Positions 1-64,000 of a stretch of 64,000 nt of DNA are shown here, piece after piece (position 1 is the first letter of the stretch; each line of letters opens with the position of its first letter). The stretch comes from Pseudomonas sp. MM223 (GTDB lineage: Bacteria; Pseudomonadota; Gammaproteobacteria; Pseudomonadales; Pseudomonadaceae), in contig OX352322.1 of the NCBI GenBank assembly GCA_947090765.1, positions 62,001 through 126,000 of the forward strand, given 5' to 3'. Made by a program: the position numbers and the translations under genes. The notes under the pieces were generated by a model that saw only the letters and a program-made list of their open reading frames with translations, had not been told where the DNA came from and did not search any database.

Positions 1-332
1 AGCTTGGGGCCGCTCTGGTCGATTTCGGCCAGCTCCACGCCGCACTTCTTGGCGAAGCCCAGGGCAGCCTGGGTCGGCTCGCCGTCTTTGAAAGCCGCCT
101 GCAGGGGTGGGCCGTCGATATTGATGCTGCGGTCAGGCTGCTGCACGTCCAGCTGGCGGATCAGTACGGCCAGGCGGCGCGGCGCGGCGTACACCTGCTT
201 GCCGGTGTAGTTCAGGCCGGCGGCCTGCAGGCCTTTCTCGATACCGGCCAGGAAGGCGTCGCCGAGGGTGGCCAGGGCTTTGGGTGGCAGCTCTTCGGTG
301 CCCAGTTCTACCAGGAAATCTTGAGCACTCAT
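1..332 (-). CDS. glyS: Glycine--tRNA ligase beta subunit (N-terminal part, cut by window edge)
   Basis: N-terminal 110 residues of the beta subunit of tetrameric (alpha2beta2) bacterial glycyl-tRNA synthetase, a cytoplasmic enzyme charging tRNA-Gly. The start is typical of the family ([20 protein letters not shown]), followed by the conserved APRRLAVLI segment near residue 50. Its ATG at 332 overlaps the glyQ stop (ATGA), so the two subunits are translationally coupled in one operon. The rest of the gene lies to the left of the window. Identification is certain; nothing can be said about the C-terminal anticodon-binding region. Confidence 0.95.
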
Positions 333-1285
333 TGTGCAGCCTCCAGCTTAGCCAACACTTCGTCACGCAATTCAGGGGTGGCCATCGGGAAGCCCAGGCG
401 TGCGCGGGCTTGCAGATAGCTTTGCGCCACGTCCCGGGCCAGGGTACGTACACGCAGGATGTAACGCTGGCGCTCGGTTACCGAGATGGCGCGGCGGGCG
501 TCCAGCAGGTTGAAGGTGTGCGAGGCCTTCAGGACCATTTCGTAGGTCGGCAACGGCAGATCCAGCTTGATCAGGCGGTTGGCTTCGCTTTCGTAGAAGT
601 CGAACAGTTCGAACAGCTTGTCGACGTTGGCGTGTTCGAAGTTGTAGGTCGACTGCTCCACCTCGTTCTGGTGGAACACGTCGCCGTAGGTGACTTTGCC
701 GAACGGGCCATCGGCCCACACCAGGTCGTACACCGAATCGACGCCCTGGATGTACATGGCCAGGCGCTCCAGGCCGTAGGTGATTTCACCGGTGACCGGG
801 TAGCACTCGATACCGCCTACCTGCTGGAAGTAGGTGAACTGGGTGACTTCCATGCCGTTGAGCCAGATTTCCCAGCCCAGACCCCAGGCGCCGAGGGTCG
901 GCGATTCCCAGTTGTCTTCGACGAAACGGATGTCGTGCACCAGCGGGTCCAGGCCGATGGCTTTCAGCGAGCCGAGGTACAGCTCCTGGAAGTTGGCCGG
1001 GTTTGGCTTGAGCACTACCTGGAACTGGTAGTAGTGCTGCAGGCGGTTTGGGTTTTCGCCATACCGCCCGTCGGCAGGGCGACGGCTAGGCTGCACGTAG
1101 GCGGCGTTCCAGGTCTCTGGGCCGACGGCGCGCAGGAACGTGGCGGTATGGAAAGTGCCGGCGCCTACTTCCATATCGTAGGGCTGAAGCACCACACAAC
1201 CTTGAGCTGCCCAGTAGTTCTGCAGGGCGAGGATCAGGTCTTGGAAGGTACGCACGGCTGGCGTAGGCTGGCTCACGAAATTCAC
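329..1285 (-). CDS. glyQ: Glycine--tRNA ligase alpha subunit
   Basis: Catalytic alpha subunit of glycyl-tRNA synthetase, 318 residues, the usual family length. It carries the characteristic N-terminal segment ([17 protein letters not shown]) and the class II core ([19 protein letters not shown] near residue 85, [20 protein letters not shown] near 135). It forms an operon with glyS through a 4-nt ATGA overlap and is divergent from tag, with a 74-bp gap that must hold both promoters. Long antisense reading frames across it are shadows. Confidence 0.97.
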
Positions 1286-1359
1286 CTGTATCTGGGGATG
1301 CGGATGTAAAGAGCGGGAGTATAACCTGATTCGCCTCGCCCTCTACTCATTGGAGCCTT

Positions 1360-1911
1360 ATGCCACGCTGCTTTTGGTGTACCGACGATCCGTTGTACCA
1401 GGCCTACCACGACCAGGAATGGGGAACGCCACAGCGTGACCCGGCGTTGCTCTTCGAGATGCTTTTGCTCGAAGGGTTCCAGGCCGGGCTTTCGTGGATA
1501 ACCGTTTTGCGCAAACGCGAGCGTTATCGCGAGGTGATGTATGGCTTCGACCCGGTGAAACTGGCGGCCATGGGCGACGAACGCATCGAAGAATTGATGC
1601 AGGACGCCGGCATCATCCGCAACCGCCTCAAGCTCAAGGCCGCCCGGCGCAACGCCCAGGCCTGGCTGGCTGTGGATAACCCGGCCGAATGGTTGTGGTC
1701 GTTCGTCGGCGGTGTGCCGAAGATCAACCATTTCGCAGGCCGCAGCGACGTGCCGGCAGTTACCGATGAAGCCAAGGCCATGAGCAAGGCCCTGCAGAAA
1801 GCCGGCTTCACCTTTGTTGGCCCGACCATCTGCTACGCCTTCATGCAGGCCACCGGCATGGTCATGGACCACACCACCGATTGCGATCGCTACGCCGCCT
1901 TGTTGCGCTGA
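1360..1911 (+). CDS. tag: DNA-3-methyladenine glycosylase I
   Basis: Base-excision repair glycosylase that removes 3-methyladenine from alkylated DNA. The protein is 183 residues, full length for the TAG family (HhH superfamily). The expected structural-zinc ligands are all present: Cys4 and His17 at the N-terminus (MPRCFWC...YHDQEWG) and His171 and Cys175 at the C-terminus (DHTTDCDRY). The start at 1360 puts Cys4 in the family position. It is divergent from glyQ and tandem with lpxL, 41 bp downstream. Confidence 0.95.
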   Translation: MPRCFWCTDDPLYQAYHDQEWGTPQRDPALLFEMLLLEGFQAGLSWITVLRKRERYREVMYGFDPVKLAAMGDERIEELMQDAGIIRNRLKLKAARRNAQAWLAVDNPAEWLWSFVGGVPKINHFAGRSDVPAVTDEAKAMSKALQKAGFTFVGPTICYAFMQATGMVMDHTTDCDRYAALLR

Positions 1912-1952
1912 GGGGTTACAATGCGTGCCTTGCTGAAATAAGGAATTCGCCT

Positions 1953-2840
1953 GTGGAAAAGTTCAAGGGCGCCCTGATGGTCGGGGTGCTGCGCCTGTTT
2001 GCCAAGCTGCCCTGGGGCGCTGTACAGCGCGTTGGCGCGGGTATTGGCTGGCTGATGTGGAAAGTCCCCAACAGTTCGCGCAACGTGGTGCGGATCAACC
2101 TGGCCAAGTGTTTCCCCGAGATGGACCCGGTTGCCCGTGAGCAGCTGGTTGGCCAGGCGCTGCGGGATATCGGCAAATCCTTTGTCGAAAGTGCCTGTGC
2201 CTGGATCTGGCCGCCGCAGCGTTCGCTGGAGCTGGTCAAGGAAGTGCACGGCCTGGAAGTGCTGGAGCAGGCCCTGGCCTCGGGCAAGGGCGTGGTGGGT
2301 ATTACCAGCCACCTGGGCAACTGGGAAGTGCTGAACCACTTCTACTGTAACCAGTGCAAACCAATCATCTTCTACCGCCCGCCAAAGCTGAAGGCGGTGG
2401 ATGACCTGCTGCGTGAGCAGCGCGTGCAGATGGGCAACCGCGTGGCGCCTTCGACCAAGGAAGGCATCCTCAGCGTCATCAAGGAAGTGCGCCGCGGTGG
2501 CCAGGTGGGCATCCCCGCCGACCCGGAGCCGGCAGAATCGGCAGGCGTGTTCGTGCCGTTTCTGGGTACCCAGGCGCTGACCAGCAAGTTCGTGCCGAAC
2601 ATGCTGGCCGGTGGCAAGGCGGTAGGGGTGTTCCTGCATGCCCTGCGGCTGCCGGATGGTTCGGGCTTTCGGGTGATTCTGGAAGCAGCGCCGGAAGCGA
2701 TGTACAGCACCGATGTGACCGAGTCGGCGGCGGCCATGAGCAAGGTGGTCGAGCGCTATGTGCGCGAATACCCGAGCCAGTACATGTGGAGCATGAAGCG
2801 CTTCAAGAAGCGTCCGGCGGGCGAGCCGCGCTGGTACTAA
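1953..2840 (+). CDS. lpxL: Lipid A biosynthesis lauroyl acyltransferase (LpxL/HtrB family)
   Basis: Inner-membrane late acyltransferase of lipid A synthesis, 295 residues, LpxL/LpxM/HtrB family. The catalytic HX4E motif is visible as HLGNWE (His120, Glu125), with a hydrophobic N-terminal segment (GVLRLFAKLPWGAVQ). I chose the GTG at 1953 because AAGGAA lies just upstream; an in-frame ATG at 1881 would overlap tag and add residues unlike the family. Whether it transfers a primary or secondary lauroyl chain cannot be told from sequence. It ends at a convergent junction with a REP pair. Confidence 0.88.
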   Translation: MEKFKGALMVGVLRLFAKLPWGAVQRVGAGIGWLMWKVPNSSRNVVRINLAKCFPEMDPVAREQLVGQALRDIGKSFVESACAWIWPPQRSLELVKEVHGLEVLEQALASGKGVVGITSHLGNWEVLNHFYCNQCKPIIFYRPPKLKAVDDLLREQRVQMGNRVAPSTKEGILSVIKEVRRGGQVGIPADPEPAESAGVFVPFLGTQALTSKFVPNMLAGGKAVGVFLHALRLPDGSGFRVILEAAPEAMYSTDVTESAAAMSKVVERYVREYPSQYMWSMKRFKKRPAGEPRWY

Positions 2841-2846
2841 GATCTT

Positions 2847-2950
2847 GGGGGCGCTTTGCGCCCCTTTCGCGGCACAAGGCCGCTCCTACAACAGACCGCG
2901 ATCCTTTGTAGGAGCGGCCTTGTGCCGCGAAAGGGCTGCAAAGCAGCCCC
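2847..2950. repeat. REP inverted pair, class TGTAGGAGCGG (lpxL / TPR gene junction)
   Basis: Two inverted copies of the common REP of this window. The left copy runs 2847-2890 and the right copy 2907-2950, each with the core GGCCTTGTGCCGCGAAAGG and an outer GC hairpin (GGGGCGC-TTT-GCGCCCC on the left). It sits between convergent genes and could act as a two-way terminator, which is inference. Confidence 0.9.
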
Positions 2951-2958
2951 CGGCAATC

Positions 2959-3267
2959 TCAGACTTTGTTGAGTTTTTTCAGGAACACAGTCATTTCTTT
3001 CTCGGCCTGCTTGTCCCCATGGGCCTGCGCCGCCACGATCCCGTCCTCCCAGGCCTTGCGCGCTGCCGCCAGGTCACCCTGCAACTGATACGCCTTGCCC
3101 AGCAGCTTCCACGCTGCGGAGTATTTCGGGTCCTGCTCAATACAGCGCGCCAGGTGCACCGCCGCTTCAGCGCCGTTGCCTTCGTCCAGCCAGGCCTTGC
3201 CCAGGCCAAACCTCAGCAGTGGGTTATCCACACCCTTGGCCAGCATCTTTTCCAGCGACTCGCGCAT
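2959..3267 (-). CDS. Small TPR-repeat protein
   Basis: A 102-residue helical protein with about two tetratricopeptide repeats: NPLLRFGLGKAWLDEGNGAEA near residue 15 and YSAAWKLLGKAYQLQGDLAAA near residue 49, the latter close to the TPR consensus. There is no signal peptide or membrane segment, so it is probably cytoplasmic and acts through protein-protein contacts; partner unknown. It lies just upstream of nothing on its own strand except trkA, which starts well to the right, and only 11 bp separates its start from the trkA stop, so it is likely the last gene of the trkA transcript. Confidence 0.8.
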   Translation of the reverse strand: MRESLEKMLAKGVDNPLLRFGLGKAWLDEGNGAEAAVHLARCIEQDPKYSAAWKLLGKAYQLQGDLAAARKAWEDGIVAAQAHGDKQAEKEMTVFLKKLNKV

Positions 3268-3278
3268 GCCCTCTTCTC

Positions 3279-4652
3279 CTAGAAGAAACTCAAGCCGACG
3301 TGGAACAGCTTCTCCACATCGCGAATATGCTTTTTATCCACAACGAACAGGATCACATGGTCCCCCGATTCGATCATGGTGTCGTCGTGGGCAATCATCA
3401 CTTCTTCGTCGCGGATGATCGCGCCAATGGTGGTGCCCGGTGGCAGGGCGATGTCTTCGATGGCCTTGCCAACCACCTTGCTCGACTTCGAATCCCCGTG
3501 CGCCACGGCCTCGATCGCCTCGGCCGCGCCGCGGCGCAGTGAGTGCACGCTGACGATGTCGCCCCGGCGCACGTGCGCCAGCAAGGTGCCGATGGTGGCC
3601 AGCTGCGGGCTGATGGCGATGTCGATATCACCGCCCTGTACCAGGTCGACATAAGCCGGGTTGTTGATGATGGTCATCACCTTGCCCGCGCCCAGGCGCT
3701 TGGCCAGCAGCGACGACATGATGTTGGCTTCGTCGTCGTTGGTGAGGGCCAGGAAAATATCGGCATCGGCGATGTTCTCTTCGAGCATCAGGTCCTTGTC
3801 CGAGGCACTGCCCTGGAGCACCACAGTGCTTTCCAGGGTATCGGACAGGTGCCGGCAGCGGGCCGGGTTCATCTCGATGATTTTCACCTGGTAGCGGCTC
3901 TCGATGGCTTCAGCCAGGCGCTCGCCGATCTGCCCACCGCCGGCGATGACGATGCGCTTGTTGGTTTCGTCGATGCGGCGCAGTTCGCCCATCACGGCAC
4001 GAATGTCCTTCTTGGCGGCGATGAAGAACACTTCGTCGTCAGCCTCGATCACCGTGTCGCCACGTGGGGTGATCGGCCGATCGCGGCGGAAGATGGCCGC
4101 CACGCGGGTATCGACGTTGGGCATGTGCGCACGGATCTGGCGCAGCTGCTGGCCGACCAGTGGGCCGCCGTAGTAAGCCTTCACCGCTACCAGCTGGGCC
4201 TTGCCTTCGGCGAAGTCGATCACCTGCAGCGAGCCTGGGTGTTCGATCAGGCGCTTGATGTAGTTGGTGACCACCTGCTCGGGGCTGATCAGTACGTCGA
4301 CCGGGATATGGTCGTTGTCGAACAGTTCCTCGCGGGTCAGGTAGGACGATTCGCGCACCCGGGCGATCTTGGTCGGGGTGTGGAACAGCGAATAGGCCAC
4401 CTGGCAGGCGACCATGTTGGTTTCGTCGCTGTTGGTCACTGCCACCAGCATGTCGGCGTCGTCGGCACCGGCCTGGCGCAGCACCGTCGGCAGCGAGCCG
4501 CGGCCTTGCACGGTACGGATGTCCAGGCGGTCACCGAGGTCGCGCAAGCGCTCGCCATCGGTGTCCACCACGGTGATGTCGTTGGCTTCGCTGGCCAGGT
4601 GCTCTGCCAGCGTACCGCCTACCTGCCCTGCACCGAGGATGATGATTTTCAT
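3279..4652 (-). CDS. trkA: Trk system potassium transport regulatory subunit TrkA
   Basis: Peripheral cytoplasmic NAD-binding subunit that gates the Trk potassium channel (TrkH/TrkG). At 457 residues it has the family's doubled RCK plan: a first Rossmann domain at the N-terminus ([13 protein letters not shown]), a TrkA_C domain ([23 protein letters not shown] region), a second Rossmann domain near residue 235 ([15 protein letters not shown]) and a second TrkA_C at the end. It starts 23 bp after rsmB on the same strand and belongs to the rsmB-fmt cluster, an arrangement also found in enterobacteria. The membrane subunit is not in this window. Confidence 0.96.
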
Positions 4653-4675
4653 CCGCTACTCCCTACCCTTTGTGC

Positions 4676-5986
4676 TTATCCGCGTGAGGCGGCGATCTTG
4701 ATCAGCTTGGCATAGTAGAAGCCGTCGTGGCCGCCTTCCTGGGCCAGCAACTGGCGGCCGTGGGGCTGGCGCAGGCCGGCCTCGGTGGCTAGGTCCAGCT
4801 CACGGGCGCCCGGGGTGCGGGCGAGGAAGGCGCCGATCACTTCGGTGTTCTCGGTCGGCAGGCTGGAGCAGGTGGCGTACAGCAGCATGCCGCCAACTTC
4901 CAGGGTTGGCCACAGGGCGTCGAGCAGCTCGCCTTGCAGTGTTGCCAGGGCCGGGATGTCGTCGGCCTGGCGGGTCAGCTTGATGTCCGGGTGGCGGCGG
5001 ATCACGCCGGTGGCCGAACACGGCGCGTCGAGCAGGATGCGCTGGAACGGCTTGCCGTCCCACCAGCTGGCGGTGTCGCGGGCATCGCAGGCGATCAGCT
5101 CGGCGTCGAGCTTGAGGCGGTCGAGGTTTTCGCGCACGCGGGTCAGGCGCTTGGCTTCGAGGTCGATGGCCACCATCTGCGCCAGGCCGGCTTCGGCCTC
5201 CAGCAAGTGGCAGGTCTTGCCACCCGGGGCGCAACAGGCGTCCAGCACGCGCTGGCCGGGGGCCAGTTCGAGCAGGTCGGCGGACAGCTGCGCGGCTTCG
5301 TCCTGTACGCTTACCCAGCCTTCGGCAAAGCCTGGCAAGCCGCGCACGTCGCAGGCTTCGGCCAGCACGATGCCGTCACGGCTGTACTGGCAGGCGCTGG
5401 CGCCAATGCCGGCTTCGGCCAGCAGTGCCAGGTAGGCATCGCGGCTGTGGTGACGGCGGTTGACCCGCAGAATCATCGGCGGGTGGGCGTTGTTGGCGGC
5501 GCAGATGGCTTCCCACTGCTCCGGCCAGAAGGCTTTCAGCGCCTTTTGCAGCCAGCGCGGGTGGGCGGTGCGTACCACCGGGTCGCGCTCCATACCGGTG
5601 AGCAGGTCCTCGCCTTCGCGCTGGGCGCGGCGCAGCACGGCATTGAGCAGGCCCTTGGCCCATGGCTTCTTCAGCTTGTCGGCACAGCCCACGGTTTCGC
5701 CAATGGCGGCGTGGGCTGGAATGCGGGTGTAGAACAGCTGGTACAGGCCGACCAGCAGCAACGCCTGCACATCGGCGTCGGCGGCCTTGAACGGCTTCTG
5801 CAGCAGTTGCGCAGCCAGCAGGTCGAGGCGCGGCTGCCAGCGTGCGGTACCGAACGCCAGGTCCTGAGTCAGGCCACGGTCGCGTTCATCGACCTTGTCC
5901 AGCTGGGCCGGAAGCGAGCTGTTCAGCGAGGCCTTGCCACTGAGTACAGCGGCAAGGGCACGGGCGGCGGCGAGACGTGGGTTCAT
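4676..5986 (-). CDS. rsmB: 16S rRNA (cytosine(967)-C5)-methyltransferase
   Basis: RsmB (Sun/Fmu) methylates C967 of 16S rRNA using S-adenosylmethionine. The 436 residues contain a NusB-like RNA-binding N-terminal domain (about 1-135) and a Rossmann methyltransferase domain with the SAM motif [10 protein letters not shown] near residue 250 and the two catalytic cysteine motifs, DAPCSATG and YATCSSLP. The start codon at 5986 overlaps the fmt stop by 4 nt, so translation is coupled. Identification is secure. Confidence 0.96.
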
Positions 5987-6915
5987 TGGCCCAGCACCTT
6001 GCCAGCGGCGAACTTCTCGCGGCGGCTGTTGAACAGGTCGCTGAAGTTCAGCGCCTTGCCGCCAGGCAATTGCAGGCGGGTCAGGCTCAATGCCTGGTCA
6101 CCGCACGCAACGACGAGGCCGTCCTTGCTGGCGGAAAGGATTTCGCCTGGGGCGCCCTTGCCTGTGGACAAGTTGGCGGCCAGCACCTTCACGCTTTCGC
6201 CATCGAGGGTACTGTGGCACACCGGCCACGGGTTGAAGGCGCGGATCAGGCGCTCCAACTCAACGGCCGGGCGGCTCCAGTCGATGCGCGCTTCGTCCTT
6301 GTTCAGCTTGTGTGCGTAAGTAGCCAGGGCATCGTCCTGCACTTCACCTTGCAGCGAACCGTCGGCCAGGCCGGCGATGGCTTGCACTACGGCGGGCGGG
6401 CCCATCTCGGCCAAGCGGTCGTGCAGGCTGCCACCGGTGTCGTCGGCGCTGATCGGGGTGACCACCTTGAGCAGCATCGGGCCGGTGTCCAGGCCAGCTT
6501 CCATGCGCATCACGGTCACGCCGCTCTCGGCGTCGCCGGCTTCCACGGCGCGCTGGATCGGCGCCGCACCACGCCAGCGTGGCAACAGGGAGGCGTGGCT
6601 GTTGATGCAGCCCAGGCGCGGGATATCCAACACCACCTGCGGCAGGATCAGGCCGTAGGCGACCACCACCATCAGGTCTGGTTTCAGCGCGGCCAGTTCG
6701 GCCTGGGCATCGGCGTTGCGCAGGGTCTGCGGCTGGAACACCGGGATGTCATGGGCCACGGCCAGTGCCTTGACCGCACTTGGCATCAGCTTCTGGCCAC
6801 GGCCGGCCGGGCGGTCGGGCTGGGTGTAGACGGCCACGATCTCGTAGGGGCTGTCGAGCAGGGCCTTGAGGTGTTCGGCGGCAAACTCTGGAGTGCCTGC
6901 AAAGACGATGCGCAT
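5983..6915 (-). CDS. fmt: Methionyl-tRNA formyltransferase
   Basis: Formylates initiator Met-tRNA with 10-formyltetrahydrofolate. At 310 residues it is full length: an N-terminal formyl-transferase domain ([20 protein letters not shown]) with the catalytic block [17 protein letters not shown] near residue 105 and the [17 protein letters not shown] segment, then an OB-like C-terminal tRNA-binding domain. It overlaps rsmB by 4 nt. It lies 60 bp downstream of def, the deformylase that reverses its action, with a terminator-like hairpin between them. Confidence 0.97.
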
Positions 6916-6929
6916 GGAGTTCTCGCTTC

Positions 6930-6961
6930 AAAATAGAAAAAGGCTTGCCGGAGCAAGCCTT
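6930..6961 (-). terminator. Intrinsic terminator-like hairpin between def and fmt
   Basis: On the minus strand a perfect 9-bp stem (AAGGCTTGC / GCAAGCCTT, loop TCCG) is followed directly by a T-rich run (TTTTTCTATTTT). It lies after the def stop and before the fmt start, so it should terminate or attenuate read-through from def into fmt. Confidence 0.75.
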
Positions 6962-6975
6962 CTGGAAGGTAGGGA

Positions 6976-7482
6976 TCAGGCTTGCTGGCGGTGCTGCTTT
7001 TCCAGCTTCTTCTTGATCCGGTCGCGCTTGAGTTGCGACAGGTAGTCAACGAACAGCTTGCCGTTGAGGTGATCGAATTCGTGCTGCACGCACACCGCCA
7101 ACAGGCCTTCGCATTCCAGCTCGAACGGCTTGCCGTCGCGGTCCTGGGCCTTGACCCGCACACGCAGCGGGCGGTCGACGTTCTCGTAGAAGCCGGGCAC
7201 CGACAGGCAACCTTCCTGGTACTGGCCCATGTCGTGGGTGAGTTCTTCGACCGTGGGGTTGATGAAGACGCGCGGCTCGCTGCGGTCTTCGCTGAGGTCC
7301 ATGACCACGACCTGCAGGTGCACGTTGACCTGGGTGGCGGCCAGGCCGATACCAGGGGCTTCGTACATGGTTTCAAACATGTCGTCGATCAGCTGACGCA
7401 GGGCGTCGTCGAACTCCGTCACCGGTTTGGCGATAGTGCGCAGGCGCGGGTCCGGGAATTCGAGAATGTTCAAGATGGCCAT
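6976..7482 (-). CDS. def: Peptide deformylase
   Basis: Metal-dependent hydrolase that removes the N-formyl group from nascent proteins. It is 168 residues with all three family motifs: GIGLAATQ near residue 44, EGCLS near 90 (cysteine metal ligand) and HEFDH near 133 (the two histidine ligands and catalytic glutamate). It is divergent from dprA. It is followed on its own strand by a terminator-like hairpin and then fmt. Confidence 0.97.
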
Positions 7483-7688
7483 AAGGTCAGGCAGTCACTG
7501 TGCGTTCGGTTGAAAACTGAGCACACATAATAAAGGGAAACGGGCATTTCGGCACCTGGCAAGCTCGTCTAGGGTGTCTATGGGCTTGATAGCCCCCAGT
7601 CAATGGACAGCTTTTCAAAGTGTTACTCACAGAGTTATCCACAGGTTGTGCCACGTAAATGGCCCTGTTTCGATCAAGGATGATCCCC

Positions 7689-8813
7689 ATGCCCCGTTAC
7701 CATTCGTCGCTATGCCCACCTGCCGAACTGGAGGCTCGATTACGTCTACATCGCCTGCCCGAGACGGGACTGCGACGTTTTCGCACCTTGCTCGATGCCT
7801 TCGGCAGTGCCTCTTCTGCGCTGAGTGCCCCAGGTTCGGCCTGGCGAGCGCTGGGCATCCCCCAAGCCACCATCGATGCCCGGCGCAGTGCCGAGGTACG
7901 TGATGGCGCACTGGCCGCAATGGCCTGGCTAGAGCGTCCCGGCCAGCATTTGCTGATGTGGGACGACCCTGGCTACCCTGCCTTGCTGGCAGAAACCGAC
8001 GATGCCCCACCGCTGCTTTTCGTTGCGGGTGAACCGGCCTTGCTCGACCGCCCTCAGCTGGCCATTGTGGGCAGCAGGCGTGCCACACCCCCGGCGCTCG
8101 ACACTGCCCGGGCATTTTCCCGCTACCTTGCGCAAGCCGGTTTCACCATTACCAGCGGGCTGGCGGTGGGGGTCGACGGTGCCGCTCATCGGGCCGCGTT
8201 GCAGGCCGGTGGGTGCACGATTGCCGTGCTCGGTACGGGGCTGCAAAAACTTTATCCACAGCGCCATCATGAGCTTGCGCAGGCGATGATCGATAACGGC
8301 AGTGCGCTGGTTTCCGAGTATCCGCTGGATGCCGGGCCATTGCCCGGCAACTTCCCACGGCGTAATCGCATCATCAGCGGCTTGTCGCTGGGGGTGTTGG
8401 TGGTCGAGGCCAGCCTGGCAAGTGGCTCGCTCATCACGGCGCGCCTGGCGGCTGAGCAAGGCCGCGAGGTGTATGCCATACCGGGCTCCATTCATCACCC
8501 GGGGGCCAAAGGCTGCCACCAGCTGATCCGCGATGGGGCGCTGCTGGTGGAAAGTGTGGAGCAGATCCTGGAAAGCCTGAAGGGGTGGCAGAACCTGCCG
8601 CCTGCAGTTGTGGACAGGTTCGACCACCCCCTGCTTGCCCTGCTGCATGCATCGCCGCAAACCAGCGAGAGCCTGGCGCACTGCAGCGAGCTGCCGCTGG
8701 CCGACGTATTGGCGCAGTTGACCGAGCTGGGCTGGAAGGCCGGGTCAGCAATGAAGCCGGGCGTTGGTTTGCCCGCGCGGGCTAAGTACACTGCTCACAT
8801 GCAAGGTATATAG
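7689..8813 (+). CDS. dprA: DNA processing protein DprA (Smf)
   Basis: Loads RecA on incoming single-stranded DNA in natural transformation; widely kept in non-competent species. The 374 residues include the Rossmann-like DNA-binding domain: [16 protein letters not shown] near residue 120, [12 protein letters not shown], and the signature [17 protein letters not shown], with a C-terminal winged-helix-like region. I chose the ATG at 7689 with AAGGA 8 nt upstream; an in-frame ATG at 7659 is possible. A perfect DnaA box (7635-7643) lies just upstream and another (8252) lies within the gene. It is followed after 14 bp by tsaC, probably co-transcribed. Confidence 0.94.
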
Positions 8814-8827
8814 GCGGAGAAACAGCA

Positions 8828-9385
8828 ATGGTGAGCAGTTTTCGTGTGCAACAAGCCGCACGTGAGATCCGGGCGGGCGCAGTCATCGCCTACCCGACGG
8901 AAGCGGTCTGGGGCCTTGGCTGCGACCCATGGAACGAGGACGCGGTGTATCGCCTGCTGGCGCTGAAGTCGCGGCCTGTGGATAAAGGGCTGATCCTGAT
9001 TGCCGACAACATCCGCCAGTTCGACTTCCTGTTCGAGGACTTCCCCGAAGACTGGATCGACCGCATGGGCAGCACCTGGCCGGGGCCCAATACCTGGTTG
9101 GTGCCGCACCAGGACCTGTTGCCCGATTGGGTGACCGGGCAGCATGACACCGTGGCGCTGCGGGTCAGTGACCACCCGGTAGTGCGTGAGCTGTGCGCGT
9201 TGGTGGGGCCGCTGATTTCCACCTCGTGCAACCCCGGCGGTCGCCCGGCGGCGAAGACCCGGTTGCGGGTGGAGCAGTACTTCCATGGCCAACTGGACCT
9301 GGTATTGGGCGGGGCGCTGGGTGGGCGGAAGAACCCGAGTGTGATTCGTAACCTGGCAACCGGCGAAGTCGTTCGCCCGGGTTGA
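8828..9385 (+). CDS. tsaC: Threonylcarbamoyl-AMP synthase (TsaC/YrdC/RimN)
   Basis: Makes L-threonylcarbamoyl-adenylate from threonine, bicarbonate and ATP for the t6A37 modification of tRNAs reading ANN codons. It is 185 residues, the short single-domain form. The YrdC fold motifs are visible: [14 protein letters not shown] near residue 21, [13 protein letters not shown] near 48 and [12 protein letters not shown] near 135. The start has GGCGGAG a few bases upstream. It lies directly behind dprA, as in many gamma-proteobacteria. Confidence 0.95.
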
Positions 9386-9389
9386 TAGC

Positions 9390-9508
9390 GCAGGCGAGGG
9401 CTTCGCCCTCGATCGCAGGCAAGCCAGCTCCCACAGGTACTGCACATGGCTTGAAACCGGCGCGGTCGGTGTGGGAGCTGGCTTGCCGGCGATTGGGCCG
9501 CAAAGCGG
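9390..9508. repeat. REP inverted pair, class GTGGGAGCTGGCTTGCC
   Basis: Inverted copies of a second REP class, GCAAGCCAGCTCCCACA at about 9418-9435 and GTGTGGGAGCTGGCTTGCC at 9469-9487, the right copy continuing into a GGGCCGCAAAGCGG tail. It lies after tsaC in a tandem rather than convergent setting. Confidence 0.85.
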
Positions 9509-9608
9509 TCCCAGAAACCCGCAGATTTTTCTGTTTGTCTCGAATGGCTGGCGCGCGATCGTGTGAGGGCTGATAGGTGCTCGCCTTGATGCTTTCTTCG
9601 CCTGTGAG

Positions 9609-9857
9609 ATCGAGCGCCGCCCGCGCGGCGCATCGCCGGCAAGCCAGCTCCCACATTTGTTTCGGGCCAGTTACTCCTGCACCTTTGGCGCGCGCACCCT
9701 TGGCGCATGTCTTGAGATGAAAGTAGTAGCGGCAGCGATACCTTCGATATCGAAGGGTACAAACAAGGCGGGCAGCGATGACAGCACAGGAGTGATTGGC
9801 CCGAAACAAATGTGGGAGCTGGCTTGCCGGCGATGCGCCGCGCGGGCGGCGCTCGAT
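9609..9857. repeat. 249-bp palindromic element with 61-bp perfect inverted arms
   Basis: The segment 9609-9669 is the exact reverse complement of 9797-9857 (61 of 61 positions), and complementarity continues imperfectly about 10 bp further inwards. The arms contain a REP core (GCCGGCAAGCCAGCTCCCAC) but extend well past it on both sides. The 127-bp interior has no convincing gene. It contains a perfect 16-bp palindrome (CCTTCGATATCGAAGG, 9742-9757). This is far longer and more exact than the other REP pairs here, so it looks recently formed or mobilised. Confidence 0.9.
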
Positions 9858-10034
9858 ATCCGCAACACCACAAAAACCAAGGCAAGCGCTTGTTTGCCAT
9901 TACGCGGTAGGTAGCGCAGGGTTTTCTGATTATTACCAAAATGGCTGTCCAGCCGGCCGCTTCGGAAATATCCTACGACCCGCGTCCTCTGCCATCACCT
10001 TCTCAGTGGGAACCTCTGCCCTTAGGCTTAAACC
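9858..10034. other. Intergenic stretch with no recognisable gene
   Basis: About 180 bp between the long palindrome and the structured leader of the DUF6124-type gene. I see no open frame with coding character and no clear REP. It should contain the promoter for the downstream leader RNA, but no consensus pair stands out. Confidence 0.4.
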
Positions 10035-10205
10035 GTCGCCGAATAACTTGGCGATCGGGTGTGGTAACCCGGGTTCAGGGAGATCTTGGCAGTCCATGGC
10101 GGCTGTTCGCAGGAGGCTTCGTGCCTGCTGGGTTTTAGATCTCTCACCCGGTTTACCACCCTGCGTACAGCTGCCACCCATTCGTGTGGTAACGACTGGG
10201 TGGGG
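10035..10205 (+). ncRNA. Candidate structured 5' leader RNA of the DUF6124-type gene
   Basis: Several nested helices precede the gene. One is a short hairpin TCGCC/GGCGA (10036-10054). A long helix pairs 10057-10086 with 10137-10161 (GGGAGATCT with AGATCTCTC; GGT-TGGTAA-CCGGGT with ACCCGGTTTACCACC, small bulges). A GCAGG/CCTGC hairpin lies in its apex. A terminal hairpin CCACCCA/TGGGTGG (10174-10203) ends a few bases before the first ATG. The word GTGTGGTAAC occurs twice (10060 and 10184). This looks like a regulatory leader or a processed RNA. The pairing is seen directly; function is inferred. Confidence 0.6.
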
Positions 10206-10225
10206 CCATGAAGCGAGATCTAATG

Positions 10226-10540
10226 ATGAAGAAGATTGTCCCCGATCCACCCCTGCCCTGCACCTCCACCCGCCCCTTCGGCCGCTGCGACGCCGGCCAT
10301 GACCCGCTCTTCACGGTCAACCCGAACATTTCCGCCGAGGACGCTCTGGTCCATGTAGCCCTGTACCTGCGCAGTGCCTACGAAACCGGGTACAAAGCCC
10401 TGGACTACATGCGCGAAGAAGGCCGTGGCATGTTCTGGTCGAACCTGCATGCGATTGAAATGGCGGAGGGGGTGATTGAGGCGATACTCGATGGCATCGA
10501 GTCGACCCCACCACCGACAAACCGACCCTCACAGGCATAG
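10226..10540 (+). CDS. DUF6124 (DUF3077-like) family protein
   Basis: Small protein of about 104 residues resembling the Pseudomonas family that begins M-K-K-I-x-P-D-P-P and continues FTVNPNISAEDALVHVA, ending with an acidic helical region (EMAEGVIEAILDGIE). Function unknown; no signal peptide or membrane segment. I prefer the ATG at 10226 because MKKIVPDPP matches the family N-terminus; in-frame ATGs at 10208 and 10223 are alternatives. The upstream leader is highly structured. It is convergent with qor across a REP pair. Family assignment is from memory of similar sequences. Confidence 0.75.
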   Translation: MKKIVPDPPLPCTSTRPFGRCDAGHDPLFTVNPNISAEDALVHVALYLRSAYETGYKALDYMREEGRGMFWSNLHAIEMAEGVIEAILDGIESTPPPTNRPSQA

Positions 10541-10566
10541 CGCAGCTATCGAAGCCGACGCAGTAC

Positions 10567-10653
10567 CTGTGGGAGCGGGCATGCCCGCGAACACCGGCAG
10601 AGCCGGTGCCATCAATCGCGGTGGCTGCTTCGCGGGCATGCCCGCTCCCACAG
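10567..10653. repeat. REP inverted pair, class GTGGGAGCGGGCATGCCCGCGAA
   Basis: Third REP class of the window. CTGTGGGAGCGGGCATGCCC at the left (10567-10591) is exactly inverted at 10629-10653, with a smaller inner palindrome (ACCGGCAGAGCCGGT). It separates the convergent DUF6124-type gene and qor. Confidence 0.9.
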
Positions 10654-10668
10654 GGTGAAGTGTCAGGC

Positions 10669-11646
10669 TCAGGGGATCAGCACGGTCGACCCCACAGTCC
10701 TGCGCGCCGACAGCTCAGCCTGTGCCTTGGCGGCCTCGCTCAGTGGATACCGCTGCTGGATATCCACAACCAGCTTGCCACTGCCAATCATCGCGAACAG
10801 ATCATCGGCCATGGCCTGGGTGTTCTCGGCATTGTTGGCATAAGTGGCCAAGGTCGGCCGGGTCACATACAGCGAGCCCTTCTGCGCCAGAATCCCCAGG
10901 TTCACCCCGCTCACCGCGCCCGAGGCATTGCCAAAGCTCACCATCAACCCGCGTGGTTGCAGGCAGTCCAGCGATGTTAGCCAGGTATCGGCGCCCACGC
11001 CGTCATACACCACCGGGCATTTCTTGCCGTCGGTCAGCTCCAGTACCCGCTTGGCCACATCTTCATGGCTGTAGTCGATGGTTTCCCATGCCCCCAGCGC
11101 CTTGGCCCGTTCGGCCTTCTCGGCAGAACTCACGGTGCCGATCAGCTTGGCGCCCAAGGCGTTGGCCCACTGGCACGCCAACGAACCCACGCCACCGGCT
11201 GCCGCGTGGAACAGGATCACGTCGCCCGGTTTGACTTCATAGGTCTGCTTAAGCAGGTATTGCACGGTCAAACCCTTGAGCATCACCGCTGCCGCCTGCT
11301 CGAAGCTGATGTTGTCGGGCAGCTTGACCAGGTTGGCCTCCGGCAGCGTATGCACCTCGCTGTACGCACCCAGCGGGCCGCCGGCGTGGGCCACGCGGTC
11401 ACCCACTTTCAACCGGGTCACACCCTCGCCCACGGCCTCGACCACACCGGCCGCTTCAGTACCCAGGCCAGATGGCAGGGACGGCGGTGCATAAAGCCCG
11501 CTGCGAAAGTACGTGTCGATGAAGTTCAGGCCGATGGCATGGTTACGCACACGCACCTGCTGCGGCCCCGGTGGGGCGGGTTCGAATTCCACAAACTGCA
11601 GCACTTCCGGGCCGCCATGCTGGCTGAACTGAATACGCTTGGCCAT
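10669..11646 (-). CDS. qor: NADPH:quinone oxidoreductase (zinc-independent MDR family)
   Basis: Cytosolic medium-chain dehydrogenase/reductase, 325 residues, that reduces quinones with NADPH. It has a GroES-like N-terminal domain (RNHAIGLNFIDTYFRSGLY near residue 33) and a Rossmann domain with AAAGGVGSLACQWA near residue 148. The catalytic and structural zinc cysteines of alcohol dehydrogenases are absent, as in quinone oxidoreductases. It is divergent from hemF. True substrate is not determinable from sequence. Confidence 0.9.
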   Translation of the reverse strand: MAKRIQFSQHGGPEVLQFVEFEPAPPGPQQVRVRNHAIGLNFIDTYFRSGLYAPPSLPSGLGTEAAGVVEAVGEGVTRLKVGDRVAHAGGPLGAYSEVHTLPEANLVKLPDNISFEQAAAVMLKGLTVQYLLKQTYEVKPGDVILFHAAAGGVGSLACQWANALGAKLIGTVSSAEKAERAKALGAWETIDYSHEDVAKRVLELTDGKKCPVVYDGVGADTWLTSLDCLQPRGLMVSFGNASGAVSGVNLGILAQKGSLYVTRPTLATYANNAENTQAMADDLFAMIGSGKLVVDIQQRYPLSEAAKAQAELSARRTVGSTVLIP

Positions 11647-11703
11647 CTCGCACTCCTGTAGTCGGGATCGGGAAAAGGCCTTCTATCGGACGCCTTTGCT
11701 TGA

Positions 11704-12693
<990 letters not shown>

Positions 12694-12718
12694 GCCTGTG
12701 GATAAACAAGGAGCCGTC

Positions 12719-13544
12719 ATGGACCAGTACGTCGTTTTTGGTAACCCCATCGGCCACAGCAAGTCGCCGCTGATTCACCGCCTGTTTGCCGAGCAGACCG
12801 GGCAGGACCTGGAATACGCCACACTGCTGGCGCCGCTGGACGAGTTCAGTGATTGCGCGCGGGGCTTCTTCAAGCAAGGCAGCGGCGGCAACGTCACCGT
12901 GCCATTCAAGGAAGAGGCCTACCGCCTGTGCGACAGCCTGACCGCGCGTGCCCAGCGCGCTGGCGCAGTGAACACGCTGAGCAAGCTGGCTGATGGCACC
13001 TTGCAAGGCGACAACACCGATGGTGCTGGCCTGGTGCGCGACCTGACGGTGAATGCCGGGGTCGAGCTTGCTGGCAAGCGCATTCTCATCCTGGGGGCCG
13101 GTGGCGCCGTGCGTGGCGTGCTGGAGCCGATCCTGGCGCACAAGCCGCAGTCGTTGGTGATTGCCAACCGGACGGTGGAAAAGGCCGAGCAGCTGGCGCG
13201 TGAGTTCGATGAGCCTGGGGCCGGTGGTGGCCAGCGGGTTTGCCTGGTTGCAGGAGCCGGTGGATGTGATCATCAATGCCACCTCGGCGAGCCTGGCCGG
13301 GGAAATGCCGCCGATTGCCGGTAGCCTGATCGAGGCGGGGCGTACGGTTTGCTACGACATGATGTATGGCAAAGAGCCTACGCCGTTTTGCCAATGGGCT
13401 ACTGACCTGGGCGCTGTAAAGGTGCTGGATGGGTTGGGGATGCTGGCTGAGCAGGCGGCTGAGGCCTTCTTTATCTGGCGTGGCGTTCGGCCTGATACCG
13501 CGCCAGTGTTGGCGGAGTTGCGCCGGCAATTGGCTCGGGGCTGA
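12719..13544 (+). pseudogene. aroE: Shikimate dehydrogenase, frameshifted by one inserted base
   Basis: AroE reduces 3-dehydroshikimate to shikimate with NADPH. The N-terminal part has the substrate site ([14 protein letters not shown]), [20 protein letters not shown] and the NADPH motif [14 protein letters not shown]. The C-terminal part ([38 protein letters not shown]) is in the next frame. One extra C within 13211-13217 (GAGCCTG where GAGCTG is expected) breaks the frame; removing it restores 274 intact residues. The start at 12719 has AAGGAG upstream. Both halves are otherwise well conserved, so I suspect a sequence error (see findings). Confidence 0.93.
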
Positions 13545-13550
13545 AATTGT

Positions 13551-13671
13551 CGGGGCCGCTTTGCGGCCCATTCGCGGCACAAGGCCGCTCCTACAACGAC
13601 CGCGCTATCCCGGCTAACGCGATCCCCTGTAGGAGCGGCCTTGTGCCGCGAAAGGGCTGCAAAGCAGCCCC
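13551..13671. repeat. REP inverted pair (aroE / sulP junction)
   Basis: Left copy 13551-13594 and right copy 13628-13671 of the TGTAGGAGCGG class, each with an outer GGGGCCGC/GCGGCCC-type hairpin. It fills the gap between two convergent genes. Confidence 0.9.
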
Positions 13672-13683
13672 AGAATCTCAGCG

Positions 13684-15249
13684 TCACTCCTCAAACCGGA
13701 TCGGGCACAACTCCACCCCTTCCAGCTTCTGCAATTCCTCGATCACCTGCGGCCTGGCCCGGTGCAAGGTCAAACTCCCGCCCAACCGCCGCAACCGCCG
13801 CGCCTCGCGGTGCAGCATATCCACACCCGAGTAATCGATAAAATTCACCTGTCGCGCATCGATCACCACATGCGGCCCTTGGCAGCGCTGTAGGCGCACC
13901 TGCAGGTAATGCGCCGCGCCAAAGAAAATCGACCCGCCCACCCGCAACACATCCGCGTCGCCTTCGCGGCTTTGCTGCACCCGTGGCCGTGAAGTGCGTT
14001 TCAAATAGAAGAACAGCGAAGCCAGCACGCCGGCATAAATTGCCGTTTGCAACTCCAGCAACAACGTCGCCGCCGCCGTCAGCGCCATCACCAGGAACTC
14101 CGAGCGGCTGACCCGAAACAGTGCGCGAATCCCCCGATGGTCCACCAACCCCCAGCAGATCAGCAGAATGCTGCCAGCCATGGCCGGTATCGGCAGGTGC
14201 GCGATCAGGCCGGCGCCGGTAACGGCAAACAACGCCACCCACAGCGCCGAGAAAACGCCGGCCATGGGCGAGCGGGCACCTGCCTCGTAACTCAAGCCCG
14301 AACGGGTGAAGGAACCGGCAGACAGGTAACCGGAGAAAAACGCACCGGCGATGTTCGACAGGCCCTGTGCACGTATTTCCTGGTCAGGGTCGATCAGCTG
14401 TTCCGAACGTGCCGACAACGAGCGGGCAATCGACAGGCTGGTGACCAGCCCGAGCATGCCCACCGCCACGGCGCTGGGCAGTAACCGTAACATCAGTTCC
14501 ACATCCAGCAATGGCAGTGGGCTGAAGGGCGGGAGTTGGCCGGTGAACGCGGCCACCCGTGGCACATGGCCAAAGTAGCCCGGCAGCAGCCATGCCAGCA
14601 GGCTGACCAGCATCAGGCTTATCAACAGGCTCGGCCAGCGTGGGCGCCAGAGCTTGAAGGCCACACCCATCACTACGGTGGCCAGGCCCAGAAGCAAGGA
14701 AGGCAAGTCGACCTCGCCGGCATGGCTGGCCAGGTCCTGAATGGTCTTCAGTGCCGTGGCCTGGCTGGGCAGGTCCATGCCCATCAGGTTGGGCAACTGG
14801 CCCAAGGCAATGACGATGGCAGCCCCCAGCGTGAAACCGAGTACCACGGAGTGGGAGACGAAGTTGACCAGCGCGCCAAAGCGCAAAAGCCCCAGCAGCA
14901 GCTGGAAGATGCCGCCGAGGAAGGTCAGCAGCAGCACCAGGGTGATGTAATCGGCGCTGCCGGCAACGGCCAGCGGACTGATGCTGGCGTACAGCACGAT
15001 GGAAATGGCGGCGGTCGGGCCGCAGATCAGGTGCCAGGACGAGCCCCACAGGCAGGCGATCAGCACTGGCACGATGGCAGCGTACAAGCCGTATTCGGCG
15101 GGCAGGCCGGCGATCAGGGCATAAGCGATGGATTGTGGCAGGGCGAGGATGGCACCGCTCAGGCCGACCAGCAGGTCCTGGCGCAGGCTGCGGCCCGATT
15201 GGCGGGGGAGCCAGGTGAGGAAGGGCAGCAGGTGGTTGAGACGGGACAT
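13684..15249 (-). CDS. SulP-family anion transporter with STAS domain (probable sulfate permease)
   Basis: Polytopic inner-membrane transporter of 521 residues. The N-terminal 400 residues carry the SulP signature region (QDLLVGLSGAILALPQSIAYALIAGLPAEYGLYAAIVP) and about 10-12 hydrophobic segments. The C-terminal STAS domain includes VVIDARQVNFIDYSGVDMLH near residue 455. It lies downstream of the choline-binding protein and choline sulfatase genes on the same strand, so it may carry the sulfate released from choline sulfate or import choline sulfate itself; this is inference. A REP pair sits between it and the binding-protein gene. Confidence 0.9.
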   Translation of the reverse strand: MSRLNHLLPFLTWLPRQSGRSLRQDLLVGLSGAILALPQSIAYALIAGLPAEYGLYAAIVPVLIACLWGSSWHLICGPTAAISIVLYASISPLAVAGSADYITLVLLLTFLGGIFQLLLGLLRFGALVNFVSHSVVLGFTLGAAIVIALGQLPNLMGMDLPSQATALKTIQDLASHAGEVDLPSLLLGLATVVMGVAFKLWRPRWPSLLISLMLVSLLAWLLPGYFGHVPRVAAFTGQLPPFSPLPLLDVELMLRLLPSAVAVGMLGLVTSLSIARSLSARSEQLIDPDQEIRAQGLSNIAGAFFSGYLSAGSFTRSGLSYEAGARSPMAGVFSALWVALFAVTGAGLIAHLPIPAMAGSILLICWGLVDHRGIRALFRVSRSEFLVMALTAAATLLLELQTAIYAGVLASLFFYLKRTSRPRVQQSREGDADVLRVGGSIFFGAAHYLQVRLQRCQGPHVVIDARQVNFIDYSGVDMLHREARRLRRLGGSLTLHRARPQVIEELQKLEGVELCPIRFEE

Positions 15250-15292
15250 TCAGTGTTCCTGTTCAGAATCGCTGGCGAGGGCGTTGCCCTCG

Positions 15293-15395
15293 TTTCGCGA
15301 CACAAGGCCGCTCCCACAGGGATTGTGCAAACCTTCAGGCCGACAGTGGACCTGTGGGAGCGGCCTTGTGTCGCGAAAGGGCCGCAAAGCGGCCC
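15293..15395. repeat. REP inverted pair between choX-like and sulP genes
   Basis: Left copy 15293-15319 (TTTCGCGACACAAGGCCGCTC...) and right copy 15351-15395 (GTGGGAGCGGCCTTGTGTCG... with a GGGCCGCAAAGCGGCCC tail). Unlike most pairs it lies between tandem genes, and may lower sulP expression relative to the upstream genes. Confidence 0.88.
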
Positions 15396-15416
15396 CGGCA
15401 GCCTAACAGACAAAAA

Positions 15417-16340
15417 TCAGAGTTTGGCCTTCACTGCCTGTGCTGCATCCCCGCCACTTTTTGTGGTCACCCCAGCCAACCACCCTTCCAGCAACTCGGG
15501 ATGCGTTTTCACCCAAGCCTTGGCCGCGTCATCAAAGCTGATCTTCTTGTCCACAACCTCGGCCATGATGCTGTTTTCCATGTCCAGTGTGAACTTAAGG
15601 TTACCCAACAGCTTCGCCGCGTTCGGGCAGGCTTGTGGATAACCCTTGCGGGTCAGCGTGTACACCTCGCCCTTGCTGCCGAACCACTTTTCCCCGCCAG
15701 TCAGGTAATGCATTTTCAGCTTCACGTTCATCGGGTGCGGGGTCCAGCCAAGGAAGGTGATGAACTGCTGCTTCTTTACCGCCCGGTCAACCTGGGCCAG
15801 CATCGCCTGCTCGCTGGACTCCACCAGCTTCCACTGGCCTAGGTTGAATTCATTCTTGTCGATGATGTCCTTCAGCGACAGGTTGGCCGGGGCGCCGGAG
15901 CCAATGCCATACAGCTTTTTGTCGAACTGGTCGGCGTGCTTCTGCAGGTCGGCAAAATCTTTCACCCCCGCATTCCATACATAGTCGGGCACTGCCAGGG
16001 TGAACTCGGTTCCCTCCAGGTTACGCGACAACTGTTGCACATCGCCGTTGGCGATGAACTTGTCATGGAAGCCTTGCTGCGCTGGCATCCAGTTGCCAAG
16101 GAACGCATCGACCCGTCCGTCCTTCAGGCCGCCGTAGATGATCGGCACGGCCAGGCTGTCGATTTTTACCTGGTAGCCCAGGCTTTCCAGTAACAGGCGG
16201 GCCACGGCATTGGTCGAGGCGATATCGCTCCAGCCGGGGTCGGCCATTTTTACGGTACTGCATTGCGCGTCGCTGTCGGCGGCGTGGGCCGTGGCGGTGC
16301 CCAGGGCCAGGGCGAACACGGCGGCGGAGAACTTGTGCAT
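15417..16340 (-). CDS. Choline/betaine-type ABC transporter substrate-binding protein (ChoX-like)
   Basis: Periplasmic binding protein of 307 residues with a signal peptide (MHKFSAAVFALALGTATAHA, cleavage after HA-A) followed by CSTVKMADPGWSDIASTNA, a start typical of choline-binding ChoX proteins of the OpuAC family. I chose the ATG at 16340; the upstream open frame lacks a signal peptide. It lies 14 bp downstream of the choline sulfatase gene, so the likely ligand is choline or choline-O-sulfate. No permease or ATPase gene is adjacent, so it must use a distant ABC complex. Confidence 0.87.
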   Translation of the reverse strand: MHKFSAAVFALALGTATAHAADSDAQCSTVKMADPGWSDIASTNAVARLLLESLGYQVKIDSLAVPIIYGGLKDGRVDAFLGNWMPAQQGFHDKFIANGDVQQLSRNLEGTEFTLAVPDYVWNAGVKDFADLQKHADQFDKKLYGIGSGAPANLSLKDIIDKNEFNLGQWKLVESSEQAMLAQVDRAVKKQQFITFLGWTPHPMNVKLKMHYLTGGEKWFGSKGEVYTLTRKGYPQACPNAAKLLGNLKFTLDMENSIMAEVVDKKISFDDAAKAWVKTHPELLEGWLAGVTTKSGGDAAQAVKAKL

Positions 16341-16354
16341 GGCGGCCTCTCTTC

Positions 16355-17872
16355 TCAATCCATGGGTGCGGGCTGTGGATAACGTGCCTTGCGCTCGAGG
16401 TCGTCGAGATCGATGTGGTTGCGCATGTACTGTTGGCTGGCGTCCACCAGCGGTTGGTGGTCCCAGCTTTTCAGCGTGCCGATGGCCAGCGCTTCGGCCA
16501 CCAGGCGGCGGCGCCGCTGGCTGGCCAGTACCTGCTGGCGCAGGCTGGGGATATCCCAACGTTGTTGTGCTTCATCGACAAATGCCTGCAGCAGCGCCTG
16601 GTGGTCCGGGCTGCCGGTGAGGTTCTCCCGCTCGTGCGGGTCGCGGCTCAGGTCATAGAGTAGACACGGGTCGTCTTCGCTGTACACGAACTTGTAAGGC
16701 CCGCGGCGGATCATCATCAGCGGGCCAACGGTGCCTTCGGCCATGTATTCGCCGATCACTTCATCATGGCCGCCCTGCCCTTGCAGATGGCCGAGCAGCG
16801 AGCGGCCGTCCAGGTGCAGGCTTTTATCCACAGCCCCGCCGGCCAGTTCGACGAGGGTCGGCAGCAGGTCGCAGGTCGAGACCGAGGCGCTTACCCGGCC
16901 TGCTGCGAAGCGCTTGGGCGCATGGACTAATAGCGGTACCCGCGCCGACATCTCGAACCAGTGCATTTTGTACCAGAGGCCACGCTCGCCCAGCATATCG
17001 CCGTGGTCGCCGGAGAAGATGATCAGGGTGTCGTCGGCCAGGTTGCACTCCTCCAGTGTTTGCAGCAGCTGGCCGATGTTGTCGTCGATATAGCTGCAAG
17101 CGCCAAAGTAAGCGCGGCGGGCATCGCGGATCTTGTCCACAGGCAGCGGCTTGTTCCACAGGTCGTAGACCTTCAGCAGTCTCTGTGAGTGCGGGTCGAG
17201 CTCCGACTGGCTGAACTCGGCGCGAGGCATGGGGATATCCACACCCTCGTAGCGGTCCCAGTAGCGTTTGGGGATGGTGTAGGGGTCGTGCGGGTGGGTC
17301 ATGGACACGGTCAGGCAGAACGGCCGGCCGTCATTTTCACGCACATGGTCGTACAGGTACTGGCGCGCCTTGAACACCACCTCTTCGTCGAAATCCAGCT
17401 GGTTGGTACGCACGCACGGCCCGGCCTGCAGTACCGAAGACATGTTGTGGTACCAGCTTGGGCGCACATCCGGTTCATCCCAGTTCACCGCCCAGCCATA
17501 GTCGGCGGGGTAGATGTCGCTGGTCAGGCGCTCTTCGTAGCCGTGCAACTGGTCCGGGCCGCAAAAGTGCATCTTGCCTGACAGCGCGGTGCGGTAGCCC
17601 AGGCGGCGCAGGTAGTGGGCATAGGTTGGTACATCGGCGGGGAAATCGGCGGCATTGTCGTAGGCGCCAATGCGGCTGGGCAGTTGGCCGCTGACCAGGG
17701 TGAAGCGTGACGGCGCGCACAGCGGGCTGTTGCAGTAGGCCGAATCGAACACAACTGCCTGCTCGGCCAGGCGTCTCAGGTGCGGCATTTGGATAGGCGA
17801 AGGGGCGTAGATCGGCAGCAAGGGTGCGGCCATCTGGTCGGCCATGATGAACAGGATATTCGGGCGCGTCAT
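16355..17872 (-). CDS. betC: Choline-sulfatase
   Basis: Hydrolyses choline-O-sulfate to choline and sulfate, yielding an osmoprotectant precursor plus sulfur. The 505 residues have the type I sulfatase motif CAPSR with Cys52 as the residue converted to formylglycine, N-terminal metal ligands (NILFIMADQ), FSGDHGDMLGERGLWYK near residue 300, and the C-terminal choline-sulfatase region ending in PQPAPMD. I chose the second ATG (17872), which has GGAAG 6 nt upstream; the first ATG at 17884 is possible. It is divergent from a LysR gene that probably regulates it. Confidence 0.94.
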   Translation of the reverse strand: MTRPNILFIMADQMAAPLLPIYAPSPIQMPHLRRLAEQAVVFDSAYCNSPLCAPSRFTLVSGQLPSRIGAYDNAADFPADVPTYAHYLRRLGYRTALSGKMHFCGPDQLHGYEERLTSDIYPADYGWAVNWDEPDVRPSWYHNMSSVLQAGPCVRTNQLDFDEEVVFKARQYLYDHVRENDGRPFCLTVSMTHPHDPYTIPKRYWDRYEGVDIPMPRAEFSQSELDPHSQRLLKVYDLWNKPLPVDKIRDARRAYFGACSYIDDNIGQLLQTLEECNLADDTLIIFSGDHGDMLGERGLWYKMHWFEMSARVPLLVHAPKRFAAGRVSASVSTCDLLPTLVELAGGAVDKSLHLDGRSLLGHLQGQGGHDEVIGEYMAEGTVGPLMMIRRGPYKFVYSEDDPCLLYDLSRDPHERENLTGSPDHQALLQAFVDEAQQRWDIPSLRQQVLASQRRRRLVAEALAIGTLKSWDHQPLVDASQQYMRNHIDLDDLERKARYPQPAPMD

Positions 17873-17980
17873 GGTGGCTTCCATCGTTTAGGGTTATGCG
17901 ATCCGCTTGCCTACCAAGATGCGACTGTGGATAACATGGGTAAAGCCCATGACGGGCAATGACTGGGATTAGCTGAACTT

Positions 17981-18880
17981 ATGTTTGAGCACCTTGCCGA
18001 GCTGTCGCTGGATACCTTGCGCGTTTTTGAAGCGGCAGCACGCCTGCGTGGCTTTACCGCTGCGGCGCTGGAACTGGGTACCACGCAGCCGGCTGTGAGC
18101 CAGCAGGTGAAGCGCCTGGAAGCCCAGCTTGGCACGCGGCTGTTTGACCGTATCTATCGGGGCATCGAGCTCACCGAGGCCGGCCAGTTGCTGTTCGAAC
18201 AGGTACATCAGGGCTTGCAAGCCATGGATGACGGCATTGCCCAGGCCAGCGGGCGCGGCCAGCGCGAAGTGCTGCAGGTGGCCACCGACTTTGCCTTTGC
18301 GGCGTTCTGGCTGATGCCAAGGCTGCAGCGCTTTCACGAGGCTTATCCACAGGTGGATGTGAGCCTGGTGACCGGTGAACGCAGCCAAGGCATGCTGCGC
18401 CCGGACATCGATGTGGCGGTGCTGTTTGGCGATGGGCGCTTTCACCAGGGTGAGAGCCGCTGGCTGTTCGATGAGGAAGTCTTCCCGGTGTGCAGCCCCC
18501 GGCTGACTGATGGCAAACCCTTGTCAGCTGTGGCTTTGCAACGATTGCCCCTGCTGCATTTGAAGGGCGAGCAGGCCAGCCGCTGGTTTGACTGGGCGGG
18601 GGTGTTTCGCGGATTTGGCGTGGTCAGCCCGCCGCCTGCGGGGCAGTTGCGCTTCGACAACTACACGTTGCTGATCCAGGCGGCGATTGCCGGCCAGGGC
18701 GTGGCTATCGGTTGGCGGCATCTTGTGGACGGCCTGGTGGAGCAAGGCTTGCTATGTCGGCCATTAGAGGGGAGCCTGACATCGAGTCGGGGCTATTATC
18801 TGGTTTTGCCACCGCGCAAGCGGCGCGGGGCGTTGATCGAGCGGTTCGTCAGCTGGCTGGAGCAGGAGCGCAGCGGCTGA
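17981..18880 (+). CDS. LysR-family regulator of choline sulfate utilisation (putative)
   Basis: Transcription factor of 299 residues. The N-terminal winged helix-turn-helix is clear (LDTLRVFEAAARLRGFTAAALELGTTQPAVSQQVKRLE), followed by a GcvA-like effector domain (ATDFAFAAFWLMPRLQRFHEAYP). It is divergent from betC across about 110 bp, the classic arrangement for a LysR regulator and its target, so betC and the downstream genes are the likely regulon. The gap also holds a perfect DnaA box (17926-17934). Confidence 0.9.
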   Translation: MFEHLAELSLDTLRVFEAAARLRGFTAAALELGTTQPAVSQQVKRLEAQLGTRLFDRIYRGIELTEAGQLLFEQVHQGLQAMDDGIAQASGRGQREVLQVATDFAFAAFWLMPRLQRFHEAYPQVDVSLVTGERSQGMLRPDIDVAVLFGDGRFHQGESRWLFDEEVFPVCSPRLTDGKPLSAVALQRLPLLHLKGEQASRWFDWAGVFRGFGVVSPPPAGQLRFDNYTLLIQAAIAGQGVAIGWRHLVDGLVEQGLLCRPLEGSLTSSRGYYLVLPPRKRRGALIERFVSWLEQERSG

Positions 18881-18903
18881 TGGCGGTGCAATTGGGAGTT
18901 ATC

Positions 18904-19237
18904 GTGCAAAGAATCAAGGGTTACCACGCCCATGTTTATTACGACGCAGCGTCCATGGAGCAGGCCAGGGAACTGTGCGAGGAAGCGGCGCGGCTGTTCC
19001 CCGTGACCATGGGGCGCATGCACCAAAAGCCGGTAGGGCCGCACCCGGACTGGAGCTCGCCAGCTGGCGTTCGAGCCAGAATTTGTCGGGGTGGTGTTGC
19101 CGTGGTTGGCGCTGTATCGGAAGGGGTTGGTGGTGTTCATGCACCCGCTGACCGGGGATGAACTGGCGGACCACCGGGACCATGCGATCTGGATGGGGGC
19201 TGTGCGGCCTTTGAAACTGTCGATTTTTGGTGGGTAG
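18904..19237 (+). pseudogene. DOPA 4,5-dioxygenase family protein, frameshifted by one inserted base
   Basis: Small vicinal-oxygen-chelate-like protein; the restored length is 110 residues. The first frame gives the family start (IKGYHAHVYYDAASMEQA) and RMHQKPVGPHPDWS; the next frame continues with the rest, including VGVVLPWLALYRKGLVVFMH and DHRDHAIWMG, ending in LKLSIFGG. One extra C within 19053-19059 (GAGCTCG where GAGCTG is expected) causes the break. The GTG at 18904 has GGGAG 6 nt upstream; an ATG at 18880 is in frame. Physiological substrate unknown. Confidence 0.85.
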
Positions 19238-19251
19238 ATTTGTATTGCCTG

Positions 19252-19345
19252 TGCCGGCCTCTTCGCGGCACAAGGCCGCTCCTACAAGGTGATCGCAATA
19301 CCCTGTAGGAGCGGCCTTGTGCCGCGAACGAGGGCGGAGCCCTCG
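19252..19345. repeat. REP inverted pair (DOPA-dioxygenase-like / trpA junction)
   Basis: Left copy about 19252-19287 and right copy 19303-19345 of the TGTAGGAGCGG class. It occupies the whole gap between two convergent genes. Confidence 0.9.
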
Positions 19346-19348
19346 CAA

Positions 19349-20157
19349 TCAATGGCGAGCCGAGCGCACCCCTTCAGCCAGTGCCGAGCACAGGCTCAAT
19401 ACGTCGGTCACTGCCTGATCGGCACTCTTGGCCTGGGCGATCTTGTCGACCAGCGCCGAGCCCACCACCACACCATCCGCCAGGCGGGCGATGTTCGCAG
19501 CTTGCTCCGGGGTACGAATGCCGAAACCAACGCTGATCGGCAGATCGGTATGCCGGCGCAGGCGGGCAATGGCTTCGGTCACGTGCTCGGTAGTCGCCGA
19601 GCCTGCACCGGTCACACCGGCCACCGACACGTAATAGACAAACCCGGGCTGCGCTCCAGCACACGCGGCAGGCGCGCATCGTCGGTGGTGGGGGTGGTCA
19701 GGCGGATGAAGTCGATGCCCGCAGCCTGGGCCGGGGTGGCCAGTTCGGCGTCGTGCTCGGGCGGCAGGTCGACGATGATCAGGCCATCGACACCGGCTTG
19801 CTTGGCTTCAGCCACGAACTTATCCACACCAAAGCGGTGGATCGGGTTGTAGTAGCCCATCAGCACGATGGGCGTAGTGTGGTTATCCACACGGAATTCG
19901 CGGACCATTTGCAGGGTCTTGGCCAAGGTCTGGCCAGCTTCCAGGGCACGCAGGGTGGCCAGCTGAATGGCCACGCCATCGGCCATCGGGTCGGTAAACG
20001 GCATGCCCAGTTCGATCACGTCGGCGCCAGCGGCTGGCAGGCCCTTGAGGATCTGCAGCGAGGCGTCGTAGCCCGGGTCGCCTGCGGTGACGAAGGTGAC
20101 CAGTGCCGAACGGCCTTCGGCCTTCAGTTCGGCGAAGCGTTGTTCAAGACGGCTCAT
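19349..20157 (-). pseudogene. trpA: Tryptophan synthase alpha subunit, frameshifted by one missing base
   Basis: TrpA cleaves indole-3-glycerol phosphate and channels indole to TrpB. The N-terminal frame runs [16 protein letters not shown] to RLPRVLERS and contains the catalytic regions [13 protein letters not shown] and [11 protein letters not shown]. The C-terminal frame continues with [16 protein letters not shown] and [13 protein letters not shown]. On the plus strand one base is missing within 19647-19651 (GGCTG where GAGCTG is expected); restoring it gives 269 residues with a serine at the break. Its ATG overlaps the trpB stop (ATGA). Both halves are fully conserved, so a sequence error is likely. 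Confidence 0.94.
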
Positions 20158-21371
20158 GCCTGTTTCTCCTGGGCGGCCATGTGGTTCATGACGGTTTGCA
20201 TGTCTTTGTCGCCGCGGCCCGACAGGCACACGACCATCAGGTGGTCCTTGGGCAGCTTCGGTGCGCGCTTGATCGCTTCGGCCAGTGCGTGGGAGCTTTC
20301 CAGGGCCGGGATGATGCCTTCGAGGCGGCAGGTGGCGTGGAACGCATCCAGCGCTTCGTCATCGGTAATGCTGACGTACTCGACGCGCTTCACTTCGTGC
20401 AGGTAGGCGTGCTCCGGGCCGATGCCCGGGTAGTCGAGGCCTGCGGAAATCGAGTGAGCGTCGGTGATCTGGCCGTCTGCATCTTGCAGCAGGTAGGTAC
20501 GGTTGCCGTGCAGCACGCCCGGCACGCCGCCGTTCAGGCTGGCGGCGTGTTTGTCGGTGTGCACGCCGTGGCCACCGGCTTCGACGCCGATGATCTGCAC
20601 GCTTGGCTCTTCGAGGAACTCATGGAACAAGCCCATGGCGTTGGAACCACCGCCGACGCAGGCAACCAGGCTGTCTGGCAGGCGGCCTTCCTTTTCTTGC
20701 AACTGGGCGCGGGTTTCCTTGCCGATGATCGACTGGAAGTCGCGAACCATGGCCGGGTACGGGTGTGGGCCAGCTACGGTGCCGATCAGGTAGAAGGTGT
20801 CTTCGACGTTGGTGACCCAGTCACGCAGGGCTTCGTTCATGGCGTCTTTCAGGGTGCCGGTGCCAGCGGTAACCGGCACGATCTCGGCGCCCAGCAGCTT
20901 CATGCGGAACACGTTGGCCTGCTGGCGCTCGATGTCGGTGGCGCCCATGTAGATCACGCACGGCAGGCCGAAGCGGGCAGCCACGGTGGCGGTGGCCACG
21001 CCGTGCATGCCGGCGCCGGTTTCGGCGATCAGGCGCTTCTTGCCCATGCGCTTGGCCAGCAGCACCTGGCCGATGCAGTTGTTCACCTTGTGCGCGCCGG
21101 TGTGGTTGAGCTCTTCACGTTTGAAGAAGATCTTTGCGCCGCCACAGTGCTCGGTCAGGCGCTCGGCGAAGTACAGCGGATTCGGGCGGCCGATGTAGTC
21201 GCGCTGGAAGTACGCCAGCTCTTCGAGGAACTTGGGGTCTGCCTTGGCCGCTTCGTATTCGCGGGCCAGGTCCAGCACCAGTGGCATCAGGGTTTCGGCC
21301 ACGTAGCGGCCGCCGAACGAGCCGAACAGGCCATTGGCGTCGGGGCCGGGGCGGTATTGGGACTGGGTCAT
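20154..21371 (-). CDS. trpB: Tryptophan synthase beta subunit
   Basis: PLP enzyme joining indole and serine to make tryptophan. The 405 residues include the PLP lysine motif HTGAHKVNN near residue 95, AETGAGMHG near 118, the phosphate-binding [13 protein letters not shown] near 243, and the C-terminal [10 protein letters not shown]. It overlaps trpA by 4 nt and is divergent from trpI. In pseudomonads trpBA is activated by TrpI with indoleglycerol phosphate, unlike the enteric trp operon. Confidence 0.98.
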
Positions 21372-21481
21372 GGGGCGCTCCAGGGCGTAATGAATGAGTG
21401 ATGGGCTTTACTCTAACCACGGCAAGCCCGGCTGAAAACCGATAAGATTGCGCAAACTTGTCAGAAAAACTCACAGGTAAC
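21372..21481. promoter_or_regulatory. trpB-trpI divergent regulatory region
   Basis: A 110-bp gap between divergently transcribed trpB and trpI. In Pseudomonas the TrpI protein binds here to activate trpBA and control itself; the window keeps that geometry. I cannot assign exact operator boundaries by eye. Confidence 0.6.
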
Positions 21482-22378
21482 ATGGCCCACGACCTCCCTC
21501 CCCTGAATGCCCTGCGCGCCTTCGAGGCTACCGCCAGGCTAAACAGCGTCAGCCAAGCGGCTGAAGCGCTGCATGTTACCCATGGCGCTGTCAGCCGGCA
21601 GATCAAGGTGCTGGAGGAGCACCTGGGCGTAGCCCTGTTCGTCAAGGACGGGCGTGGCATCAAACTCACAGATGCAGGCACACGATTGCGTGATGCCAGT
21701 GGCGAGGCCTTCGACCGGTTGCGCAGCGTGTGTGCCGAGCTCAGCCGTGACGTGAGCGAGGCGCCGTTTGTGCTGGGCTGCTCGGGCAGCCTGCTGGCGC
21801 GTTGGTTTATTCCGAGGCTGGGGCGCCTGAAGGCGGATTTGCCCGAATTGCGCCTGCACTTGTCGGCAGGTGAAGGTGACCTCGACCCTCGTCGGCCAGG
21901 GCTTGATGCATTACTGGTGTACGCGGAGCCGCCTTGGCCTTCGGACATGCAGGTGCATGTGCTGGCCGAGGAACGTATCGGGCCGGTACTCAGCCCTCAT
22001 TTTGCCGGCTTCGAGCGCTTGCGCGCCGCGCCTGCCAGCGCCCTGCTGGAGGAGGCTTTGCTGCATACCACGTCACGCCCGCAAGCATGGCCCACCTGGG
22101 GTCAGCAGCAGGGACTGGACCCGGCCAGGTTGCACTACGGCCAGGCGTTCGAGCATTTGTATTACTTGCTGGAGGCTGCAGTAGCAGGCCTTGGCGTGGC
22201 CATTGCGCCGCAGCCGCTGGTGGCGGATGACTTGCGGGCCGGGCGCCTCAGCGCGCCGTGGGGCTTTTCCCCTACCCGGGCAGCGCTGGCTTTGTGGGTG
22301 CCGCGGCGCGCCGCAGATGGGCGCGCCGAGCAGTTGGCGCAGTGGCTGCGCCGCGAATTGGAACGCCAGGCGGGTTAG
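21482..22378 (+). CDS. trpI: LysR-family transcriptional activator of trpBA
   Basis: 298-residue LysR regulator. The N-terminal helix-turn-helix ([35 protein letters not shown]) is followed by an effector domain. Its divergent position next to trpB identifies it as TrpI, which responds to indoleglycerol phosphate. I chose the ATG at 21482 (MAHDLPPLN); an in-frame start at 21458 would add eight residues. Its last codons overlap the stop of the convergent DUF883 gene by 4 bp, the only convergent junction in the window with no gap and no REP. Confidence 0.94.
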
Positions 22379-22698
22379 TTGCGACGGGTCAACAGGTAGG
22401 CCGCCAGCAGACCGAGGGCGCCAAGCGCCACGCCTGCCGTTGTCACCGGGTGCTCCTGTGCGTAATCACGGGTGGCGATGCCGGTCTGGCGGGTGCGGGT
22501 CTTCACTTCCTCATAAGCATCGCTGAGCAGGCTACGCGAGTGTTTCAGCGCGCTTTCGGCGTTGCTGCGGATTGCCTTCACCGACTTCTGGGACTCTTCC
22601 GACGCGTCATGCTTGAGGTTTTCCAGGCTTTTCAGAAGGCTTTCGATCTCCGCTTCCATGCTTTCCAGGGATGTTTTACGCAGCGAGTTGCGGTGCAT
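22375..22698 (-). CDS. DUF883 (ElaB/YqjD-like) membrane-anchored protein
   Basis: 107-residue protein with an amphipathic, probably coiled-coil body (about residues 10-70, [17 protein letters not shown]) and a C-terminal membrane anchor ([19 protein letters not shown]) ending in RRN, the plan of ElaB/YqjD proteins. Relatives bind ribosomes at the inner membrane in stationary phase and are often stress-induced. It is convergent with trpI with a 4-bp overlap and divergent from dodecin. Confidence 0.88.
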
Positions 22699-22764
22699 GT
22701 TGACTCTCCTTTGCAGTATGGGCTGTTAAAGGTTGCGACCTTGGGCCTGCGCGAAAGTGCGATC

Positions 22765-22792
22765 GAACTTTCACCTTTGCGGACGGCTCGCA
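22765..22792 (+). promoter_or_regulatory. Possible AlgU (sigma-22)-type promoter upstream of dodecin
   Basis: GAACTT (22765-22770), 17 bp, then TCGCA, a 3 of 5 match to the TCTGA -10 element. The -35 is perfect but the -10 is weak, so this is only a candidate. Confidence 0.35.
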
Positions 22793-22850
22793 GGTAAACC
22801 AGGCCTACGCTGCTAGGCTAAAAAATCACCGTTATCCAAGGAGCGTGAAC

Positions 22851-23066
22851 ATGACTGACCATCACACGTACAAGAAGATCGAACTGGTGGGGTCTTCGCC
22901 TACCAGTATCGAAGACGCGATCAACAATGCCCTGGCCGAAGCCGGCAAGAGCATCAAGCACCTGGAATGGTTTGAAGTGGTCGATACCCGTGGGCACATC
23001 CGCGACAACAAGGCGGCGCACTTCCAGGTCACGCTGAAGGTGGGCTTCCGTATCGCCAACAGCTGA
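22851..23066 (+). CDS. Dodecin (flavin-binding dodecameric protein)
   Basis: 71-residue dodecin, which assembles into a hollow dodecamer that stores flavins. Family features are the start [22 protein letters not shown], the aromatic tryptophan in [14 protein letters not shown] that stacks on flavin (near residue 40), and the end [12 protein letters not shown]. The ATG at 22851 has AAGGAG 7 nt upstream, which is better than the GTG two codons earlier. It is followed by a terminator-like hairpin. Confidence 0.95.
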
Positions 23067-23107
23067 AACAGCACCGGGCTGGATGATCCGGGCGTGATGG
23101 GGTATTT

Positions 23108-23143
23108 AGAAAGGGGGTGCCTTGGCGGGCGCCCTTTCTGATT
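23108..23143 (+). terminator. Probable terminator after dodecin
   Basis: Stem AGAAAGGG...GCC / GGC...CCCTTTCT with a short bulge and loop TTGGCG, followed by GATTT. The stem is strong but the T-run is short, so termination efficiency is uncertain. Confidence 0.5.
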
Positions 23144-23167
23144 TCATCTGCACAAGGAAAGCGATCG

Positions 23168-23389
23168 ATGAACAAACTGATTCTGGCGCTGGGCCTGATG
23201 ACACTGGCCGGTGGTGCGCTGGCGGCGGGCAAGCCGTGCGAGGAATTGAAGGCGGAAATTGCCGCCAAGCTCGATGCCAAAGGGGTTACTGGCTACAAGC
23301 TGGAGATCGTCAACAAGGGCGAGCCGGCCGGCAAGGTGATTGGTAGCTGCGAGGCGGGTACCAAAGAGATCGTGTACCGTCGCGGCTGA
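23168..23389 (+). CDS. DUF1161 secreted small protein (copy 1)
   Basis: 73 residues with an N-terminal signal peptide (MNKLILALGLMTLAGGALAA) and a short mature part, GKPCEELKAEIAAKLDAKGV through IGSCEAGTKEIVY, with two cysteines likely forming a disulfide in the periplasm. The function of DUF1161 is unknown. A paralogue with the same KPCEELKAEI block lies 2 kb downstream (25229-25462). It ends at a convergent junction with a REP pair. Confidence 0.88.
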   Translation: MNKLILALGLMTLAGGALAAGKPCEELKAEIAAKLDAKGVTGYKLEIVNKGEPAGKVIGSCEAGTKEIVYRRG

Positions 23390-23422
23390 TGAGCTGAGCG
23401 AAGGCTGAAGGCAGCGCTGTAC

Positions 23423-23540
23423 CTGTAGGAGCGGCCTTGTGTCGCGATAGGGCTGCAAAGCAGCCCCGGCAATTTGTGCATCTGGGCTCATACCCTGGGG
23501 CTGCTGCGCAGCCCTTTCGCGACACAAGGCCGCTCCTACA
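23423..23540. repeat. REP inverted pair, opposite orientation (DUF1161 / monooxygenase junction)
   Basis: Copies at 23423-23466 and 23497-23540. Here the TGTAGGAG ends point outward and the GC hairpins point inward, the reverse of most pairs in the window. It lies between convergent genes. Confidence 0.9.
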
Positions 23541-23569
23541 ACTGACCGCGTCAGCCTGACCTGGCAAGG

Positions 23570-24575
23570 TCACTCGGTCTTGAGGGCCTGCGCCAGCAGT
23601 TCATAGGAGCGGATCCGGTCCGCATGCTCATACAGGTCGCAGGTAAAGATCAGGCTCGTCCGCCCCGGTCTGCTCCAGCAGCACCTCCACCTTGGCCCTT
23701 ACCTTCTGCGGGCTGCCGATCATCGCCAGGCCCAGGAAGCTGCCCACGGCATCCCGCTCATGGGGCAACCACAGCCCATCCATGCTTTCTACCGGCGGCT
23801 TCTGCATCAGGCTCTGGCCGCGAATCAGCGCCAGAATGCGCTGGTACACCGAGGTTGCCAGGTATTCGGCCTTTTCGTCGGTTTCTGCCACCACCATGGG
23901 GATGCCCAGCATCACATACGGCTTGTCCAGCGTGGTCGAGGGCTTGAAATGATTGCGGTAAACGCGGATCGCCTCGTGCATGTAACGCGGCGCAAAGTGC
24001 GAGGCGAAGGCGTAGGGCATACCGCGCATGCCCGCCAGCTGGGCGCTGAACAGGCTGGAGCCGAGTAGCCACATCGGCACGTCAGTGTCGTGCCCCGGCA
24101 CGGCGATCACTTTTTGATCATCGGTGCGTGGGCCGAGGTAGCGCGACAGTTCCTCGACATCGTCCGGGAAATCGTCCGGGCCACCCGCGCGGTCGCGGCG
24201 CAGGGCGTAGGCGGTCATCTGGTCCGAACCCGGCGCACGGCCCAGCCCCAGGTCGATACGCCCCGGGTACAGGCTGGCCAGGGTGCCGAACTGCTCGGCG
24301 ATCACCAGCGGCGCGTGGTTGGGCAACATCACGCCACCCGAGCCCACGCGAATAGTGGAAGTACCCCCGGCCAGATAACCGATCAGCACCGACGTTGCCG
24401 AACTGGCGATGCCGTCCATGTTGTGGTGCTCGGCCACCCAGAAGCGGTTGTAGCCAAAGCGCTCGACGTGTTGCGCCAGGTCCAGCGAGTTGCGCAGCGA
24501 CTGCGCAGGGCCTGCGTCGGCGCGCACGGGTACCAGGTCGAGGGTGGATATTTTCAGGTCACGCAGCTGCGTCAT
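23570..24575 (-). pseudogene. Luciferase-like monooxygenase, frameshifted near the C-terminus
   Basis: Flavin-dependent bacterial-luciferase-like oxidoreductase of the MsnO8/YhbW-like group: [17 protein letters not shown] near residue 45, [15 protein letters not shown] near 77, [15 protein letters not shown] near 105. One extra base within 23651-23657 (minus strand GAGCCTG where GAGCTG is expected) shifts the frame after EQTGADE; without it the protein continues [20 protein letters not shown] to a stop at 23570, 334 residues in all, as the family expects. Substrate unknown. Divergent from the osmC-like gene. Confidence 0.88.
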
Positions 24576-24665
24576 CGGAGCCTCCGCAAAGGTGGTTGGC
24601 CAGAGGCCTTTTTAACTCTGTATGGGCATATTCGGGGGATTCAATGTTTGCTGTGCGATTGGTCT

Positions 24666-24693
24666 GAACTTGCCGTAGGCGGTTGGCCTCTGA
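24666..24693 (+). promoter_or_regulatory. AlgU (sigma-22/RpoE-type) consensus promoter for osmC-like gene
   Basis: GAACTT (24666-24671), 17 bp, TCTGA (24689-24693): an exact match to the AlgU consensus, 36 bp before the start codon. P. aeruginosa osmC is reported to be AlgU-dependent, so the match is functionally plausible. Confidence 0.82.
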
Positions 24694-24729
24694 ATCCATA
24701 AGCACGTAACCGAATGACCAGGAGGCAGT

Positions 24730-25155
24730 ATGAAAAAGACAGCATCGGCGATCTGGCAAGGCGGCTTGAAGGACGGCAAGGGCCTGCTTTCTACGGAAAG
24801 CGGCGCGCTCAAGCAGAACCCCTATGGCTTCAACACCCGTTTTGAGGGCACGCCCGGGACCAACCCGGAGGAACTGATTGGTGCGGCGCATGCCGGCTGT
24901 TTCTCGATGGCGTTGTCCATGATGCTTGGTGAAGCAGGGCTGACAGCGGACCGCATCGACACCGCCGCCGAGGTAACGCTCGACAAGCTGCCTGACGGCT
25001 TTGCCATTACGGCCGTGCATCTGGTGCTCAGGGCCAAGGTACCCGGGGCAAGCGAGGCGCAGTTCCTGGAGATTGCCAACAAAGCCAAGGAAGGTTGCCC
25101 GGTGTCCAAGGTGCTGAACGCAGAAATCAGCCTGGATGCGGCGCTGGTGGGCTGA
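24730..25155 (+). CDS. osmC: OsmC-family organic hydroperoxide peroxiredoxin
   Basis: 141-residue thiol peroxidase of the OsmC branch, induced by osmotic or envelope stress and reducing organic hydroperoxides in the cytoplasm. The two redox cysteines are visible: Cys57 in AAHAGCFSMALSMML and Cys123 in KEGCPVSKVL. The start has AGGAGG upstream. A perfect AlgU promoter lies 36 bp before it, tying the gene to the envelope-stress regulon. Assignment as OsmC rather than Ohr rests on the sequence style and promoter. Confidence 0.93.
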   Translation: MKKTASAIWQGGLKDGKGLLSTESGALKQNPYGFNTRFEGTPGTNPEELIGAAHAGCFSMALSMMLGEAGLTADRIDTAAEVTLDKLPDGFAITAVHLVLRAKVPGASEAQFLEIANKAKEGCPVSKVLNAEISLDAALVG

Positions 25156-25228
25156 AGCGGCGCAACGGCGGCAGTTTGCTGTAGTCTAAAGTGCGTCGGC
25201 AGCACGCTGCCTTTTCAGGAGCCGTTCC

Positions 25229-25462
25229 ATGATTCGCGTAGCAATCGCCGTGTTGGCTTCCCTGGTCGCCACGTCTACGTTGGCGGCGGTCAAGCCGTGC
25301 GAGGAGCTCAAAGCCGAGATCGAGGCCAAGATCCAGGCTCAGGGTGTGCCGTCCTACACCCTGGAGATCGTGCCCAACAGTGAGGTCAAGGACCAGAACA
25401 TGGTCGTCGGGACCTGTGATGGCGGGACCAAGAAGATCATTTACCAGAAGAATGATCGGTAG
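25229..25462 (+). CDS. DUF1161 secreted small protein (copy 2)
   Basis: 77 residues with a signal peptide (MIRVAIAVLASLVATSTLAA) and the mature block VKPCEELKAEIEAKIQAQGV, VGTCDGGTKKIIY, closely parallel to the DUF1161 gene at 23168. Two conserved cysteines suggest a periplasmic disulfide. Function unknown. The start has CAGGAG upstream. It follows osmC by 73 bp and may be co-transcribed from the AlgU promoter. Confidence 0.87.
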   Translation: MIRVAIAVLASLVATSTLAAVKPCEELKAEIEAKIQAQGVPSYTLEIVPNSEVKDQNMVVGTCDGGTKKIIYQKNDR

Positions 25463-25474
25463 ATTCAGCACTTT

Positions 25475-25576
25475 GGGGCCGCTTTGCGGCCTTTCGCGGC
25501 ACAAGGCCGCTCATACAAGGGATCGCGTCCCCCTGTAGGAGCGGCCTTGTGCCGCGAAAGGGCTGCAAAGCAGCCC
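25475..25576. repeat. REP inverted pair (DUF1161 / lipoprotein junction)
   Basis: Left copy 25475-25517 and right copy 25533-25576 of the TGTAGGAGCGG class, the left carrying one substitution (CTCATACA). Lies between convergent genes. Confidence 0.9.
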
Positions 25577-25581
25577 CAAGG

Positions 25582-25995
25582 TCACGGAATGCAGAACACG
25601 TCGCTAGGCTCGTTCACCAGCACCTTGCGGCTGGCGTCATACAGCAGTACCTGCGGCTCCATCACCGGCGCCCGCGCCTCCAGGCGATAACGCTCGCCGG
25701 CCTTGAAATCGTCAAAGCGCACGGTCAGGTAGCAGGTTCGGTCCCGGGGCTCGGTCATGATGCCGCCCGAGTAGATTTCATAATCGAAGCGCACCACCAG
25801 TTCGTGCTTGCCAGGTGTGACCTGGAAGTAACGCCCGTCATCCAGGCGCTTGCCATCGAGGCGGTCGGCCATGATTACCCGGCCGGGGGTCATGGTGTAA
25901 AGATCGACCCAGGCCTGCTTGGGGTCGACGGGCGGCAAGGGGCTGGCGCAAGCCCCCAGTGCACTGAGGGCGATCAGCATCATGGGCTGGCGCAT
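25582..25995 (-). CDS. Putative lipoprotein, paralogue A
   Basis: 137 residues with a lipoprotein signal (MRQPMMLIALSALGAC, lipid-modified Cys16) and a beta-rich mature domain: QAWVDLYTMTP, RLDDGRYFQVTPGKHELVVRFDYE, CYLTVRFDDFKAGERYRLEAR. I do not recognise a named family beyond conserved Pseudomonas lipoproteins. The adjacent gene at 26051-26464 is a clear paralogue with the same order of blocks. Confidence 0.8.
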   Translation of the reverse strand: MRQPMMLIALSALGACASPLPPVDPKQAWVDLYTMTPGRVIMADRLDGKRLDDGRYFQVTPGKHELVVRFDYEIYSGGIMTEPRDRTCYLTVRFDDFKAGERYRLEARAPVMEPQVLLYDASRKVLVNEPSDVFCIP

Positions 25996-26050
25996 GGCAA
26001 AACTCCCACTTGCGATTTACAAGGTACAAGCATAGCGCCGTTTGCGTGGC

Positions 26051-26464
26051 TCAGGTGCGTTGGCAGCCTGCAGGCAGGCCTTGACCAACCATTTTTTGCT
26101 GGTCGTTGTAGAGCTTGATCCAGGGGCGGAAGCCGATGCTGCCAGCGTGCAGTTGATAGCGCTGGCCGGCGCTGAAGTCCTTGAAGGTCAGCTTGACCTG
26201 GCAATCGCGCCACAGGGGCTCGCTGACCGGGCCGATATTGCTGGGGGTAACCGGGAACTGGTAGCGCACGGTCAGCTCGTGGCTGCCGGGCTGTACTTCG
26301 AAATAGCGGCTGTCGGCCCAGTCACGTTCATCGACCTGCACGGCGTCCAGCGAGGTGTTTTCGTAGGGTGTCAGGTCGATCCAGGCCTGGTTCGGGTCCG
26401 GGTCTGGCAACGTCGAACAGGCGGATATCAACAACAGTGAGCCGGCGACCAACAATGCACGCAT
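26051..26464 (-). CDS. Putative lipoprotein, paralogue B
   Basis: 137 residues, signal peptide with lipobox cysteine at 16 (LLLISAC), then QAWIDLTPYEN, WADSRYFEVQPGSHELTVRYQF, CQVKLTFKDFSAGQRYQLHAG. Block order and length match the neighbouring paralogue A, so the pair arose by tandem duplication. Function unknown; the PG(K/S)HEL block suggests a beta-sandwich. Divergent from the metallo-aminopeptidase lipoprotein, with start codons only about 70 bp apart. Confidence 0.8.
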   Translation of the reverse strand: MRALLVAGSLLLISACSTLPDPDPNQAWIDLTPYENTSLDAVQVDERDWADSRYFEVQPGSHELTVRYQFPVTPSNIGPVSEPLWRDCQVKLTFKDFSAGQRYQLHAGSIGFRPWIKLYNDQQKMVGQGLPAGCQRT

Positions 26465-26531
26465 GGCGAAACTCCCCCTTGGCGAGATAGTCTTGGAGCG
26501 AATCAGCCTTGAGCGAGTCAGACAGTCCCGG

Positions 26532-27623
26532 ATGCTTCGACTTTTTCTTATGCAGCGCTCAGGCCCTGGGGCACTCGACCGCGTTTTTACCCGTTTGGTT
26601 CCCCTGCTGGGGGGGCTACTGCTGAACGGTTGCAGCAGCGTCGCCTACTATGGGCAGCTGGCCGAGGGCCAATTGCAGTTGCTGCGCGCACGTCAGCCCG
26701 TCGCGCAGGTGGTGGCCGACCCAGCCACGTCGCCGCAGTTACGTTCGCGTCTGGCCCACGCCGAACAGGCGCGGGTATTCGCCAGCCAGCAGTTGAAACT
26801 GCCGGATAACCGTAGCTACAGGGTTTATGCCGACATTGGCCGGCCTTATGTGGTGTGGAATGTATTCGCCACGCCCGAGTTGTCGTTGCAGCCGGTGACG
26901 CACTGTTTTCCGATCGCGGGGTGCGTGGCTTATCGCGGCTACTACCAGCAAGGTGCGGCACGCGGGGCGGCGGCGTTGATGCGCCAGGACGGCCTGGATG
27001 TGTATCTGGGGGGTGTGGAGGCGTATTCGACCCTGGGCTGGTTCGACGATCCGATCCTGTCGTCAATGGTTGGTTGGGGCGATGAGCGCTTGGCCACACT
27101 CATCTTCCATGAGCTGGCTCACCAGCGTTTCTATGTGCAGGACGATACCGAGTTCAATGAATCGTTTGCCTCCTTTGTCGAGCAGGAAGGCACCCGGCAA
27201 TGGCGCACGGCGCGTGGGCTTGCCGCAGTTGGCGAGGCGCAGGGGCAGCAGCGTGACCAGTTCATCCGGCTGGTGCTGGCCAGCCGCGAGCGGTTGCAGG
27301 CAATTTATGCCGGGCCACTGGACGATGCGCACAAGCGGCTGGCCAAGCACGCTGAGTTTGAGCGCTTGAGGCGTGAATACCGGCAGGTGCGTGATGGCCA
27401 ATGGGGCGGTGACAAGCGCTATGACGCCTGGGTGTATGGGCCGATGAACAACGCCAAGTTGTTGCCGTTTGGGCTGTATGACCAGTGGGTACCGGCGTTT
27501 GCGGCGGTGTTTCGCGAGGTGGGTGGGGATTGGGCGCGGTTTTACGAGCGGGTCGAGCAACTGGGGCGATTGCCGATTGAGAAGCGGAAGGCGGCGTTGC
27601 AGGGGTTGATGGTTAGCCAGTGA
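26532..27623 (+). CDS. Predicted lipoprotein zinc aminopeptidase (PF10023-like)
   Basis: About 363 residues. The N-terminal signal (RLVPLLGGLLLNGC) ends in a lipobox cysteine, so an envelope lipoprotein is likely. The zinc motif HELAH (His193, Glu194, His197) and the downstream ESFASFVEQEGTRQW resemble the Aminopep family (COG4324). Other blocks are SYRVYADIGRPYVVWNVFATPELS and LPFGLYDQWVPAFAAVF. The start is uncertain: ATG 26532 or 26550, neither with a strong ribosome site. Peptidase activity is inferred from the motif only. Confidence 0.8.
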   Translation: MLRLFLMQRSGPGALDRVFTRLVPLLGGLLLNGCSSVAYYGQLAEGQLQLLRARQPVAQVVADPATSPQLRSRLAHAEQARVFASQQLKLPDNRSYRVYADIGRPYVVWNVFATPELSLQPVTHCFPIAGCVAYRGYYQQGAARGAAALMRQDGLDVYLGGVEAYSTLGWFDDPILSSMVGWGDERLATLIFHELAHQRFYVQDDTEFNESFASFVEQEGTRQWRTARGLAAVGEAQGQQRDQFIRLVLASRERLQAIYAGPLDDAHKRLAKHAEFERLRREYRQVRDGQWGGDKRYDAWVYGPMNNAKLLPFGLYDQWVPAFAAVFREVGGDWARFYERVEQLGRLPIEKRKAALQGLMVSQ

Positions 27624-27629
27624 GATTTT

Positions 27630-27731
27630 GGGGCCGCTTTGCGGCCCATCGCGACGCAAGGCCGCTCCTACAAGGGATCGCGCACTCCTGTAGGAGCGGC
27701 CTTGTGTCGCGATGGGCTGCAAAGCAGCCCC
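27630..27731. repeat. REP inverted pair (aminopeptidase / phosphatase junction)
   Basis: Left copy 27630-27671 and right copy 27689-27731 of the TGTAGGAGCGG class. Lies between convergent genes. Confidence 0.9.
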
Positions 27732-27738
27732 ATGGCCC

Positions 27739-28389
27739 TCAAGCCTTGCTAAAAGCCTGATGCAACTCGGCTACCGAGGCGAAATGGTAAGCAGGCTCTT
27801 CGGCCATCAACTCTTCCCGGCTACCAAACCCATACCCCACCGCCACCGCCTGCAAGCCATTGCTGCGCGCGCCAATCAGGTCATGCTTGCGGTCCCCGAT
27901 CATCAACGTTTGCGCCGGGTCCAGCCCTTCTTCATCCAGCAGGTGGCGAATCAGCTCGACCTTGTTGGTGCGCGTGCCGTCCAGTTCGCTGCCGTAGATC
28001 ACCTTGAAATGGTGGTCGAAGGCGAAGTGCCGGGCGATTTCCCGGGCGAATTCCCACGGCTTGGAGGTGGCGATGTACAGCGTGCGGCCCTGCCCGTTCA
28101 GGGCTTCGAGCAACTCCGGCACGCCCTGGAACACCAAATTCTCGTACAGGCCGGTGACACGGAAACGCTCCCGGTAGAAGTTCACCGCGTCCCAGGCCTT
28201 GGCTTCGTCGAAGCTGTAGAACTGCATGAAGGCCTGCAGCAGGGGTGGGCCGATGAAGTGCTCAAGGCGGGTAAGGTCTGGCTCGTCGATGCCCAGTTTG
28301 GCCAGGGCATACTGGATCGAGCGGGTGATGCCCAGGCGCGGGTCAGTCAGGGTGCCGTCGAGGTCGAACAGAATGTTTTGCTGGTGCAT
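27739..28389 (-). CDS. HAD-family phosphatase (Gph-like, probable 5'-nucleotidase)
   Basis: 216-residue HAD hydrolase of the phosphoglycolate phosphatase-like group. Motifs: the nucleophile block NILFDLDGTLTD at the N-terminus, motif II TLYIATSKPWEF near residue 105, and motif IV TLMIGDRKHDLIGARSNG near 165. The SKPWEFA block fits the YieH/5'-nucleotidase-type branch rather than true Gph, but the substrate cannot be fixed. I chose the ATG at 28389 (MHQQNILFDLD); upstream in-frame codons add REP-derived sequence. Confidence 0.85.
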   Translation of the reverse strand: MHQQNILFDLDGTLTDPRLGITRSIQYALAKLGIDEPDLTRLEHFIGPPLLQAFMQFYSFDEAKAWDAVNFYRERFRVTGLYENLVFQGVPELLEALNGQGRTLYIATSKPWEFAREIARHFAFDHHFKVIYGSELDGTRTNKVELIRHLLDEEGLDPAQTLMIGDRKHDLIGARSNGLQAVAVGYGFGSREELMAEEPAYHFASVAELHQAFSKA

Positions 28390-28409
28390 GTATAGGGTTC
28401 CACTTGAGT

Positions 28410-28445
28410 GCTGCGTTGCCTGCTTCGCGGGCAAGCCCGCGAATG
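28410..28445. repeat. Partial REP-like palindrome
   Basis: A single copy, TTCGCGGGCAAGCCCGCGAA, between two tandem genes; it resembles the core of the GTGGGAGCGGG class without its inverted partner. Confidence 0.6.
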
Positions 28446-28448
28446 CGG

Positions 28449-28998
28449 TCATTCCGGTTGGTCGTAGCCTTCGGCCAAATGCTGGTCCTTGAGCTTCACG
28501 TAGTTGCCGGCGCTGTAGGAGAAGAACGCGCGCTCTTTGTCGTTCAGCAGCCGGGCCTGTTTCACCGGGCTGCCCATGTACAGGTAACCGCTGACCAAGC
28601 GCTTGCCCGGCGGTACCAGGCTGCCGGCACCGATGATCACTTCGTCTTCGACGATGGCGCCATCCATGATGGTGCTGCCCATGCCGACGAGGATGCGGTT
28701 GCCCAGGGTGCAGCCGTGCAGCATCACCTTGTGGCCGATGGTCACCTCGTCACCGATGATCAGCGGGAAACCGTCCGGGTTGAACGGGCCGGCGTGGGTG
28801 ATGTGCAGCACGCTGGCGTCCTGCACGCTGGTGCGCGCACCGATGCGGATGCGGTGCATGTCGCCGCGCACCACGGTCAGCGGCCAGATCGAGCTCGTCT
28901 TCACCGATCTCCACGTCGCCCAGCACCACTGCCGAACGGTCGACGAAGGCACGCAGTCCAACTTTCGGAGTGTGTTGCTGGAAGCTTCGGATGGCCAT
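28449..28998 (-). pseudogene. Gamma-class carbonic anhydrase family protein, frameshifted by one inserted base
   Basis: Left-handed beta-helix protein of the YrdA/PaaY/CaiE type, restored length 182 residues. The N-terminal frame gives MAIRSFQQHTPKVG and FVDRSAVVLGDVEIGED; the other frame gives the hexapeptide-repeat body IWPLTVVRGDMHRIRIG, the histidine block VLHITHAGPFNPDG and IGHKVMLHGCTLGN with zinc-ligand-like histidines. One extra C within 28891-28897 (GAGCTCG where GAGCTG is expected on the plus strand) separates them. Enzymatic activity of this branch is often weak or unproven. Divergent from prlC. Confidence 0.9.
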
Positions 28999-29100
28999 GA
29001 TAGCGTCTCTCATCTGTGCCGATAGGCAGGCTGCCTGCTGCGGTCGGCGTCGATTGTAATTAAGATGGGGCAGTGTTTCTTCTGCCAAGGTATCCAAACC

Positions 29101-31152
29101 GTGACTGCGAACAACCCGCTTCTGCAATCCCACGATCTGCCGCCCTTCTCGCAAATCCGTGCCGAGCACGTGTTGCCGGCGATCGAAGCTATCCTGGCCG
29201 ACAACCGTAAAGCCATTGCCGAGATCCTCGAAAAGCAGGGCAAAGCCCCTACCTGGGCTGGCCTGGTGCTGGCGATGGACGAACTGAACGACCGCCTGGG
29301 CGCCGCCTGGAGCCCGGTCAGCCACCTCAATGCGGTGTGCAACAGCGCCGAGCTGCGTGAGGCCTACGAGTCATGCCTGCCAGCGTTGAGCGCTTACTCT
29401 ACCGAACTGGGCCAGAACCGCGCGCTGTTCGAAGCCTACCAGGCGCTGATCGACAGCCCCGAAGCCGCCGGCTTCGACGTGGCGCAAAAGACTATTCTCG
29501 AACACGCCCTACGTGACTTCCGCCTGTCGGGTATCGACCTGCCGGCGGACCAGCAGCAGCGCTACGCCGAAGTACAAAGCAAGCTCAGCGAGTTGGGCAG
29601 CCGCTTCTCCAACCAGCTGCTCGACGCCACCCAGGCCTGGACCAAGCACGTTACCGACGAAGCCGCGCTGGCTGGCCTGACCGACTCGGCCAAGGCGCAA
29701 ATGGCCGCCGCTGCCCAGGCCAAGGGCCTCGATGGCTGGCTGATCACCCTGGAATTCCCCAGCTATTACGCCGTGATGACCTACGCCAGCGACCGTGCCC
29801 TGCGCGAAGAGCTGTACGCCGCCTACTGCACCCGCGCCTCGGACCAAGGCCCGAATGCCGGCCAGTTCGACAACGGCCCGGTGATGCAGGAAATCCTCGA
29901 CCTGCGCCAGGAGCTGGCCGCATTGCTGGGTTACAAGAACTACGCCGAGCTGAGCCTGGCCACCAAGATGGCCGAGTCCAGCGACCAGGTGTTGAGCTTC
30001 CTGCGTGACCTGGCCAAGCGTTCCAAGCCGTTTGCCGCCCAGGACCTGGAGCAACTGAAGGCCTACGCCGCCGAGCAAGGCTGCCCTGAACTGGCCAGCT
30101 GGGACGCCGGCTACTTTGGCGAGAAGCTGCGTGAGCAGCGCTACAGCGTGTCGCAGGAAGCCCTGCGCGCCTACTTCCCGATCGACAAGGTGCTGGGTGG
30201 CCTGTTCAGCATCGTGCAGCGTTTGTACGGCATCGAAATCGCCGAGCTCAAGGGCTTCGACAGCTGGCACCCGGACGTGCGCCTGTTCGAGATCAAGGAA
30301 AACGGCCAGCATGTCGGCCGCTTCTTCTTCGACCTGTACGCCCGCGCCAACAAGCGCGGTGGCGCCTGGATGGACGGTGCCCGCGACCGCCGTCGCACTG
30401 CTGCCGGCGAGCTGCAGAGCCCGGTGGCCAACCTGGTGTGCAACTTCACCCCGGCGACACCCGGCAAGCCCGCGTTGCTGACCCACGATGAAGTCACCAC
30501 CCTGTTCCACGAATTCGGCCACGGTCTGCACCACATGCTGACCCGCATCGAGCATGCCGGTGTGTCCGGCATCAACGGCGTGGCCTGGGACGCGGTCGAG
30601 TTGCCGAGCCAGTTCATGGAAAACTGGTGCTGGGAGCCGGAAGGCTTGGCGCTGATCTCCGGCCACTACGAAACCGGCGCGGCCCTGCCCCAAGACCTGT
30701 TGGACAAGATGCTGGCGGCGAAAAACTTCCAGTCCGGCATGATGATGGTGCGTCAGCTGGAGTTCTCGCTGTTCGACTTCGAACTGCATGCCACCCATGG
30801 CGATGGCCGCAGCGTGCTGCAGGTGCTCGAAGGCGTGCGCGACGAGGTATCGGTCATGCGCCCACCAGCGTACAACCGCTTCCCCAACAGCTTTGCGCAC
30901 ATTTTTGCGGGCGGTTACGCCGCCGGCTACTACAGCTACAAGTGGGCCGAAGTGCTGTCGGCCGACGCCTTCTCGCGTTTCGAGGAAGAAGGCGTGCTGA
31001 ATGCCGAAACCGGCCGTGCGTTCCGTGAGGCGATCTTGGCCCGCGGTGGTTCGCGCGAGCCGATGGAGCTGTTTGTCGACTTCCGTGGGCGTGAGCCTTC
31101 CATCGATGCGTTGCTGCGCCACAGTGGCCTCACCGAGAGCGCTGCAGCATGA
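29101..31152 (+). CDS. prlC: Oligopeptidase A (M3 metallopeptidase)
   Basis: Cytoplasmic zinc peptidase that degrades signal peptides and small peptides. The 683 residues end in the M3 catalytic domain with HEFGH (His470, Glu471, His474) inside TLFHEFGHGLHHML, followed by GVAWDAVELPSQFMENW. I chose the GTG at 29101 (VTANNPLLQSHDLPPF), which gives the family N-terminus; an upstream ATG at 29065 adds 12 unrelated residues. Its stop overlaps the start of the next gene by 4 nt. Confidence 0.95.
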   Translation: MTANNPLLQSHDLPPFSQIRAEHVLPAIEAILADNRKAIAEILEKQGKAPTWAGLVLAMDELNDRLGAAWSPVSHLNAVCNSAELREAYESCLPALSAYSTELGQNRALFEAYQALIDSPEAAGFDVAQKTILEHALRDFRLSGIDLPADQQQRYAEVQSKLSELGSRFSNQLLDATQAWTKHVTDEAALAGLTDSAKAQMAAAAQAKGLDGWLITLEFPSYYAVMTYASDRALREELYAAYCTRASDQGPNAGQFDNGPVMQEILDLRQELAALLGYKNYAELSLATKMAESSDQVLSFLRDLAKRSKPFAAQDLEQLKAYAAEQGCPELASWDAGYFGEKLREQRYSVSQEALRAYFPIDKVLGGLFSIVQRLYGIEIAELKGFDSWHPDVRLFEIKENGQHVGRFFFDLYARANKRGGAWMDGARDRRRTAAGELQSPVANLVCNFTPATPGKPALLTHDEVTTLFHEFGHGLHHMLTRIEHAGVSGINGVAWDAVELPSQFMENWCWEPEGLALISGHYETGAALPQDLLDKMLAAKNFQSGMMMVRQLEFSLFDFELHATHGDGRSVLQVLEGVRDEVSVMRPPAYNRFPNSFAHIFAGGYAAGYYSYKWAEVLSADAFSRFEEEGVLNAETGRAFREAILARGGSREPMELFVDFRGREPSIDALLRHSGLTESAAA

Positions 31153-31430
31153 GCGAGGTTGCTGTGAACAAGACCAAGAAGCGCTTCATTGCCGGGGCGG
31201 TCTGCCCGGCGTGCAGCGAGCCTGACAAGCTGATGATGTGGAGCGAAGACGACACCCCGCACCGTGAATGTGTGGCCTGTGGCTTCACCGACACCCTCAA
31301 CGAGCAGGGCCTGTCGGTGCCCAAGGAGCTCGGCACCCGGGTCAACCACCTGGCACCCAAGGCCGCGCCGGCCAAGGTGCAGACGGTGCAGTTCTTCCCT
31401 AATCCGAAGCTGAAGAAACCGGCAGAGTAA
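31149..31430 (+). CDS. YheV-like zinc-ribbon protein (DUF2387)
   Basis: 93 residues with an N-terminal four-cysteine zinc ribbon: CPAC near residue 19 and CVAC near 41, spaced by MMWSEDDTPHRE. The C-terminal part is low-complexity (KAAPAKVQ). YheV proteins commonly follow prlC, as here with an ATGA overlap, so the two are coupled. Molecular role unknown. Confidence 0.88.
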   Translation: MSEVAVNKTKKRFIAGAVCPACSEPDKLMMWSEDDTPHRECVACGFTDTLNEQGLSVPKELGTRVNHLAPKAAPAKVQTVQFFPNPKLKKPAE

Positions 31431-31476
31431 GTACTGGCTGACCAGAGGCGCTGGTGGGTTCAAGGCTACTGCGATA

Positions 31477-31492
31477 CTGTATGTAAATACAG
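31477..31492. promoter_or_regulatory. LexA (SOS) box upstream of the radical SAM gene
   Basis: CTGTATGTAAATACAG is a perfect CTGT-N8-ACAG LexA operator, 15 bp before the start codon, so LexA bound there would block the promoter or initiation. The P. aeruginosa homologue (PA0069) is a reported LexA regulon member. Confidence 0.88.
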
Positions 31493-31506
31493 TATCGGGG
31501 TTAGCC

Positions 31507-32565
31507 ATGAATCCTCCAGCACCGCAAAAGGGCCGTGGCACGGCACACAACCCGCACAACCGTTTTGCCCAGAACCATTCGGTGGCAGAGGACGACGGCT
31601 GGTATCAGGAAGTGCCGCAAACCCAAGGCACCGAAGTGCGCAGCGAGACAGCGAAATCGGTCATCTCCCGCAATACCTCGCCCGACCTGCCCTTCGACCG
31701 CTCCATCAACCCTTACCGCGGCTGCGAGCATGGTTGTATCTACTGCTACGCCCGCCCCTCCCATGCTTATTGGGACCTCTCCCCCGGCCTGGACTTCGAA
31801 ACCAAGCTGATCGCCAAGACCAATGCCGCCGAAGTGCTTGCGCAACAGCTGAGCAAGCCAGGCTACGTGTGCGCGCCGATCAACCTGGGCTCCAATACCG
31901 ACCCGTACCAGCCTATCGAGCGTGAACAGTTACTGACCCGGCGCCTGCTTGAGGTGCTGCTGCGTTTTCGTCACCCGGTGACCATCGTGACCAAGGGCTC
32001 GCTGGTGTTGCGCGACCTCGACCTGCTGGCCGAAATGGCCCGGCAGCGCCTGGCGCGGGTGATGATCAGCCTGACCACGCTGGACGATGACCTGAAGCGG
32101 GTGCTGGAACCACGGGCGGCGTCACCCAATGCCCGGTTGAGGGCTATCCGCGTGTTGCGCGGGGCGGGTGTGCCGGTAGGTGTGCTGTGTTCGCCGATGA
32201 TTCCGATGATCAACGACAGTGAGCTGGAGCGCTTGCTGGAAGCTGCCAAGGAAGCCGGTGCACAGAGCGCGGCCTACATGATGCTGCGCTTGCCATTGGA
32301 GGTCGCGCCGCTGTTCGAACAGTGGCTGCAGGACCATTATCCGCAACGGGCAAGCCATGTATTGAGCCTGATCCGCCAGAGCCGGGGCGGCGAGCTGTAT
32401 GACAGCCGGTTTGGCGTGCGCATGCGCGGTGAAGGGGTGTTTGCCGAGTTGTTGGCGCAACGGTTTGCCAAAGCCATGAAGCGGCTGGATTTCGAAGCGC
32501 GCGAGGCGCAGGCGCTGGATTGCTCAGCCTTCTGCCCGCCCGGTGGGCAGATGGCCCTATTCTGA
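31507..32565 (+). CDS. PA0069-family radical SAM protein (SplB-like), SOS-controlled
   Basis: 352 residues with a canonical radical SAM cluster motif CX3CX2C: Cys73, Cys77, Cys80 in YRGCEHGCIYCYARP. The protein continues through a TIM-barrel-like region (HPVTIVTKGSLVLRDLDLLAEMA, RVMISLTTLDDDLKRVLEPR, GVLCSPMIPMINDSELERLLE). The fold and motif resemble spore photoproduct lyase, so DNA lesion repair is plausible but unproven. A perfect LexA box sits 15 bp upstream, arguing for a DNA-damage role. Confidence 0.9.
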   Translation: MNPPAPQKGRGTAHNPHNRFAQNHSVAEDDGWYQEVPQTQGTEVRSETAKSVISRNTSPDLPFDRSINPYRGCEHGCIYCYARPSHAYWDLSPGLDFETKLIAKTNAAEVLAQQLSKPGYVCAPINLGSNTDPYQPIEREQLLTRRLLEVLLRFRHPVTIVTKGSLVLRDLDLLAEMARQRLARVMISLTTLDDDLKRVLEPRAASPNARLRAIRVLRGAGVPVGVLCSPMIPMINDSELERLLEAAKEAGAQSAAYMMLRLPLEVAPLFEQWLQDHYPQRASHVLSLIRQSRGGELYDSRFGVRMRGEGVFAELLAQRFAKAMKRLDFEAREAQALDCSAFCPPGGQMALF

Positions 32566-32884
32566 TTTTTGAACAGAGCAGGGCTCAGGTTCCAAGATGG
32601 GGCCTATTGCCAGCCCTCAATACAACTAATCCGAGTTAATAATTGCGCTAATACATGTTGGCAGTTGATGTTTTTTTGCTATTATTCAGATCCCGCCTTT
32701 TATATCTGGAACGCCCGTTCTAGAGCCTTTGAATTAAGTTTCAGTTAAGTTTTCCCCGCTAGCGTAGGAAATCAGTCCACACCGACTGTGATCTATGGCC
32801 CGTGCGTGTCATCTAAAACCCTGCATAGCCAGAATCTTTCACCGGTAAAATGGATTTACCAACACACCGTCAAGAGGATGAATC
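32566..32884. other. AT-rich intergenic region before carbonic anhydrase
   Basis: About 320 bp, visibly richer in A and T than its surroundings (for example AATTAAGTTTCAGTTAAG, 32729-32746). I see no REP pair, no convincing open frame and no strong terminator. It presumably carries the promoter of the carbonic anhydrase gene. A short CAGTC/GACTG inverted repeat lies at about 32774-32788. Confidence 0.5.
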
Positions 32885-33604
32885 ATGCCCGTCAAGGACC
32901 CATCCAAGGTCGTACCGCAGGTCCCCGCGGAAAGCGCCGATGCTGCCCTTAAGCACATCGTCGACGGCTTCCTGCGCTTTCACCATGACGTCTTCCCCGA
33001 TCAGCAAGAGCTGTTCAAGAAACTTGCCACTGCGCAAACGCCGCGTGCCATGTTCATCACCTGCGCCGATTCGCGCATCGTTCCCGAGCTGATTACCCAG
33101 AGCTCGCCAGGCGACCTGTTCGTAACCCGTAACGTGGGTAACGTGGTGCCGCCTTATGGCCAGATGAATGGCGGTGTTTCCAGCGCGATCGAGTACGCCG
33201 TACTTGCACTGAAAGTGCACCACATCATCATTTGCGGCCACTCTGACTGTGGCGCCATGCGTGCGGTACTCAACCCGCACTCGCTGGACAAGATGCCGAC
33301 CGTTGGCGCCTGGTTGCGCCACGCCGAAGTGGCTCGCACCGTGGTCGAGAACAACTGCTCGTGTGGCAGTGAGCACGAAACCATGCAAGTGCTGACCAAG
33401 GAAAACGTCATCGCCCAGCTGCATCACCTGCGCACCCACCCTTCGGTGGCCTCGCGCCTGGCCGCTGGCCAGCTGTACATCCATGGCTGGGTCTACGACA
33501 TCGAGACCAGCAGGATCGAAGCCTACGACGCCGCCAGCGACAGCTTCATGCCCCTGGCTGCTGGCGAGCCGGTCCCCTGCGCTACTCCGAGAGGCCGCTA
33601 CTAA
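32885..33604 (+). CDS. Beta-class carbonic anhydrase
   Basis: Interconverts CO2 and bicarbonate in the cytoplasm. The 239 residues have the beta-class zinc ligands and catalytic dyad: Cys60, Asp62 and Arg64 (ITCADSR), His119 and Cys122 (ICGHSDCGAM). Also visible are RNVGNVVPPYG and LYIHGWVYDIETSRIEAYD near the end. The ATG at 32885 has AAGAGGATG just upstream. A SulP transporter follows about 190 bp downstream, suggesting a joint bicarbonate-handling role. Confidence 0.95.
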   Translation: MPVKDPSKVVPQVPAESADAALKHIVDGFLRFHHDVFPDQQELFKKLATAQTPRAMFITCADSRIVPELITQSSPGDLFVTRNVGNVVPPYGQMNGGVSSAIEYAVLALKVHHIIICGHSDCGAMRAVLNPHSLDKMPTVGAWLRHAEVARTVVENNCSCGSEHETMQVLTKENVIAQLHHLRTHPSVASRLAAGQLYIHGWVYDIETSRIEAYDAASDSFMPLAAGEPVPCATPRGRY

Positions 33605-33752
33605 GCGACCCTTCCACCGCTAGAACCTTGATAGCCGGCTGCACCCTGTAGGGGTGTGGCGCGGCCTTCGGCTGCCTTGAATTCCCTGACTGACTTGCCG
33701 GCATACCTGCTGGCGGCCCGCGCCTTCGCGCTCATCAGGGGCAAACGTGCCC

Positions 33753-33772
33753 ACGGCCAGAGGAATGGCCGT
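33753..33772 (+). other. Small hairpin in the leader of the second SulP gene
   Basis: A perfect 7-bp stem ACGGCCA/TGGCCGT with the purine-rich loop GAGGAA, ending 23 bp before the GTG start. It could be a protein-binding or processing site; no function is established. Confidence 0.4.
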
Positions 33773-33795
33773 GCGACAGAGAAAGGAGAAACACG

Positions 33796-35328
33796 GTGAA
33801 CATTACACAGTTGAAAGCGGCCCTGCCGCGTGAGTTGCTGGCGTCGGTGGTGGTCTTTCTGGTGGCCTTGCCACTGTGCATGGGTATTGCGATTGCCTCG
33901 GGCATGCCGCCGGCAAAGGGCCTGATTACCGGCATTATCGGCGGAGTTGTAGTGGGTTTTCTCGCCGGTTCGCCGTTGCAGGTCAGTGGCCCGGCCGCTG
34001 GCTTGGCGGTGCTGGTGTTCGAACTGGTGCGCCAGCATGGCATGGCCATGCTCGGGCCGATCCTGTTGCTGGCCGGGCTGCTGCAATTGCTGGCCGGGCG
34101 CCTGCGCCTGGGTTGCTGGTTTCGTGTCACAGCGCCAGCGGTGGTGTACGGCATGTTGGCAGGGATTGGCGTGCTGATCGTGTTGTCGCAGGTGCATGTG
34201 ATGTTCGATACGGCGCCGCAGCCTTCCGGGTTGCAGAACCTGCTGGAATTCCCGTCCACCGTTGCCGCCGCCCTGCCACAGGAAAGCGCAGGCTCCGGCT
34301 GGATGGCCGGTGCGCTGGGCATGGGTACCATCGCCATCATGTGGGGCTGGGAACGCCTGCGGCCGCAGCGGCTGCGCTTCGTCCCTGGCGCCCTGCTGGG
34401 TGTTGCCGCCATGACCGTCATCAGTATGTGGCTGGCCTTGCCGGTAAACCGCGTGCAGGTGCCGGCAGACCTGTCCGAGGCCATCGACTGGCTCCGCCCG
34501 GCTGACCTGATGCAACTGGCCGACCCAACCCTGCTGGTCGCCGCCTTTGCCCTGGCTTTTATCGCCAGCGCCGAGACCTTGCTGTCGGCCGCGGCGGTAG
34601 ACCGCATGCACAGCGGCCAGCGGTCGGACTTCGACCGTGAGCTTTCGGCTCAAGGTATCGGCAACATGCTCTGCGGCGTGCTGGGCGCGCTACCGATGAC
34701 GGGCGTGATCGTACGCAGTTCGGCCAACGTGCAGGCGGGTGCGCAGACGCGGGCATCGGCGATCTTCCATGGTCTTTGGTTGCTGGCTTTCGTGGTGGCG
34801 CTTAGCAGCGTGCTGCAGCAGATTCCGGTGGCGAGCCTGGCGGGTGTGCTGGTGTTTACCGGGGTCAAGCTGGTCGACTTCAAGGCGTTTCGTGGCCTGG
34901 GCCGTTATGGTCGTATGCCGATGTTCACCTATGCGGCGACGGCGTTGGCGATTATCTTCACCGACCTGCTGACCGGCGTGCTGCTGGGCTTTGCCCTGAC
35001 CCTGCTGAAACTGGCGTTCAAGGCGGCGCGGCTGAAGATCAACCTGGTGAGCCTGGAGAAGGCCGGGCACATGGAGCTGCGGTTGAGTGGTGCGGCGACG
35101 TTCCTGAAAGTGCCGGCGCTAACCCAGGTGCTGGATACCGTACCGGCGGGGACTACGTTGCATGTGCCGTTGGGTAACCTGAGCTATATCGACCACTCGT
35201 GCCTTGAGCTGCTGGAGGACTGGCACCGCAGTAATGCGGCGAATGGGTCGCGGTTGTTGATAGAACAACGGCGGTTGAAGCGGCGGATCGAGGGGCGGTT
35301 GCGGACTACGGCGGGGGTTGGGGCCTGA
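33796..35328 (+). CDS. SulP-family inorganic anion transporter (carbonic-anhydrase-linked)
   Basis: 510-residue membrane transporter. The N-terminal SulP region (LPRELLASVVVFLVALPLCMGIAIASGMPPAKGLITGIIGG) and about ten hydrophobic segments are clear; the C-terminal STAS-like domain is short (TLHVPLGNLSYIDHSCLELL near residue 465). I use the GTG at 33796 with AAAGGAG upstream. It follows a beta carbonic anhydrase, as BicA-like SulP bicarbonate transporters often do, so bicarbonate rather than sulfate is a reasonable guess. Confidence 0.87.
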   Translation: MNITQLKAALPRELLASVVVFLVALPLCMGIAIASGMPPAKGLITGIIGGVVVGFLAGSPLQVSGPAAGLAVLVFELVRQHGMAMLGPILLLAGLLQLLAGRLRLGCWFRVTAPAVVYGMLAGIGVLIVLSQVHVMFDTAPQPSGLQNLLEFPSTVAAALPQESAGSGWMAGALGMGTIAIMWGWERLRPQRLRFVPGALLGVAAMTVISMWLALPVNRVQVPADLSEAIDWLRPADLMQLADPTLLVAAFALAFIASAETLLSAAAVDRMHSGQRSDFDRELSAQGIGNMLCGVLGALPMTGVIVRSSANVQAGAQTRASAIFHGLWLLAFVVALSSVLQQIPVASLAGVLVFTGVKLVDFKAFRGLGRYGRMPMFTYAATALAIIFTDLLTGVLLGFALTLLKLAFKAARLKINLVSLEKAGHMELRLSGAATFLKVPALTQVLDTVPAGTTLHVPLGNLSYIDHSCLELLEDWHRSNAANGSRLLIEQRRLKRRIEGRLRTTAGVGA

Positions 35329-35352
35329 TATCGACCCTGAACAGGGTGATTT

Positions 35353-35462
35353 CTGTAGGCGCGGCCTTGTGCCGCGAAAGGGCCGCGTAGCGGCCCCTAG
35401 GCTTCACAGTTGAGATTGCTGGGGCTGCTGTGCAGCCCTTTCGCGGCACAAGGCCGCTCCTA
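35353..35462. repeat. REP inverted pair, outward orientation (SulP / PP_0102-like junction)
   Basis: Copies 35353-35397 (TGTAGGCGCGGCCTTGTGCC...) and 35420-35462. The TGTAGG ends point outward, as in the pair at 23423. Lies between convergent genes. Confidence 0.88.
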
Positions 35463-35485
35463 AAGGGATCTCACAGGGCTCTGGA

Positions 35486-36127
35486 TCAGGCCGGCTGGCC
35501 CAGCTCGACACCCAACTGCCGCGACAGGCACGGCCAGCGCTTCCACGCTTCGCCGGTTGCCGGGCTGCTCAGTTTCTCGCGATAAGCCTCCACCGATTCC
35601 ACCGCAAAACTTTCGTCATTGAGCATTTCGTCAACCGAGTGGTGCACCACCTCATCCAGCTGGTTGGCAAAGCTCTCGCCAATCAACTGGTGGGCAATCA
35701 GGTTGGCGACGGTGGTGTCGACCGGGATCAGCGGCTGCTGGAAGTGGCGGATGTACAGGTCGTTTACCTCTTCCACCAGGCGGTGTGCCAGGTAGGCCTC
35801 ATCCAGCAGGCAGTCCAGGCCTACATGCCCTTGCATCACGCTGGGCGGTTGCAGGAAGTAGGCCTCGGCAATTTTCAGTACAGGTTTGATCTGCGATTCG
35901 ATCCCGGCTTCGCGGGCGACCTCGTGGGCGGCCTCCAGCAACTCCGGAACCTGATCGATGTAGGCGCTGACGAAGCGCGCCAAAGTACCCTGGGCGTCCT
36001 GCTCAGGCAGTTGGATCGAGGGGTGCAGGTGGGGCAGTTGCAGCTCGAGACGCTGTTTCAATTGGCCGGTCTGGCCTTCATGTTGATGGGCTTGGCTTAC
36101 CTGCTCGCGTACAGCAGCGATGTTCAT
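35486..36127 (-). CDS. Conserved Pseudomonas protein of unknown function
   Basis: 213 residues, helical and acidic, without signal peptide or clear motif. Notable blocks are RFVSAYIDQVPELLEAAHEVAREAG near residue 50, LIPVDTTVANLIAHQLIGESFANQLDEVV near 135 and HHSVDEMLNDESFAVESVEAYREKL. I do not recognise a function. The ATG at 36127 has GGAG upstream. It is divergent from the cytochrome oxidase operon, a position conserved in P. putida as I recall it. Confidence 0.7.
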   Translation of the reverse strand: MNIAAVREQVSQAHQHEGQTGQLKQRLELQLPHLHPSIQLPEQDAQGTLARFVSAYIDQVPELLEAAHEVAREAGIESQIKPVLKIAEAYFLQPPSVMQGHVGLDCLLDEAYLAHRLVEEVNDLYIRHFQQPLIPVDTTVANLIAHQLIGESFANQLDEVVHHSVDEMLNDESFAVESVEAYREKLSSPATGEAWKRWPCLSRQLGVELGQPA

Positions 36128-36495
36128 GACAACTCCAGGGACATTACGTTTCAAACGGAAGACACTAAATTAGCTCGGTATACAGAATACCTAAGACCCA
36201 TTTGTTATAAACCTCGCAAACGTGTGCGCTCTCAGGCATATCCAAGTGCCATTATTGCGCCATACCCCCTCAAGCGTGCGGTTTTCAGGCTATTTGGCTA
36301 TTTCGTGAAGTTCATTTCACAGGCTTCATTGCGTGCCATTGGTCGCTGACTATACTCCCGGTGAACGTGATTCGTTGATGAGGCCCGACTGCTTTTGCAG
36401 GGGCTCGGTCGTCGAAGCCAGGCAGTCTTGACCGCCGTTCCCTCTTGCCGCAGGCCACGCCTCCGGGACAACAAGAATTAGAAGGGGAACCCGCA
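36128..36495 (+). promoter_or_regulatory. Upstream region of the caa3 oxidase operon
   Basis: About 370 bp between the divergent unknown gene and coxB. There is no open frame of note and no REP. It contains an interrupted palindrome-like segment (GCCCGACTGCTTTTGCAGGGGC, at about 36384) and AAGGGGAACCC just before the start. The oxidase in related species is stationary-phase and starvation regulated; I cannot place the promoter exactly. Confidence 0.45.
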
Positions 36496-37623
36496 ATGAT
36501 GCGACATCCACATGTCTGGATGGGCCTCCTGTTGTGGTCGGTTTTTGGTCAGGCCAACGCCGCCTGGACCGTGAACATGCACCCGGGGGCGACGGAAGTC
36601 TCCAACGCCGTCTTCGACCTGCACATGACCATCTTCTGGATCTGCGTGATCATCGGCGTAGTCGTATTCGGCGCGATGTTCTGGTCCATGGTCGTCCACC
36701 GCCGCTCCACAGGCCAGCAGGCCGCGCATTTCCACGAGCACACCTGGGTGGAGATCCTCTGGACCGTGGTGCCCTTCCTGATCCTGGTGGTCATGGCCAT
36801 CCCGGCCACCAAGACCCTGATCGACATCTACGACGCCAGCGAGTCGGACATCGACATCCAGGTCACCGGCTACCAGTGGAAGTGGCACTACAAGTACCTG
36901 GGCCAGGACGTGGAGTTTTTCAGCAACCTGGCCACCCCCGCCGATCAGATCCACAACAAAGCTCCCAAAGACGAGCATTACCTGCTCGAAGTCGACCAGC
37001 CGCTCGTGCTGCCGGTGGGCGCCAAGGTGCGCTTCCTGGTAACTGCCGCCGACGTCATCCACTCCTGGTGGGTGCCGGCTTTCGCGGTCAAGCGCGACGC
37101 CATCCCAGGCTTCGTCAACGAAGCCTGGACCCGCATCGAGAAGCCCGGCATCTACCGCGGCCAGTGCACCGAGTTATGCGGCAAGGACCACGGCTTTATG
37201 CCGGTGGTGGTGGAGGTGAAGTCCAAGGCCGACTATGACACCTGGCTGGGTGAGCGCAAGGCTGAAGCCGCCAAGCTCAAGGAGCTGACCAGCAAGGAAT
37301 GGACCCTGGAAGAGCTGGTGGAGCGTGGCGACAAGATCTACCACACCACCTGCGTGGCCTGTCACCAGGCTGAAGGCCAGGGCCTGCCGCCGATGTTCCC
37401 GGCACTCAAGGGCTCGAAGATCGCCACCGGGCCGAAGGAAGGCCACCTGAGCATCGTCTTCCACGGCAAGCCCGGCACGGCCATGGCCGCCTTTGGCAAG
37501 CAGCTGTCGGAAGTCGACATCGCTGCGGTGGTCACCTACGAGCGCAATGCCTGGGGCAACAACAAAGGCGACATGGTCACGCCGAAGGACGTGCTGGCGC
37601 TGAAGCAGGCAGAAGCCAAGTGA
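36496..37623 (+). CDS. coxB: Cytochrome c oxidase subunit II with fused cytochrome c domain (caa3-type)
   Basis: 375 residues. The N-terminal signal sequence and two membrane helices precede a periplasmic CuA cupredoxin domain with the ligand block CTELCGKDHGFMPVV (Cys224, Cys228). A C-terminal cytochrome c domain follows, with heme motif CVACH (Cys286, Cys289, His290) and axial Met in PPMFPALKG or TAMAAFGKQL. The fused heme domain makes this a caa3-type oxidase that can take electrons from cytochrome c. First gene of the cox operon. Confidence 0.97.
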   Translation: MMRHPHVWMGLLLWSVFGQANAAWTVNMHPGATEVSNAVFDLHMTIFWICVIIGVVVFGAMFWSMVVHRRSTGQQAAHFHEHTWVEILWTVVPFLILVVMAIPATKTLIDIYDASESDIDIQVTGYQWKWHYKYLGQDVEFFSNLATPADQIHNKAPKDEHYLLEVDQPLVLPVGAKVRFLVTAADVIHSWWVPAFAVKRDAIPGFVNEAWTRIEKPGIYRGQCTELCGKDHGFMPVVVEVKSKADYDTWLGERKAEAAKLKELTSKEWTLEELVERGDKIYHTTCVACHQAEGQGLPPMFPALKGSKIATGPKEGHLSIVFHGKPGTAMAAFGKQLSEVDIAAVVTYERNAWGNNKGDMVTPKDVLALKQAEAK

Positions 37624-37666
37624 ACCGGGTTACTCGCGGCAATCAATGGATTGCAGGAGACAGGAC

Positions 37667-39256
37667 ATGAGTGCAGTGATCGACGACCACGCCACCGGCC
37701 ATGACCATGCGCACGGCCCGGCCAAGGGCCTGATGCGCTGGGTGCTGACCACCAACCATAAAGACATCGGCACGATGTACCTGTGGTTCAGCTTCATCAT
37801 GTTCCTGCTCGGCGGCTCGTTCGCCATGGTGATCCGCGCCGAGCTGTTCCAGCCTGGCTTGCAGATCGTCGAGCCGGCGTTCTTCAACCAGATGACCACC
37901 ATGCACGGGCTGATCATGGTGTTCGGCGCAGTGATGCCGGCCTTCGTCGGCCTGGCCAACTGGATGATCCCGTTGATGATCGGGGCGCCCGACATGGCCC
38001 TGCCGCGCATGAACAACTTCAGCTTCTGGCTGCTACCGGCGGCCTTCCTGCTGTTGGTCTCGACCTTGTTCAGCCCGGGTGGCGGGCCGAACTTCGGCTG
38101 GACCTTCTACGCCCCGCTCTCTACTACCTATGCCCCAGCCAGCGTCACCTTCTTCATCTTCGCCATCCACCTGATGGGCATCAGCTCGATCATGGGCGCG
38201 ATCAACGTGATTGCCACCATCCTCAACCTGCGTGCCCCAGGCATGACCCTGATGAAAATGCCGCTGTTCGTCTGGACCTGGCTGATTACCGCCTTCCTGC
38301 TGATTGCGGTAATGCCGGTGCTGGCCGGCGTGGTGACCATGATGCTGATGGACATCCACTTCGGCACCAGTTTCTTCAGTGCCGCCGGCGGCGGTGACCC
38401 GGTGCTGTTCCAGCATGTGTTCTGGTTCTTCGGCCACCCCGAGGTGTACATCATGATCCTGCCGGCGTTCGGCGCGGTCAGCTCGATCATCCCGGCGTTC
38501 TCGCGCAAGCCGCTGTTCGGCTACACCTCGATGGTGTACGCCACCGGCGCGATTGCCTTCCTGTCGTTCATCGTCTGGGCGCACCACATGTTCGTGGTCG
38601 GCATCCCGGTGGTGGGCGAGCTGTTCTTCATGTACGCCACCATGCTGATTGCCGTGCCCACCGGGGTGAAGGTGTTCAACTGGGTCAGCACCATGTGGGA
38701 GGGCTCGCTCACCTTCGAAACGCCGATGCTGTTCGCCATCGCCTTTGTCATCCTGTTCACCATCGGCGGCTTTTCCGGGCTGATGCTGGCCATCGCCCCG
38801 GCAGACTTCCAGTACCACGACACCTACTTCGTGGTGGCACACTTCCACTACGTGCTGGTGCCTGGGGCTATCTTCGGCATCTTTGCCTCGGCGTACTACT
38901 GGCTGCCGAAATGGACCGGCCACATGTACGACGAAACCCTCGGCAAGCTGCACTTCTGGCTGTCGTTCATCGGCATGAACATGGCCTTCTTCCCCATGCA
39001 CTTCGTGGGGCTGGCCGGCATGCCGCGGCGCATCCCTGACTACAACTTGCAGTTCGCCGACTTCAACATGGTGTCGTCGATCGGTGCCTTCATGTTCGGC
39101 GCCACGCAGATCTTCTTCCTGTTCATCGTTATCAAGTGCATCCGCGGCGGGGCACCGGCACCGGCCAAGCCCTGGGATGGCGCCGAGGGCCTGGAGTGGT
39201 CGATCCCCTCGCCTGCGCCCTACCACACCTTCCAGACACCTCCGGAAGTGAAATAG
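37667..39256 (+). CDS. coxA: Cytochrome c oxidase subunit I
   Basis: Catalytic 529-residue subunit with twelve helices, heme a and the heme a3-CuB site. Motifs seen are KDIGTMYLWFSF, the heme-ligand region TTMHGLIMVF near residue 80, the CuB and proton-channel block HVFWFFGHPEVYIMILP (Glu of the D channel in HPEVY), WAHHMFVVG, and HDTYFVVAHFHYVL with the heme a and a3 histidines. The ATG at 37667 has CAGGAGACAGGAC upstream. Confidence 0.98.
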   Translation: MSAVIDDHATGHDHAHGPAKGLMRWVLTTNHKDIGTMYLWFSFIMFLLGGSFAMVIRAELFQPGLQIVEPAFFNQMTTMHGLIMVFGAVMPAFVGLANWMIPLMIGAPDMALPRMNNFSFWLLPAAFLLLVSTLFSPGGGPNFGWTFYAPLSTTYAPASVTFFIFAIHLMGISSIMGAINVIATILNLRAPGMTLMKMPLFVWTWLITAFLLIAVMPVLAGVVTMMLMDIHFGTSFFSAAGGGDPVLFQHVFWFFGHPEVYIMILPAFGAVSSIIPAFSRKPLFGYTSMVYATGAIAFLSFIVWAHHMFVVGIPVVGELFFMYATMLIAVPTGVKVFNWVSTMWEGSLTFETPMLFAIAFVILFTIGGFSGLMLAIAPADFQYHDTYFVVAHFHYVLVPGAIFGIFASAYYWLPKWTGHMYDETLGKLHFWLSFIGMNMAFFPMHFVGLAGMPRRIPDYNLQFADFNMVSSIGAFMFGATQIFFLFIVIKCIRGGAPAPAKPWDGAEGLEWSIPSPAPYHTFQTPPEVK

Positions 39257-39265
39257 GAACCCGCC

Positions 39266-39832
39266 ATGAACGGCCTGTCGCTGAAACGCCTGGTAACGCG
39301 CCTGCTGATGCTGACGGTGGTGATGTTCGCCTTCGGCTTCGCCCTGGTGCCGATCTATGACGTGATGTGCAAGGCCTTCGGCATCAACGGCAAGACCGGC
39401 GGGCAATACGAAGGCAGCCAGGTCAGCGACCCGTCGCGTTCGGTGCGGGTGCAGTTCATGTCGACCAATGCCAGCGACATGGTCTGGGACTTCTACTCCA
39501 CGGCTGACCAGTTGGAGGTCAACCCAGGGGCGGTGAACCAGATGATCTTTGTCGCGCACAACCCGACCGACCGACCCATGAGCGCGCAGGCGATACCCAG
39601 CATCACCCCGGCCGAGGCCGCGGCGTACTTCCACAAGACCGAGTGCTTCTGCTTTACCCAGCAGGTGCTGCAACCCGGCGAACGCATCGAGATGCCGGTG
39701 CGCTTCATCGTCGACCGCGACCTGCCGGCCAGCGTGAAGCACCTGACACTGGCCTACACCTTGTTCGACATCACCGCTCGCCACCCGCCGGTCGCGCATG
39801 TTGCGGCCCAGGACGTCCAGGGCGCCCGTTAA
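39266..39832 (+). CDS. ctaG: Cytochrome c oxidase assembly protein CtaG (Cox11 family)
   Basis: Copper chaperone inserting CuB into subunit I. 188 residues: one N-terminal membrane helix (LLMLTVVMFAFGFALVPIYDVMCKAFG) and a periplasmic immunoglobulin-like domain with the copper site CFCF in KTECFCFTQQVL near residue 130. Lies between coxA and coxC, as is usual, with a 9-bp gap to coxA. Confidence 0.96.
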   Translation: MNGLSLKRLVTRLLMLTVVMFAFGFALVPIYDVMCKAFGINGKTGGQYEGSQVSDPSRSVRVQFMSTNASDMVWDFYSTADQLEVNPGAVNQMIFVAHNPTDRPMSAQAIPSITPAEAAAYFHKTECFCFTQQVLQPGERIEMPVRFIVDRDLPASVKHLTLAYTLFDITARHPPVAHVAAQDVQGAR

Positions 39833-39848
39833 GGGAAGGAGAACAGCA

Positions 39849-40736
39849 ATGGCAAGTCATCAGCACTACTATGTTCCGGCGCAGAGCAAGTGGCCGATCA
39901 TCGCCACCATCGGCATGTTCATCACGGTGTTCGGCCTGGGCACCTGGTTCAACGACATGAAGGCCGGCCACCCGGAATCGCACGGGCCGCTGATCTTCTT
40001 TATTGGTGCGTTGTTCCTGGCTTACATGCTGTTTGGCTGGTTCGGTTCGGTGGTGCGCGAGAGCCGCGCGGGGCTTTACAGCCCGCAGCTGGACCGCTCG
40101 TTCCGCTGGGGCATGAGCTGGTTCATCTTCTCTGAAGTGATGTTCTTCATGGCCTTCTTCGGTGCGCTGTTCTACGTGCGCGTGCTGGCCGGGCCGTGGC
40201 TGGGGGGTGAAGGGGCCAAAGGTGTTGCCCACATGCTGTGGCCGACGTTCGAGTTCACTTGGCCGCTGCTGCATACGCCCGACCCGAAACTGTTCCCGCC
40301 ACCCAAGGAAGTGATCGACCCGTGGCACCTGCCGCTGATCAACACCATCTTGCTGGTCAGTTCCAGTGTGACCATCACCATTGCCCACCATGCGTTGCGC
40401 CGTGACCACCGCGGGCCGCTGAAATTCTGGATGGCATTGACCATCCTGCTCGGGCTCAGCTTCATCGCATTGCAAGCCTACGAGTACCACGAGGCCTACA
40501 CCAAGCTGGGGCTGACGCTGGGGTCGGGGATTTATGGCGCGACGTTCTTCATGCTCACCGGGTTCCACGGTGCCCACGTGACCTTGGGCACGATCATCCT
40601 GATCGTGATGTTTGTGCGCATTTTGCGCGGGCACTTCAACCCGGAGAAACACTTCGGCTTCGAGGCGGCCAGCTGGTACTGGCACTTTGTTGATGTGGTG
40701 TGGGTGGGGTTGTTCATCTTTGTGTATGTGCTCTGA
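39849..40736 (+). CDS. coxC: Cytochrome c oxidase subunit III
   Basis: 295-residue seven-helix membrane subunit that stabilises the oxidase. Family features are YYVPAQSKWPIIATIG near the N-terminus, SWFIFSEVMFFMAFFGALF near residue 95, and the C-terminal LTGFHGAHVTLGTIILIV and SWYWHFVDVVWVGLFI. The ATG at 39849 has AAGGGAAGGAG upstream. Last structural gene before a REP pair. Confidence 0.97.
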   Translation: MASHQHYYVPAQSKWPIIATIGMFITVFGLGTWFNDMKAGHPESHGPLIFFIGALFLAYMLFGWFGSVVRESRAGLYSPQLDRSFRWGMSWFIFSEVMFFMAFFGALFYVRVLAGPWLGGEGAKGVAHMLWPTFEFTWPLLHTPDPKLFPPPKEVIDPWHLPLINTILLVSSSVTITIAHHALRRDHRGPLKFWMALTILLGLSFIALQAYEYHEAYTKLGLTLGSGIYGATFFMLTGFHGAHVTLGTIILIVMFVRILRGHFNPEKHFGFEAASWYWHFVDVVWVGLFIFVYVL

Positions 40737-40751
40737 CAGCAACGCGGCCCC

Positions 40752-40884
40752 TGTAGGAGCGGCCTTGTGCCGCGAAGGGCCGCACAGCGGCCCCAAAGCA
40801 GCCAGTGGGTTTTGTCAGGCTAATCGGGGTTGCAGGTTTTGGGGCCGCTGTGCGGCCCTTCGCGGCACAAGGCCGCTCCTACAA
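40752..40884. repeat. REP inverted pair, outward orientation (coxC / DUF2909 junction)
   Basis: Copies 40752-40794 (TGTAGGAGCGGCCTTGTGCC...) and 40841-40884 inverted, with short TTGGGGCCGC-type hairpins inside. Lies between convergent genes. Confidence 0.9.
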
Positions 40885-40899
40885 GAGGGCCAGTCACAC

Positions 40900-41103
40900 T
40901 CAGAAGGGAGCGTGTGACACCAGCTGGCCACTGATAAAACCGTAGGCCACCAGGCCGATGGTCAGGGCAGCCAGGGTTACCCGCACGGTCAGTGCCTTGA
41001 GCAGGCGAGTCGAGTTTTCATCGTCCTTGACCAGAAACACCAGGCCACTGAACAGGCTGGCAACCGTGGCCAACAGCATCAGGACAATCGCGGCCTTGAG
41101 CAT
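40900..41103 (-). CDS. DUF2909 twin-transmembrane protein
   Basis: 67-residue membrane protein with two hydrophobic segments (AIVLMLLATVASLFSGLVFLV and ALTVRVTLAALTIGLVAYGFI) separated by KDDENSTRLLK. Such proteins accompany cytochrome oxidase clusters and are thought to aid assembly, but the role is not established. Divergent from SURF1 and transcribed opposite to the rest of the cluster. Confidence 0.85.
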   Translation of the reverse strand: MLKAAIVLMLLATVASLFSGLVFLVKDDENSTRLLKALTVRVTLAALTIGLVAYGFISGQLVSHAPF

Positions 41104-41130
41104 GGCGCTACTCCGGGGGGATGCGGTGAT

Positions 41131-41892
41131 GTGGATAAGTATAGCGAGGCGCCCGTGAGGCCGTTTCGCCCAGGCTGGGTACCGACCCTGGTGGTGCTTG
41201 CACTGCTGCCGGGGCTGATTGCGCTTGGCTGCTGGCAACTCGGCCGTGCCGAGGAAAAGCGCGCGTTGCTGGCCACGTATGCCGAGCGGCGGATCGAGGC
41301 GCCGATCACCACGGCCCAGCTCGCATCAACCGATGACAATGCCTTCCGTCGCGTGCACCTGTATGGCCGCTTCGACGCCGAGCATAGCGTGTTGCTGGAC
41401 AACCGCCTGCGCGATGGCCAGGCCGGTGTCGAGCTGCTGCAACCGTTCCATGACCAGCCCAGCGGCCAGTGGCTGCTGATCAACCGCGGCTGGCTGCCAT
41501 GGCCAGACCGCCGCGTACCAGTGCATTTCGATACCCCTTCACATGCCTTGGCGCTGGACGCTTCGGTGTACGTATCGCCCGGCAGCGCGTTCCAGCTGCA
41601 CCCCGACCCTGAAGGCGGCCAGTGGCCGCATCTGCTTACCGCCATTGATGCCGCGCAGCTGTGGCCACCGCTAGGCCGCGAAGGCTTTGCCCATGAGTTG
41701 CGCCTGGAGCCCGGCCCGGCAGCCTATCGCCTGGACTGGCCAGTGGTTGCCATGGGCCCGGAAAAACACCTGGGCTACGCCGTGCAATGGTTTGCCCTGG
41801 CTGGCGCACTGGTTCTGCTCTACCTCTATTTCGGCTGGCACCACAACAAGGAGAAACGCCATGGCCACCGCCACTCCGCTGGACCTGCCTGA
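41131..41892 (+). CDS. SURF1 family cytochrome oxidase biogenesis protein
   Basis: 253-residue inner-membrane protein that helps deliver heme A to subunit I. Two helices flank a periplasmic domain: the N-terminal one includes PGWVPTLVVLALLPGLIALGCWQLGRAEEK and the C-terminal one LAGALVLLYLYFGWHHNKEKR. Conserved LINRGWLPWP lies near residue 112. The next gene starts inside its last 32 nt. A perfect DnaA box overlaps its start region (41130-41138). Confidence 0.92.
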   Translation: MDKYSEAPVRPFRPGWVPTLVVLALLPGLIALGCWQLGRAEEKRALLATYAERRIEAPITTAQLASTDDNAFRRVHLYGRFDAEHSVLLDNRLRDGQAGVELLQPFHDQPSGQWLLINRGWLPWPDRRVPVHFDTPSHALALDASVYVSPGSAFQLHPDPEGGQWPHLLTAIDAAQLWPPLGREGFAHELRLEPGPAAYRLDWPVVAMGPEKHLGYAVQWFALAGALVLLYLYFGWHHNKEKRHGHRHSAGPA

Positions 41893-42442
41893 ACGTAGCA
41901 AACCCAGAGCCCGCGGGCGTTTGCAGCTTTTGCTGATCCTGCTGGTGGTGCTCGGGCCGATGATTTTGGCCACCAGCATGTACAAGCTGAAGTTCTGGGT
42001 GCCGGAAGGCCGCAGCTACCACGGCGCCATGATCGGCAACGGTGAAAGCCGCACCGATATCGGTGTGTCAGGCCAGGACGACCGTTGGCAATTGCTGATC
42101 AGCGCGCCCGAAGCCTGTGCCGAGGACTGCCAGCGCCTGGTGTACCTGGCCCGGCAGATCCAGGTGGGCCTGGGCCGCGATGCCAGCCGCGCCAGCCACG
42201 CGCTGGCCACCGCCCAACCGCTGAGCGCCGACTACCAGGCGCTGCTGGGCCGCGAGTATCCGCAGTTGCAACGCTACCCGCTGGATACCCCGCGCTACCT
42301 GCAGAAGGTAGGCGAGCCTGGCCCGCAACTGTGGATCGTCGACCCCCACGGCAACCTGGTGCTGCGTTATGACGGCAAGGCCAACGGCAAGCATGTGCTG
42401 GATGACCTGCGCCACCTGCTCAAGCTGTCCAACATCGGCTAG
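41861..42442 (+). CDS. Cytochrome oxidase cluster membrane protein of unknown function
   Basis: 193 residues with one N-terminal helix (LLLILLVVLGPMILATSMY) and a periplasmic part resembling a thioredoxin-like fold without the CXXC (WQLLISAPEACAEDCQRLVYLARQIQVGLG; EACAEDC gives a CX3C pair, as in Sco proteins). It could be a thiol or copper factor for the oxidase; unproven. The start at 41861 has AAGGAG upstream and lies within SURF1. Confidence 0.82.
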   Translation: MATATPLDLPERSKPRARGRLQLLLILLVVLGPMILATSMYKLKFWVPEGRSYHGAMIGNGESRTDIGVSGQDDRWQLLISAPEACAEDCQRLVYLARQIQVGLGRDASRASHALATAQPLSADYQALLGREYPQLQRYPLDTPRYLQKVGEPGPQLWIVDPHGNLVLRYDGKANGKHVLDDLRHLLKLSNIG

Positions 42443-42451
42443 GAGCCTGCC

Positions 42452-43531
42452 ATGGCCAGACCTGGATTCCGCATAGCTGTGTTCGCCACCCTGCTGGCCC
42501 TGCTGGTCGTCCTGCTTGGTGCCTATACCCGCCTGACCCACGCCGGCCTCGGCTGCCCTGACTGGCCAGGTTGCTATGGTTTTATCAGCGTGCCCAAAAG
42601 CGAAGCACAACTGGCCCATGCCGAGCTGCACTTCCCCGATCACCCGGTAGAAGAGGCCAAGGGCTGGGCCGAGATGGTCCATCGCTATTTTGCCGGTACC
42701 TTGGCCATGGTGATTGCCCTGCTGGCCTTCCAGGCGCTGCGCCGGCATGCCCGCGATGGCCAGCCTTATCGCCTGCCCGTGCTGTTGTTGGGGGTGGTGC
42801 TGGCTCAGGCGGCCTTCGGCATGTGGACGGTTACCCTGAAGCTTTGGCCGCAAGTGGTCACGGCGCATTTGCTGGGTGGCTTTACTACCCTGAGCTTGCT
42901 GTTCCTGTTGTCGCTGCGTCTGTCCCGGGCGTTTGCGCCCTTGCCTAAACTGCCGCTGAGCCTGCGTCGGATCGCTGCGCTGGCGCTGTTGGTGGTGATC
43001 GGCCAGATTGCCCTGGGCGGCTGGGTCAGTGCCAACTATGCAGCGGTTGCCTGCATCGACCTGCCCACCTGCCATGGCCAGTGGTGGCCCGCGGCGGACT
43101 TCAGCAATGGCTTCCACCTGACCCAGCACGTCGGCCCCAATTACCTGGGCGGGCAGCTGGACAGTGATGCCCGCACGGCCATCCACATCAGCCACCGCCT
43201 GGGCGCGCTACTGGTGACCTGCGTACTGCTGATGCTCAGTTGGAAGCTCTACCGCTGTGGCCTCCCCGGCCTTTCGCGGCTGGTGCTGCTGGCGCTGGCC
43301 CTGCAAGTGGGCCTGGGCATCAGCAACGTGGTGTTCCACCTGCCGCTGGCGGTGGCTGTTGCGCACAATGCCGGTGGGGCGCTGTTGCTGCTGAGCATGG
43401 TGTTGGTGAACTACCGCATCCGGGTGGTCGACAAGGTTCGCGTGGGTGTCGGCCAAGGCTGGCGCCTGCGGCCGGTGGCCGGCGTGGGTATATCCCATCA
43501 CATGAGGAATGACTCGTGGCGACGCTTCTGA
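42452..43531 (+). CDS. ctaA: Heme A synthase (CtaA/Cox15)
   Basis: 359-residue eight-helix membrane enzyme that oxidises heme O to heme A. Heme-ligand regions are visible: LGAYTRLTHAGLGCPDWPGCYG at the N-terminus, AEMVHRYFAG near residue 75, FHLTQHVGPNYLGG near 225 and HISHRLGALLV near 248, giving the paired histidines of Cox15. Its end overlaps ctaB by 16 nt, coupling heme O and heme A synthesis. Confidence 0.95.
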   Translation: MARPGFRIAVFATLLALLVVLLGAYTRLTHAGLGCPDWPGCYGFISVPKSEAQLAHAELHFPDHPVEEAKGWAEMVHRYFAGTLAMVIALLAFQALRRHARDGQPYRLPVLLLGVVLAQAAFGMWTVTLKLWPQVVTAHLLGGFTTLSLLFLLSLRLSRAFAPLPKLPLSLRRIAALALLVVIGQIALGGWVSANYAAVACIDLPTCHGQWWPAADFSNGFHLTQHVGPNYLGGQLDSDARTAIHISHRLGALLVTCVLLMLSWKLYRCGLPGLSRLVLLALALQVGLGISNVVFHLPLAVAVAHNAGGALLLLSMVLVNYRIRVVDKVRVGVGQGWRLRPVAGVGISHHMRNDSWRRF

Positions 43532-44409
43532 GCGCACAACGGGCCAGCTGGCGCGATTACCTGGAGCTGACCAAGCCCAAGGTGGTGGTACTGATGCTGA
43601 TCACTTCGCTGGCGGGCATGTTCCTGGCCACACGGGCAGGTGTCGGCTGGAGCGTGCTGCTGTTCGGCAACCTGGGCATCGGCCTGTGTGCTGGCGCTGC
43701 GGCGGTGGTCAACCATGTGGTGGACCGGCGCATCGATGCGCTGATGGCCCGTACCCACAAGCGGCCGCTGGCCCAAGGACGGGTCGAACCGCTACCGGCG
43801 TTGTTGTTTGCGCTGGCGCTGGCGCTGCTGGGCATGGCCCTGCTGCTGGTGTTCACCAACGCCCTCACTGCCTGGCTTACCCTGGCTTCACTGCTGGGTT
43901 ATGCGGTGCTCTACACCGGCTTTCTCAAGCGTGCCACGCCACAGAACATCGTCATCGGCGGGCTGGCCGGCGCGGCCCCGCCGCTGCTCGGCTGGGTGGC
44001 GGTAAGCGGCCATGTCAGCGCCGAACCTTTGCTGCTGGTGCTGATCATCTTTGCCTGGACCCCGCCGCACTTCTGGGCCCTGGCCATCCACCGCAAGGAA
44101 GAGTACGCCAAGGCCGATATCCCGATGCTGCCGGTGACCCACGGCGAGCGCTACACCAAGCTGCATATCCTGCTCTACACCCTGATTCTGCTGGCGGTAA
44201 GCCTGCTGCCGTATGCCATCCACATGAGTGGCCTGTTGTACCTGGCATGTGCCCTGGCGCTGGGCCTGCGCTTCCTGCAATGGGCCTGGGTGTTGTACCG
44301 TGGCAGCCGGCCGCACGCGGCGATCGGCACCTTCAAGTACTCTATCGGCTACCTGTTCGCGCTGTTCATCGCGTTGCTCCTCGACCACTACCTGTTGCTG
44401 AACCTATGA
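43516..44409 (+). CDS. ctaB: Protoheme IX farnesyltransferase (heme O synthase)
   Basis: 297-residue UbiA-family prenyltransferase that farnesylates heme B to heme O. The Asp-rich motifs are NHVVDRRIDALMARTHKRPL near residue 75 and the later HRKEEYAKADIPMLP near 190, with LTKPKVVVLMLITSLAGMFLA at the start. GTG start at 43516 inside ctaA; its stop overlaps the sco1 start (ATGA). This is the oxidase-linked copy; a second copy (cyoE) usually lies elsewhere in pseudomonads. Confidence 0.96.
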   Translation: MATLLSAQRASWRDYLELTKPKVVVLMLITSLAGMFLATRAGVGWSVLLFGNLGIGLCAGAAAVVNHVVDRRIDALMARTHKRPLAQGRVEPLPALLFALALALLGMALLLVFTNALTAWLTLASLLGYAVLYTGFLKRATPQNIVIGGLAGAAPPLLGWVAVSGHVSAEPLLLVLIIFAWTPPHFWALAIHRKEEYAKADIPMLPVTHGERYTKLHILLYTLILLAVSLLPYAIHMSGLLYLACALALGLRFLQWAWVLYRGSRPHAAIGTFKYSIGYLFALFIALLLDHYLLLNL

Positions 44410-45038
44410 CCCGAACCCAGAAAACCGTCTTCATCCTCGTCGCCCTGGTCGCGTTGATCCTGGGCCTGACCGTCAACAAGGTGCTCAATGGCCGCGACCA
44501 GCCCAACCCCACCGAGCTGATCGACGCCGGCATCATCCTGCTGCCGCAGAGCCGCGCCGTGGCCGATGTGACCATGACCAACCAGGATGGCCAGCCAGTG
44601 CAGCTGGATGACCTGAAAGGCAAATGGTCGCTGCTGTTCTTTGGCTATACCTACTGCCCGGACATCTGCCCGACCACCCTGGCCCAGTTGCGTCAGGTAA
44701 AGAGCGAGCTGCCCAAGGAAGCCGTCGACCGGCTGCAGGTGGTGCTGGTAAGTGTGGACCCGAACCGCGACACGCCGAACCAGCTGAAGCAGTACCTGGG
44801 CTATTTCGACAAGGACTTTGTCGGGGTGGCGGGGTCGATCGAAGACACCCAGAAGCTGGCCAATGCGTTGAGCATTCCGTTCATTCCGGCGGACACCAGC
44901 AAGCCGGGGTATACCGTGGATCACAGCGGTAACCTGGCGGTAGTCGGGCCGGATGGGCGTCAGCGCGGGTTCATTCGTGCACCGTTCAACAACCAGAAGC
45001 TGGTGGCGCAGTTGCCCGGGCTTGTGAAGCGGGATTGA
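44406..45038 (+). CDS. SCO1/SenC family copper chaperone
   Basis: 210 residues: an N-terminal membrane anchor (VFILVALVALILGLTV) and a thioredoxin-like periplasmic domain with the copper motif CX3C in YTYCPDICPTTL and the ligand histidine in TVDHSGNLAVV. It matures the CuA site of subunit II. Overlaps ctaB by 4 nt and closes the cox operon. Confidence 0.95.
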   Translation: MTRTQKTVFILVALVALILGLTVNKVLNGRDQPNPTELIDAGIILLPQSRAVADVTMTNQDGQPVQLDDLKGKWSLLFFGYTYCPDICPTTLAQLRQVKSELPKEAVDRLQVVLVSVDPNRDTPNQLKQYLGYFDKDFVGVAGSIEDTQKLANALSIPFIPADTSKPGYTVDHSGNLAVVGPDGRQRGFIRAPFNNQKLVAQLPGLVKRD

Positions 45039-45042
45039 GATT

Positions 45043-45149
45043 TCGGGCCTGCTTTGCAGGCCATTCGCGGCACAAGGCCGCTCCTACAGGGGAATGCGAT
45101 CCCATGTAGGAGCGGCCTTGTGCCGCGAAAGGGCCGCAAAGCGGCCCCG
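45043..45149. repeat. REP inverted pair (sco1 / metQ junction)
   Basis: Left copy 45043-45089 (outer hairpin GGGCCTGC/GCAGGCC) and right copy 45104-45149. Lies between convergent genes. Confidence 0.9.
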
Positions 45150-45160
45150 GGGATTTCGGC

Positions 45161-45931
45161 TTAGAACGCCGGAACCACAGCGCCTTTGTACTTCTCGATG
45201 ATGAACTGCTTCACCTCTGGCGAGTGCAGCGCAGCCGCCAGTTTTTTCATGTCTTCCGAATCCTTGTTGTCTGGGCGGGCAACCAGGATGTTGACGTAAG
45301 GCGAGTCGCTGCCTTCGATGGCCAGCGCGTCCTTCTCAGGGTTCAGCTTGGCTTCCAGCGCGTAGTTGGTGTTGATCAGGGCAGCATCGACCTGGGTCAG
45401 CACGCGCGGGATGGTGGCGGCTTCCAGCTCACGGAACTTGATGCTTTTCGGGTTCTCGGCAACATCCTTCACGGTGGACAGGATGTTCTTGTTGTCCTTG
45501 AGCTTGATCACACCGGCCTTGTCCAGCAGCAGCAAGGCGCGGCCGCCGTTGGTGGCGTCGTTAGGGATAACCACGGTGGCGCCGGAGGACAGCTCGTCCA
45601 GCTTCTTGATCTTGGTGGAGTACACGCCCAGCGGCTCGATGTGCACGCCGGCAACGCTCACCAGGCTGGTGCCCTTGGCCTTGTTGAACTCATCCAGGTA
45701 CGGCTGGTGCTGGAAGAAGTTGGCGTCCAGGCGTTTTTCGGCCACCTGTACGTTCGGCTGGATGTAGTCGGTGAATTCCTTGACCTTCAGCTCAACGCCT
45801 TCTTTCGCCAGTTGCGGTTTGACGAAGTTGAGGATTTCGGCGTGCGGCACCGGGGTGGCGGCAACGGTCAGGGTATCGGCGTGGGCCGAGAAGGCCGCAA
45901 CAGCGGCAGCGACAGCAAGCAGCTTCTTCAT
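45161..45931 (-). CDS. metQ: Methionine ABC transporter substrate-binding protein (NlpA family)
   Basis: 256-residue periplasmic methionine-binding protein. The signal peptide (MKKLLAVAAAVAAFSAHA-D) lacks a lipobox cysteine, so unlike enteric MetQ it is probably soluble. Ligand-binding blocks are TVAATPVPHAEILNFVKP, DANFFQHQPYLDEFN near residue 75, IPNDATNGGRALLLL near 120 and LINTNYALEAKLNP near 180. Downstream of metI in the metNIQ operon. Confidence 0.94.
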   Translation of the reverse strand: MKKLLAVAAAVAAFSAHADTLTVAATPVPHAEILNFVKPQLAKEGVELKVKEFTDYIQPNVQVAEKRLDANFFQHQPYLDEFNKAKGTSLVSVAGVHIEPLGVYSTKIKKLDELSSGATVVIPNDATNGGRALLLLDKAGVIKLKDNKNILSTVKDVAENPKSIKFRELEAATIPRVLTQVDAALINTNYALEAKLNPEKDALAIEGSDSPYVNILVARPDNKDSEDMKKLAAALHSPEVKQFIIEKYKGAVVPAF

Positions 45932-45968
45932 TGATCACTCCTTGTGAGGGCCGCGACGGCCCCCGAAC

Positions 45969-45987
45969 GGGTCGGCCAGGCCGACCC
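45969..45987 (-). other. Perfect hairpin between metI and metQ
   Basis: GGGTCGGCC-A-GGCCGACCC, a 9-bp perfect stem with a 1-nt centre, lies in the 64-bp gap between metI and metQ. There is no T-run. It may stabilise or set the level of metQ, which is usually made in excess of the membrane parts; this is inference. Confidence 0.5.
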
Positions 45988-45995
45988 CATTGGGG

Positions 45996-46670
45996 TTACT
46001 TACGGGAAAAATGCACGACCAGTTTGTCGCCCACGCTCTGCAGTACTTGAACCAGTACCAGCAGCAGCACCACGGTCACTACCATCACATCGGTCTGGAA
46101 GCGCTGGTAGCCGAAGCGGATAGCCAGGTCGCCCAGGCCACCGGCACCCACCACGCCAGCCATGGCGGTGTACGAAACCAGGGTGATGGCGGTGACGGTA
46201 ATGGCCGCGAAGATACCCGGACGGGCCTCCGGCAGCAGCGCGCTGGTGATGATCTGGCGGGTGGTGGCGCCCATCGACTGGGTGGCTTCGATGATGCCGC
46301 GGTCCACTTCACGCAGGGCGGTTTCCACCAGACGGGCGAAGAACGGCGTGGCACCCACCACCAACGGCGGGATGGCGCCGGCAACGCCCAGCGAGGTGCC
46401 GGTAATCAGCACGGTGAACGGGATCATCACGATCAGCAGGATGATGAACGGCAGCGAGCGCAGGATGTTGACCACCAGCGACAGCAGCGCATACACACCT
46501 TTTTGTTCGAACATCTGCTTTGGCCCGCAGAGGAACAGCAGCACACCCAGTGGCAGGCCCAGCAGCACGGTAAAGAACAGCGAGCCGAACAGCATGATCA
46601 TGGTGTCGATGGTGGCCAGCCAGATTTCGGCCCAGTCGACGTTGGCAAAGAAATTCAGGGCGTCCATCAA
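45996..46670 (-). CDS. metI: Methionine ABC transporter permease
   Basis: 224 residues with about five hydrophobic helices and the MetI family start [23 protein letters not shown]. The coupling-helix EAA-type loop lies near residue 140 ([25 protein letters not shown]). It overlaps the metN stop by 4 nt. Imports D- and L-methionine with MetN and MetQ. Confidence 0.95.
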
Positions 46671-47674
46671 CGCAGTACCTCCATATGTACGTCAGCTGCC
46701 TTGAAGCGGGCGAACGCCGCTTCCATGTCTCCGCCGATCAGGGCGAGGGTGAGCTGGCCATAGGGGACATCCTTGATGCGGTCGATACGCCCGGCGAGGA
46801 TGCTGTAGTCCACACCGGTTTCGCGGGCCACGGTGCCCAGCAGCGGCGCATAGGTGGCGTCGCCCTGGAAGGTCAGGCGCACGATGCGGCCCGGTACGTG
46901 GGCAAAGTCGTCGCGCTGTTCGCCTTCATCGACTTGCTCGTCTTCCTGCACGAAGCGCTTGGTGGTGGGGTGCTGCGGGTGCAGGAACACTTCGGCCACC
47001 GAGCCTTGCTCGACGATCTGGCCGGCGTCCATCACTGCCACACAGTCGCAGACACGGCGGATCACATCCATTTCATGGGTGATCAGCACGATGGTCAGCT
47101 TCAGCTCACGGTTGATTTCGGCCAGCAGTTGCAGGACCGAGGCCGTGGTTTGCGGGTCGAGGGCACTGGTGGCCTCGTCGCACAGCAGGATCTTCGGGTT
47201 GGTGGACAGGGCGCGGGCGATGCCGACGCGCTGCTTCTGGCCGCCGGACAGTTGCGCCGGGTACTTTTTAGCGTGGTCCGAAAGGCCCACGCGGGCCAGC
47301 AGCTCGGTGACGCGCTTATCGATTTCGCTGCGCGACAGTTCGCCGGCCAGGGTCAGTGGCAGGGCGACGTTGTCGGCGACAGTCTTGGAGGCCAGCAGGT
47401 TGAAGTGCTGGAAAATCATCCCGACCTGCTGGCGGAAGCCACGCAGCTGGCTGGCGTTGAAGGCGGTAACGTCTTCGCCGTCGACGATGATCTTGCCGCC
47501 GGAAGGTTCTTCCAGGCGGTTGATCAGGCGCAGCATGGTGCTTTTGCCGGCGCCGGAATGGCCGATCAGGCCGAACACCTGGCCATCTTCGATGGTCAGG
47601 CTGGTCGGATTCAGTGCGGGGATTTCCCTACCGGCAACGCGGTAGGTCTTATGTACCTGTTGGAACTCGATCAC
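46667..47674 (-). CDS. metN: Methionine ABC transporter ATP-binding protein
   Basis: 335-residue ATPase. Walker [10 protein letters not shown] near residue 38, signature [15 protein letters not shown], Walker [14 protein letters not shown], and the C-terminal NIL domain (about residues 255-335, [16 protein letters not shown]...[10 protein letters not shown]) that senses methionine and inhibits transport. First gene of metNIQ. Divergent from katE. Confidence 0.96.
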
Positions 47675-47901
47675 GTAGCGAACCTTGTGGGGCGCATTGA
47701 AATTTGGGTCAGCGGTTAGCTGGGGTCGCGCATTTTAGCCTTTTCCCATAGCTGTTCTTAGCATTTATTTCGTAATGCACCAATCCTTCGGGCATATCGC
47801 GACAACCGGTAATCCTGATTGAACGCTCGGCAAAGCCTCCCAGTCACTAGTTGAACAAGCCCGAAACGGGCACGCCTGAAGACTGACGAGGAGAGCCGAC
47901 C

Positions 47902-50037
47902 ATGCCCAGCAAGAAAACGGACGCGCCCAAGCACAGTGAAGCCGCCGGCACCCAGACCCCCGACCGGGCCAACACCAATGCCAAGTTGCAGAGCCTGGAA
48001 ACCTTCCGCAGCGATGCCACTGGCCAGGCCTTGCGCACCAACCAGGGGGTGAAGGTGGCTGACAACCAGAACAGCCTCAAGGCCGGTGCACGGGGCCCGT
48101 CGCTGCTCGAAGACTTCATCATGCGCGAGAAGATCACCCACTTCGACCATGAGCGCATCCCCGAACGCATCGTGCATGCCCGCGGTACCGGGGCGCACGG
48201 CTACTTCCAGAGCTATGGCTGCCATGCAGCGCTGACCAAGGCCGGCTTCCTGCAGGACCCGGAAAAAATCACCCCCGTGTTCGTGCGGTTTTCCACCGTA
48301 CAGGGGCCACGCGGGTCGGGTGACACGGTGCGTGATGTGCGCGGTTTTGCCGTCAAGTTCTACACCGATGAGGGTAATTTCGACCTTGTTGGCAACAACA
48401 TGCCAGTGTTCTTTATTCAGGATGCCATCAAGTTCCCAGACTTTGTGCATGCCGTGAAACCTGAGCCGCACAACGAAATGCCCACTGGCGGCTCGGCCCA
48501 TGACACGTTCTGGGACTTCGTTTCGCTGGTGCCGGAGTCGGCACACATGGTGATCTGGGCCATGTCCGACCGCGCCATCCCGCGCAGCCTGCGCATGATG
48601 GAAGGCTTTGGCGTGCACACCTTCCGCCTGATCAACGCCGAGGGTGTGGCCAGTTTCGTCAAGTTCCACTGGAAGCCGCGCCAGGGGGTGCATTCTGTGC
48701 TGTGGGACGAAGCGCAGAAGCTGGCGGGCAAGGACACTGATTATCACCGGCGCGACCTATGGGAGGCCATCGAGACCGGTGACTACCCGGAATGGGAGTT
48801 GGGCGTGCAAATAGTGCCCGAGGCTGACGAGCACAAATTCGATTTCGACCTGCTGGACCCTACCAAGCTGATCCCCGAGGAGCTGGTGCCAGTCACCCTG
48901 CTGGGCAAGATGGTGCTCAACCGCAACCCTGACAACTTCTTCGCCGAGACCGAGCAGGTTGCCTTCTGCCCAGGGCACATCGTGCCGGGCATCGACTTTA
49001 CCAACGACCCGCTGCTGCAGGGGCGGCTGTTCTCGTACACCGACACCCAGATCAGCCGGTTGGGTGGGCCGAACTTCCATGAAATCCCGATCAACCGGCC
49101 TGTGGCGCCGAACCACAGCAGCCAGCGCGATGCCATGCACCGCATGACCATAGACAAGGGCCGGGCTGCGTACGAACCCAACTCCATCGACGGCGGTTGG
49201 CCGAAAGAAACACCGCCTGCGGCGCAGGATGGCGGTTTCGAGAGTTATCAGGAGCGTATCGATGCGCACAAGATACGTCAGCGTAGCGAGTCGTTCGGCG
49301 ACCACTTCTCGCAAGCGCGGATGTTCTTCCAGAGCATGAGCCCGACGGAGCAGCAACACATCATCAAGGCCTACAGCTTTGAACTGGGCAAGGTGGAGCG
49401 AGCAGAGATTCGTGAGCGTGAGGTGAACGAGGTCCTGGCCAATATCGACCTGAAGCTGGCAGCGGCAGTGGCGGCCAACCTGGGGCTGCCTGCGCCCAAG
49501 CAGGGAACGGTCAAGGTGAAAGGCAGCAAGCTCGTGCAGTCCAAGGCGCTGAGCCAGATGAACCACCCCGGTGACGTGGGCATCAAGGGGCGCAAGATTG
49601 CGCTGCTGGTGGCCAATGGCGTGGATGCTGCGAGTGTCGACAGGCTGGTCAAGGCACTGGAGGCTGAAAGCGCGCGGCCGATGTTACTGGGGCCGACCTC
49701 GGCACCGGTGAAAACTGCGGATGGCAAGCAGCTGCCGGTGGACGCGTCGATGGAAGGGATGCCATCGATCATGTTCGACGGGATTGTCGTACCCGCAGGC
49801 AAGGCCTCGACGGACGCGTTGGCGGCTAGCGGGCTGGCCAAACACTTCTTGCTGGAGGGCTACAAGCACCTGAAGGCGCTGGTGTTGACCAAGGCGCTGG
49901 CGACCGGCCTGGGGCTCAAGGAGGACAAGGGGTTGCTGCTGGGGGATGACCAGAAGACCGTGGATGCCTTTGTCAAAGCGGTTGAAGGGCATCGGGTTTG
50001 GGAGCGGGAAGCGGCAGCGGAGGCTATCCCAGCCTGA
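47902..50037 (+). CDS. katE: Large-subunit (clade II) catalase HPII
   Basis: 711-residue catalase. The heme domain carries the catalytic histidine in [14 protein letters not shown] near residue 90, [18 protein letters not shown] near 125, the asparagine in [15 protein letters not shown] near 160, and the tyrosine ligand region [15 protein letters not shown] near 375. The extra C-terminal flavodoxin-like domain is present ([22 protein letters not shown]). The start has GAGGAGAG upstream. KatE in relatives is RpoS-controlled; no clear promoter could be placed. Confidence 0.96.
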
Positions 50038-50090
50038 TCGAAGTGAGGCCATTCGCGGCACAGTGCAGCCTTTGAGCCTTGTGTGATCCC

Positions 50091-50172
50091 TGTAGGAGCA
50101 GCCTTGTGCTGCGAAGAGGCCGGTATGACAGAAGAATTTCTGTGACAGTGCCGGCCTCTTCGCAGCACAAGG
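50091..50172. repeat. REP pair interrupted by the IS element
   Basis: A TGTAGGAGCAGCCTTGTGCTGC copy (50091-50123) and an inverted copy starting CCGGCCTCTTCGCAGCACAAGG (50151-50172). The inverted copy is cut after CACAAGG and resumes as CTGCTCCTACA at 51427 on the far side of the IS, proving the REP was the insertion target. Confidence 0.88.
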
Positions 50173-50241
50173 TGAACTGGCCTAATGATTTTGGACACCT
50201 TCTTCGGGCGCTATGATGACGCCCAATTGGAGGCAAAATCA

Positions 50242-50545
50242 GTGCGAAAATCTTATTCGAAAGAACACAAAATCCAAGCAGCTGAAATGGTGCTGGACGG
50301 TGGCCAGTCAGTTCCTGAGGTATGTGAAATCCTCGGGATTGGCCGCACTGGCTCTTCGCCGGTGGGTTGACCAGGTACGGCAGGAGAGAGAGGGGAAAGT
50401 CCCGGCTGGTGCAAAGGCTATCACCCCGGAGCAACGACGAATCGAGGAGCTGGAAAGCCTGGTTCGTCAAAAGGATCGGGATATCGAAATCCTAAAAAAG
50501 GCCAGTGCTCTCCTGCTTCGGGACTCCAAAGATCGTTCTCGCTGA
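50242..50545 (+). pseudogene. IS3-family orfA, frameshifted
   Basis: Helix-turn-helix and leucine-zipper protein that, fused to OrfB, binds IS ends. Starts at GTG 50242 with GGAGG upstream (VRKSYSKEHKIQAAEMVLDGG). Frame is lost after EILGIGRT near 50350, where one extra base (ACTGGCTC for an expected ACTGCTC or ACGGCTC) shifts it; the rest (RRWVDQVRQEREG, RRIEELESLVRQKDRDIEILKKAS) is in the next frame. Restored length is about 100 residues. The slippery TAAAAAAG lies near 50493. This indel is not in a GAGCTG hexamer. Confidence 0.85.
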
Positions 50546-50589
50546 TCAACGAGCTGAGTGAGCATTACGGTGTTGTCGACTGCTGTCGC

Positions 50590-51387
50590 GTGCTTGGGGT
50601 CAAGCGCAGCAGTTTCTATGCATGGCGCAAACGCCAAGGGCGTGAAAACCCTGACAGAGATGCTCTGCGCCTGCTGGTAGTCGACCATTTCAAGGCGTCG
50701 CGAAATGCTTCTGGATCACGAACGCTCGTGCAGGAGTTGCGTCGTCAAGGCCATGAAGTCGGGCGTTACAAAGTGCGCGCGCTTATGCGTGAGGCTGGCT
50801 TGAAATGCCGGCAGCGCAGGCCGCACCGGTATCGCTCGTCAGGTACAGAAGCACTGATTGCGGAAAACCAACTGAAGCGAAATTTCAAAGTTTCGACTAT
50901 CAACGAGGTTTGGTGTGGCGATGTGACTTACATCCAGGTTGGCAGGCGCTGGCTGTACTTGGCCGCGGTAATCGACTTGTACGCACGCCGAGTTGTGGGC
51001 TGGGCGTTTTCAATGACTGCCGATGCCAGGTTGGCCTGTGACGCGCTGCGCATGGCGTCTGAGTCTAGGGGCAAGCCTGCTGGCGTGATGTTTCATTCAG
51101 ATCAAGGTTGTCAGTACACCAGCCATAAATTCAGGGCTGTGCTTGAAGAATGCCGCTTGAAACAAAGCATGAGCCACCGCGGCCAATGCTGGGACAACGC
51201 CGCCATGGAGCGATTCTTCGGGGCGTTGAAATCAGAATGGATGCCGGCAGGAGGCTATGAATCCGAAGCTGAGGCTAAGGCCGACATCATGGCTTATCTG
51301 GTGCGCTACAACCTCAAACGCCTCCATAGCTACAACGGCTACGAGACCCCGGTAGCCATGGAGGAAAAACTGAGGGCAGCGTCATAA
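50590..51387 (+). CDS. IS3-family transposase OrfB (DDE)
   Basis: Catalytic integrase-fold region of 265 residues from the first internal ATG; in the natural fusion it is reached by -1 slippage from orfA. Blocks of the rve DDE domain: WCGDVTYIQVGRRWLYLAAVIDLYARRVVGWAF (first Asp), VMFHSDQGCQYTS (second Asp), and QCWDNAAMERFFGALKSEW with the catalytic Glu. An HTH_21-type region (ALRLLVVDHFKASRNASGSRTL) precedes it. The frame is intact. Confidence 0.93.
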   Translation: MLGVKRSSFYAWRKRQGRENPDRDALRLLVVDHFKASRNASGSRTLVQELRRQGHEVGRYKVRALMREAGLKCRQRRPHRYRSSGTEALIAENQLKRNFKVSTINEVWCGDVTYIQVGRRWLYLAAVIDLYARRVVGWAFSMTADARLACDALRMASESRGKPAGVMFHSDQGCQYTSHKFRAVLEECRLKQSMSHRGQCWDNAAMERFFGALKSEWMPAGGYESEAEAKADIMAYLVRYNLKRLHSYNGYETPVAMEEKLRAAS

Positions 51388-51463
51388 ACCTTAACCGGTG
51401 TCCAAAATTACTTGACCAGATCAAGGCTGCTCCTACAGGGCGACGCCGGTCTGGCGACGCAAT

Positions 51464-52171
51464 TTATTGCTGATGCGGTACCAGAACCACCTGCGCCGGC
51501 AGCGAGCGCTGGATTTCATGCTTCTGCTTCAGCGCGAACCCGCTGTCGATCTTGCGCACGCGCTTCTCCAGCAAGGTCTTCAGCCACGGCGCATCGTCGG
51601 TGCGCGGTACCTGGAACACCACTTCGCAGTCATAGCTCACCACATCGGCGGCAATATCATCGAGCTGGCGGCGCATCGCGCGGCTGTCGGTGGTCTTCAA
51701 GGCCACCACCGTGCTTGGCGCTGTCGGGTCGATGATGCGTGCCTTGGGCTTGGCTTCGGCGGCTTTCAAGGCAGCCTCTGCCTTCTCCAGTTCGGCCTTG
51801 CGTGCCTGGGACACGGGGTCGCCACCGGTTACTGCCGGGGCTTGTGGCATCAATGCGCGGGCGCGAGCCAGGGCGGTAGCTGCCGCGTTCACATCACCCT
51901 TTTGCAGGACGATCTGGCTGCGTTGCAGATAGGCTTCGGCCAACTGACGCTGGTATTGCTCCAGGCGTGCGTCGTCAGGCGACTGGGCTTGAAGGGCTGC
52001 CAGCTGGTCTTCGGCGGTTGCCAGCTCGTTGCTGGCGATGTTTTGCTGCAACTGCTGCCAGGCGTCGGCTTGGGCAGGTGCGGTGGCCTGTTCGACCGGC
52101 GCGCTGGAACAGGCAGCCAGGAACAGGGAAAACGCGGCAACAAGCAGATAACGGGAGGCGAACGGCTTCAT
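51464..52171 (-). CDS. Lipoprotein of unknown function (PA5502-like)
   Basis: 235 residues. Signal peptide with lipobox ending in Cys21 (FSLFLAAC). The mature part is helical and alanine-rich with TPR-like spacing (ASNELATAEDQLAALQAQSPDDARLEQYQRQLAEAYLQRSQI), then a C-terminal domain (TVVALKTTDSRAMRRQLDDIAADVV, CEVVFQVPRTDDAPWLKTLLEKRV). Role unknown. Its place beside the znu genes is conserved in pseudomonads as I recall. It is now separated from katE by the IS. Confidence 0.8.
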   Translation of the reverse strand: MKPFASRYLLVAAFSLFLAACSSAPVEQATAPAQADAWQQLQQNIASNELATAEDQLAALQAQSPDDARLEQYQRQLAEAYLQRSQIVLQKGDVNAAATALARARALMPQAPAVTGGDPVSQARKAELEKAEAALKAAEAKPKARIIDPTAPSTVVALKTTDSRAMRRQLDDIAADVVSYDCEVVFQVPRTDDAPWLKTLLEKRVRKIDSGFALKQKHEIQRSLPAQVVLVPHQQ

Positions 52172-52298
52172 TCCTGCGACTCTCTATTTGCGCAAAAAGC
52201 GAGCAAGTCTACACCCAGGTGCGCACGCTCGAAAACAGGTCTTACAGACCCTTTACCCGGCAAAAGGTTGCAAGGCGTGCCATCACACGCCCTGTTTT

Positions 52299-53081
52299 TC
52301 AGCGTTTCGGCAGGGCCAGGCTCAGCAAGAATAGCACCGCCGCGCAGACCACGATCGACGGGCCGGCGGGGGTGTCCTTGAACCAGGACATGGCCAGGCC
52401 ACCGCAAACGGCAGTAACTCCCAGCAAGCTGGCACCCAGGGCCATCTGCTCGGGGGAGCGGGCGTGACGCTGCGCCGCAGCGGCGGGGATGATCAGCAGC
52501 GAGGTGATCAGCAATACACCGACGATCTTCATGGCCACGGCAATTACCACCGCAATCAGCAGCATCAGTGCCAGGCGCAGGCCGGCCACCGGCAGGCCTT
52601 CGACCATGGCCAGTTCTTCGTGCACGGTAACTGCCAGCAGCGGCCGCCACAGCACGGCGAGTAGCAGCAGCACCAGCGCACTGCCGCCGAGGATCCACGC
52701 CAGGTCGGTGGTGCTGATGGCCAGCAGGTCGCCGAACAGGTAGGCCATCAGGTCGATGCGCACATCGTGCATGAAACTAAGCACCACCAGGCCCAGCGAC
52801 AGGGTGCTGGGGGCAAGAATGCCGAGCAGGGTATCGGAGGCCAGCGGTTGGCGTTGCTGCAAGGTCACCAGCAAGATCGCCAGCAGCAGGCAGCCGATGG
52901 TAACGGCCAACGCCGGGCTGACATCCAGGGCAAAGCCCAGGGCTACGCCGAGCAAGGCGGCATGGGACAGGGTGTCACCAAAGTAGGCCATGCGCCGCCA
53001 CACCACGAAGGAACCCAGCGGGCCGGCTACCAGCGCCAGGGACAAACCGGCAAGCAGGGCGTAAAGAAGAAAATCAGCCAT
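52299..53081 (-). CDS. znuB: Zinc ABC transporter permease
   Basis: 260-residue ABC-3 family membrane permease with about eight helices: [23 protein letters not shown] at the start, [21 protein letters not shown] near residue 30 and [25 protein letters not shown] near 200. Start at 53081 overlaps the znuC stop by 8 nt. Imports Zn(II) with ZnuC and ZnuA. Confidence 0.95.
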
Positions 53082-53847
53082 GCTTGCAGTGCTCTCCGTG
53101 AACATGGGTGCCAGGGGCGACCACCGAACCGTGCAGGTCGTGGCTGTGGTCGTGGTGGTGGTGGTAGATGGCCAGGCTCGGTGCGGTCTGGCCAAACAGT
53201 TCGACGAACGCCGGGTCGCCGCTGACTTGCTCGGGGTGGCCCGAGCAGCACACGTGACGGTTCAGGCACACCACCTGGTCGGTGGCACTCATCACTAGGT
53301 GCAGGTCGTGGGACACCATCAGCACGCCGCAGCCATGGCGGTCGCGCAGGCGGGTGATGAGGTTGTACAGCTCGGTCTGGCCGACCACGTCCACGCCCTG
53401 CACCGGCTCGTCGAGCACCAGCAACTGGGGTTCGCGCAGCAGGGCGCGGGCCAGCAGCACGCGTTGCATCTCGCCGCCGGAAATGGTCTGGATCGGGCTG
53501 TCGATGACCTGTTCGGCGCCCACTTCCTGCAACGCCGACAAGGCTGCGGCGCGGTCTACGCCGGGCACCAGGCGCAGGAAGCGCAGCACCGACAGCGGCA
53601 GCGTGGCATCGACCTGGATCTTTTGCGGCATGTAGCCAATGCGCAGCTTTGGCTTGCGCCATACCTTGCCGCGGTGTGGCTTGAGCAGGCCGAGCACGGC
53701 GCGCACCAGGGTAGTCTTGCCCGCCCCGTTGGGGCCGATCAGGGTGACGATCTGGCCGGGTGCGACCGACAGGTCGATGCTGTCGAGCACCGCCTCGCCG
53801 CCAAAGGTGACGCCGACCTGCTCCAGGCGGATCAGGGCATCGCTCAT
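53074..53847 (-). CDS. znuC: Zinc ABC transporter ATP-binding protein
   Basis: 257-residue ATPase. Walker [17 protein letters not shown] near residue 39, signature [15 protein letters not shown], Walker [13 protein letters not shown]. The C-terminus is histidine-rich ([23 protein letters not shown]), a possible zinc buffer. I chose ATG 53847 ([10 protein letters not shown]), which overlaps the zur stop by 4 nt; a longer start at 53871 would extend into zur. Confidence 0.95.
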
Positions 53848-54329
53848 GCCGCGCCCCGGCAGCTGCCGCACAGGCCTACAACTTCCACGGTCTGGGTTTC
53901 GACCGTGAAGCCCACGCCTTTGGCGCTGTTAATGATGGCGTCGCTGATGCTGCTCTGCTCCAGCTCGATGGCCACATGGCAGGCCCGGCAAATCAGGAAC
54001 TGGCCTTGGTGCACGTGCTCGGGGTGGCTGCAGCCGATGAAGGCGTTGAGCGAGGCAATGCGGTGCACCAGGCCGTTTTCCAGCAGGAAGTCCAGCGCAC
54101 GGTAAACCGTGGGCGGGGCGGCGCGGCGGCCGTCCTGCTCGCTGAGCACGGCGAGGATGTCGTAGGCGCCCAGCGGCTTGTGGCTTTGCCACACCAGCTC
54201 CAGCACACGGCGGCGCAGCGCGGTGAGGCGCAGGCCCTGGCGGGTGCACAAGGCGTCGGCTTCAGCCAGAGCGCTGTGTACGCAATGGGAGTGATCGTGA
54301 GGACGGTTGGCCAGCGGCGTGATGGACAT
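53844..54329 (-). CDS. zur: Zinc uptake regulator Zur (Fur family)
   Basis: 161-residue repressor. The N-terminal winged helix contains [25 protein letters not shown] near residue 38. Metal and structural-zinc residues are seen in [25 protein letters not shown] (CX2C) and LCGSC at the C-terminus. It is first in a zur-znuC-znuB operon and divergent from znuA, so zinc-bound Zur should repress both from the shared gap. Confidence 0.95.
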
Positions 54330-54349
54330 GGGCAGCGACGGTTCTGGAT

Positions 54350-54372
54350 GGAGACGTTATTATGTTACCTGT
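54350..54372. promoter_or_regulatory. Candidate Zur operator between zur and znuA
   Basis: GTTATTATGTTACC lies in the AT-rich centre of the 66-bp zur/znuA gap and resembles a Zur box half-site (GTTAT) followed by a degenerate second half. It is the only AT-rich block here, but the dyad is poor, so confidence is low. Confidence 0.35.
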
Positions 54373-54395
54373 TTCTGACGACTCGAGTATCCACC

Positions 54396-55304
54396 GTGTC
54401 CCGATTCCTAGCTCTGTTTGTCGCTTTCATCGCATTTTCCGCCCAGGCCGATGTGCGTGTGCTCACCAGTATCAAGCCCCTGCAGCAGATTGCCGCCGCC
54501 GTGCAGGATGGCGTTGGCAGCCCTGACGTGCTGCTGCCGCCAGGCGCTTCGCCGCACCACTATGCATTGCGCCCGTCCGATGTGCGCCGGGTAGGTGATG
54601 CCGACCTGCTGTACTGGATCGGCCCGGACATGGAGAACTTCCTGCCGCGTGTGCTGGCTAGCCGCAGCAAGCCAACAGTGGCCGTGCAGTCGCTGACGGG
54701 CATGAAGCTGCGCCATTTTGGTGAGGACAGCCATTCCCACGAGGAAGAAGACCACGACGACCATGACCACGATCATCGTCCAGGCAGCCTGGATGCTCAC
54801 TTGTGGCTATCGTCGGTCAACGCGCGGGTTATCGCAGCAAAAATGGCCGCTGACTTGGCCCAGGTCGACCCGGCCAACGCGGCTCGCTATCAGAGCAACC
54901 TGAAGGCCTTCGATGAGCGCCTGGATGCACTGGATGGGCGTATCAAGGCGCGGGTAGACGGTATTGCCGGCAAGCCGTACTTCGTGTTCCACGAAGCGTT
55001 CGATTACTTCGAGGCTGAATATGGCTTGAAGCATACCGGCGTGTTCAGCGTGGCGTCCGAGGTGCAGCCAGGGGCGCAGCATGTGGCAGCCATGCGCAAG
55101 CGCCTGCAGGAAGTGGGCAAGACCTGCGTGTTCAGCGAGCCGCCGCTACGGCCACGCCTGGCCGAGACCCTTACCGCCGGGTTGCCGGTACGTCTGGCCG
55201 AGCTGGATGCACTGGGCGGCACCGACCCCGTGGATGGCAAGGGCTATGAGCGCTTGCTGGAGAAGCTGGGCGGTGACCTGGCTGGGTGCCTGGAGCAACT
55301 CTAA
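54396..55304 (+). CDS. znuA: Zinc ABC transporter substrate-binding protein
   Basis: 302-residue periplasmic zinc-binding protein. Signal peptide VSRFLALFVAFIAFSAQA; ligand region PPGASPHHYALRPSDVRRV near residue 50; the charged metal loop HSHEEEDHDDHDHDHRPGSLDAHLW is cut short here but shows the histidine-rich segment of ZnuA; later HEAFDYFEAEYGL and SVASEVQPGAQH. GTG start at 54396 was preferred because it begins the signal peptide; the longer frame is antisense to zur. Confidence 0.94.
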   Translation: MSRFLALFVAFIAFSAQADVRVLTSIKPLQQIAAAVQDGVGSPDVLLPPGASPHHYALRPSDVRRVGDADLLYWIGPDMENFLPRVLASRSKPTVAVQSLTGMKLRHFGEDSHSHEEEDHDDHDHDHRPGSLDAHLWLSSVNARVIAAKMAADLAQVDPANAARYQSNLKAFDERLDALDGRIKARVDGIAGKPYFVFHEAFDYFEAEYGLKHTGVFSVASEVQPGAQHVAAMRKRLQEVGKTCVFSEPPLRPRLAETLTAGLPVRLAELDALGGTDPVDGKGYERLLEKLGGDLAGCLEQL

Positions 55305-55320
55305 AACGCCCCACGGTCCT

Positions 55321-55438
55321 TGTAGGAGCGGCCTTGCGCCGCGAAAGGGCCGCAAAGCGGCCCCGGCGATACTCGCTGCGAAGCTGAGATCTCGGGGCCG
55401 CTTTGCGGCCCTTTCGCGGCACAAGGTCGCTCCTACAA
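55321..55438. repeat. REP inverted pair, outward orientation (znuA / thrB junction)
   Basis: Copies 55321-55364 and 55394-55438. TGTAGGAG ends point outward, GC hairpins inward. Lies between convergent genes. Confidence 0.9.
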
Positions 55439-55457
55439 AGAGCAATTAGCGTGGGAA

Positions 55458-56408
55458 TCAGAGGGCGAACGGCAAGTGCAAAGCCACTTGCTGGCGCTGG
55501 GCCAGGCGCACTTCGAACTCGCTCGGGTCGTGGATCATCACATCCATCCCGGCAAACGATTCGGCCGCGATCAGGCGCGACAGCCAGAAACGCACGCAAC
55601 CTACCCGCAACATTTCCGGCCACAGTTCAGCTTCGGCCGCAGTGAACGGCCGCAGCGCCGCATAGGCCGCCAGCAGTGCCTGGGCACGTGGCACATCCAC
55701 TGCGCCCTGCTCATCCAGGCACCAGTCGTTCACGGTGATGGCGATGTCATACAGCATCGGCCCGGAGCAGGCGTTGTAGAAGTCGATCACACCGGTCAGG
55801 TGGGTACCTTCGAACATCACGTTGTCGCGGAACAGGTCGGCATGCAGGTTGGCCCGTGGCAAGGCCAGGATCTGTGCCTTGTGCGCGGTAATTTCATCCA
55901 GCGCCGGTTGCAGCAGCGCGGCTTGCTCGGCAGTCAGGCGCGGCAGCAGCTCGGCACCGGAGGCCAGCATCCAGTCCAGACCGCGGTCGGTCTTGCGCTC
56001 GATGATGTGCTCGCGGGTGGCCAGGTGAATGTGTGCCAGCAGCTCGCCAACCTGGGCGCAGTGCTGGTTGTTCGGCGCCTTGATGTGCTTGCCCGACAGC
56101 CGTGGCTGCAGCAGCGCCGGCTTGCCGCACAACTCGCGCAGGCCATTGCCGTCGCGGTCACGAAGGGCATAGGGCACCGGCATGTCGGCGGCGTGCAGGG
56201 TGTCGAGCAGTTCGATGAAGAACGGCATGTCCTCGCTAGGCCCGCGCTCGATCAACGTCAGGACGAACTCCCCCTGTTCGAGGCTGACGAAGAAATTGCT
56301 GTTCTCGGTGCCGGCGGCAATGCCCTGGAAGTCGAGCAGACGGCCCAGCTCGTACGGCGCCAGAAAGGTTTCCAGCTCAGGCCGGGTCACGGGGGTGAAG
56401 ACTGACAT
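55458..56408 (-). CDS. thrB: Homoserine kinase (ThrB, aminoglycoside phosphotransferase-like fold)
   Basis: Phosphorylates homoserine for threonine synthesis. 316 residues of the APH-fold ThrB type found in pseudomonads: MSVFTPVTRPELETFLAPYELG start, NSNFFVSLEQGEFVLTLIER near residue 37, and the catalytic loop ANLHADLFRDNVMFEGTHLTGVIDFYNAC near 195. Follows the DUF2782 gene on the same strand, as in P. aeruginosa. Confidence 0.95.
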   Translation of the reverse strand: MSVFTPVTRPELETFLAPYELGRLLDFQGIAAGTENSNFFVSLEQGEFVLTLIERGPSEDMPFFIELLDTLHAADMPVPYALRDRDGNGLRELCGKPALLQPRLSGKHIKAPNNQHCAQVGELLAHIHLATREHIIERKTDRGLDWMLASGAELLPRLTAEQAALLQPALDEITAHKAQILALPRANLHADLFRDNVMFEGTHLTGVIDFYNACSGPMLYDIAITVNDWCLDEQGAVDVPRAQALLAAYAALRPFTAAEAELWPEMLRVGCVRFWLSRLIAAESFAGMDVMIHDPSEFEVRLAQRQQVALHLPFAL

Positions 56409-56428
56409 GATGAAAAATTGCCCATACG

Positions 56429-56450
56429 GGCACTTCCGCCGGGAAGTGCC
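56429..56450 (-). other. Hairpin in the DUF2782-thrB gap
   Basis: GGCACTTCC/GGAAGTGCC, a 9-bp perfect stem with loop GCCG, lies 21 bp before the thrB start. On the thrB strand an alternative GCCC-GTAT-GGGC hairpin followed by AATTTTT overlaps it, so the two structures could be mutually exclusive, as in an attenuator. No regulator is known. Confidence 0.4.
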
Positions 56451-56477
56451 GGGTTGATGTGAACGGTGCGCGTCAGA

Positions 56478-56765
56478 TTACCACTCGAAGATCTTCCAGG
56501 ACGGAATCAGCATGTCCGGCTGGTCGGATCGAATGAAATTGGCATCAGTGCCATCAGCGCGTACCAGAAAATAAGGCTTGCCGTTTTTCGGCGTGATCTT
56601 GATCGCATACAGGAACCCGTTCTGCCGGTACTCCTGGATGGTTTTGTCGCCTTCCGTGCGAATGGTCACCTCGGGATCGGCCGAGGGGGCGTCGTCCGCC
56701 GCCAGGGTGACGACTGGCGTGGTTGCCAACAGGCCGAGCAGTAACAGGCGATTGAGTGTACGCAT
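56478..56765 (-). CDS. DUF2782 periplasmic protein
   Basis: 95 residues with a signal peptide ([22 protein letters not shown]) and a compact mature domain: [39 protein letters not shown], ending [13 protein letters not shown]. Function unknown. Lies upstream of thrB and divergent from polA, a conserved Pseudomonas arrangement. Confidence 0.88.
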
Positions 56766-56840
56766 GATAACCTAGTCCCTTTGTCGTCAATGATTCTGGC
56801 TATTCTAGCGCCGGACCCGTCGAAAAGGTTGATTCTGCTC

Positions 56841-59587
56841 ATGAGCCAAGCCCCCCTCGTCCTGGTGGACGGTTCCTCCTACCTGTACCGCGCCTTCCAC
56901 GCGCTGCCGCCGTTGACCACGTCCAAGGGCATGCCGACCGGTGCGGTGAAGGGTGTGCTGAACATGCTCAAGAGCCTGCGCAAACAGTACCCCGACAGCT
57001 TGTTCGCGGTGGTGTTCGACGCCAAGGGCGGCACGTTCCGCGATGCCATGTTCGCCGAGTACAAGGCCAACCGCCCAAGCATGCCTGACGACCTGCGGGT
57101 ACAGGTCGAGCCGCTGCATGCCAGCGTAAGGGCGCTGGGCTACCCGCTGCTGTGCGTCGAGGGTGTGGAGGCCGACGACGTCATCGGCACCCTGGCGCGC
57201 AGCGCAGCCGCCCAGGGCCGCCCGGTAATCATCTCGACCGGTGACAAGGACATGGCTCAGCTGGTGGACGGGCACATTACCTTGGTCAACACCATGACCG
57301 GAAGCGTACTGGACGTGGCTGGCGTGCATGAGAAATTTGGCGTCGGCCCGGAACACATCATCGACTTCCTGGCCCTGATGGGCGACAAGGTCGACAACAT
57401 TCCCGGCGTGCCGGGCGTGGGCGAAAAAACCGCCGTGGGCCTGCTAACCGGTATCGGCGGCGGCCTGAGCGATTTGTATGCGAATCTGGACAAGGTCCCG
57501 GCGTTGGCCATTCGTGGCGCCAAGACCTTGCCGGCCAAGCTTGAAGAACACCGCGACGCGGCGTTCCTGTCCTACGAGCTGGCCACCATCAAGGTCGATG
57601 TACCGCTGGACGTCGAAGTGGATGCGCTGGTGTGTGGTGAACCTGACCGCGAAGCGCTGCAGGCGCTGTACACCGAGATGGAGTTCAAGAGCTGGGTTGC
57701 CGAGGTGCAGCGCGACGCCGCAAGGGCTGGTACCGAGGTTGCACCGGTTGAAGCGCCGGCTGCCAAGGTTGAGCCGCAGTACGAAACCATTCTGGACCAG
57801 GCCCGTTTCGATGCATGGCTTGAAAAACTGCGCCAGGCGCCGCTGTTCGCCTTCGATACCGAAACAACCGGCCTGGATGCCCAGAAGGCGCAGCTGGTTG
57901 GCCTGTCCTTCGCTGTTGCGCCCCATGAGGCGGCTTATGTGCCGTTGGCTCATGACTATGAGGGCGCACCGGCCCAACTGGACCGCGACGCCGTATTGCT
58001 GGCCCTGAAACCGCTGTTGGAAGACCCGGCCAAGGCCAAGGTCGGGCAAAACGCCAAGTACGACATCAACATCCTTGCCAATGGCTCGCCCGCCATCGAA
58101 ATGCGTGGCGTGGCCTACGACACCATGCTCGAGTCGTACGTGCTGAATTCCACCGCCACCCGTCACGACATGGACAGCCTGGCGCAGAAGTACCTTGACC
58201 ACACCACCATTGCCTTCGAGGACATCGCCGGCAAGGGCGCCAAGCAACTGACCTTCAACCAGATCCACCTGGACAAGGCCGGCCCTTACGCTGCCGAAGA
58301 CGCCGACATCACCCTACGCCTGCACCAGGCATTGCAAGCGCGCCTGGCACAGACGCCGAGCGTGCAACCGGTGCTGATGAACATCGAAATGCCGCTTGTG
58401 CCGGTGCTGGCCAAGATCGAACGCCAGGGTGCGCTGGTCGATGCCGACCTGCTGCACGTACAAAGCGGTGAGCTGGGCGTGAAGATGGCCGAGCTGGGCT
58501 GCGTGCCTACGAGCTGGCCGGTGAGGAATTCAACCTCGGTTCGCCCAAGCAGCTGGGCGCGATCCTATACGACAAGCTGGGCATGCCGGTGCTGAGCAAG
58601 ACCGCCAAGGGCCAGCCCTCCACCGCAGAAGCCGTACTCGATGAACTGGCCTTGCTCGGCTATCCACTGCCTGAGGTACTGATGCAGTACCGCAGCCTGA
58701 GCAAGCTCAAGAGCACTTACACCGACAAACTGCCGGGCCAGATCAACCCACGCACCGGGCGTATCCACACCTCCTATCAGCAGGCAGTGGCGGCTACCGG
58801 CCGGCTGTCGTCGAGCGACCCGAACCTGCAGAACATCCCGATCCGTACCGCCGAAGGCCGGCGTATCCGCCAGGCGTTCATTGCCAGCCCGGGTTACAAA
58901 CTGCTGGCGGCGGACTACTCGCAGATCGAGCTGCGCATCATGGCCCACCTGGCCAAGGACGAAGGCCTGCTGCACGCCTTCCGCAACGACCTGGACGTGC
59001 ACCGGGCCACGGCAGCGGAAGTGTTCGGTGTGGCCCTGGAAGACGTCACCACCGACCAGCGGCGCAAGGCCAAAGCCATCAACTTCGGCCTGATCTATGG
59101 CATGAGCGCCTTTGGCCTGGCCAAGCAGATCGGTGTCGACCGCAAGCAGTCGCAGGACTACATCGACCGGTACTTCGCCCGCTACCCAGGCGTGCTGGCC
59201 TACATGGAGCGCACCCGCGCGCAGGCGGCCGAGCAAGGCTTTGTCGAAACCCTGTTTGGCCGCCGCCTGTACCTGCCAGACATCAACGCCAAGAACCCGG
59301 CCCTGCGCAAAGGCGCCGAGCGTACGGCGATCAACGCGCCGATGCAGGGCACTGCGGCCGACATCATCAAGCGGGCCATGGTCAATGTGGATAACTGGCT
59401 GAGCGAGAGCGGGCTGGATGCCCGGGTGATCCTGCAGGTACACGACGAACTGGTACTTGAGGTGCGTGAGGACCTGGTTCAGCAGGTGAAAGATGAAATT
59501 CGCCAGCACATGAGCAAGGCTGCGGAACTGGATGTGCCGCTGCTGGTGGAGGCAGGAATTGGCGCGAATTGGGACGAAGCTCACTGA
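56841..59587 (+). pseudogene. polA: DNA polymerase I, frameshifted by one missing base
   Basis: Replicative-repair polymerase; restored length 915 residues. The first frame holds the 5'-3' nuclease ([35 protein letters not shown]) and the 3'-5' exonuclease domain ([13 protein letters not shown], then NAKYDINIL). The second holds the polymerase ([60 protein letters not shown]). One base is missing within 58497-58501 (GGCTG where GAGCTG is expected), in the junction [15 protein letters not shown]. All catalytic motifs are intact, so a sequence error is most likely. Confidence 0.95.
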
Positions 59588-59588
59588 T

Positions 59589-59647
59589 TGAGCAGGGAAA
59601 GCTGTGTAGGATCTGCGACGTAGTGACGCAGATCCTGGCACTGCTCA
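59589..59647. other. Bipartite hairpin after polA
   Basis: An outer 7-bp arm TGAGCAG/CTGCTCA (59589-59595, 59641-59647) encloses a 10-bp perfect stem AGGATCTGCG/CGCAGATCCT (59608-59617, 59627-59636). No T-run follows, so it is not an ordinary intrinsic terminator. It may protect the polA transcript end or act as a bidirectional element. Confidence 0.6.
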
Positions 59648-59702
59648 GTGCCGTTGGTACTGAAGTTTCATGAAACTATCGCAAATAGTTTTCAGGGCTT
59701 CG

Positions 59703-59730
59703 GAACTAAACCGGTGAAGCGGAACTCAGA
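59703..59730 (+). promoter_or_regulatory. AlgU (sigma-22)-type promoter for the ErsA-like sRNA
   Basis: GAACTA (59703-59708), 17 bp, TCAGA (59726-59730): one mismatch each to GAACTT and TCTGA. P. aeruginosa ersA is reported to be AlgU-dependent, matching this position. Confidence 0.65.
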
Positions 59731-59736
59731 GTAACT

Positions 59737-59866
59737 GAATGGCTGGTGAAGCCCTTCGATGCTCCTATGTTGTGTTAAGTGTTGGCAGATATCTGGACCC
59801 CGCCCTAGCGGTCCGGACTTGGACCCCGAACTTCCCCCTCCCCATACGAAGTCCGGGGTTTTTTTT
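59737..59866 (+). ncRNA. ersA: ErsA-like small regulatory RNA (Spot 42 locus position)
   Basis: The polA-engB gap holds the spf (Spot 42) gene in enterics and ersA in Pseudomonas. From a start about 7 nt after the AlgU-type -10 to the terminator U-run is about 130 nt, close to the 132 nt reported for P. aeruginosa ErsA. The 3' end is a strong intrinsic terminator. ErsA is an Hfq-binding envelope-stress sRNA affecting porin and exopolysaccharide genes; that function is by analogy. Confidence 0.75.
59823..59866 (+). terminator. Intrinsic terminator of the sRNA
   Basis: ACCCCGAACTTC / GAAGTCCGGGGT stem (one internal mismatch) with a pyrimidine loop, followed by eight T residues (59859-59866). 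Confidence 0.9.
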
Positions 59867-59896
59867 GCCCGGAATTTGGCTCGACCGTACTGGCCT

Positions 59897-59979
59897 CATC
59901 GCCGGCAAGCCAGCCCCACAGGGGTATCACTTCCCTTGAGGCCTGTGTTGAACCTGTGGGGCTGGCTTGCCGGCGATAG
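59897..59979. repeat. REP inverted pair, class GTGGGGCTGGCTTGCC (sRNA / engB junction)
   Basis: ATCGCCGGCAAGCCAGCCCC at 59897-59922 inverted at 59954-59979 (GTGGGGCTGGCTTGCCGGCG). A variant of the second REP class. Lies between polA/sRNA and convergent engB. Confidence 0.9.
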
Positions 59980-59984
59980 GGCCC

Positions 59985-60617
59985 TCAAACAGCTGGCTTG
60001 TCTTCCAGCTCCATCCAGCCCGCCAGCACCCGGTAGGCGTCTTCTACGCCCAGGCGCTTGGGTGCCGAGAACAGCTGGATGGTCACGCCATCACCCCAGC
60101 CCTTGCGGATTTCCGACTGCACTTTCAGCAGCGTGTTCTTGCCCGCGCCGTGGGTCAGCTTGTCGGCCTTGGTCAGCAGGATGTGCATGGGCATGCGGCT
60201 TGCCTTGGCCCAGTCGAGCATCATCTTGTCGAAGTCGGTCATCGGGTGGCGCACGTCCATCATCAGGATCACGCCGCGCAGGCACTCACGGCTGCCCAGG
60301 TAGGCTTCCAGGTGTTTCTGCCAGTGCTGCTTGAGCGGGATCGGCACTTTTGCATAACCGTAGCCCGGCAGGTCGACCAAACGCCGTTCATCGTCCAGAC
60401 TGAAGAAATTCAGCAGCTGGGTGCGCCCGGGGGTTTTCGAGGTACGCGCCAGGCTGGCATGGGTCAGGGTGTTGAGGGCGCTGGATTTGCCGGCGTTTGA
60501 GCGGCCGGCAAAAGCCACCTCGTAACCCTGGTCTTCCGGACATTGTTCGACCTTGGCAGCGCTGAGGGCGAATGTGGCTTTCTGGCAGAGGCCGAGGATG
60601 GGGTTCTTGACTTGCAT
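59985..60617 (-). CDS. engB: Ribosome biogenesis GTP-binding protein EngB (YihA)
   Basis: 210-residue essential GTPase. G1 [12 protein letters not shown] near residue 38, G2-region [12 protein letters not shown]3 [10 protein letters not shown] near 85, G4 LTKADKL near 150, and [16 protein letters not shown] chose ATG 60617 ([14 protein letters not shown]); the longer frame upstream is not conserved. Divergent from the small cytochrome c gene. Confidence 0.95.
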
Positions 60618-60818
60618 GGGATATCCGATGTGGGTGTTGCCTGACTCTAAAGGCCCGAGCCTGGCAAGCGGTGTCGTTTCCGTTTGGATGGCGGAAGTAT
60701 ATAATGCCCCAGTTTTTGTGTGCTCATTCTCCCAGCGAAGGGGAACGGGCATGGGGTGTCGAACAATAGCTCGCGCATCAGAACGCAGCGCGGCCCCCAA
60801 CCCTGAAGGTCGTTCCGC

Positions 60819-61121
60819 ATGGCGAAATGGCTGCTTGCTGTCGGTATGTTCCTGCCGGTTTTCAGCGCACAGGCTACACAGGATCCCGAGGTGTTGTACA
60901 ACCGCACGTGTGCGGCCTGTCACACCGGGCAGTTGCCACAGGCACCCAGACAGGGTGACCGGGCAGCATGGGAGCCAAGGCTGGCGCAAGGCATGGATGT
61001 ACTGGTGAAGCACGTGACCCAGGGTTTCAAGGCTATGCCGCCGCGTGGATTGTGCATGGACTGCAGTGCCGAGGACTACCGTTTGGTCATCCTTTGGATG
61101 AGCGGCAGTCCCGATACATAA
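60819..61121 (+). CDS. Small cytochrome c5-type protein
   Basis: 100-residue monoheme cytochrome. Signal peptide [19 protein letters not shown], heme motif CAACH (Cys31, Cys34, His35) and a probable axial methionine in [13 protein letters not shown]. The extra CMDC cysteines match cytochrome c5. Periplasmic electron carrier. Followed by cytochrome c4, as usual in Pseudomonas. Confidence 0.92.
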
Positions 61122-61152
61122 CATTTCACCCTTAGCCGTGTTGGATTAGCTG

Positions 61153-61770
61153 ATGAACAAACTAGTCGTGAGTCTGCTGTTGACCCTGGGTGTCGCAGGT
61201 GCGGCCACTGCTGCGCAAACTGTAAAAGGCGATGCCGCCGCCGGTCAGGCCAAGACGGCCGTCTGTGGCGCCTGCCACAGCCCCGACGGCAATAGCCTGG
61301 CACCGAACTTCCCTAAATTGGCCGGCCAGGGCCAGCGTTACCTCGAAAAACAACTGCACGATATCAAGTCGGGCAAGCGCACGGTGCTGGAGATGACCGG
61401 CATGCTGGCCGCGTTCAGCGACCAGGACCTGGCCGACATCGCCGCCTACTTCTCCAGCCAGAAAGGCAGCGTGGGCGCCGCCGATCCAAAGCTGGTCGAG
61501 CGTGGCAAAGCGCTGTTCAACGGCGGCGACCTGGAAAAAGGCATGCCTGCCTGCACCGGCTGCCACTCGCCCAACGGCGCAGGCATCGCTTTGGCCGGCT
61601 TCCCGCACCTGGGCGGCCAGCACTCGCAGTACGTGACCAAGCAGCTCACGGACTTCCGCGAAGGCAACCGCACCAACGATGGCGATGCCATGACCATGCG
61701 CACCATTGCCGGCAAGCTGAGCAACCACGACATCGAGGCGTTGGCCAGCTATATCCAGGGCCTGCATTAA
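61153..61770 (+). CDS. Diheme cytochrome c4
   Basis: 205 residues: a signal peptide (MNKLVVSLLLTLGVAGAATAA) and two homologous cytochrome domains, heme motifs CGACH (Cys38, Cys41, His42) and CTGCH (Cys134, Cys137, His138), with axial methionines in EMTGMLAAF and DAMTMRTIAG. Membrane-associated electron donor, probably to the cbb3 or caa3 oxidase. Followed by an intrinsic terminator. Confidence 0.95.
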   Translation: MNKLVVSLLLTLGVAGAATAAQTVKGDAAAGQAKTAVCGACHSPDGNSLAPNFPKLAGQGQRYLEKQLHDIKSGKRTVLEMTGMLAAFSDQDLADIAAYFSSQKGSVGAADPKLVERGKALFNGGDLEKGMPACTGCHSPNGAGIALAGFPHLGGQHSQYVTKQLTDFREGNRTNDGDAMTMRTIAGKLSNHDIEALASYIQGLH

Positions 61771-61801
61771 CTTTCAGTTAATGTTGTAGGCCAATGATGA
61801 A

Positions 61802-61826
61802 AGGGCGGCCGGGCCGCCCTTTTTTC
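61802..61826 (+). terminator. Intrinsic terminator after cytochrome c4
   Basis: AAGGGCGGC-CGG-GCCGCCCTT with a following T-run (TTTTTT), about 30 bp after the stop codon. Confidence 0.9.
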
Positions 61827-61921
61827 AGTCCGCAGCCGTTACACTACAGAACTCGACCCCTTCCCGGCCTGTCTCAGTGCAGGTCGCGTCGTGGCGACCA
61901 ATGACTGCTCAGGAGTAAAGC

Positions 61922-62553
61922 ATGCGTAAACTGATTCTCAGCGCCGCGCTGGTCGCTGCCAGCGTATTCGGTATGACTGCCGTCCAGGCCGCCGAGCCTG
62001 TTGCTGGCAAGGAATACCTCGAGCGAGCAACCCTGTTCCGGTGTCCGTACCTGGCAAGATCGAAGTGGTCGAGCTGTTCTGGTACGGCTGTCCACACTGC
62101 TACCACTTCGAGCCGACCATCAACCCTTGGGCTGAAAAGCTGCCGGCTGACGTCAACTTCAAACGTGTTCCTGCCATGTTCGGTGGCCCATGGGACGCAC
62201 ACGGCCAGATGTTCCTGACCCTCGAAGCCATGGGCGTCGAGCACAAGGTGCACGCCGCGGTGTTCGACGCCATCCAGAACCAGCACAAGCGCCTGACCGA
62301 CCCACAGGACATGGCAGACTTCCTCGCCACCCAGGGTGTGGACAAGGACAAGTTCCTTGCCACGTTCAACTCGTTCGCCATCAAGGGCCAGGTCACCCAG
62401 GCCAAGGAACTGGCGAAGAAGTACGAAATCACCGGCGTACCGAGCATGGTGGTCAACGGCAAGTACCGCTTCGACCTGGGTACCGCTGGCGGGCCGGAAG
62501 GCGTACTGAACGTCGCCGACCAGCTGATCGCCAAGGAGCGCGCCGCCAAGTAG
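61922..62553 (+). pseudogene. dsbA: Thiol:disulfide interchange protein DsbA, frameshifted by one missing base
   Basis: Periplasmic oxidant that introduces disulfides. Restored length 210 residues. The first frame has the signal peptide (MRKLILSAALVAASVFGMTAVQA) and AEPVAGKEYLE; the second has VPGKIEVVELFWYGCPHCYHFEP with the catalytic CPHC and the cis-proline region ITGVPSMVVNGKYRF. One T is missing within 62021-62025 (GAGCG where GAGCTG is expected). The active-site region is intact, so a sequence error is likely. Confidence 0.94.
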
Positions 62554-62565
62554 GCGGCGTAACCC

Positions 62566-63420
62566 ATGCCCCGCTTCAGAACCACGCGTGGCATTGGCCT
62601 GCACCAGCCGCAGGTCAACGAGCATCACCTGCAGGCCTCTGGCCTGCCCGAGGATGGTCGGCTGCGGCTGCTCAGCTTCAACATTCAGGTCGGCATCAGT
62701 ACCGAGCGTTACCGGCATTACCTGACCCGCAGCTGGCAGCACCTGCTGCCGCACAACGGGCGTGCCGGCAACTTGCAGAAAATAGGGGAATTGCTGGGCG
62801 ACTTCGACCTGGTGGCCTTGCAGGAAGCCGATGGTGGCAGCCTGCGCTCAGGTTATGTCAACCAGGTTGAGCACCTGGCTCATCTGGGGGCCTTCCCCTA
62901 CTGGTACCAGCAACTCAACCGCAACCTCGGGCGTTTTGCCCAGCACAGCAATGGTGTGCTCAGCCGCCTGAAGCCGCACTTGCTCGAAGACCACCCGTTG
63001 CCCGGCCCTGCCGGCCGTGGGGCGATCCTGGTGCGTTTTGGTGAAGGCGAAGATGCGCTGATCGTGGTGATGATGCACCTGGCGCTTGGCGCCAAGACCC
63101 GCGCCCTGCAACTGGGCTACATCCGCGAGCTGATTGGCGGTTACCGCCACCAGGTGCTGATGGGCGACATGAATACCCATGCCACCGACCTGCTGGAGCA
63201 TTCGCCACTGCGCGATCTGGGCCTGATTGCCCCGCAAGTCGAAGCGACGTTCCCCAGCTGGCGACCGCAGCGCTGCCTGGACCATATCCTGCTCAGCCCA
63301 AGCCTTACGCTTGAGCGTGTCGAGGTGTTGGCGCGGCCAATTTCCGACCACCTTCCCGTTGCTGTCGAGATTCGATTGCCTGATGCATTGACTGTGGATA
63401 CGCTGCCGGTCTTGAGCTAA
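62566..63420 (+). CDS. Endonuclease/exonuclease/phosphatase family protein
   Basis: 284 residues of the DNase I-like EEP superfamily. Visible motifs: RLLSFNIQVGIS near residue 30, FDLVALQEADGG (metal-binding Glu) near 83, VVMMHLALGAKTRALQ near 165, QVLMGDMNTHATD (GDxN) near 200, and RCLDHILLSPSL with ISDHLPVAVEIRL (catalytic His) at the end. Could be a nuclease or a phosphodiesterase; the substrate is not evident. Follows dsbA by 12 bp and is likely co-transcribed. Confidence 0.9.
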   Translation: MPRFRTTRGIGLHQPQVNEHHLQASGLPEDGRLRLLSFNIQVGISTERYRHYLTRSWQHLLPHNGRAGNLQKIGELLGDFDLVALQEADGGSLRSGYVNQVEHLAHLGAFPYWYQQLNRNLGRFAQHSNGVLSRLKPHLLEDHPLPGPAGRGAILVRFGEGEDALIVVMMHLALGAKTRALQLGYIRELIGGYRHQVLMGDMNTHATDLLEHSPLRDLGLIAPQVEATFPSWRPQRCLDHILLSPSLTLERVEVLARPISDHLPVAVEIRLPDALTVDTLPVLS

Positions 63421-63447
63421 TTGCCATCACCGTTTGCGGACCCGGGC

Positions 63448-64000
63448 ATGACTGAAGACGCTGAGCGCTGGAAAGAAAAATACCTTAAAAGCATCGAGCA
63501 GCAAGAAAAGCTCGAACGCCGCTGGGACGCCCGTCTCGACCTGCTGCGGCGCGGCCTTGTGCGCAGCACCCTGGCTGCCGAAGGCAGTGACAAGGTGGTG
63601 GACGCGTGCATGAAGGAGATGCGCGATGTTATCCGCAGCGACAACATGGACGCTGGCCTTGCGGGGTTGATTCCGCGCCTGGAAAAAGCCGTGCTGGACT
63701 CTGAACAGCGCCGCGAAACCCGCATGAATCAGGTCAGCGATGCGTTGACCGCGCTGGTCGGCCAGCTGCAGGGCCTGCCGCTGCCCAGCGATATCTCGCG
63801 GCCGTTGAAAAAGCTGGCGAAAAAACTCGATGGTGGTGTTGCCCAGTCTCGCGACCTGCCGCCGCTGTTGGGCGAGCTGAGCGGCTTGCAGGGCCTGGCG
63901 CTGTCGGCCCTTGGCAAACCGGGGGACGAATCCCGGCCCGGCTTTTTGCAACGCCTGTTCGGTAGCCGCGAAGATGAACCCCAAGGGGAGCCCGCGCCAG
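63448..64000 (+). CDS. N-terminal part of a probable diguanylate cyclase (DgcH-like)
   Basis: 184 residues to the window edge. The segment [46 protein letters not shown] resembles the helical N-terminal domain of the GGDEF protein found downstream of dsbA in pseudomonads. The GGDEF domain itself would lie to the right of the window, so the enzymatic call rests on position and N-terminal resemblance only. Confidence 0.65.

Follow-up and report, generated by a model that had tools for sequence, protein, structure and literature searches.

The 64,000-nucleotide stretch of Pseudomonas sp. MM223 analysed here (the window) raises the question of why several of its genes are each interrupted by a single-base frameshift, always within the hexamer GAGCTG or its complement CAGCTC. 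The original prediction listed seven such frameshifts and attributed them to a methylated GAGCTG motif that disturbs long-read base-calling. All seven were read in the window, each as a 1-bp indel relative to G227, a one-contig genome with about 95% identity over the polA region; P. putida W15Oct28 served as second relative. Tblastn with the intact G227 orthologues found seven genes split into two frames at the site (aroE, the DOPA-dioxygenase-like, trpA, luciferase-like, 28891, polA and dsbA-like genes). An eighth site, overlooked at first reading, was found in dprA at 8729-8734, where the match to the G227 orthologue ends 18 residues short of the protein's end. The sites are as follows.

8729..8734, plus strand: dprA-like gene, matched from 7659 onwards; GGGCTG here, against GGAGCTG in G227 and W15Oct28
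13211..13217, plus strand: aroE; GAGCCTG, where G227 and W15Oct28 have GAGCTG; frames split at 13219/13215
19053..19059, plus strand: DOPA 4,5-dioxygenase-like gene; GAGCTCG, where W15Oct28 has GAGCTG and G227 GAGTTG
19646..19651, minus strand: trpA (gene 20229-19355); plus strand reads GGGCTG, where G227 and W15Oct28 have GGAGCTG
23651..23657, minus strand: luciferase-like monooxygenase (25205-23576); CAGGCTC, where G227 and W15Oct28 have CAGCTC
28891..28897, plus strand: conserved gene (28603-29056); GAGCTCG, where G227 and W15Oct28 have GAGCTG
58496..58501, plus strand: putative polA (56781-59584); GGGCTG, where G227 has GGAGCTG
62021..62025, plus strand: DsbA-like gene (61922-62550); GAGCG, where G227 and W15Oct28 have GAGCTG

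As predicted, only some sites fail: 48 + 34 intact copies lie within the window, and the broken polA copy directly follows an intact GAGCTG. The gene at 28891 could not be confirmed as a gamma carbonic anhydrase; its 151-aa G227 ORF gave no Pfam match at 1e-5. Of the window's genes 58 were scored, and their remaining frame-changing indels were clustered or compensating (11724/11733/11756, net +1 and close to where one ORF starts; 49142/49145; 49881/49890).

The tabulation of frameshifts by hexamer proposed in the original prediction was run on 1.08 Mb of this genome, of which 0.93 Mb aligned with G227. Small indels were present at 80 of the 1305 mapped GAGCTG sites (about 6%), and GAGCTG errors appeared in 3/3 stretches examined. 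Counting isolated 1-bp indels, 71/1305 GAGCTG sites were affected, as against 1/1141 with the roles of the genomes swapped, and GAGCTG ranked first among 2080 hexamers (p=4.8e-72). The 18 one-mismatch hexamers were broken at 64/14688 sites (odds ratio 15 for GAGCTG), and W15Oct28 compared with G227 had an indel at 1/150 GAGCTG sites, that one being a compound difference. Confinement to one short motif and absence from the same sites in related genomes, both observed here, are features of modification-mediated consensus error.

That ordinary pseudogenes or programmed frameshifts share the hexamer by chance has nothing in its favour beyond the broken frames, and we give it next to no probability in view of the ranking (p=5e-72 in round figures among 2080 hexamers). 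Moreover, unscored or intergenic and rRNA sites are struck too, and 36 of the 42 struck genes listed singly have no second frame-changing indel.

GAGCTG errors occur in coding, intergenic and rRNA DNA alike. Ordinary indels were 9-fold rarer in coding DNA (25/12553 vs 39/2135 outside), whereas GAGCTG indels were only 2-fold rarer (61/1122 vs 19/183, p=0.018); the extra breakage outside scored genes is owed in part to natural intergenic indels and 5'-base composition. The struck genes include a glmS-like gene (by reading of the sequence), a parB-family gene, mnmE, rsmG, gshA, EF-G, surA and polA. The same hexamer in three copies of the 23S rRNA reads GAGCTG, GAGCCG and GAGC-G. Two observations count against modification as the cause, namely that only 6% of sites fail and that the 16S CAGCTC is undamaged in 3/3 copies found.

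Real indels could have arisen in vivo, if a restriction enzyme attacked its own chromosome at GAGCTG and error-prone end joining repaired the breaks. Motif specificity, nearly equal numbers of +1 and -1 changes and a PLD/Snf2 helicase-methyltransferase-ATPase island in this genome would all suit such self-attack. It would, however, need about 480 fixed lesions genome-wide (estimated from 80/1305 and the 7417 intact GAGCTG copies of this genome), larger deletions are almost absent, filtering in coding DNA is weak, and the glmS-like, parB-family and EF-G genes are struck and one 23S copy altered. We regard it as highly improbable; with these genes and the 23S rRNA struck, a real motif-directed mutagen, the alternative named in the original prediction, is very unlikely and is not needed as an explanation.

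We are instead fairly confident that the indels are GAGCTG/CAGCTC consensus errors, most probably caused by a strain-specific methyltransferase whose modification disturbs long-read base-calling. Such an enzyme would modify the non-palindromic hexamer, and the modified base would disturb base-calling on a presumed long-read platform, so that about 6% of the assembled sites gain or lose a single base. The originally predicted methylated motif is upheld in part, as to motif specificity, occurrence in this genome and near absence from G227 and W15Oct28, and two candidate methyltransferases were found (below), while the modification itself is something we infer. About one in ten scored genes (44/450) looks broken in the assembly and is very probably intact, so that counting pseudogenes, reconstructing pathways or typing core genes from it would give wrong results. 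The result also suggests that a modification motif can be read from assembly errors alone, without raw reads; the same scan over public genomes could reveal new methyltransferase specificities.

There is precedent for long-read assemblies of bacteria carrying modification errors tied to a motif (PMC10687267, PMC11610573). As far as the available text of these reports goes, Listeria ONT assemblies carry modification-mediated errors at GCAGC and GCTGG (PMC10687267); there too errors are confined to one motif, and the defence and methyltransferase content of affected strains differs from that of high-quality strains, but the motif is another and the errors are mismatches. In Klebsiella and other species, methylation-induced ambiguous positions were likewise bound to a motif, with methylation inferred as cause and no fitting motif known to the authors; those errors are purine/pyrimidine ambiguities at RACG/CGTY, unlike the indels at GAGCTG (PMC11610573). 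The errors seen here are 1-bp indels, not mismatches, which is unusual beside these nanopore mismatches and two-base ambiguities and counts against a modification as cause.

Exact-hexamer specificity, direction (this genome, not the relatives), a size of almost always one base and dependence on the 5' neighbour were observed directly. The 80 broken sites comprised 29 losses of A, 20 GAGCCTG, nine GAGCTCG, six losses of T, five GAGGCTG and 11 others. By a looser count, 42 indels were of -1, 41 of +1 and three of other size; the swapped direction gave seven indels, five of them 1-bp. A 5' G preceded 23 of the 29 A losses, and breakage was 35/303 after G and 22/607 after C. This tie of A loss to a 5' G points to a context effect, as signal misreading would give.

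The same dependence would also be expected if the base-caller or polisher failed on the GAGCTG k-mer from context alone, the DNA being unmodified. That the indels come with no clear excess of substitutions fits this too, as does the indirect nature of the evidence for a modification. Yet GAGCTG is common, its single-letter variants are largely spared, G227 (whose platform may differ) has only the one error at this motif, and a general base-caller fault of such kind should be known already; we therefore think context alone unlikely.

For the modification-caused errors that we favour, the search for a methyltransferase gene suggested in the original prediction yielded two large candidate DNA methyltransferases. 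Candidate A (C1:350893-354792) is an Eco57I-type N6-adenine methyltransferase inside a helicase/ATPase island; candidate B (C1:5937892-5941806) is a double-domain methyltransferase on a mobile element. Each was searched in 398 genomes including this one, no more than two candidates being scored in any genome among the matches listed, and neither had a match at 1e-60 in the 397 other sampled Pseudomonas genomes. A lineage-specific DNA methyltransferase, a further feature of modification-mediated consensus error, is therefore present. Assignment of the enzyme via relatives failed, with no 1e-60 match elsewhere in Pseudomonas and plasmid relatives less than 60% identical. The genome also holds five C5 methyltransferase matches at three loci. 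A genome scan with PF02384 found nothing, yet candidate A matches this family weakly in hmmscan, so the PF02384 scan is not exhaustive. A and B are about equally likely to be responsible; a C5 or undetected enzyme is possible instead.

Candidate A matches PF07669 and PF12950 above the Pfam cut-off and has NPPY at residue 792 and a TaqI-like specificity domain. Among its relatives the core is conserved and the specificity region exchanged; within the order, three partial matches were found among 390 genomes (this one included), none extending into the specificity region beyond residue 890. By its domains candidate A would resemble the Type IIG / PglX / DrmMI-like Eco57I family (PADLOC REase_MTase_IIG), sharing the Eco57I domain, NPPY, specificity domain and exchanged specificity region, but its chain has no endonuclease domain above the Pfam cut-off, and a PLD+Snf2 helicase and an SMC/RecF-like ATPase are encoded separately. 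Its similarity to PglX is far under the NCBIfam cut-offs. Eco57I/MmeI/PglX-type enzymes usually modify A at hexamer position 5; GAGCTG/CAGCTC has no A there, which by this rule speaks against candidate A.

Adjacent helicase, methyltransferase and ATPase genes are shared with Hma and BREX-related RM-like systems, and the HKD motif at the helicase N-terminus with Type-2 BR, as far as described in the available text (PMC8565338, PMC12839542). The island ATPase differs, being SMC/RecF-like by Pfam with DUF499 not seen, and no DUF3780 gene was seen among the proteins scanned. HmaB is described, in the text available, as an m5C methyltransferase (PMC8565338), whereas candidate A matches adenine families and not PF00145. 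The island helicase scored 91 bits with the HmaA profile and 426 with its best profile, C3a139 HKD+Snf2; HmaB and HmaC profiles were not among the best 25 matches for the other two island proteins, nor were PglZ or BrxC among the matches listed (best 25 where more) for the seven proteins compared. Tentatively, GAGCTG/CAGCTC may carry an uncommon or both-strand modification by A or B, giving indels instead of mismatches, and A or B may be the first enzyme assigned to this motif in the open-access literature (REBASE lying outside this scope), where nothing relevant was found, judged by title and abstract start.

A shorter or degenerate motif was rejected, since GAGCTC (2/119), CAGCTG (2/799), AAGCTG (2/1057), GAGCTT (1/378) and GAGCTA (0/120) were spared. 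The most-broken one-mismatch neighbours were GGGCTG (16/1097), GAGCGG (10/677) and GAACTG (9/955), and some of these broken sites are probably true GAGCTG in this genome. No substitution class was clearly in excess at GAGCTG in the comparison with G227: losses of GAGCTG numbered 375 here vs 283 in G227, but those of the control CAGCTG were similar (255 vs 195). The GAGTTG, AAGCTG and CAGCTG classes had nominal, uncorrected p values of 0.04-0.05, and GAGCGG ran the opposite way (9 vs 33, p=0.0003), which was put down, without a test, to intergenic repeat variation. Strand or replication bias was also rejected (leading-sense 47/688 vs 33/617, p=0.30), an apparent strand excess in the first stretch (21/225 vs 10/242) having failed to hold up. 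After GAGCTG and its overlaps, the next hexamers were A/T homopolymers, raised in both directions; GCCCGC was also raised (16/1571 vs 0/1434 swapped), an excess attributed, again without a test, to intergenic repeats. With the roles swapped, the hexamers that rank highest, GAGCCT (30/403), AGCCTG, GGGCTG and GAGCTC (11/118), are this genome's error forms viewed from the other side, and CACAAG (18/405) and GCACAA are, we think, repeats.

The source Pseudomonas genome (6.73 Mb in two contigs; the window is contig 1, or C1, positions 62001-126000) has as its nearest relatives over the polA region P. putida W15Oct28 (taken to be G275) and the one-contig genome G227, both at 95% among 269 genomes scored. 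Three stretches of 400, 400 and 280 kb were aligned to G227, with 0.93 Mb mapped. Within them 1305 GAGCTG sites of G227 were mapped, and 80 were broken by a 1- or 2-base indel (31/467, 23/444 and 26/394 per stretch). The tabulation of frameshifts by hexamer proposed in the original prediction was run on these stretches and GAGCTG was found to be enriched, with isolated 1-bp indels at 71/1305 sites, ranking first among 2080 hexamers (p=4.8e-72). The 18 one-mismatch neighbour hexamers gave 64/14688 pooled (odds ratio for GAGCTG 15, p=3e-49), the scan with G227 and the source genome exchanging roles gave 1/1141, and W15Oct28 against G227 gave 1/150 GAGCTG sites. Under a looser count without flank conditions, deletions of one base numbered 42 and insertions of one base 41, alongside lone cases of +2, +3 and -3; in the swapped direction this count yielded seven indels, five of them 1-bp. 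The error type followed the 5' neighbour, the A being lost 29 times, 23 of them after a preceding G, and the break rate by 5' base was G 35/303, T 16/254, A 7/141 and C 22/607. No strand or replication bias was seen at broken sites (p=0.30). From 7417 intact copies genome-wide and 6.1% failure, the whole genome is estimated to carry ~480 broken sites.

Seven single-base frameshifts at GAGCTG/CAGCTC had been noted in the window; each was a 1-bp indel against G227, and the letters are present in the window. Against W15Oct28, 8 of 148 mapped GAGCTG sites were broken: six of these seven (polA was absent from the list), a previously overlooked site in dprA (window 8729-8734) and one outside the window. 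The DOPA-dioxygenase site reads GAGTTG in G227 and GAGCTG in W15Oct28. Profiles supported the names aroE, trpA, DsbA-like, luciferase-like and DOPA-dioxygenase-like, and gave no confirmation of the gene at 28891 as a gamma carbonic anhydrase; polA, outside the profile-confirmed set, is a putative label.

G227 ORFs with mismatches mainly at third codon positions were scored as coding (n=688 overall). Ordinary indels, at the neighbour hexamers, were 9-fold rarer in scored coding DNA (25/12553 vs 39/2135); GAGCTG indels were 2-fold rarer (61/1122 vs 19/183, p=0.018) and are hardly filtered by selection. The residual difference is due partly to natural indels and 5'-base composition, and the unscored class probably includes real genes of a 55-kb stretch, 98.6% identical in the G227 alignment, where mismatches are too few for the coding score. 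GAGCTG indels struck 44 of the 450 genes scored in two of the stretches, and 36 of 42 individually listed struck genes had no second frame-changing indel. Genes that the cell should not lose are among those struck overall, including parB-family, mnmE, rsmG, gshA, EF-G (for which a second copy may exist), surA, polA and a glmS-like gene identified by reading its sequence. At one 23S position within the hexamer the three rRNA operons read GAGCTG, GAGCCG and GAGC-G, and GAGCCG may reflect natural variation. All three 16S copies found have an intact CAGCTC, which says little at a failure rate of only 6%. The 16S-23S spacers of the three operons (L148, L196 and L197) were of two types, one with two additional short blocks.

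The GAGCTG indels are very probably a systematic sequencing artefact. A motif-directed mutagen, offered earlier as the alternative cause, is not needed, since coding DNA is hardly filtered and genes of indispensable type are struck. Of the original reading of a methylated motif, the artefact at exact GAGCTG stands and two candidate methyltransferases accompany it; that the artefact is the footprint of DNA modification is the most likely explanation. Passages of reports on Listeria (PMC10687267) and on Klebsiella and other species (PMC11610573) describe modification-mediated errors at strain-specific motifs; the errors in those passages are mismatches or two-base ambiguity, whereas here there was no clear substitution gain. 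Searches of the open-access library turned up nothing relevant on methylation at GAGCTG or CAGCTC; within that scope GAGCTG is a new motif, and the phenomenon is of a known kind.

A six-base target that is exact and non-palindromic bears the signature of sequence-specific enzyme action, and candidate A or candidate B may be the enzyme that modifies GAGCTG. Genome scans, run as the methyltransferase search suggested earlier, recovered candidate genes: one Eco57I-family enzyme (PF07669), one protein with two PF01555 domains and three C5 methyltransferase loci. PF02384 had no match in the scan, which is not exhaustive, as candidate A weakly matches that family. Neither candidate had a match at 1e-60 among 397 other sampled Pseudomonas genomes.

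Methyltransferase genes and their surroundings on C1 of the source genome
C1:349220-358111 (L157:9220-18111), low-G+C island with helicase, Eco57I-type methyltransferase (specificity region exchangeable) and ATPase
C1:350893-354792, minus strand, candidate A, 1299 aa, PF07669 and TaqI-like specificity domain PF12950
C1:5933000-5953000 (L198, L199), mobile-element genes and double-domain methyltransferase
C1:5937892-5941806, plus strand, candidate B, 1304 aa, two DPPF modules
C1 near 4277425 (L188), C5 cytosine methyltransferase locus, genome scan
C1 near 3577679 (L189), C5 cytosine methyltransferase locus, genome scan
C1 near 4430285 (L190), C5 cytosine methyltransferase locus, genome scan

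Candidate A carries an NPPY motif at residue 792, and among ten aligned relatives the core is conserved and the region past ~residue 795 is exchanged in some. It is flanked by a PLD and Snf2 helicase protein (1109 aa, HKD motif) and an SMC/RecF-like ATPase (558 aa), in an island of 52% G+C with no match of more than 200 columns to G227 (blastn, 1e-50). The island is a probable defence system without clear class assignment. Its composition resembles Hma as outlined in part of one report (PMC8565338), but Hma there has an m5C methyltransferase, a feature not seen in the island; it also resembles BREX-related systems with a helicase-borne HKD nuclease, as outlined in part of another (PMC12839542).

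Candidate B matched the PADLOC MTase_II profile PDLC03312 at 2864 bits. Its neighbours are YqaJ, RadC and DUF932 genes, a setting that, judged by gene content, resembles a mobile element. Forms of the double-domain methyltransferase of 821 aa, 98-99% identical, occur in two other records (P0137 and P0139), that of P0137 being without the first 483 residues.

BREX BrxX is described, in a passage of PMC12839542, as a one-strand modifier on non-palindromic sites. Either a one-strand enzyme or a two-domain, two-strand enzyme could explain the asymmetric site. Enzymes like candidate A usually modify A at position 5, and candidate B is slightly favoured for this reason; the two are left about equal as the GAGCTG modifier. 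Both methyltransferases are uncharacterised, and the choice between them for GAGCTG is testable.

Two RNA families were matched in the window. ErsA (Pseudomon-1) sRNA lies at 59759-59874 (+) (RF01719, 144 bits), directly downstream of polA. The C4 antisense RNA family, known from phage P1/P7-like elements, matched at 10092-10181 (+) (RF01695, 62 bits).
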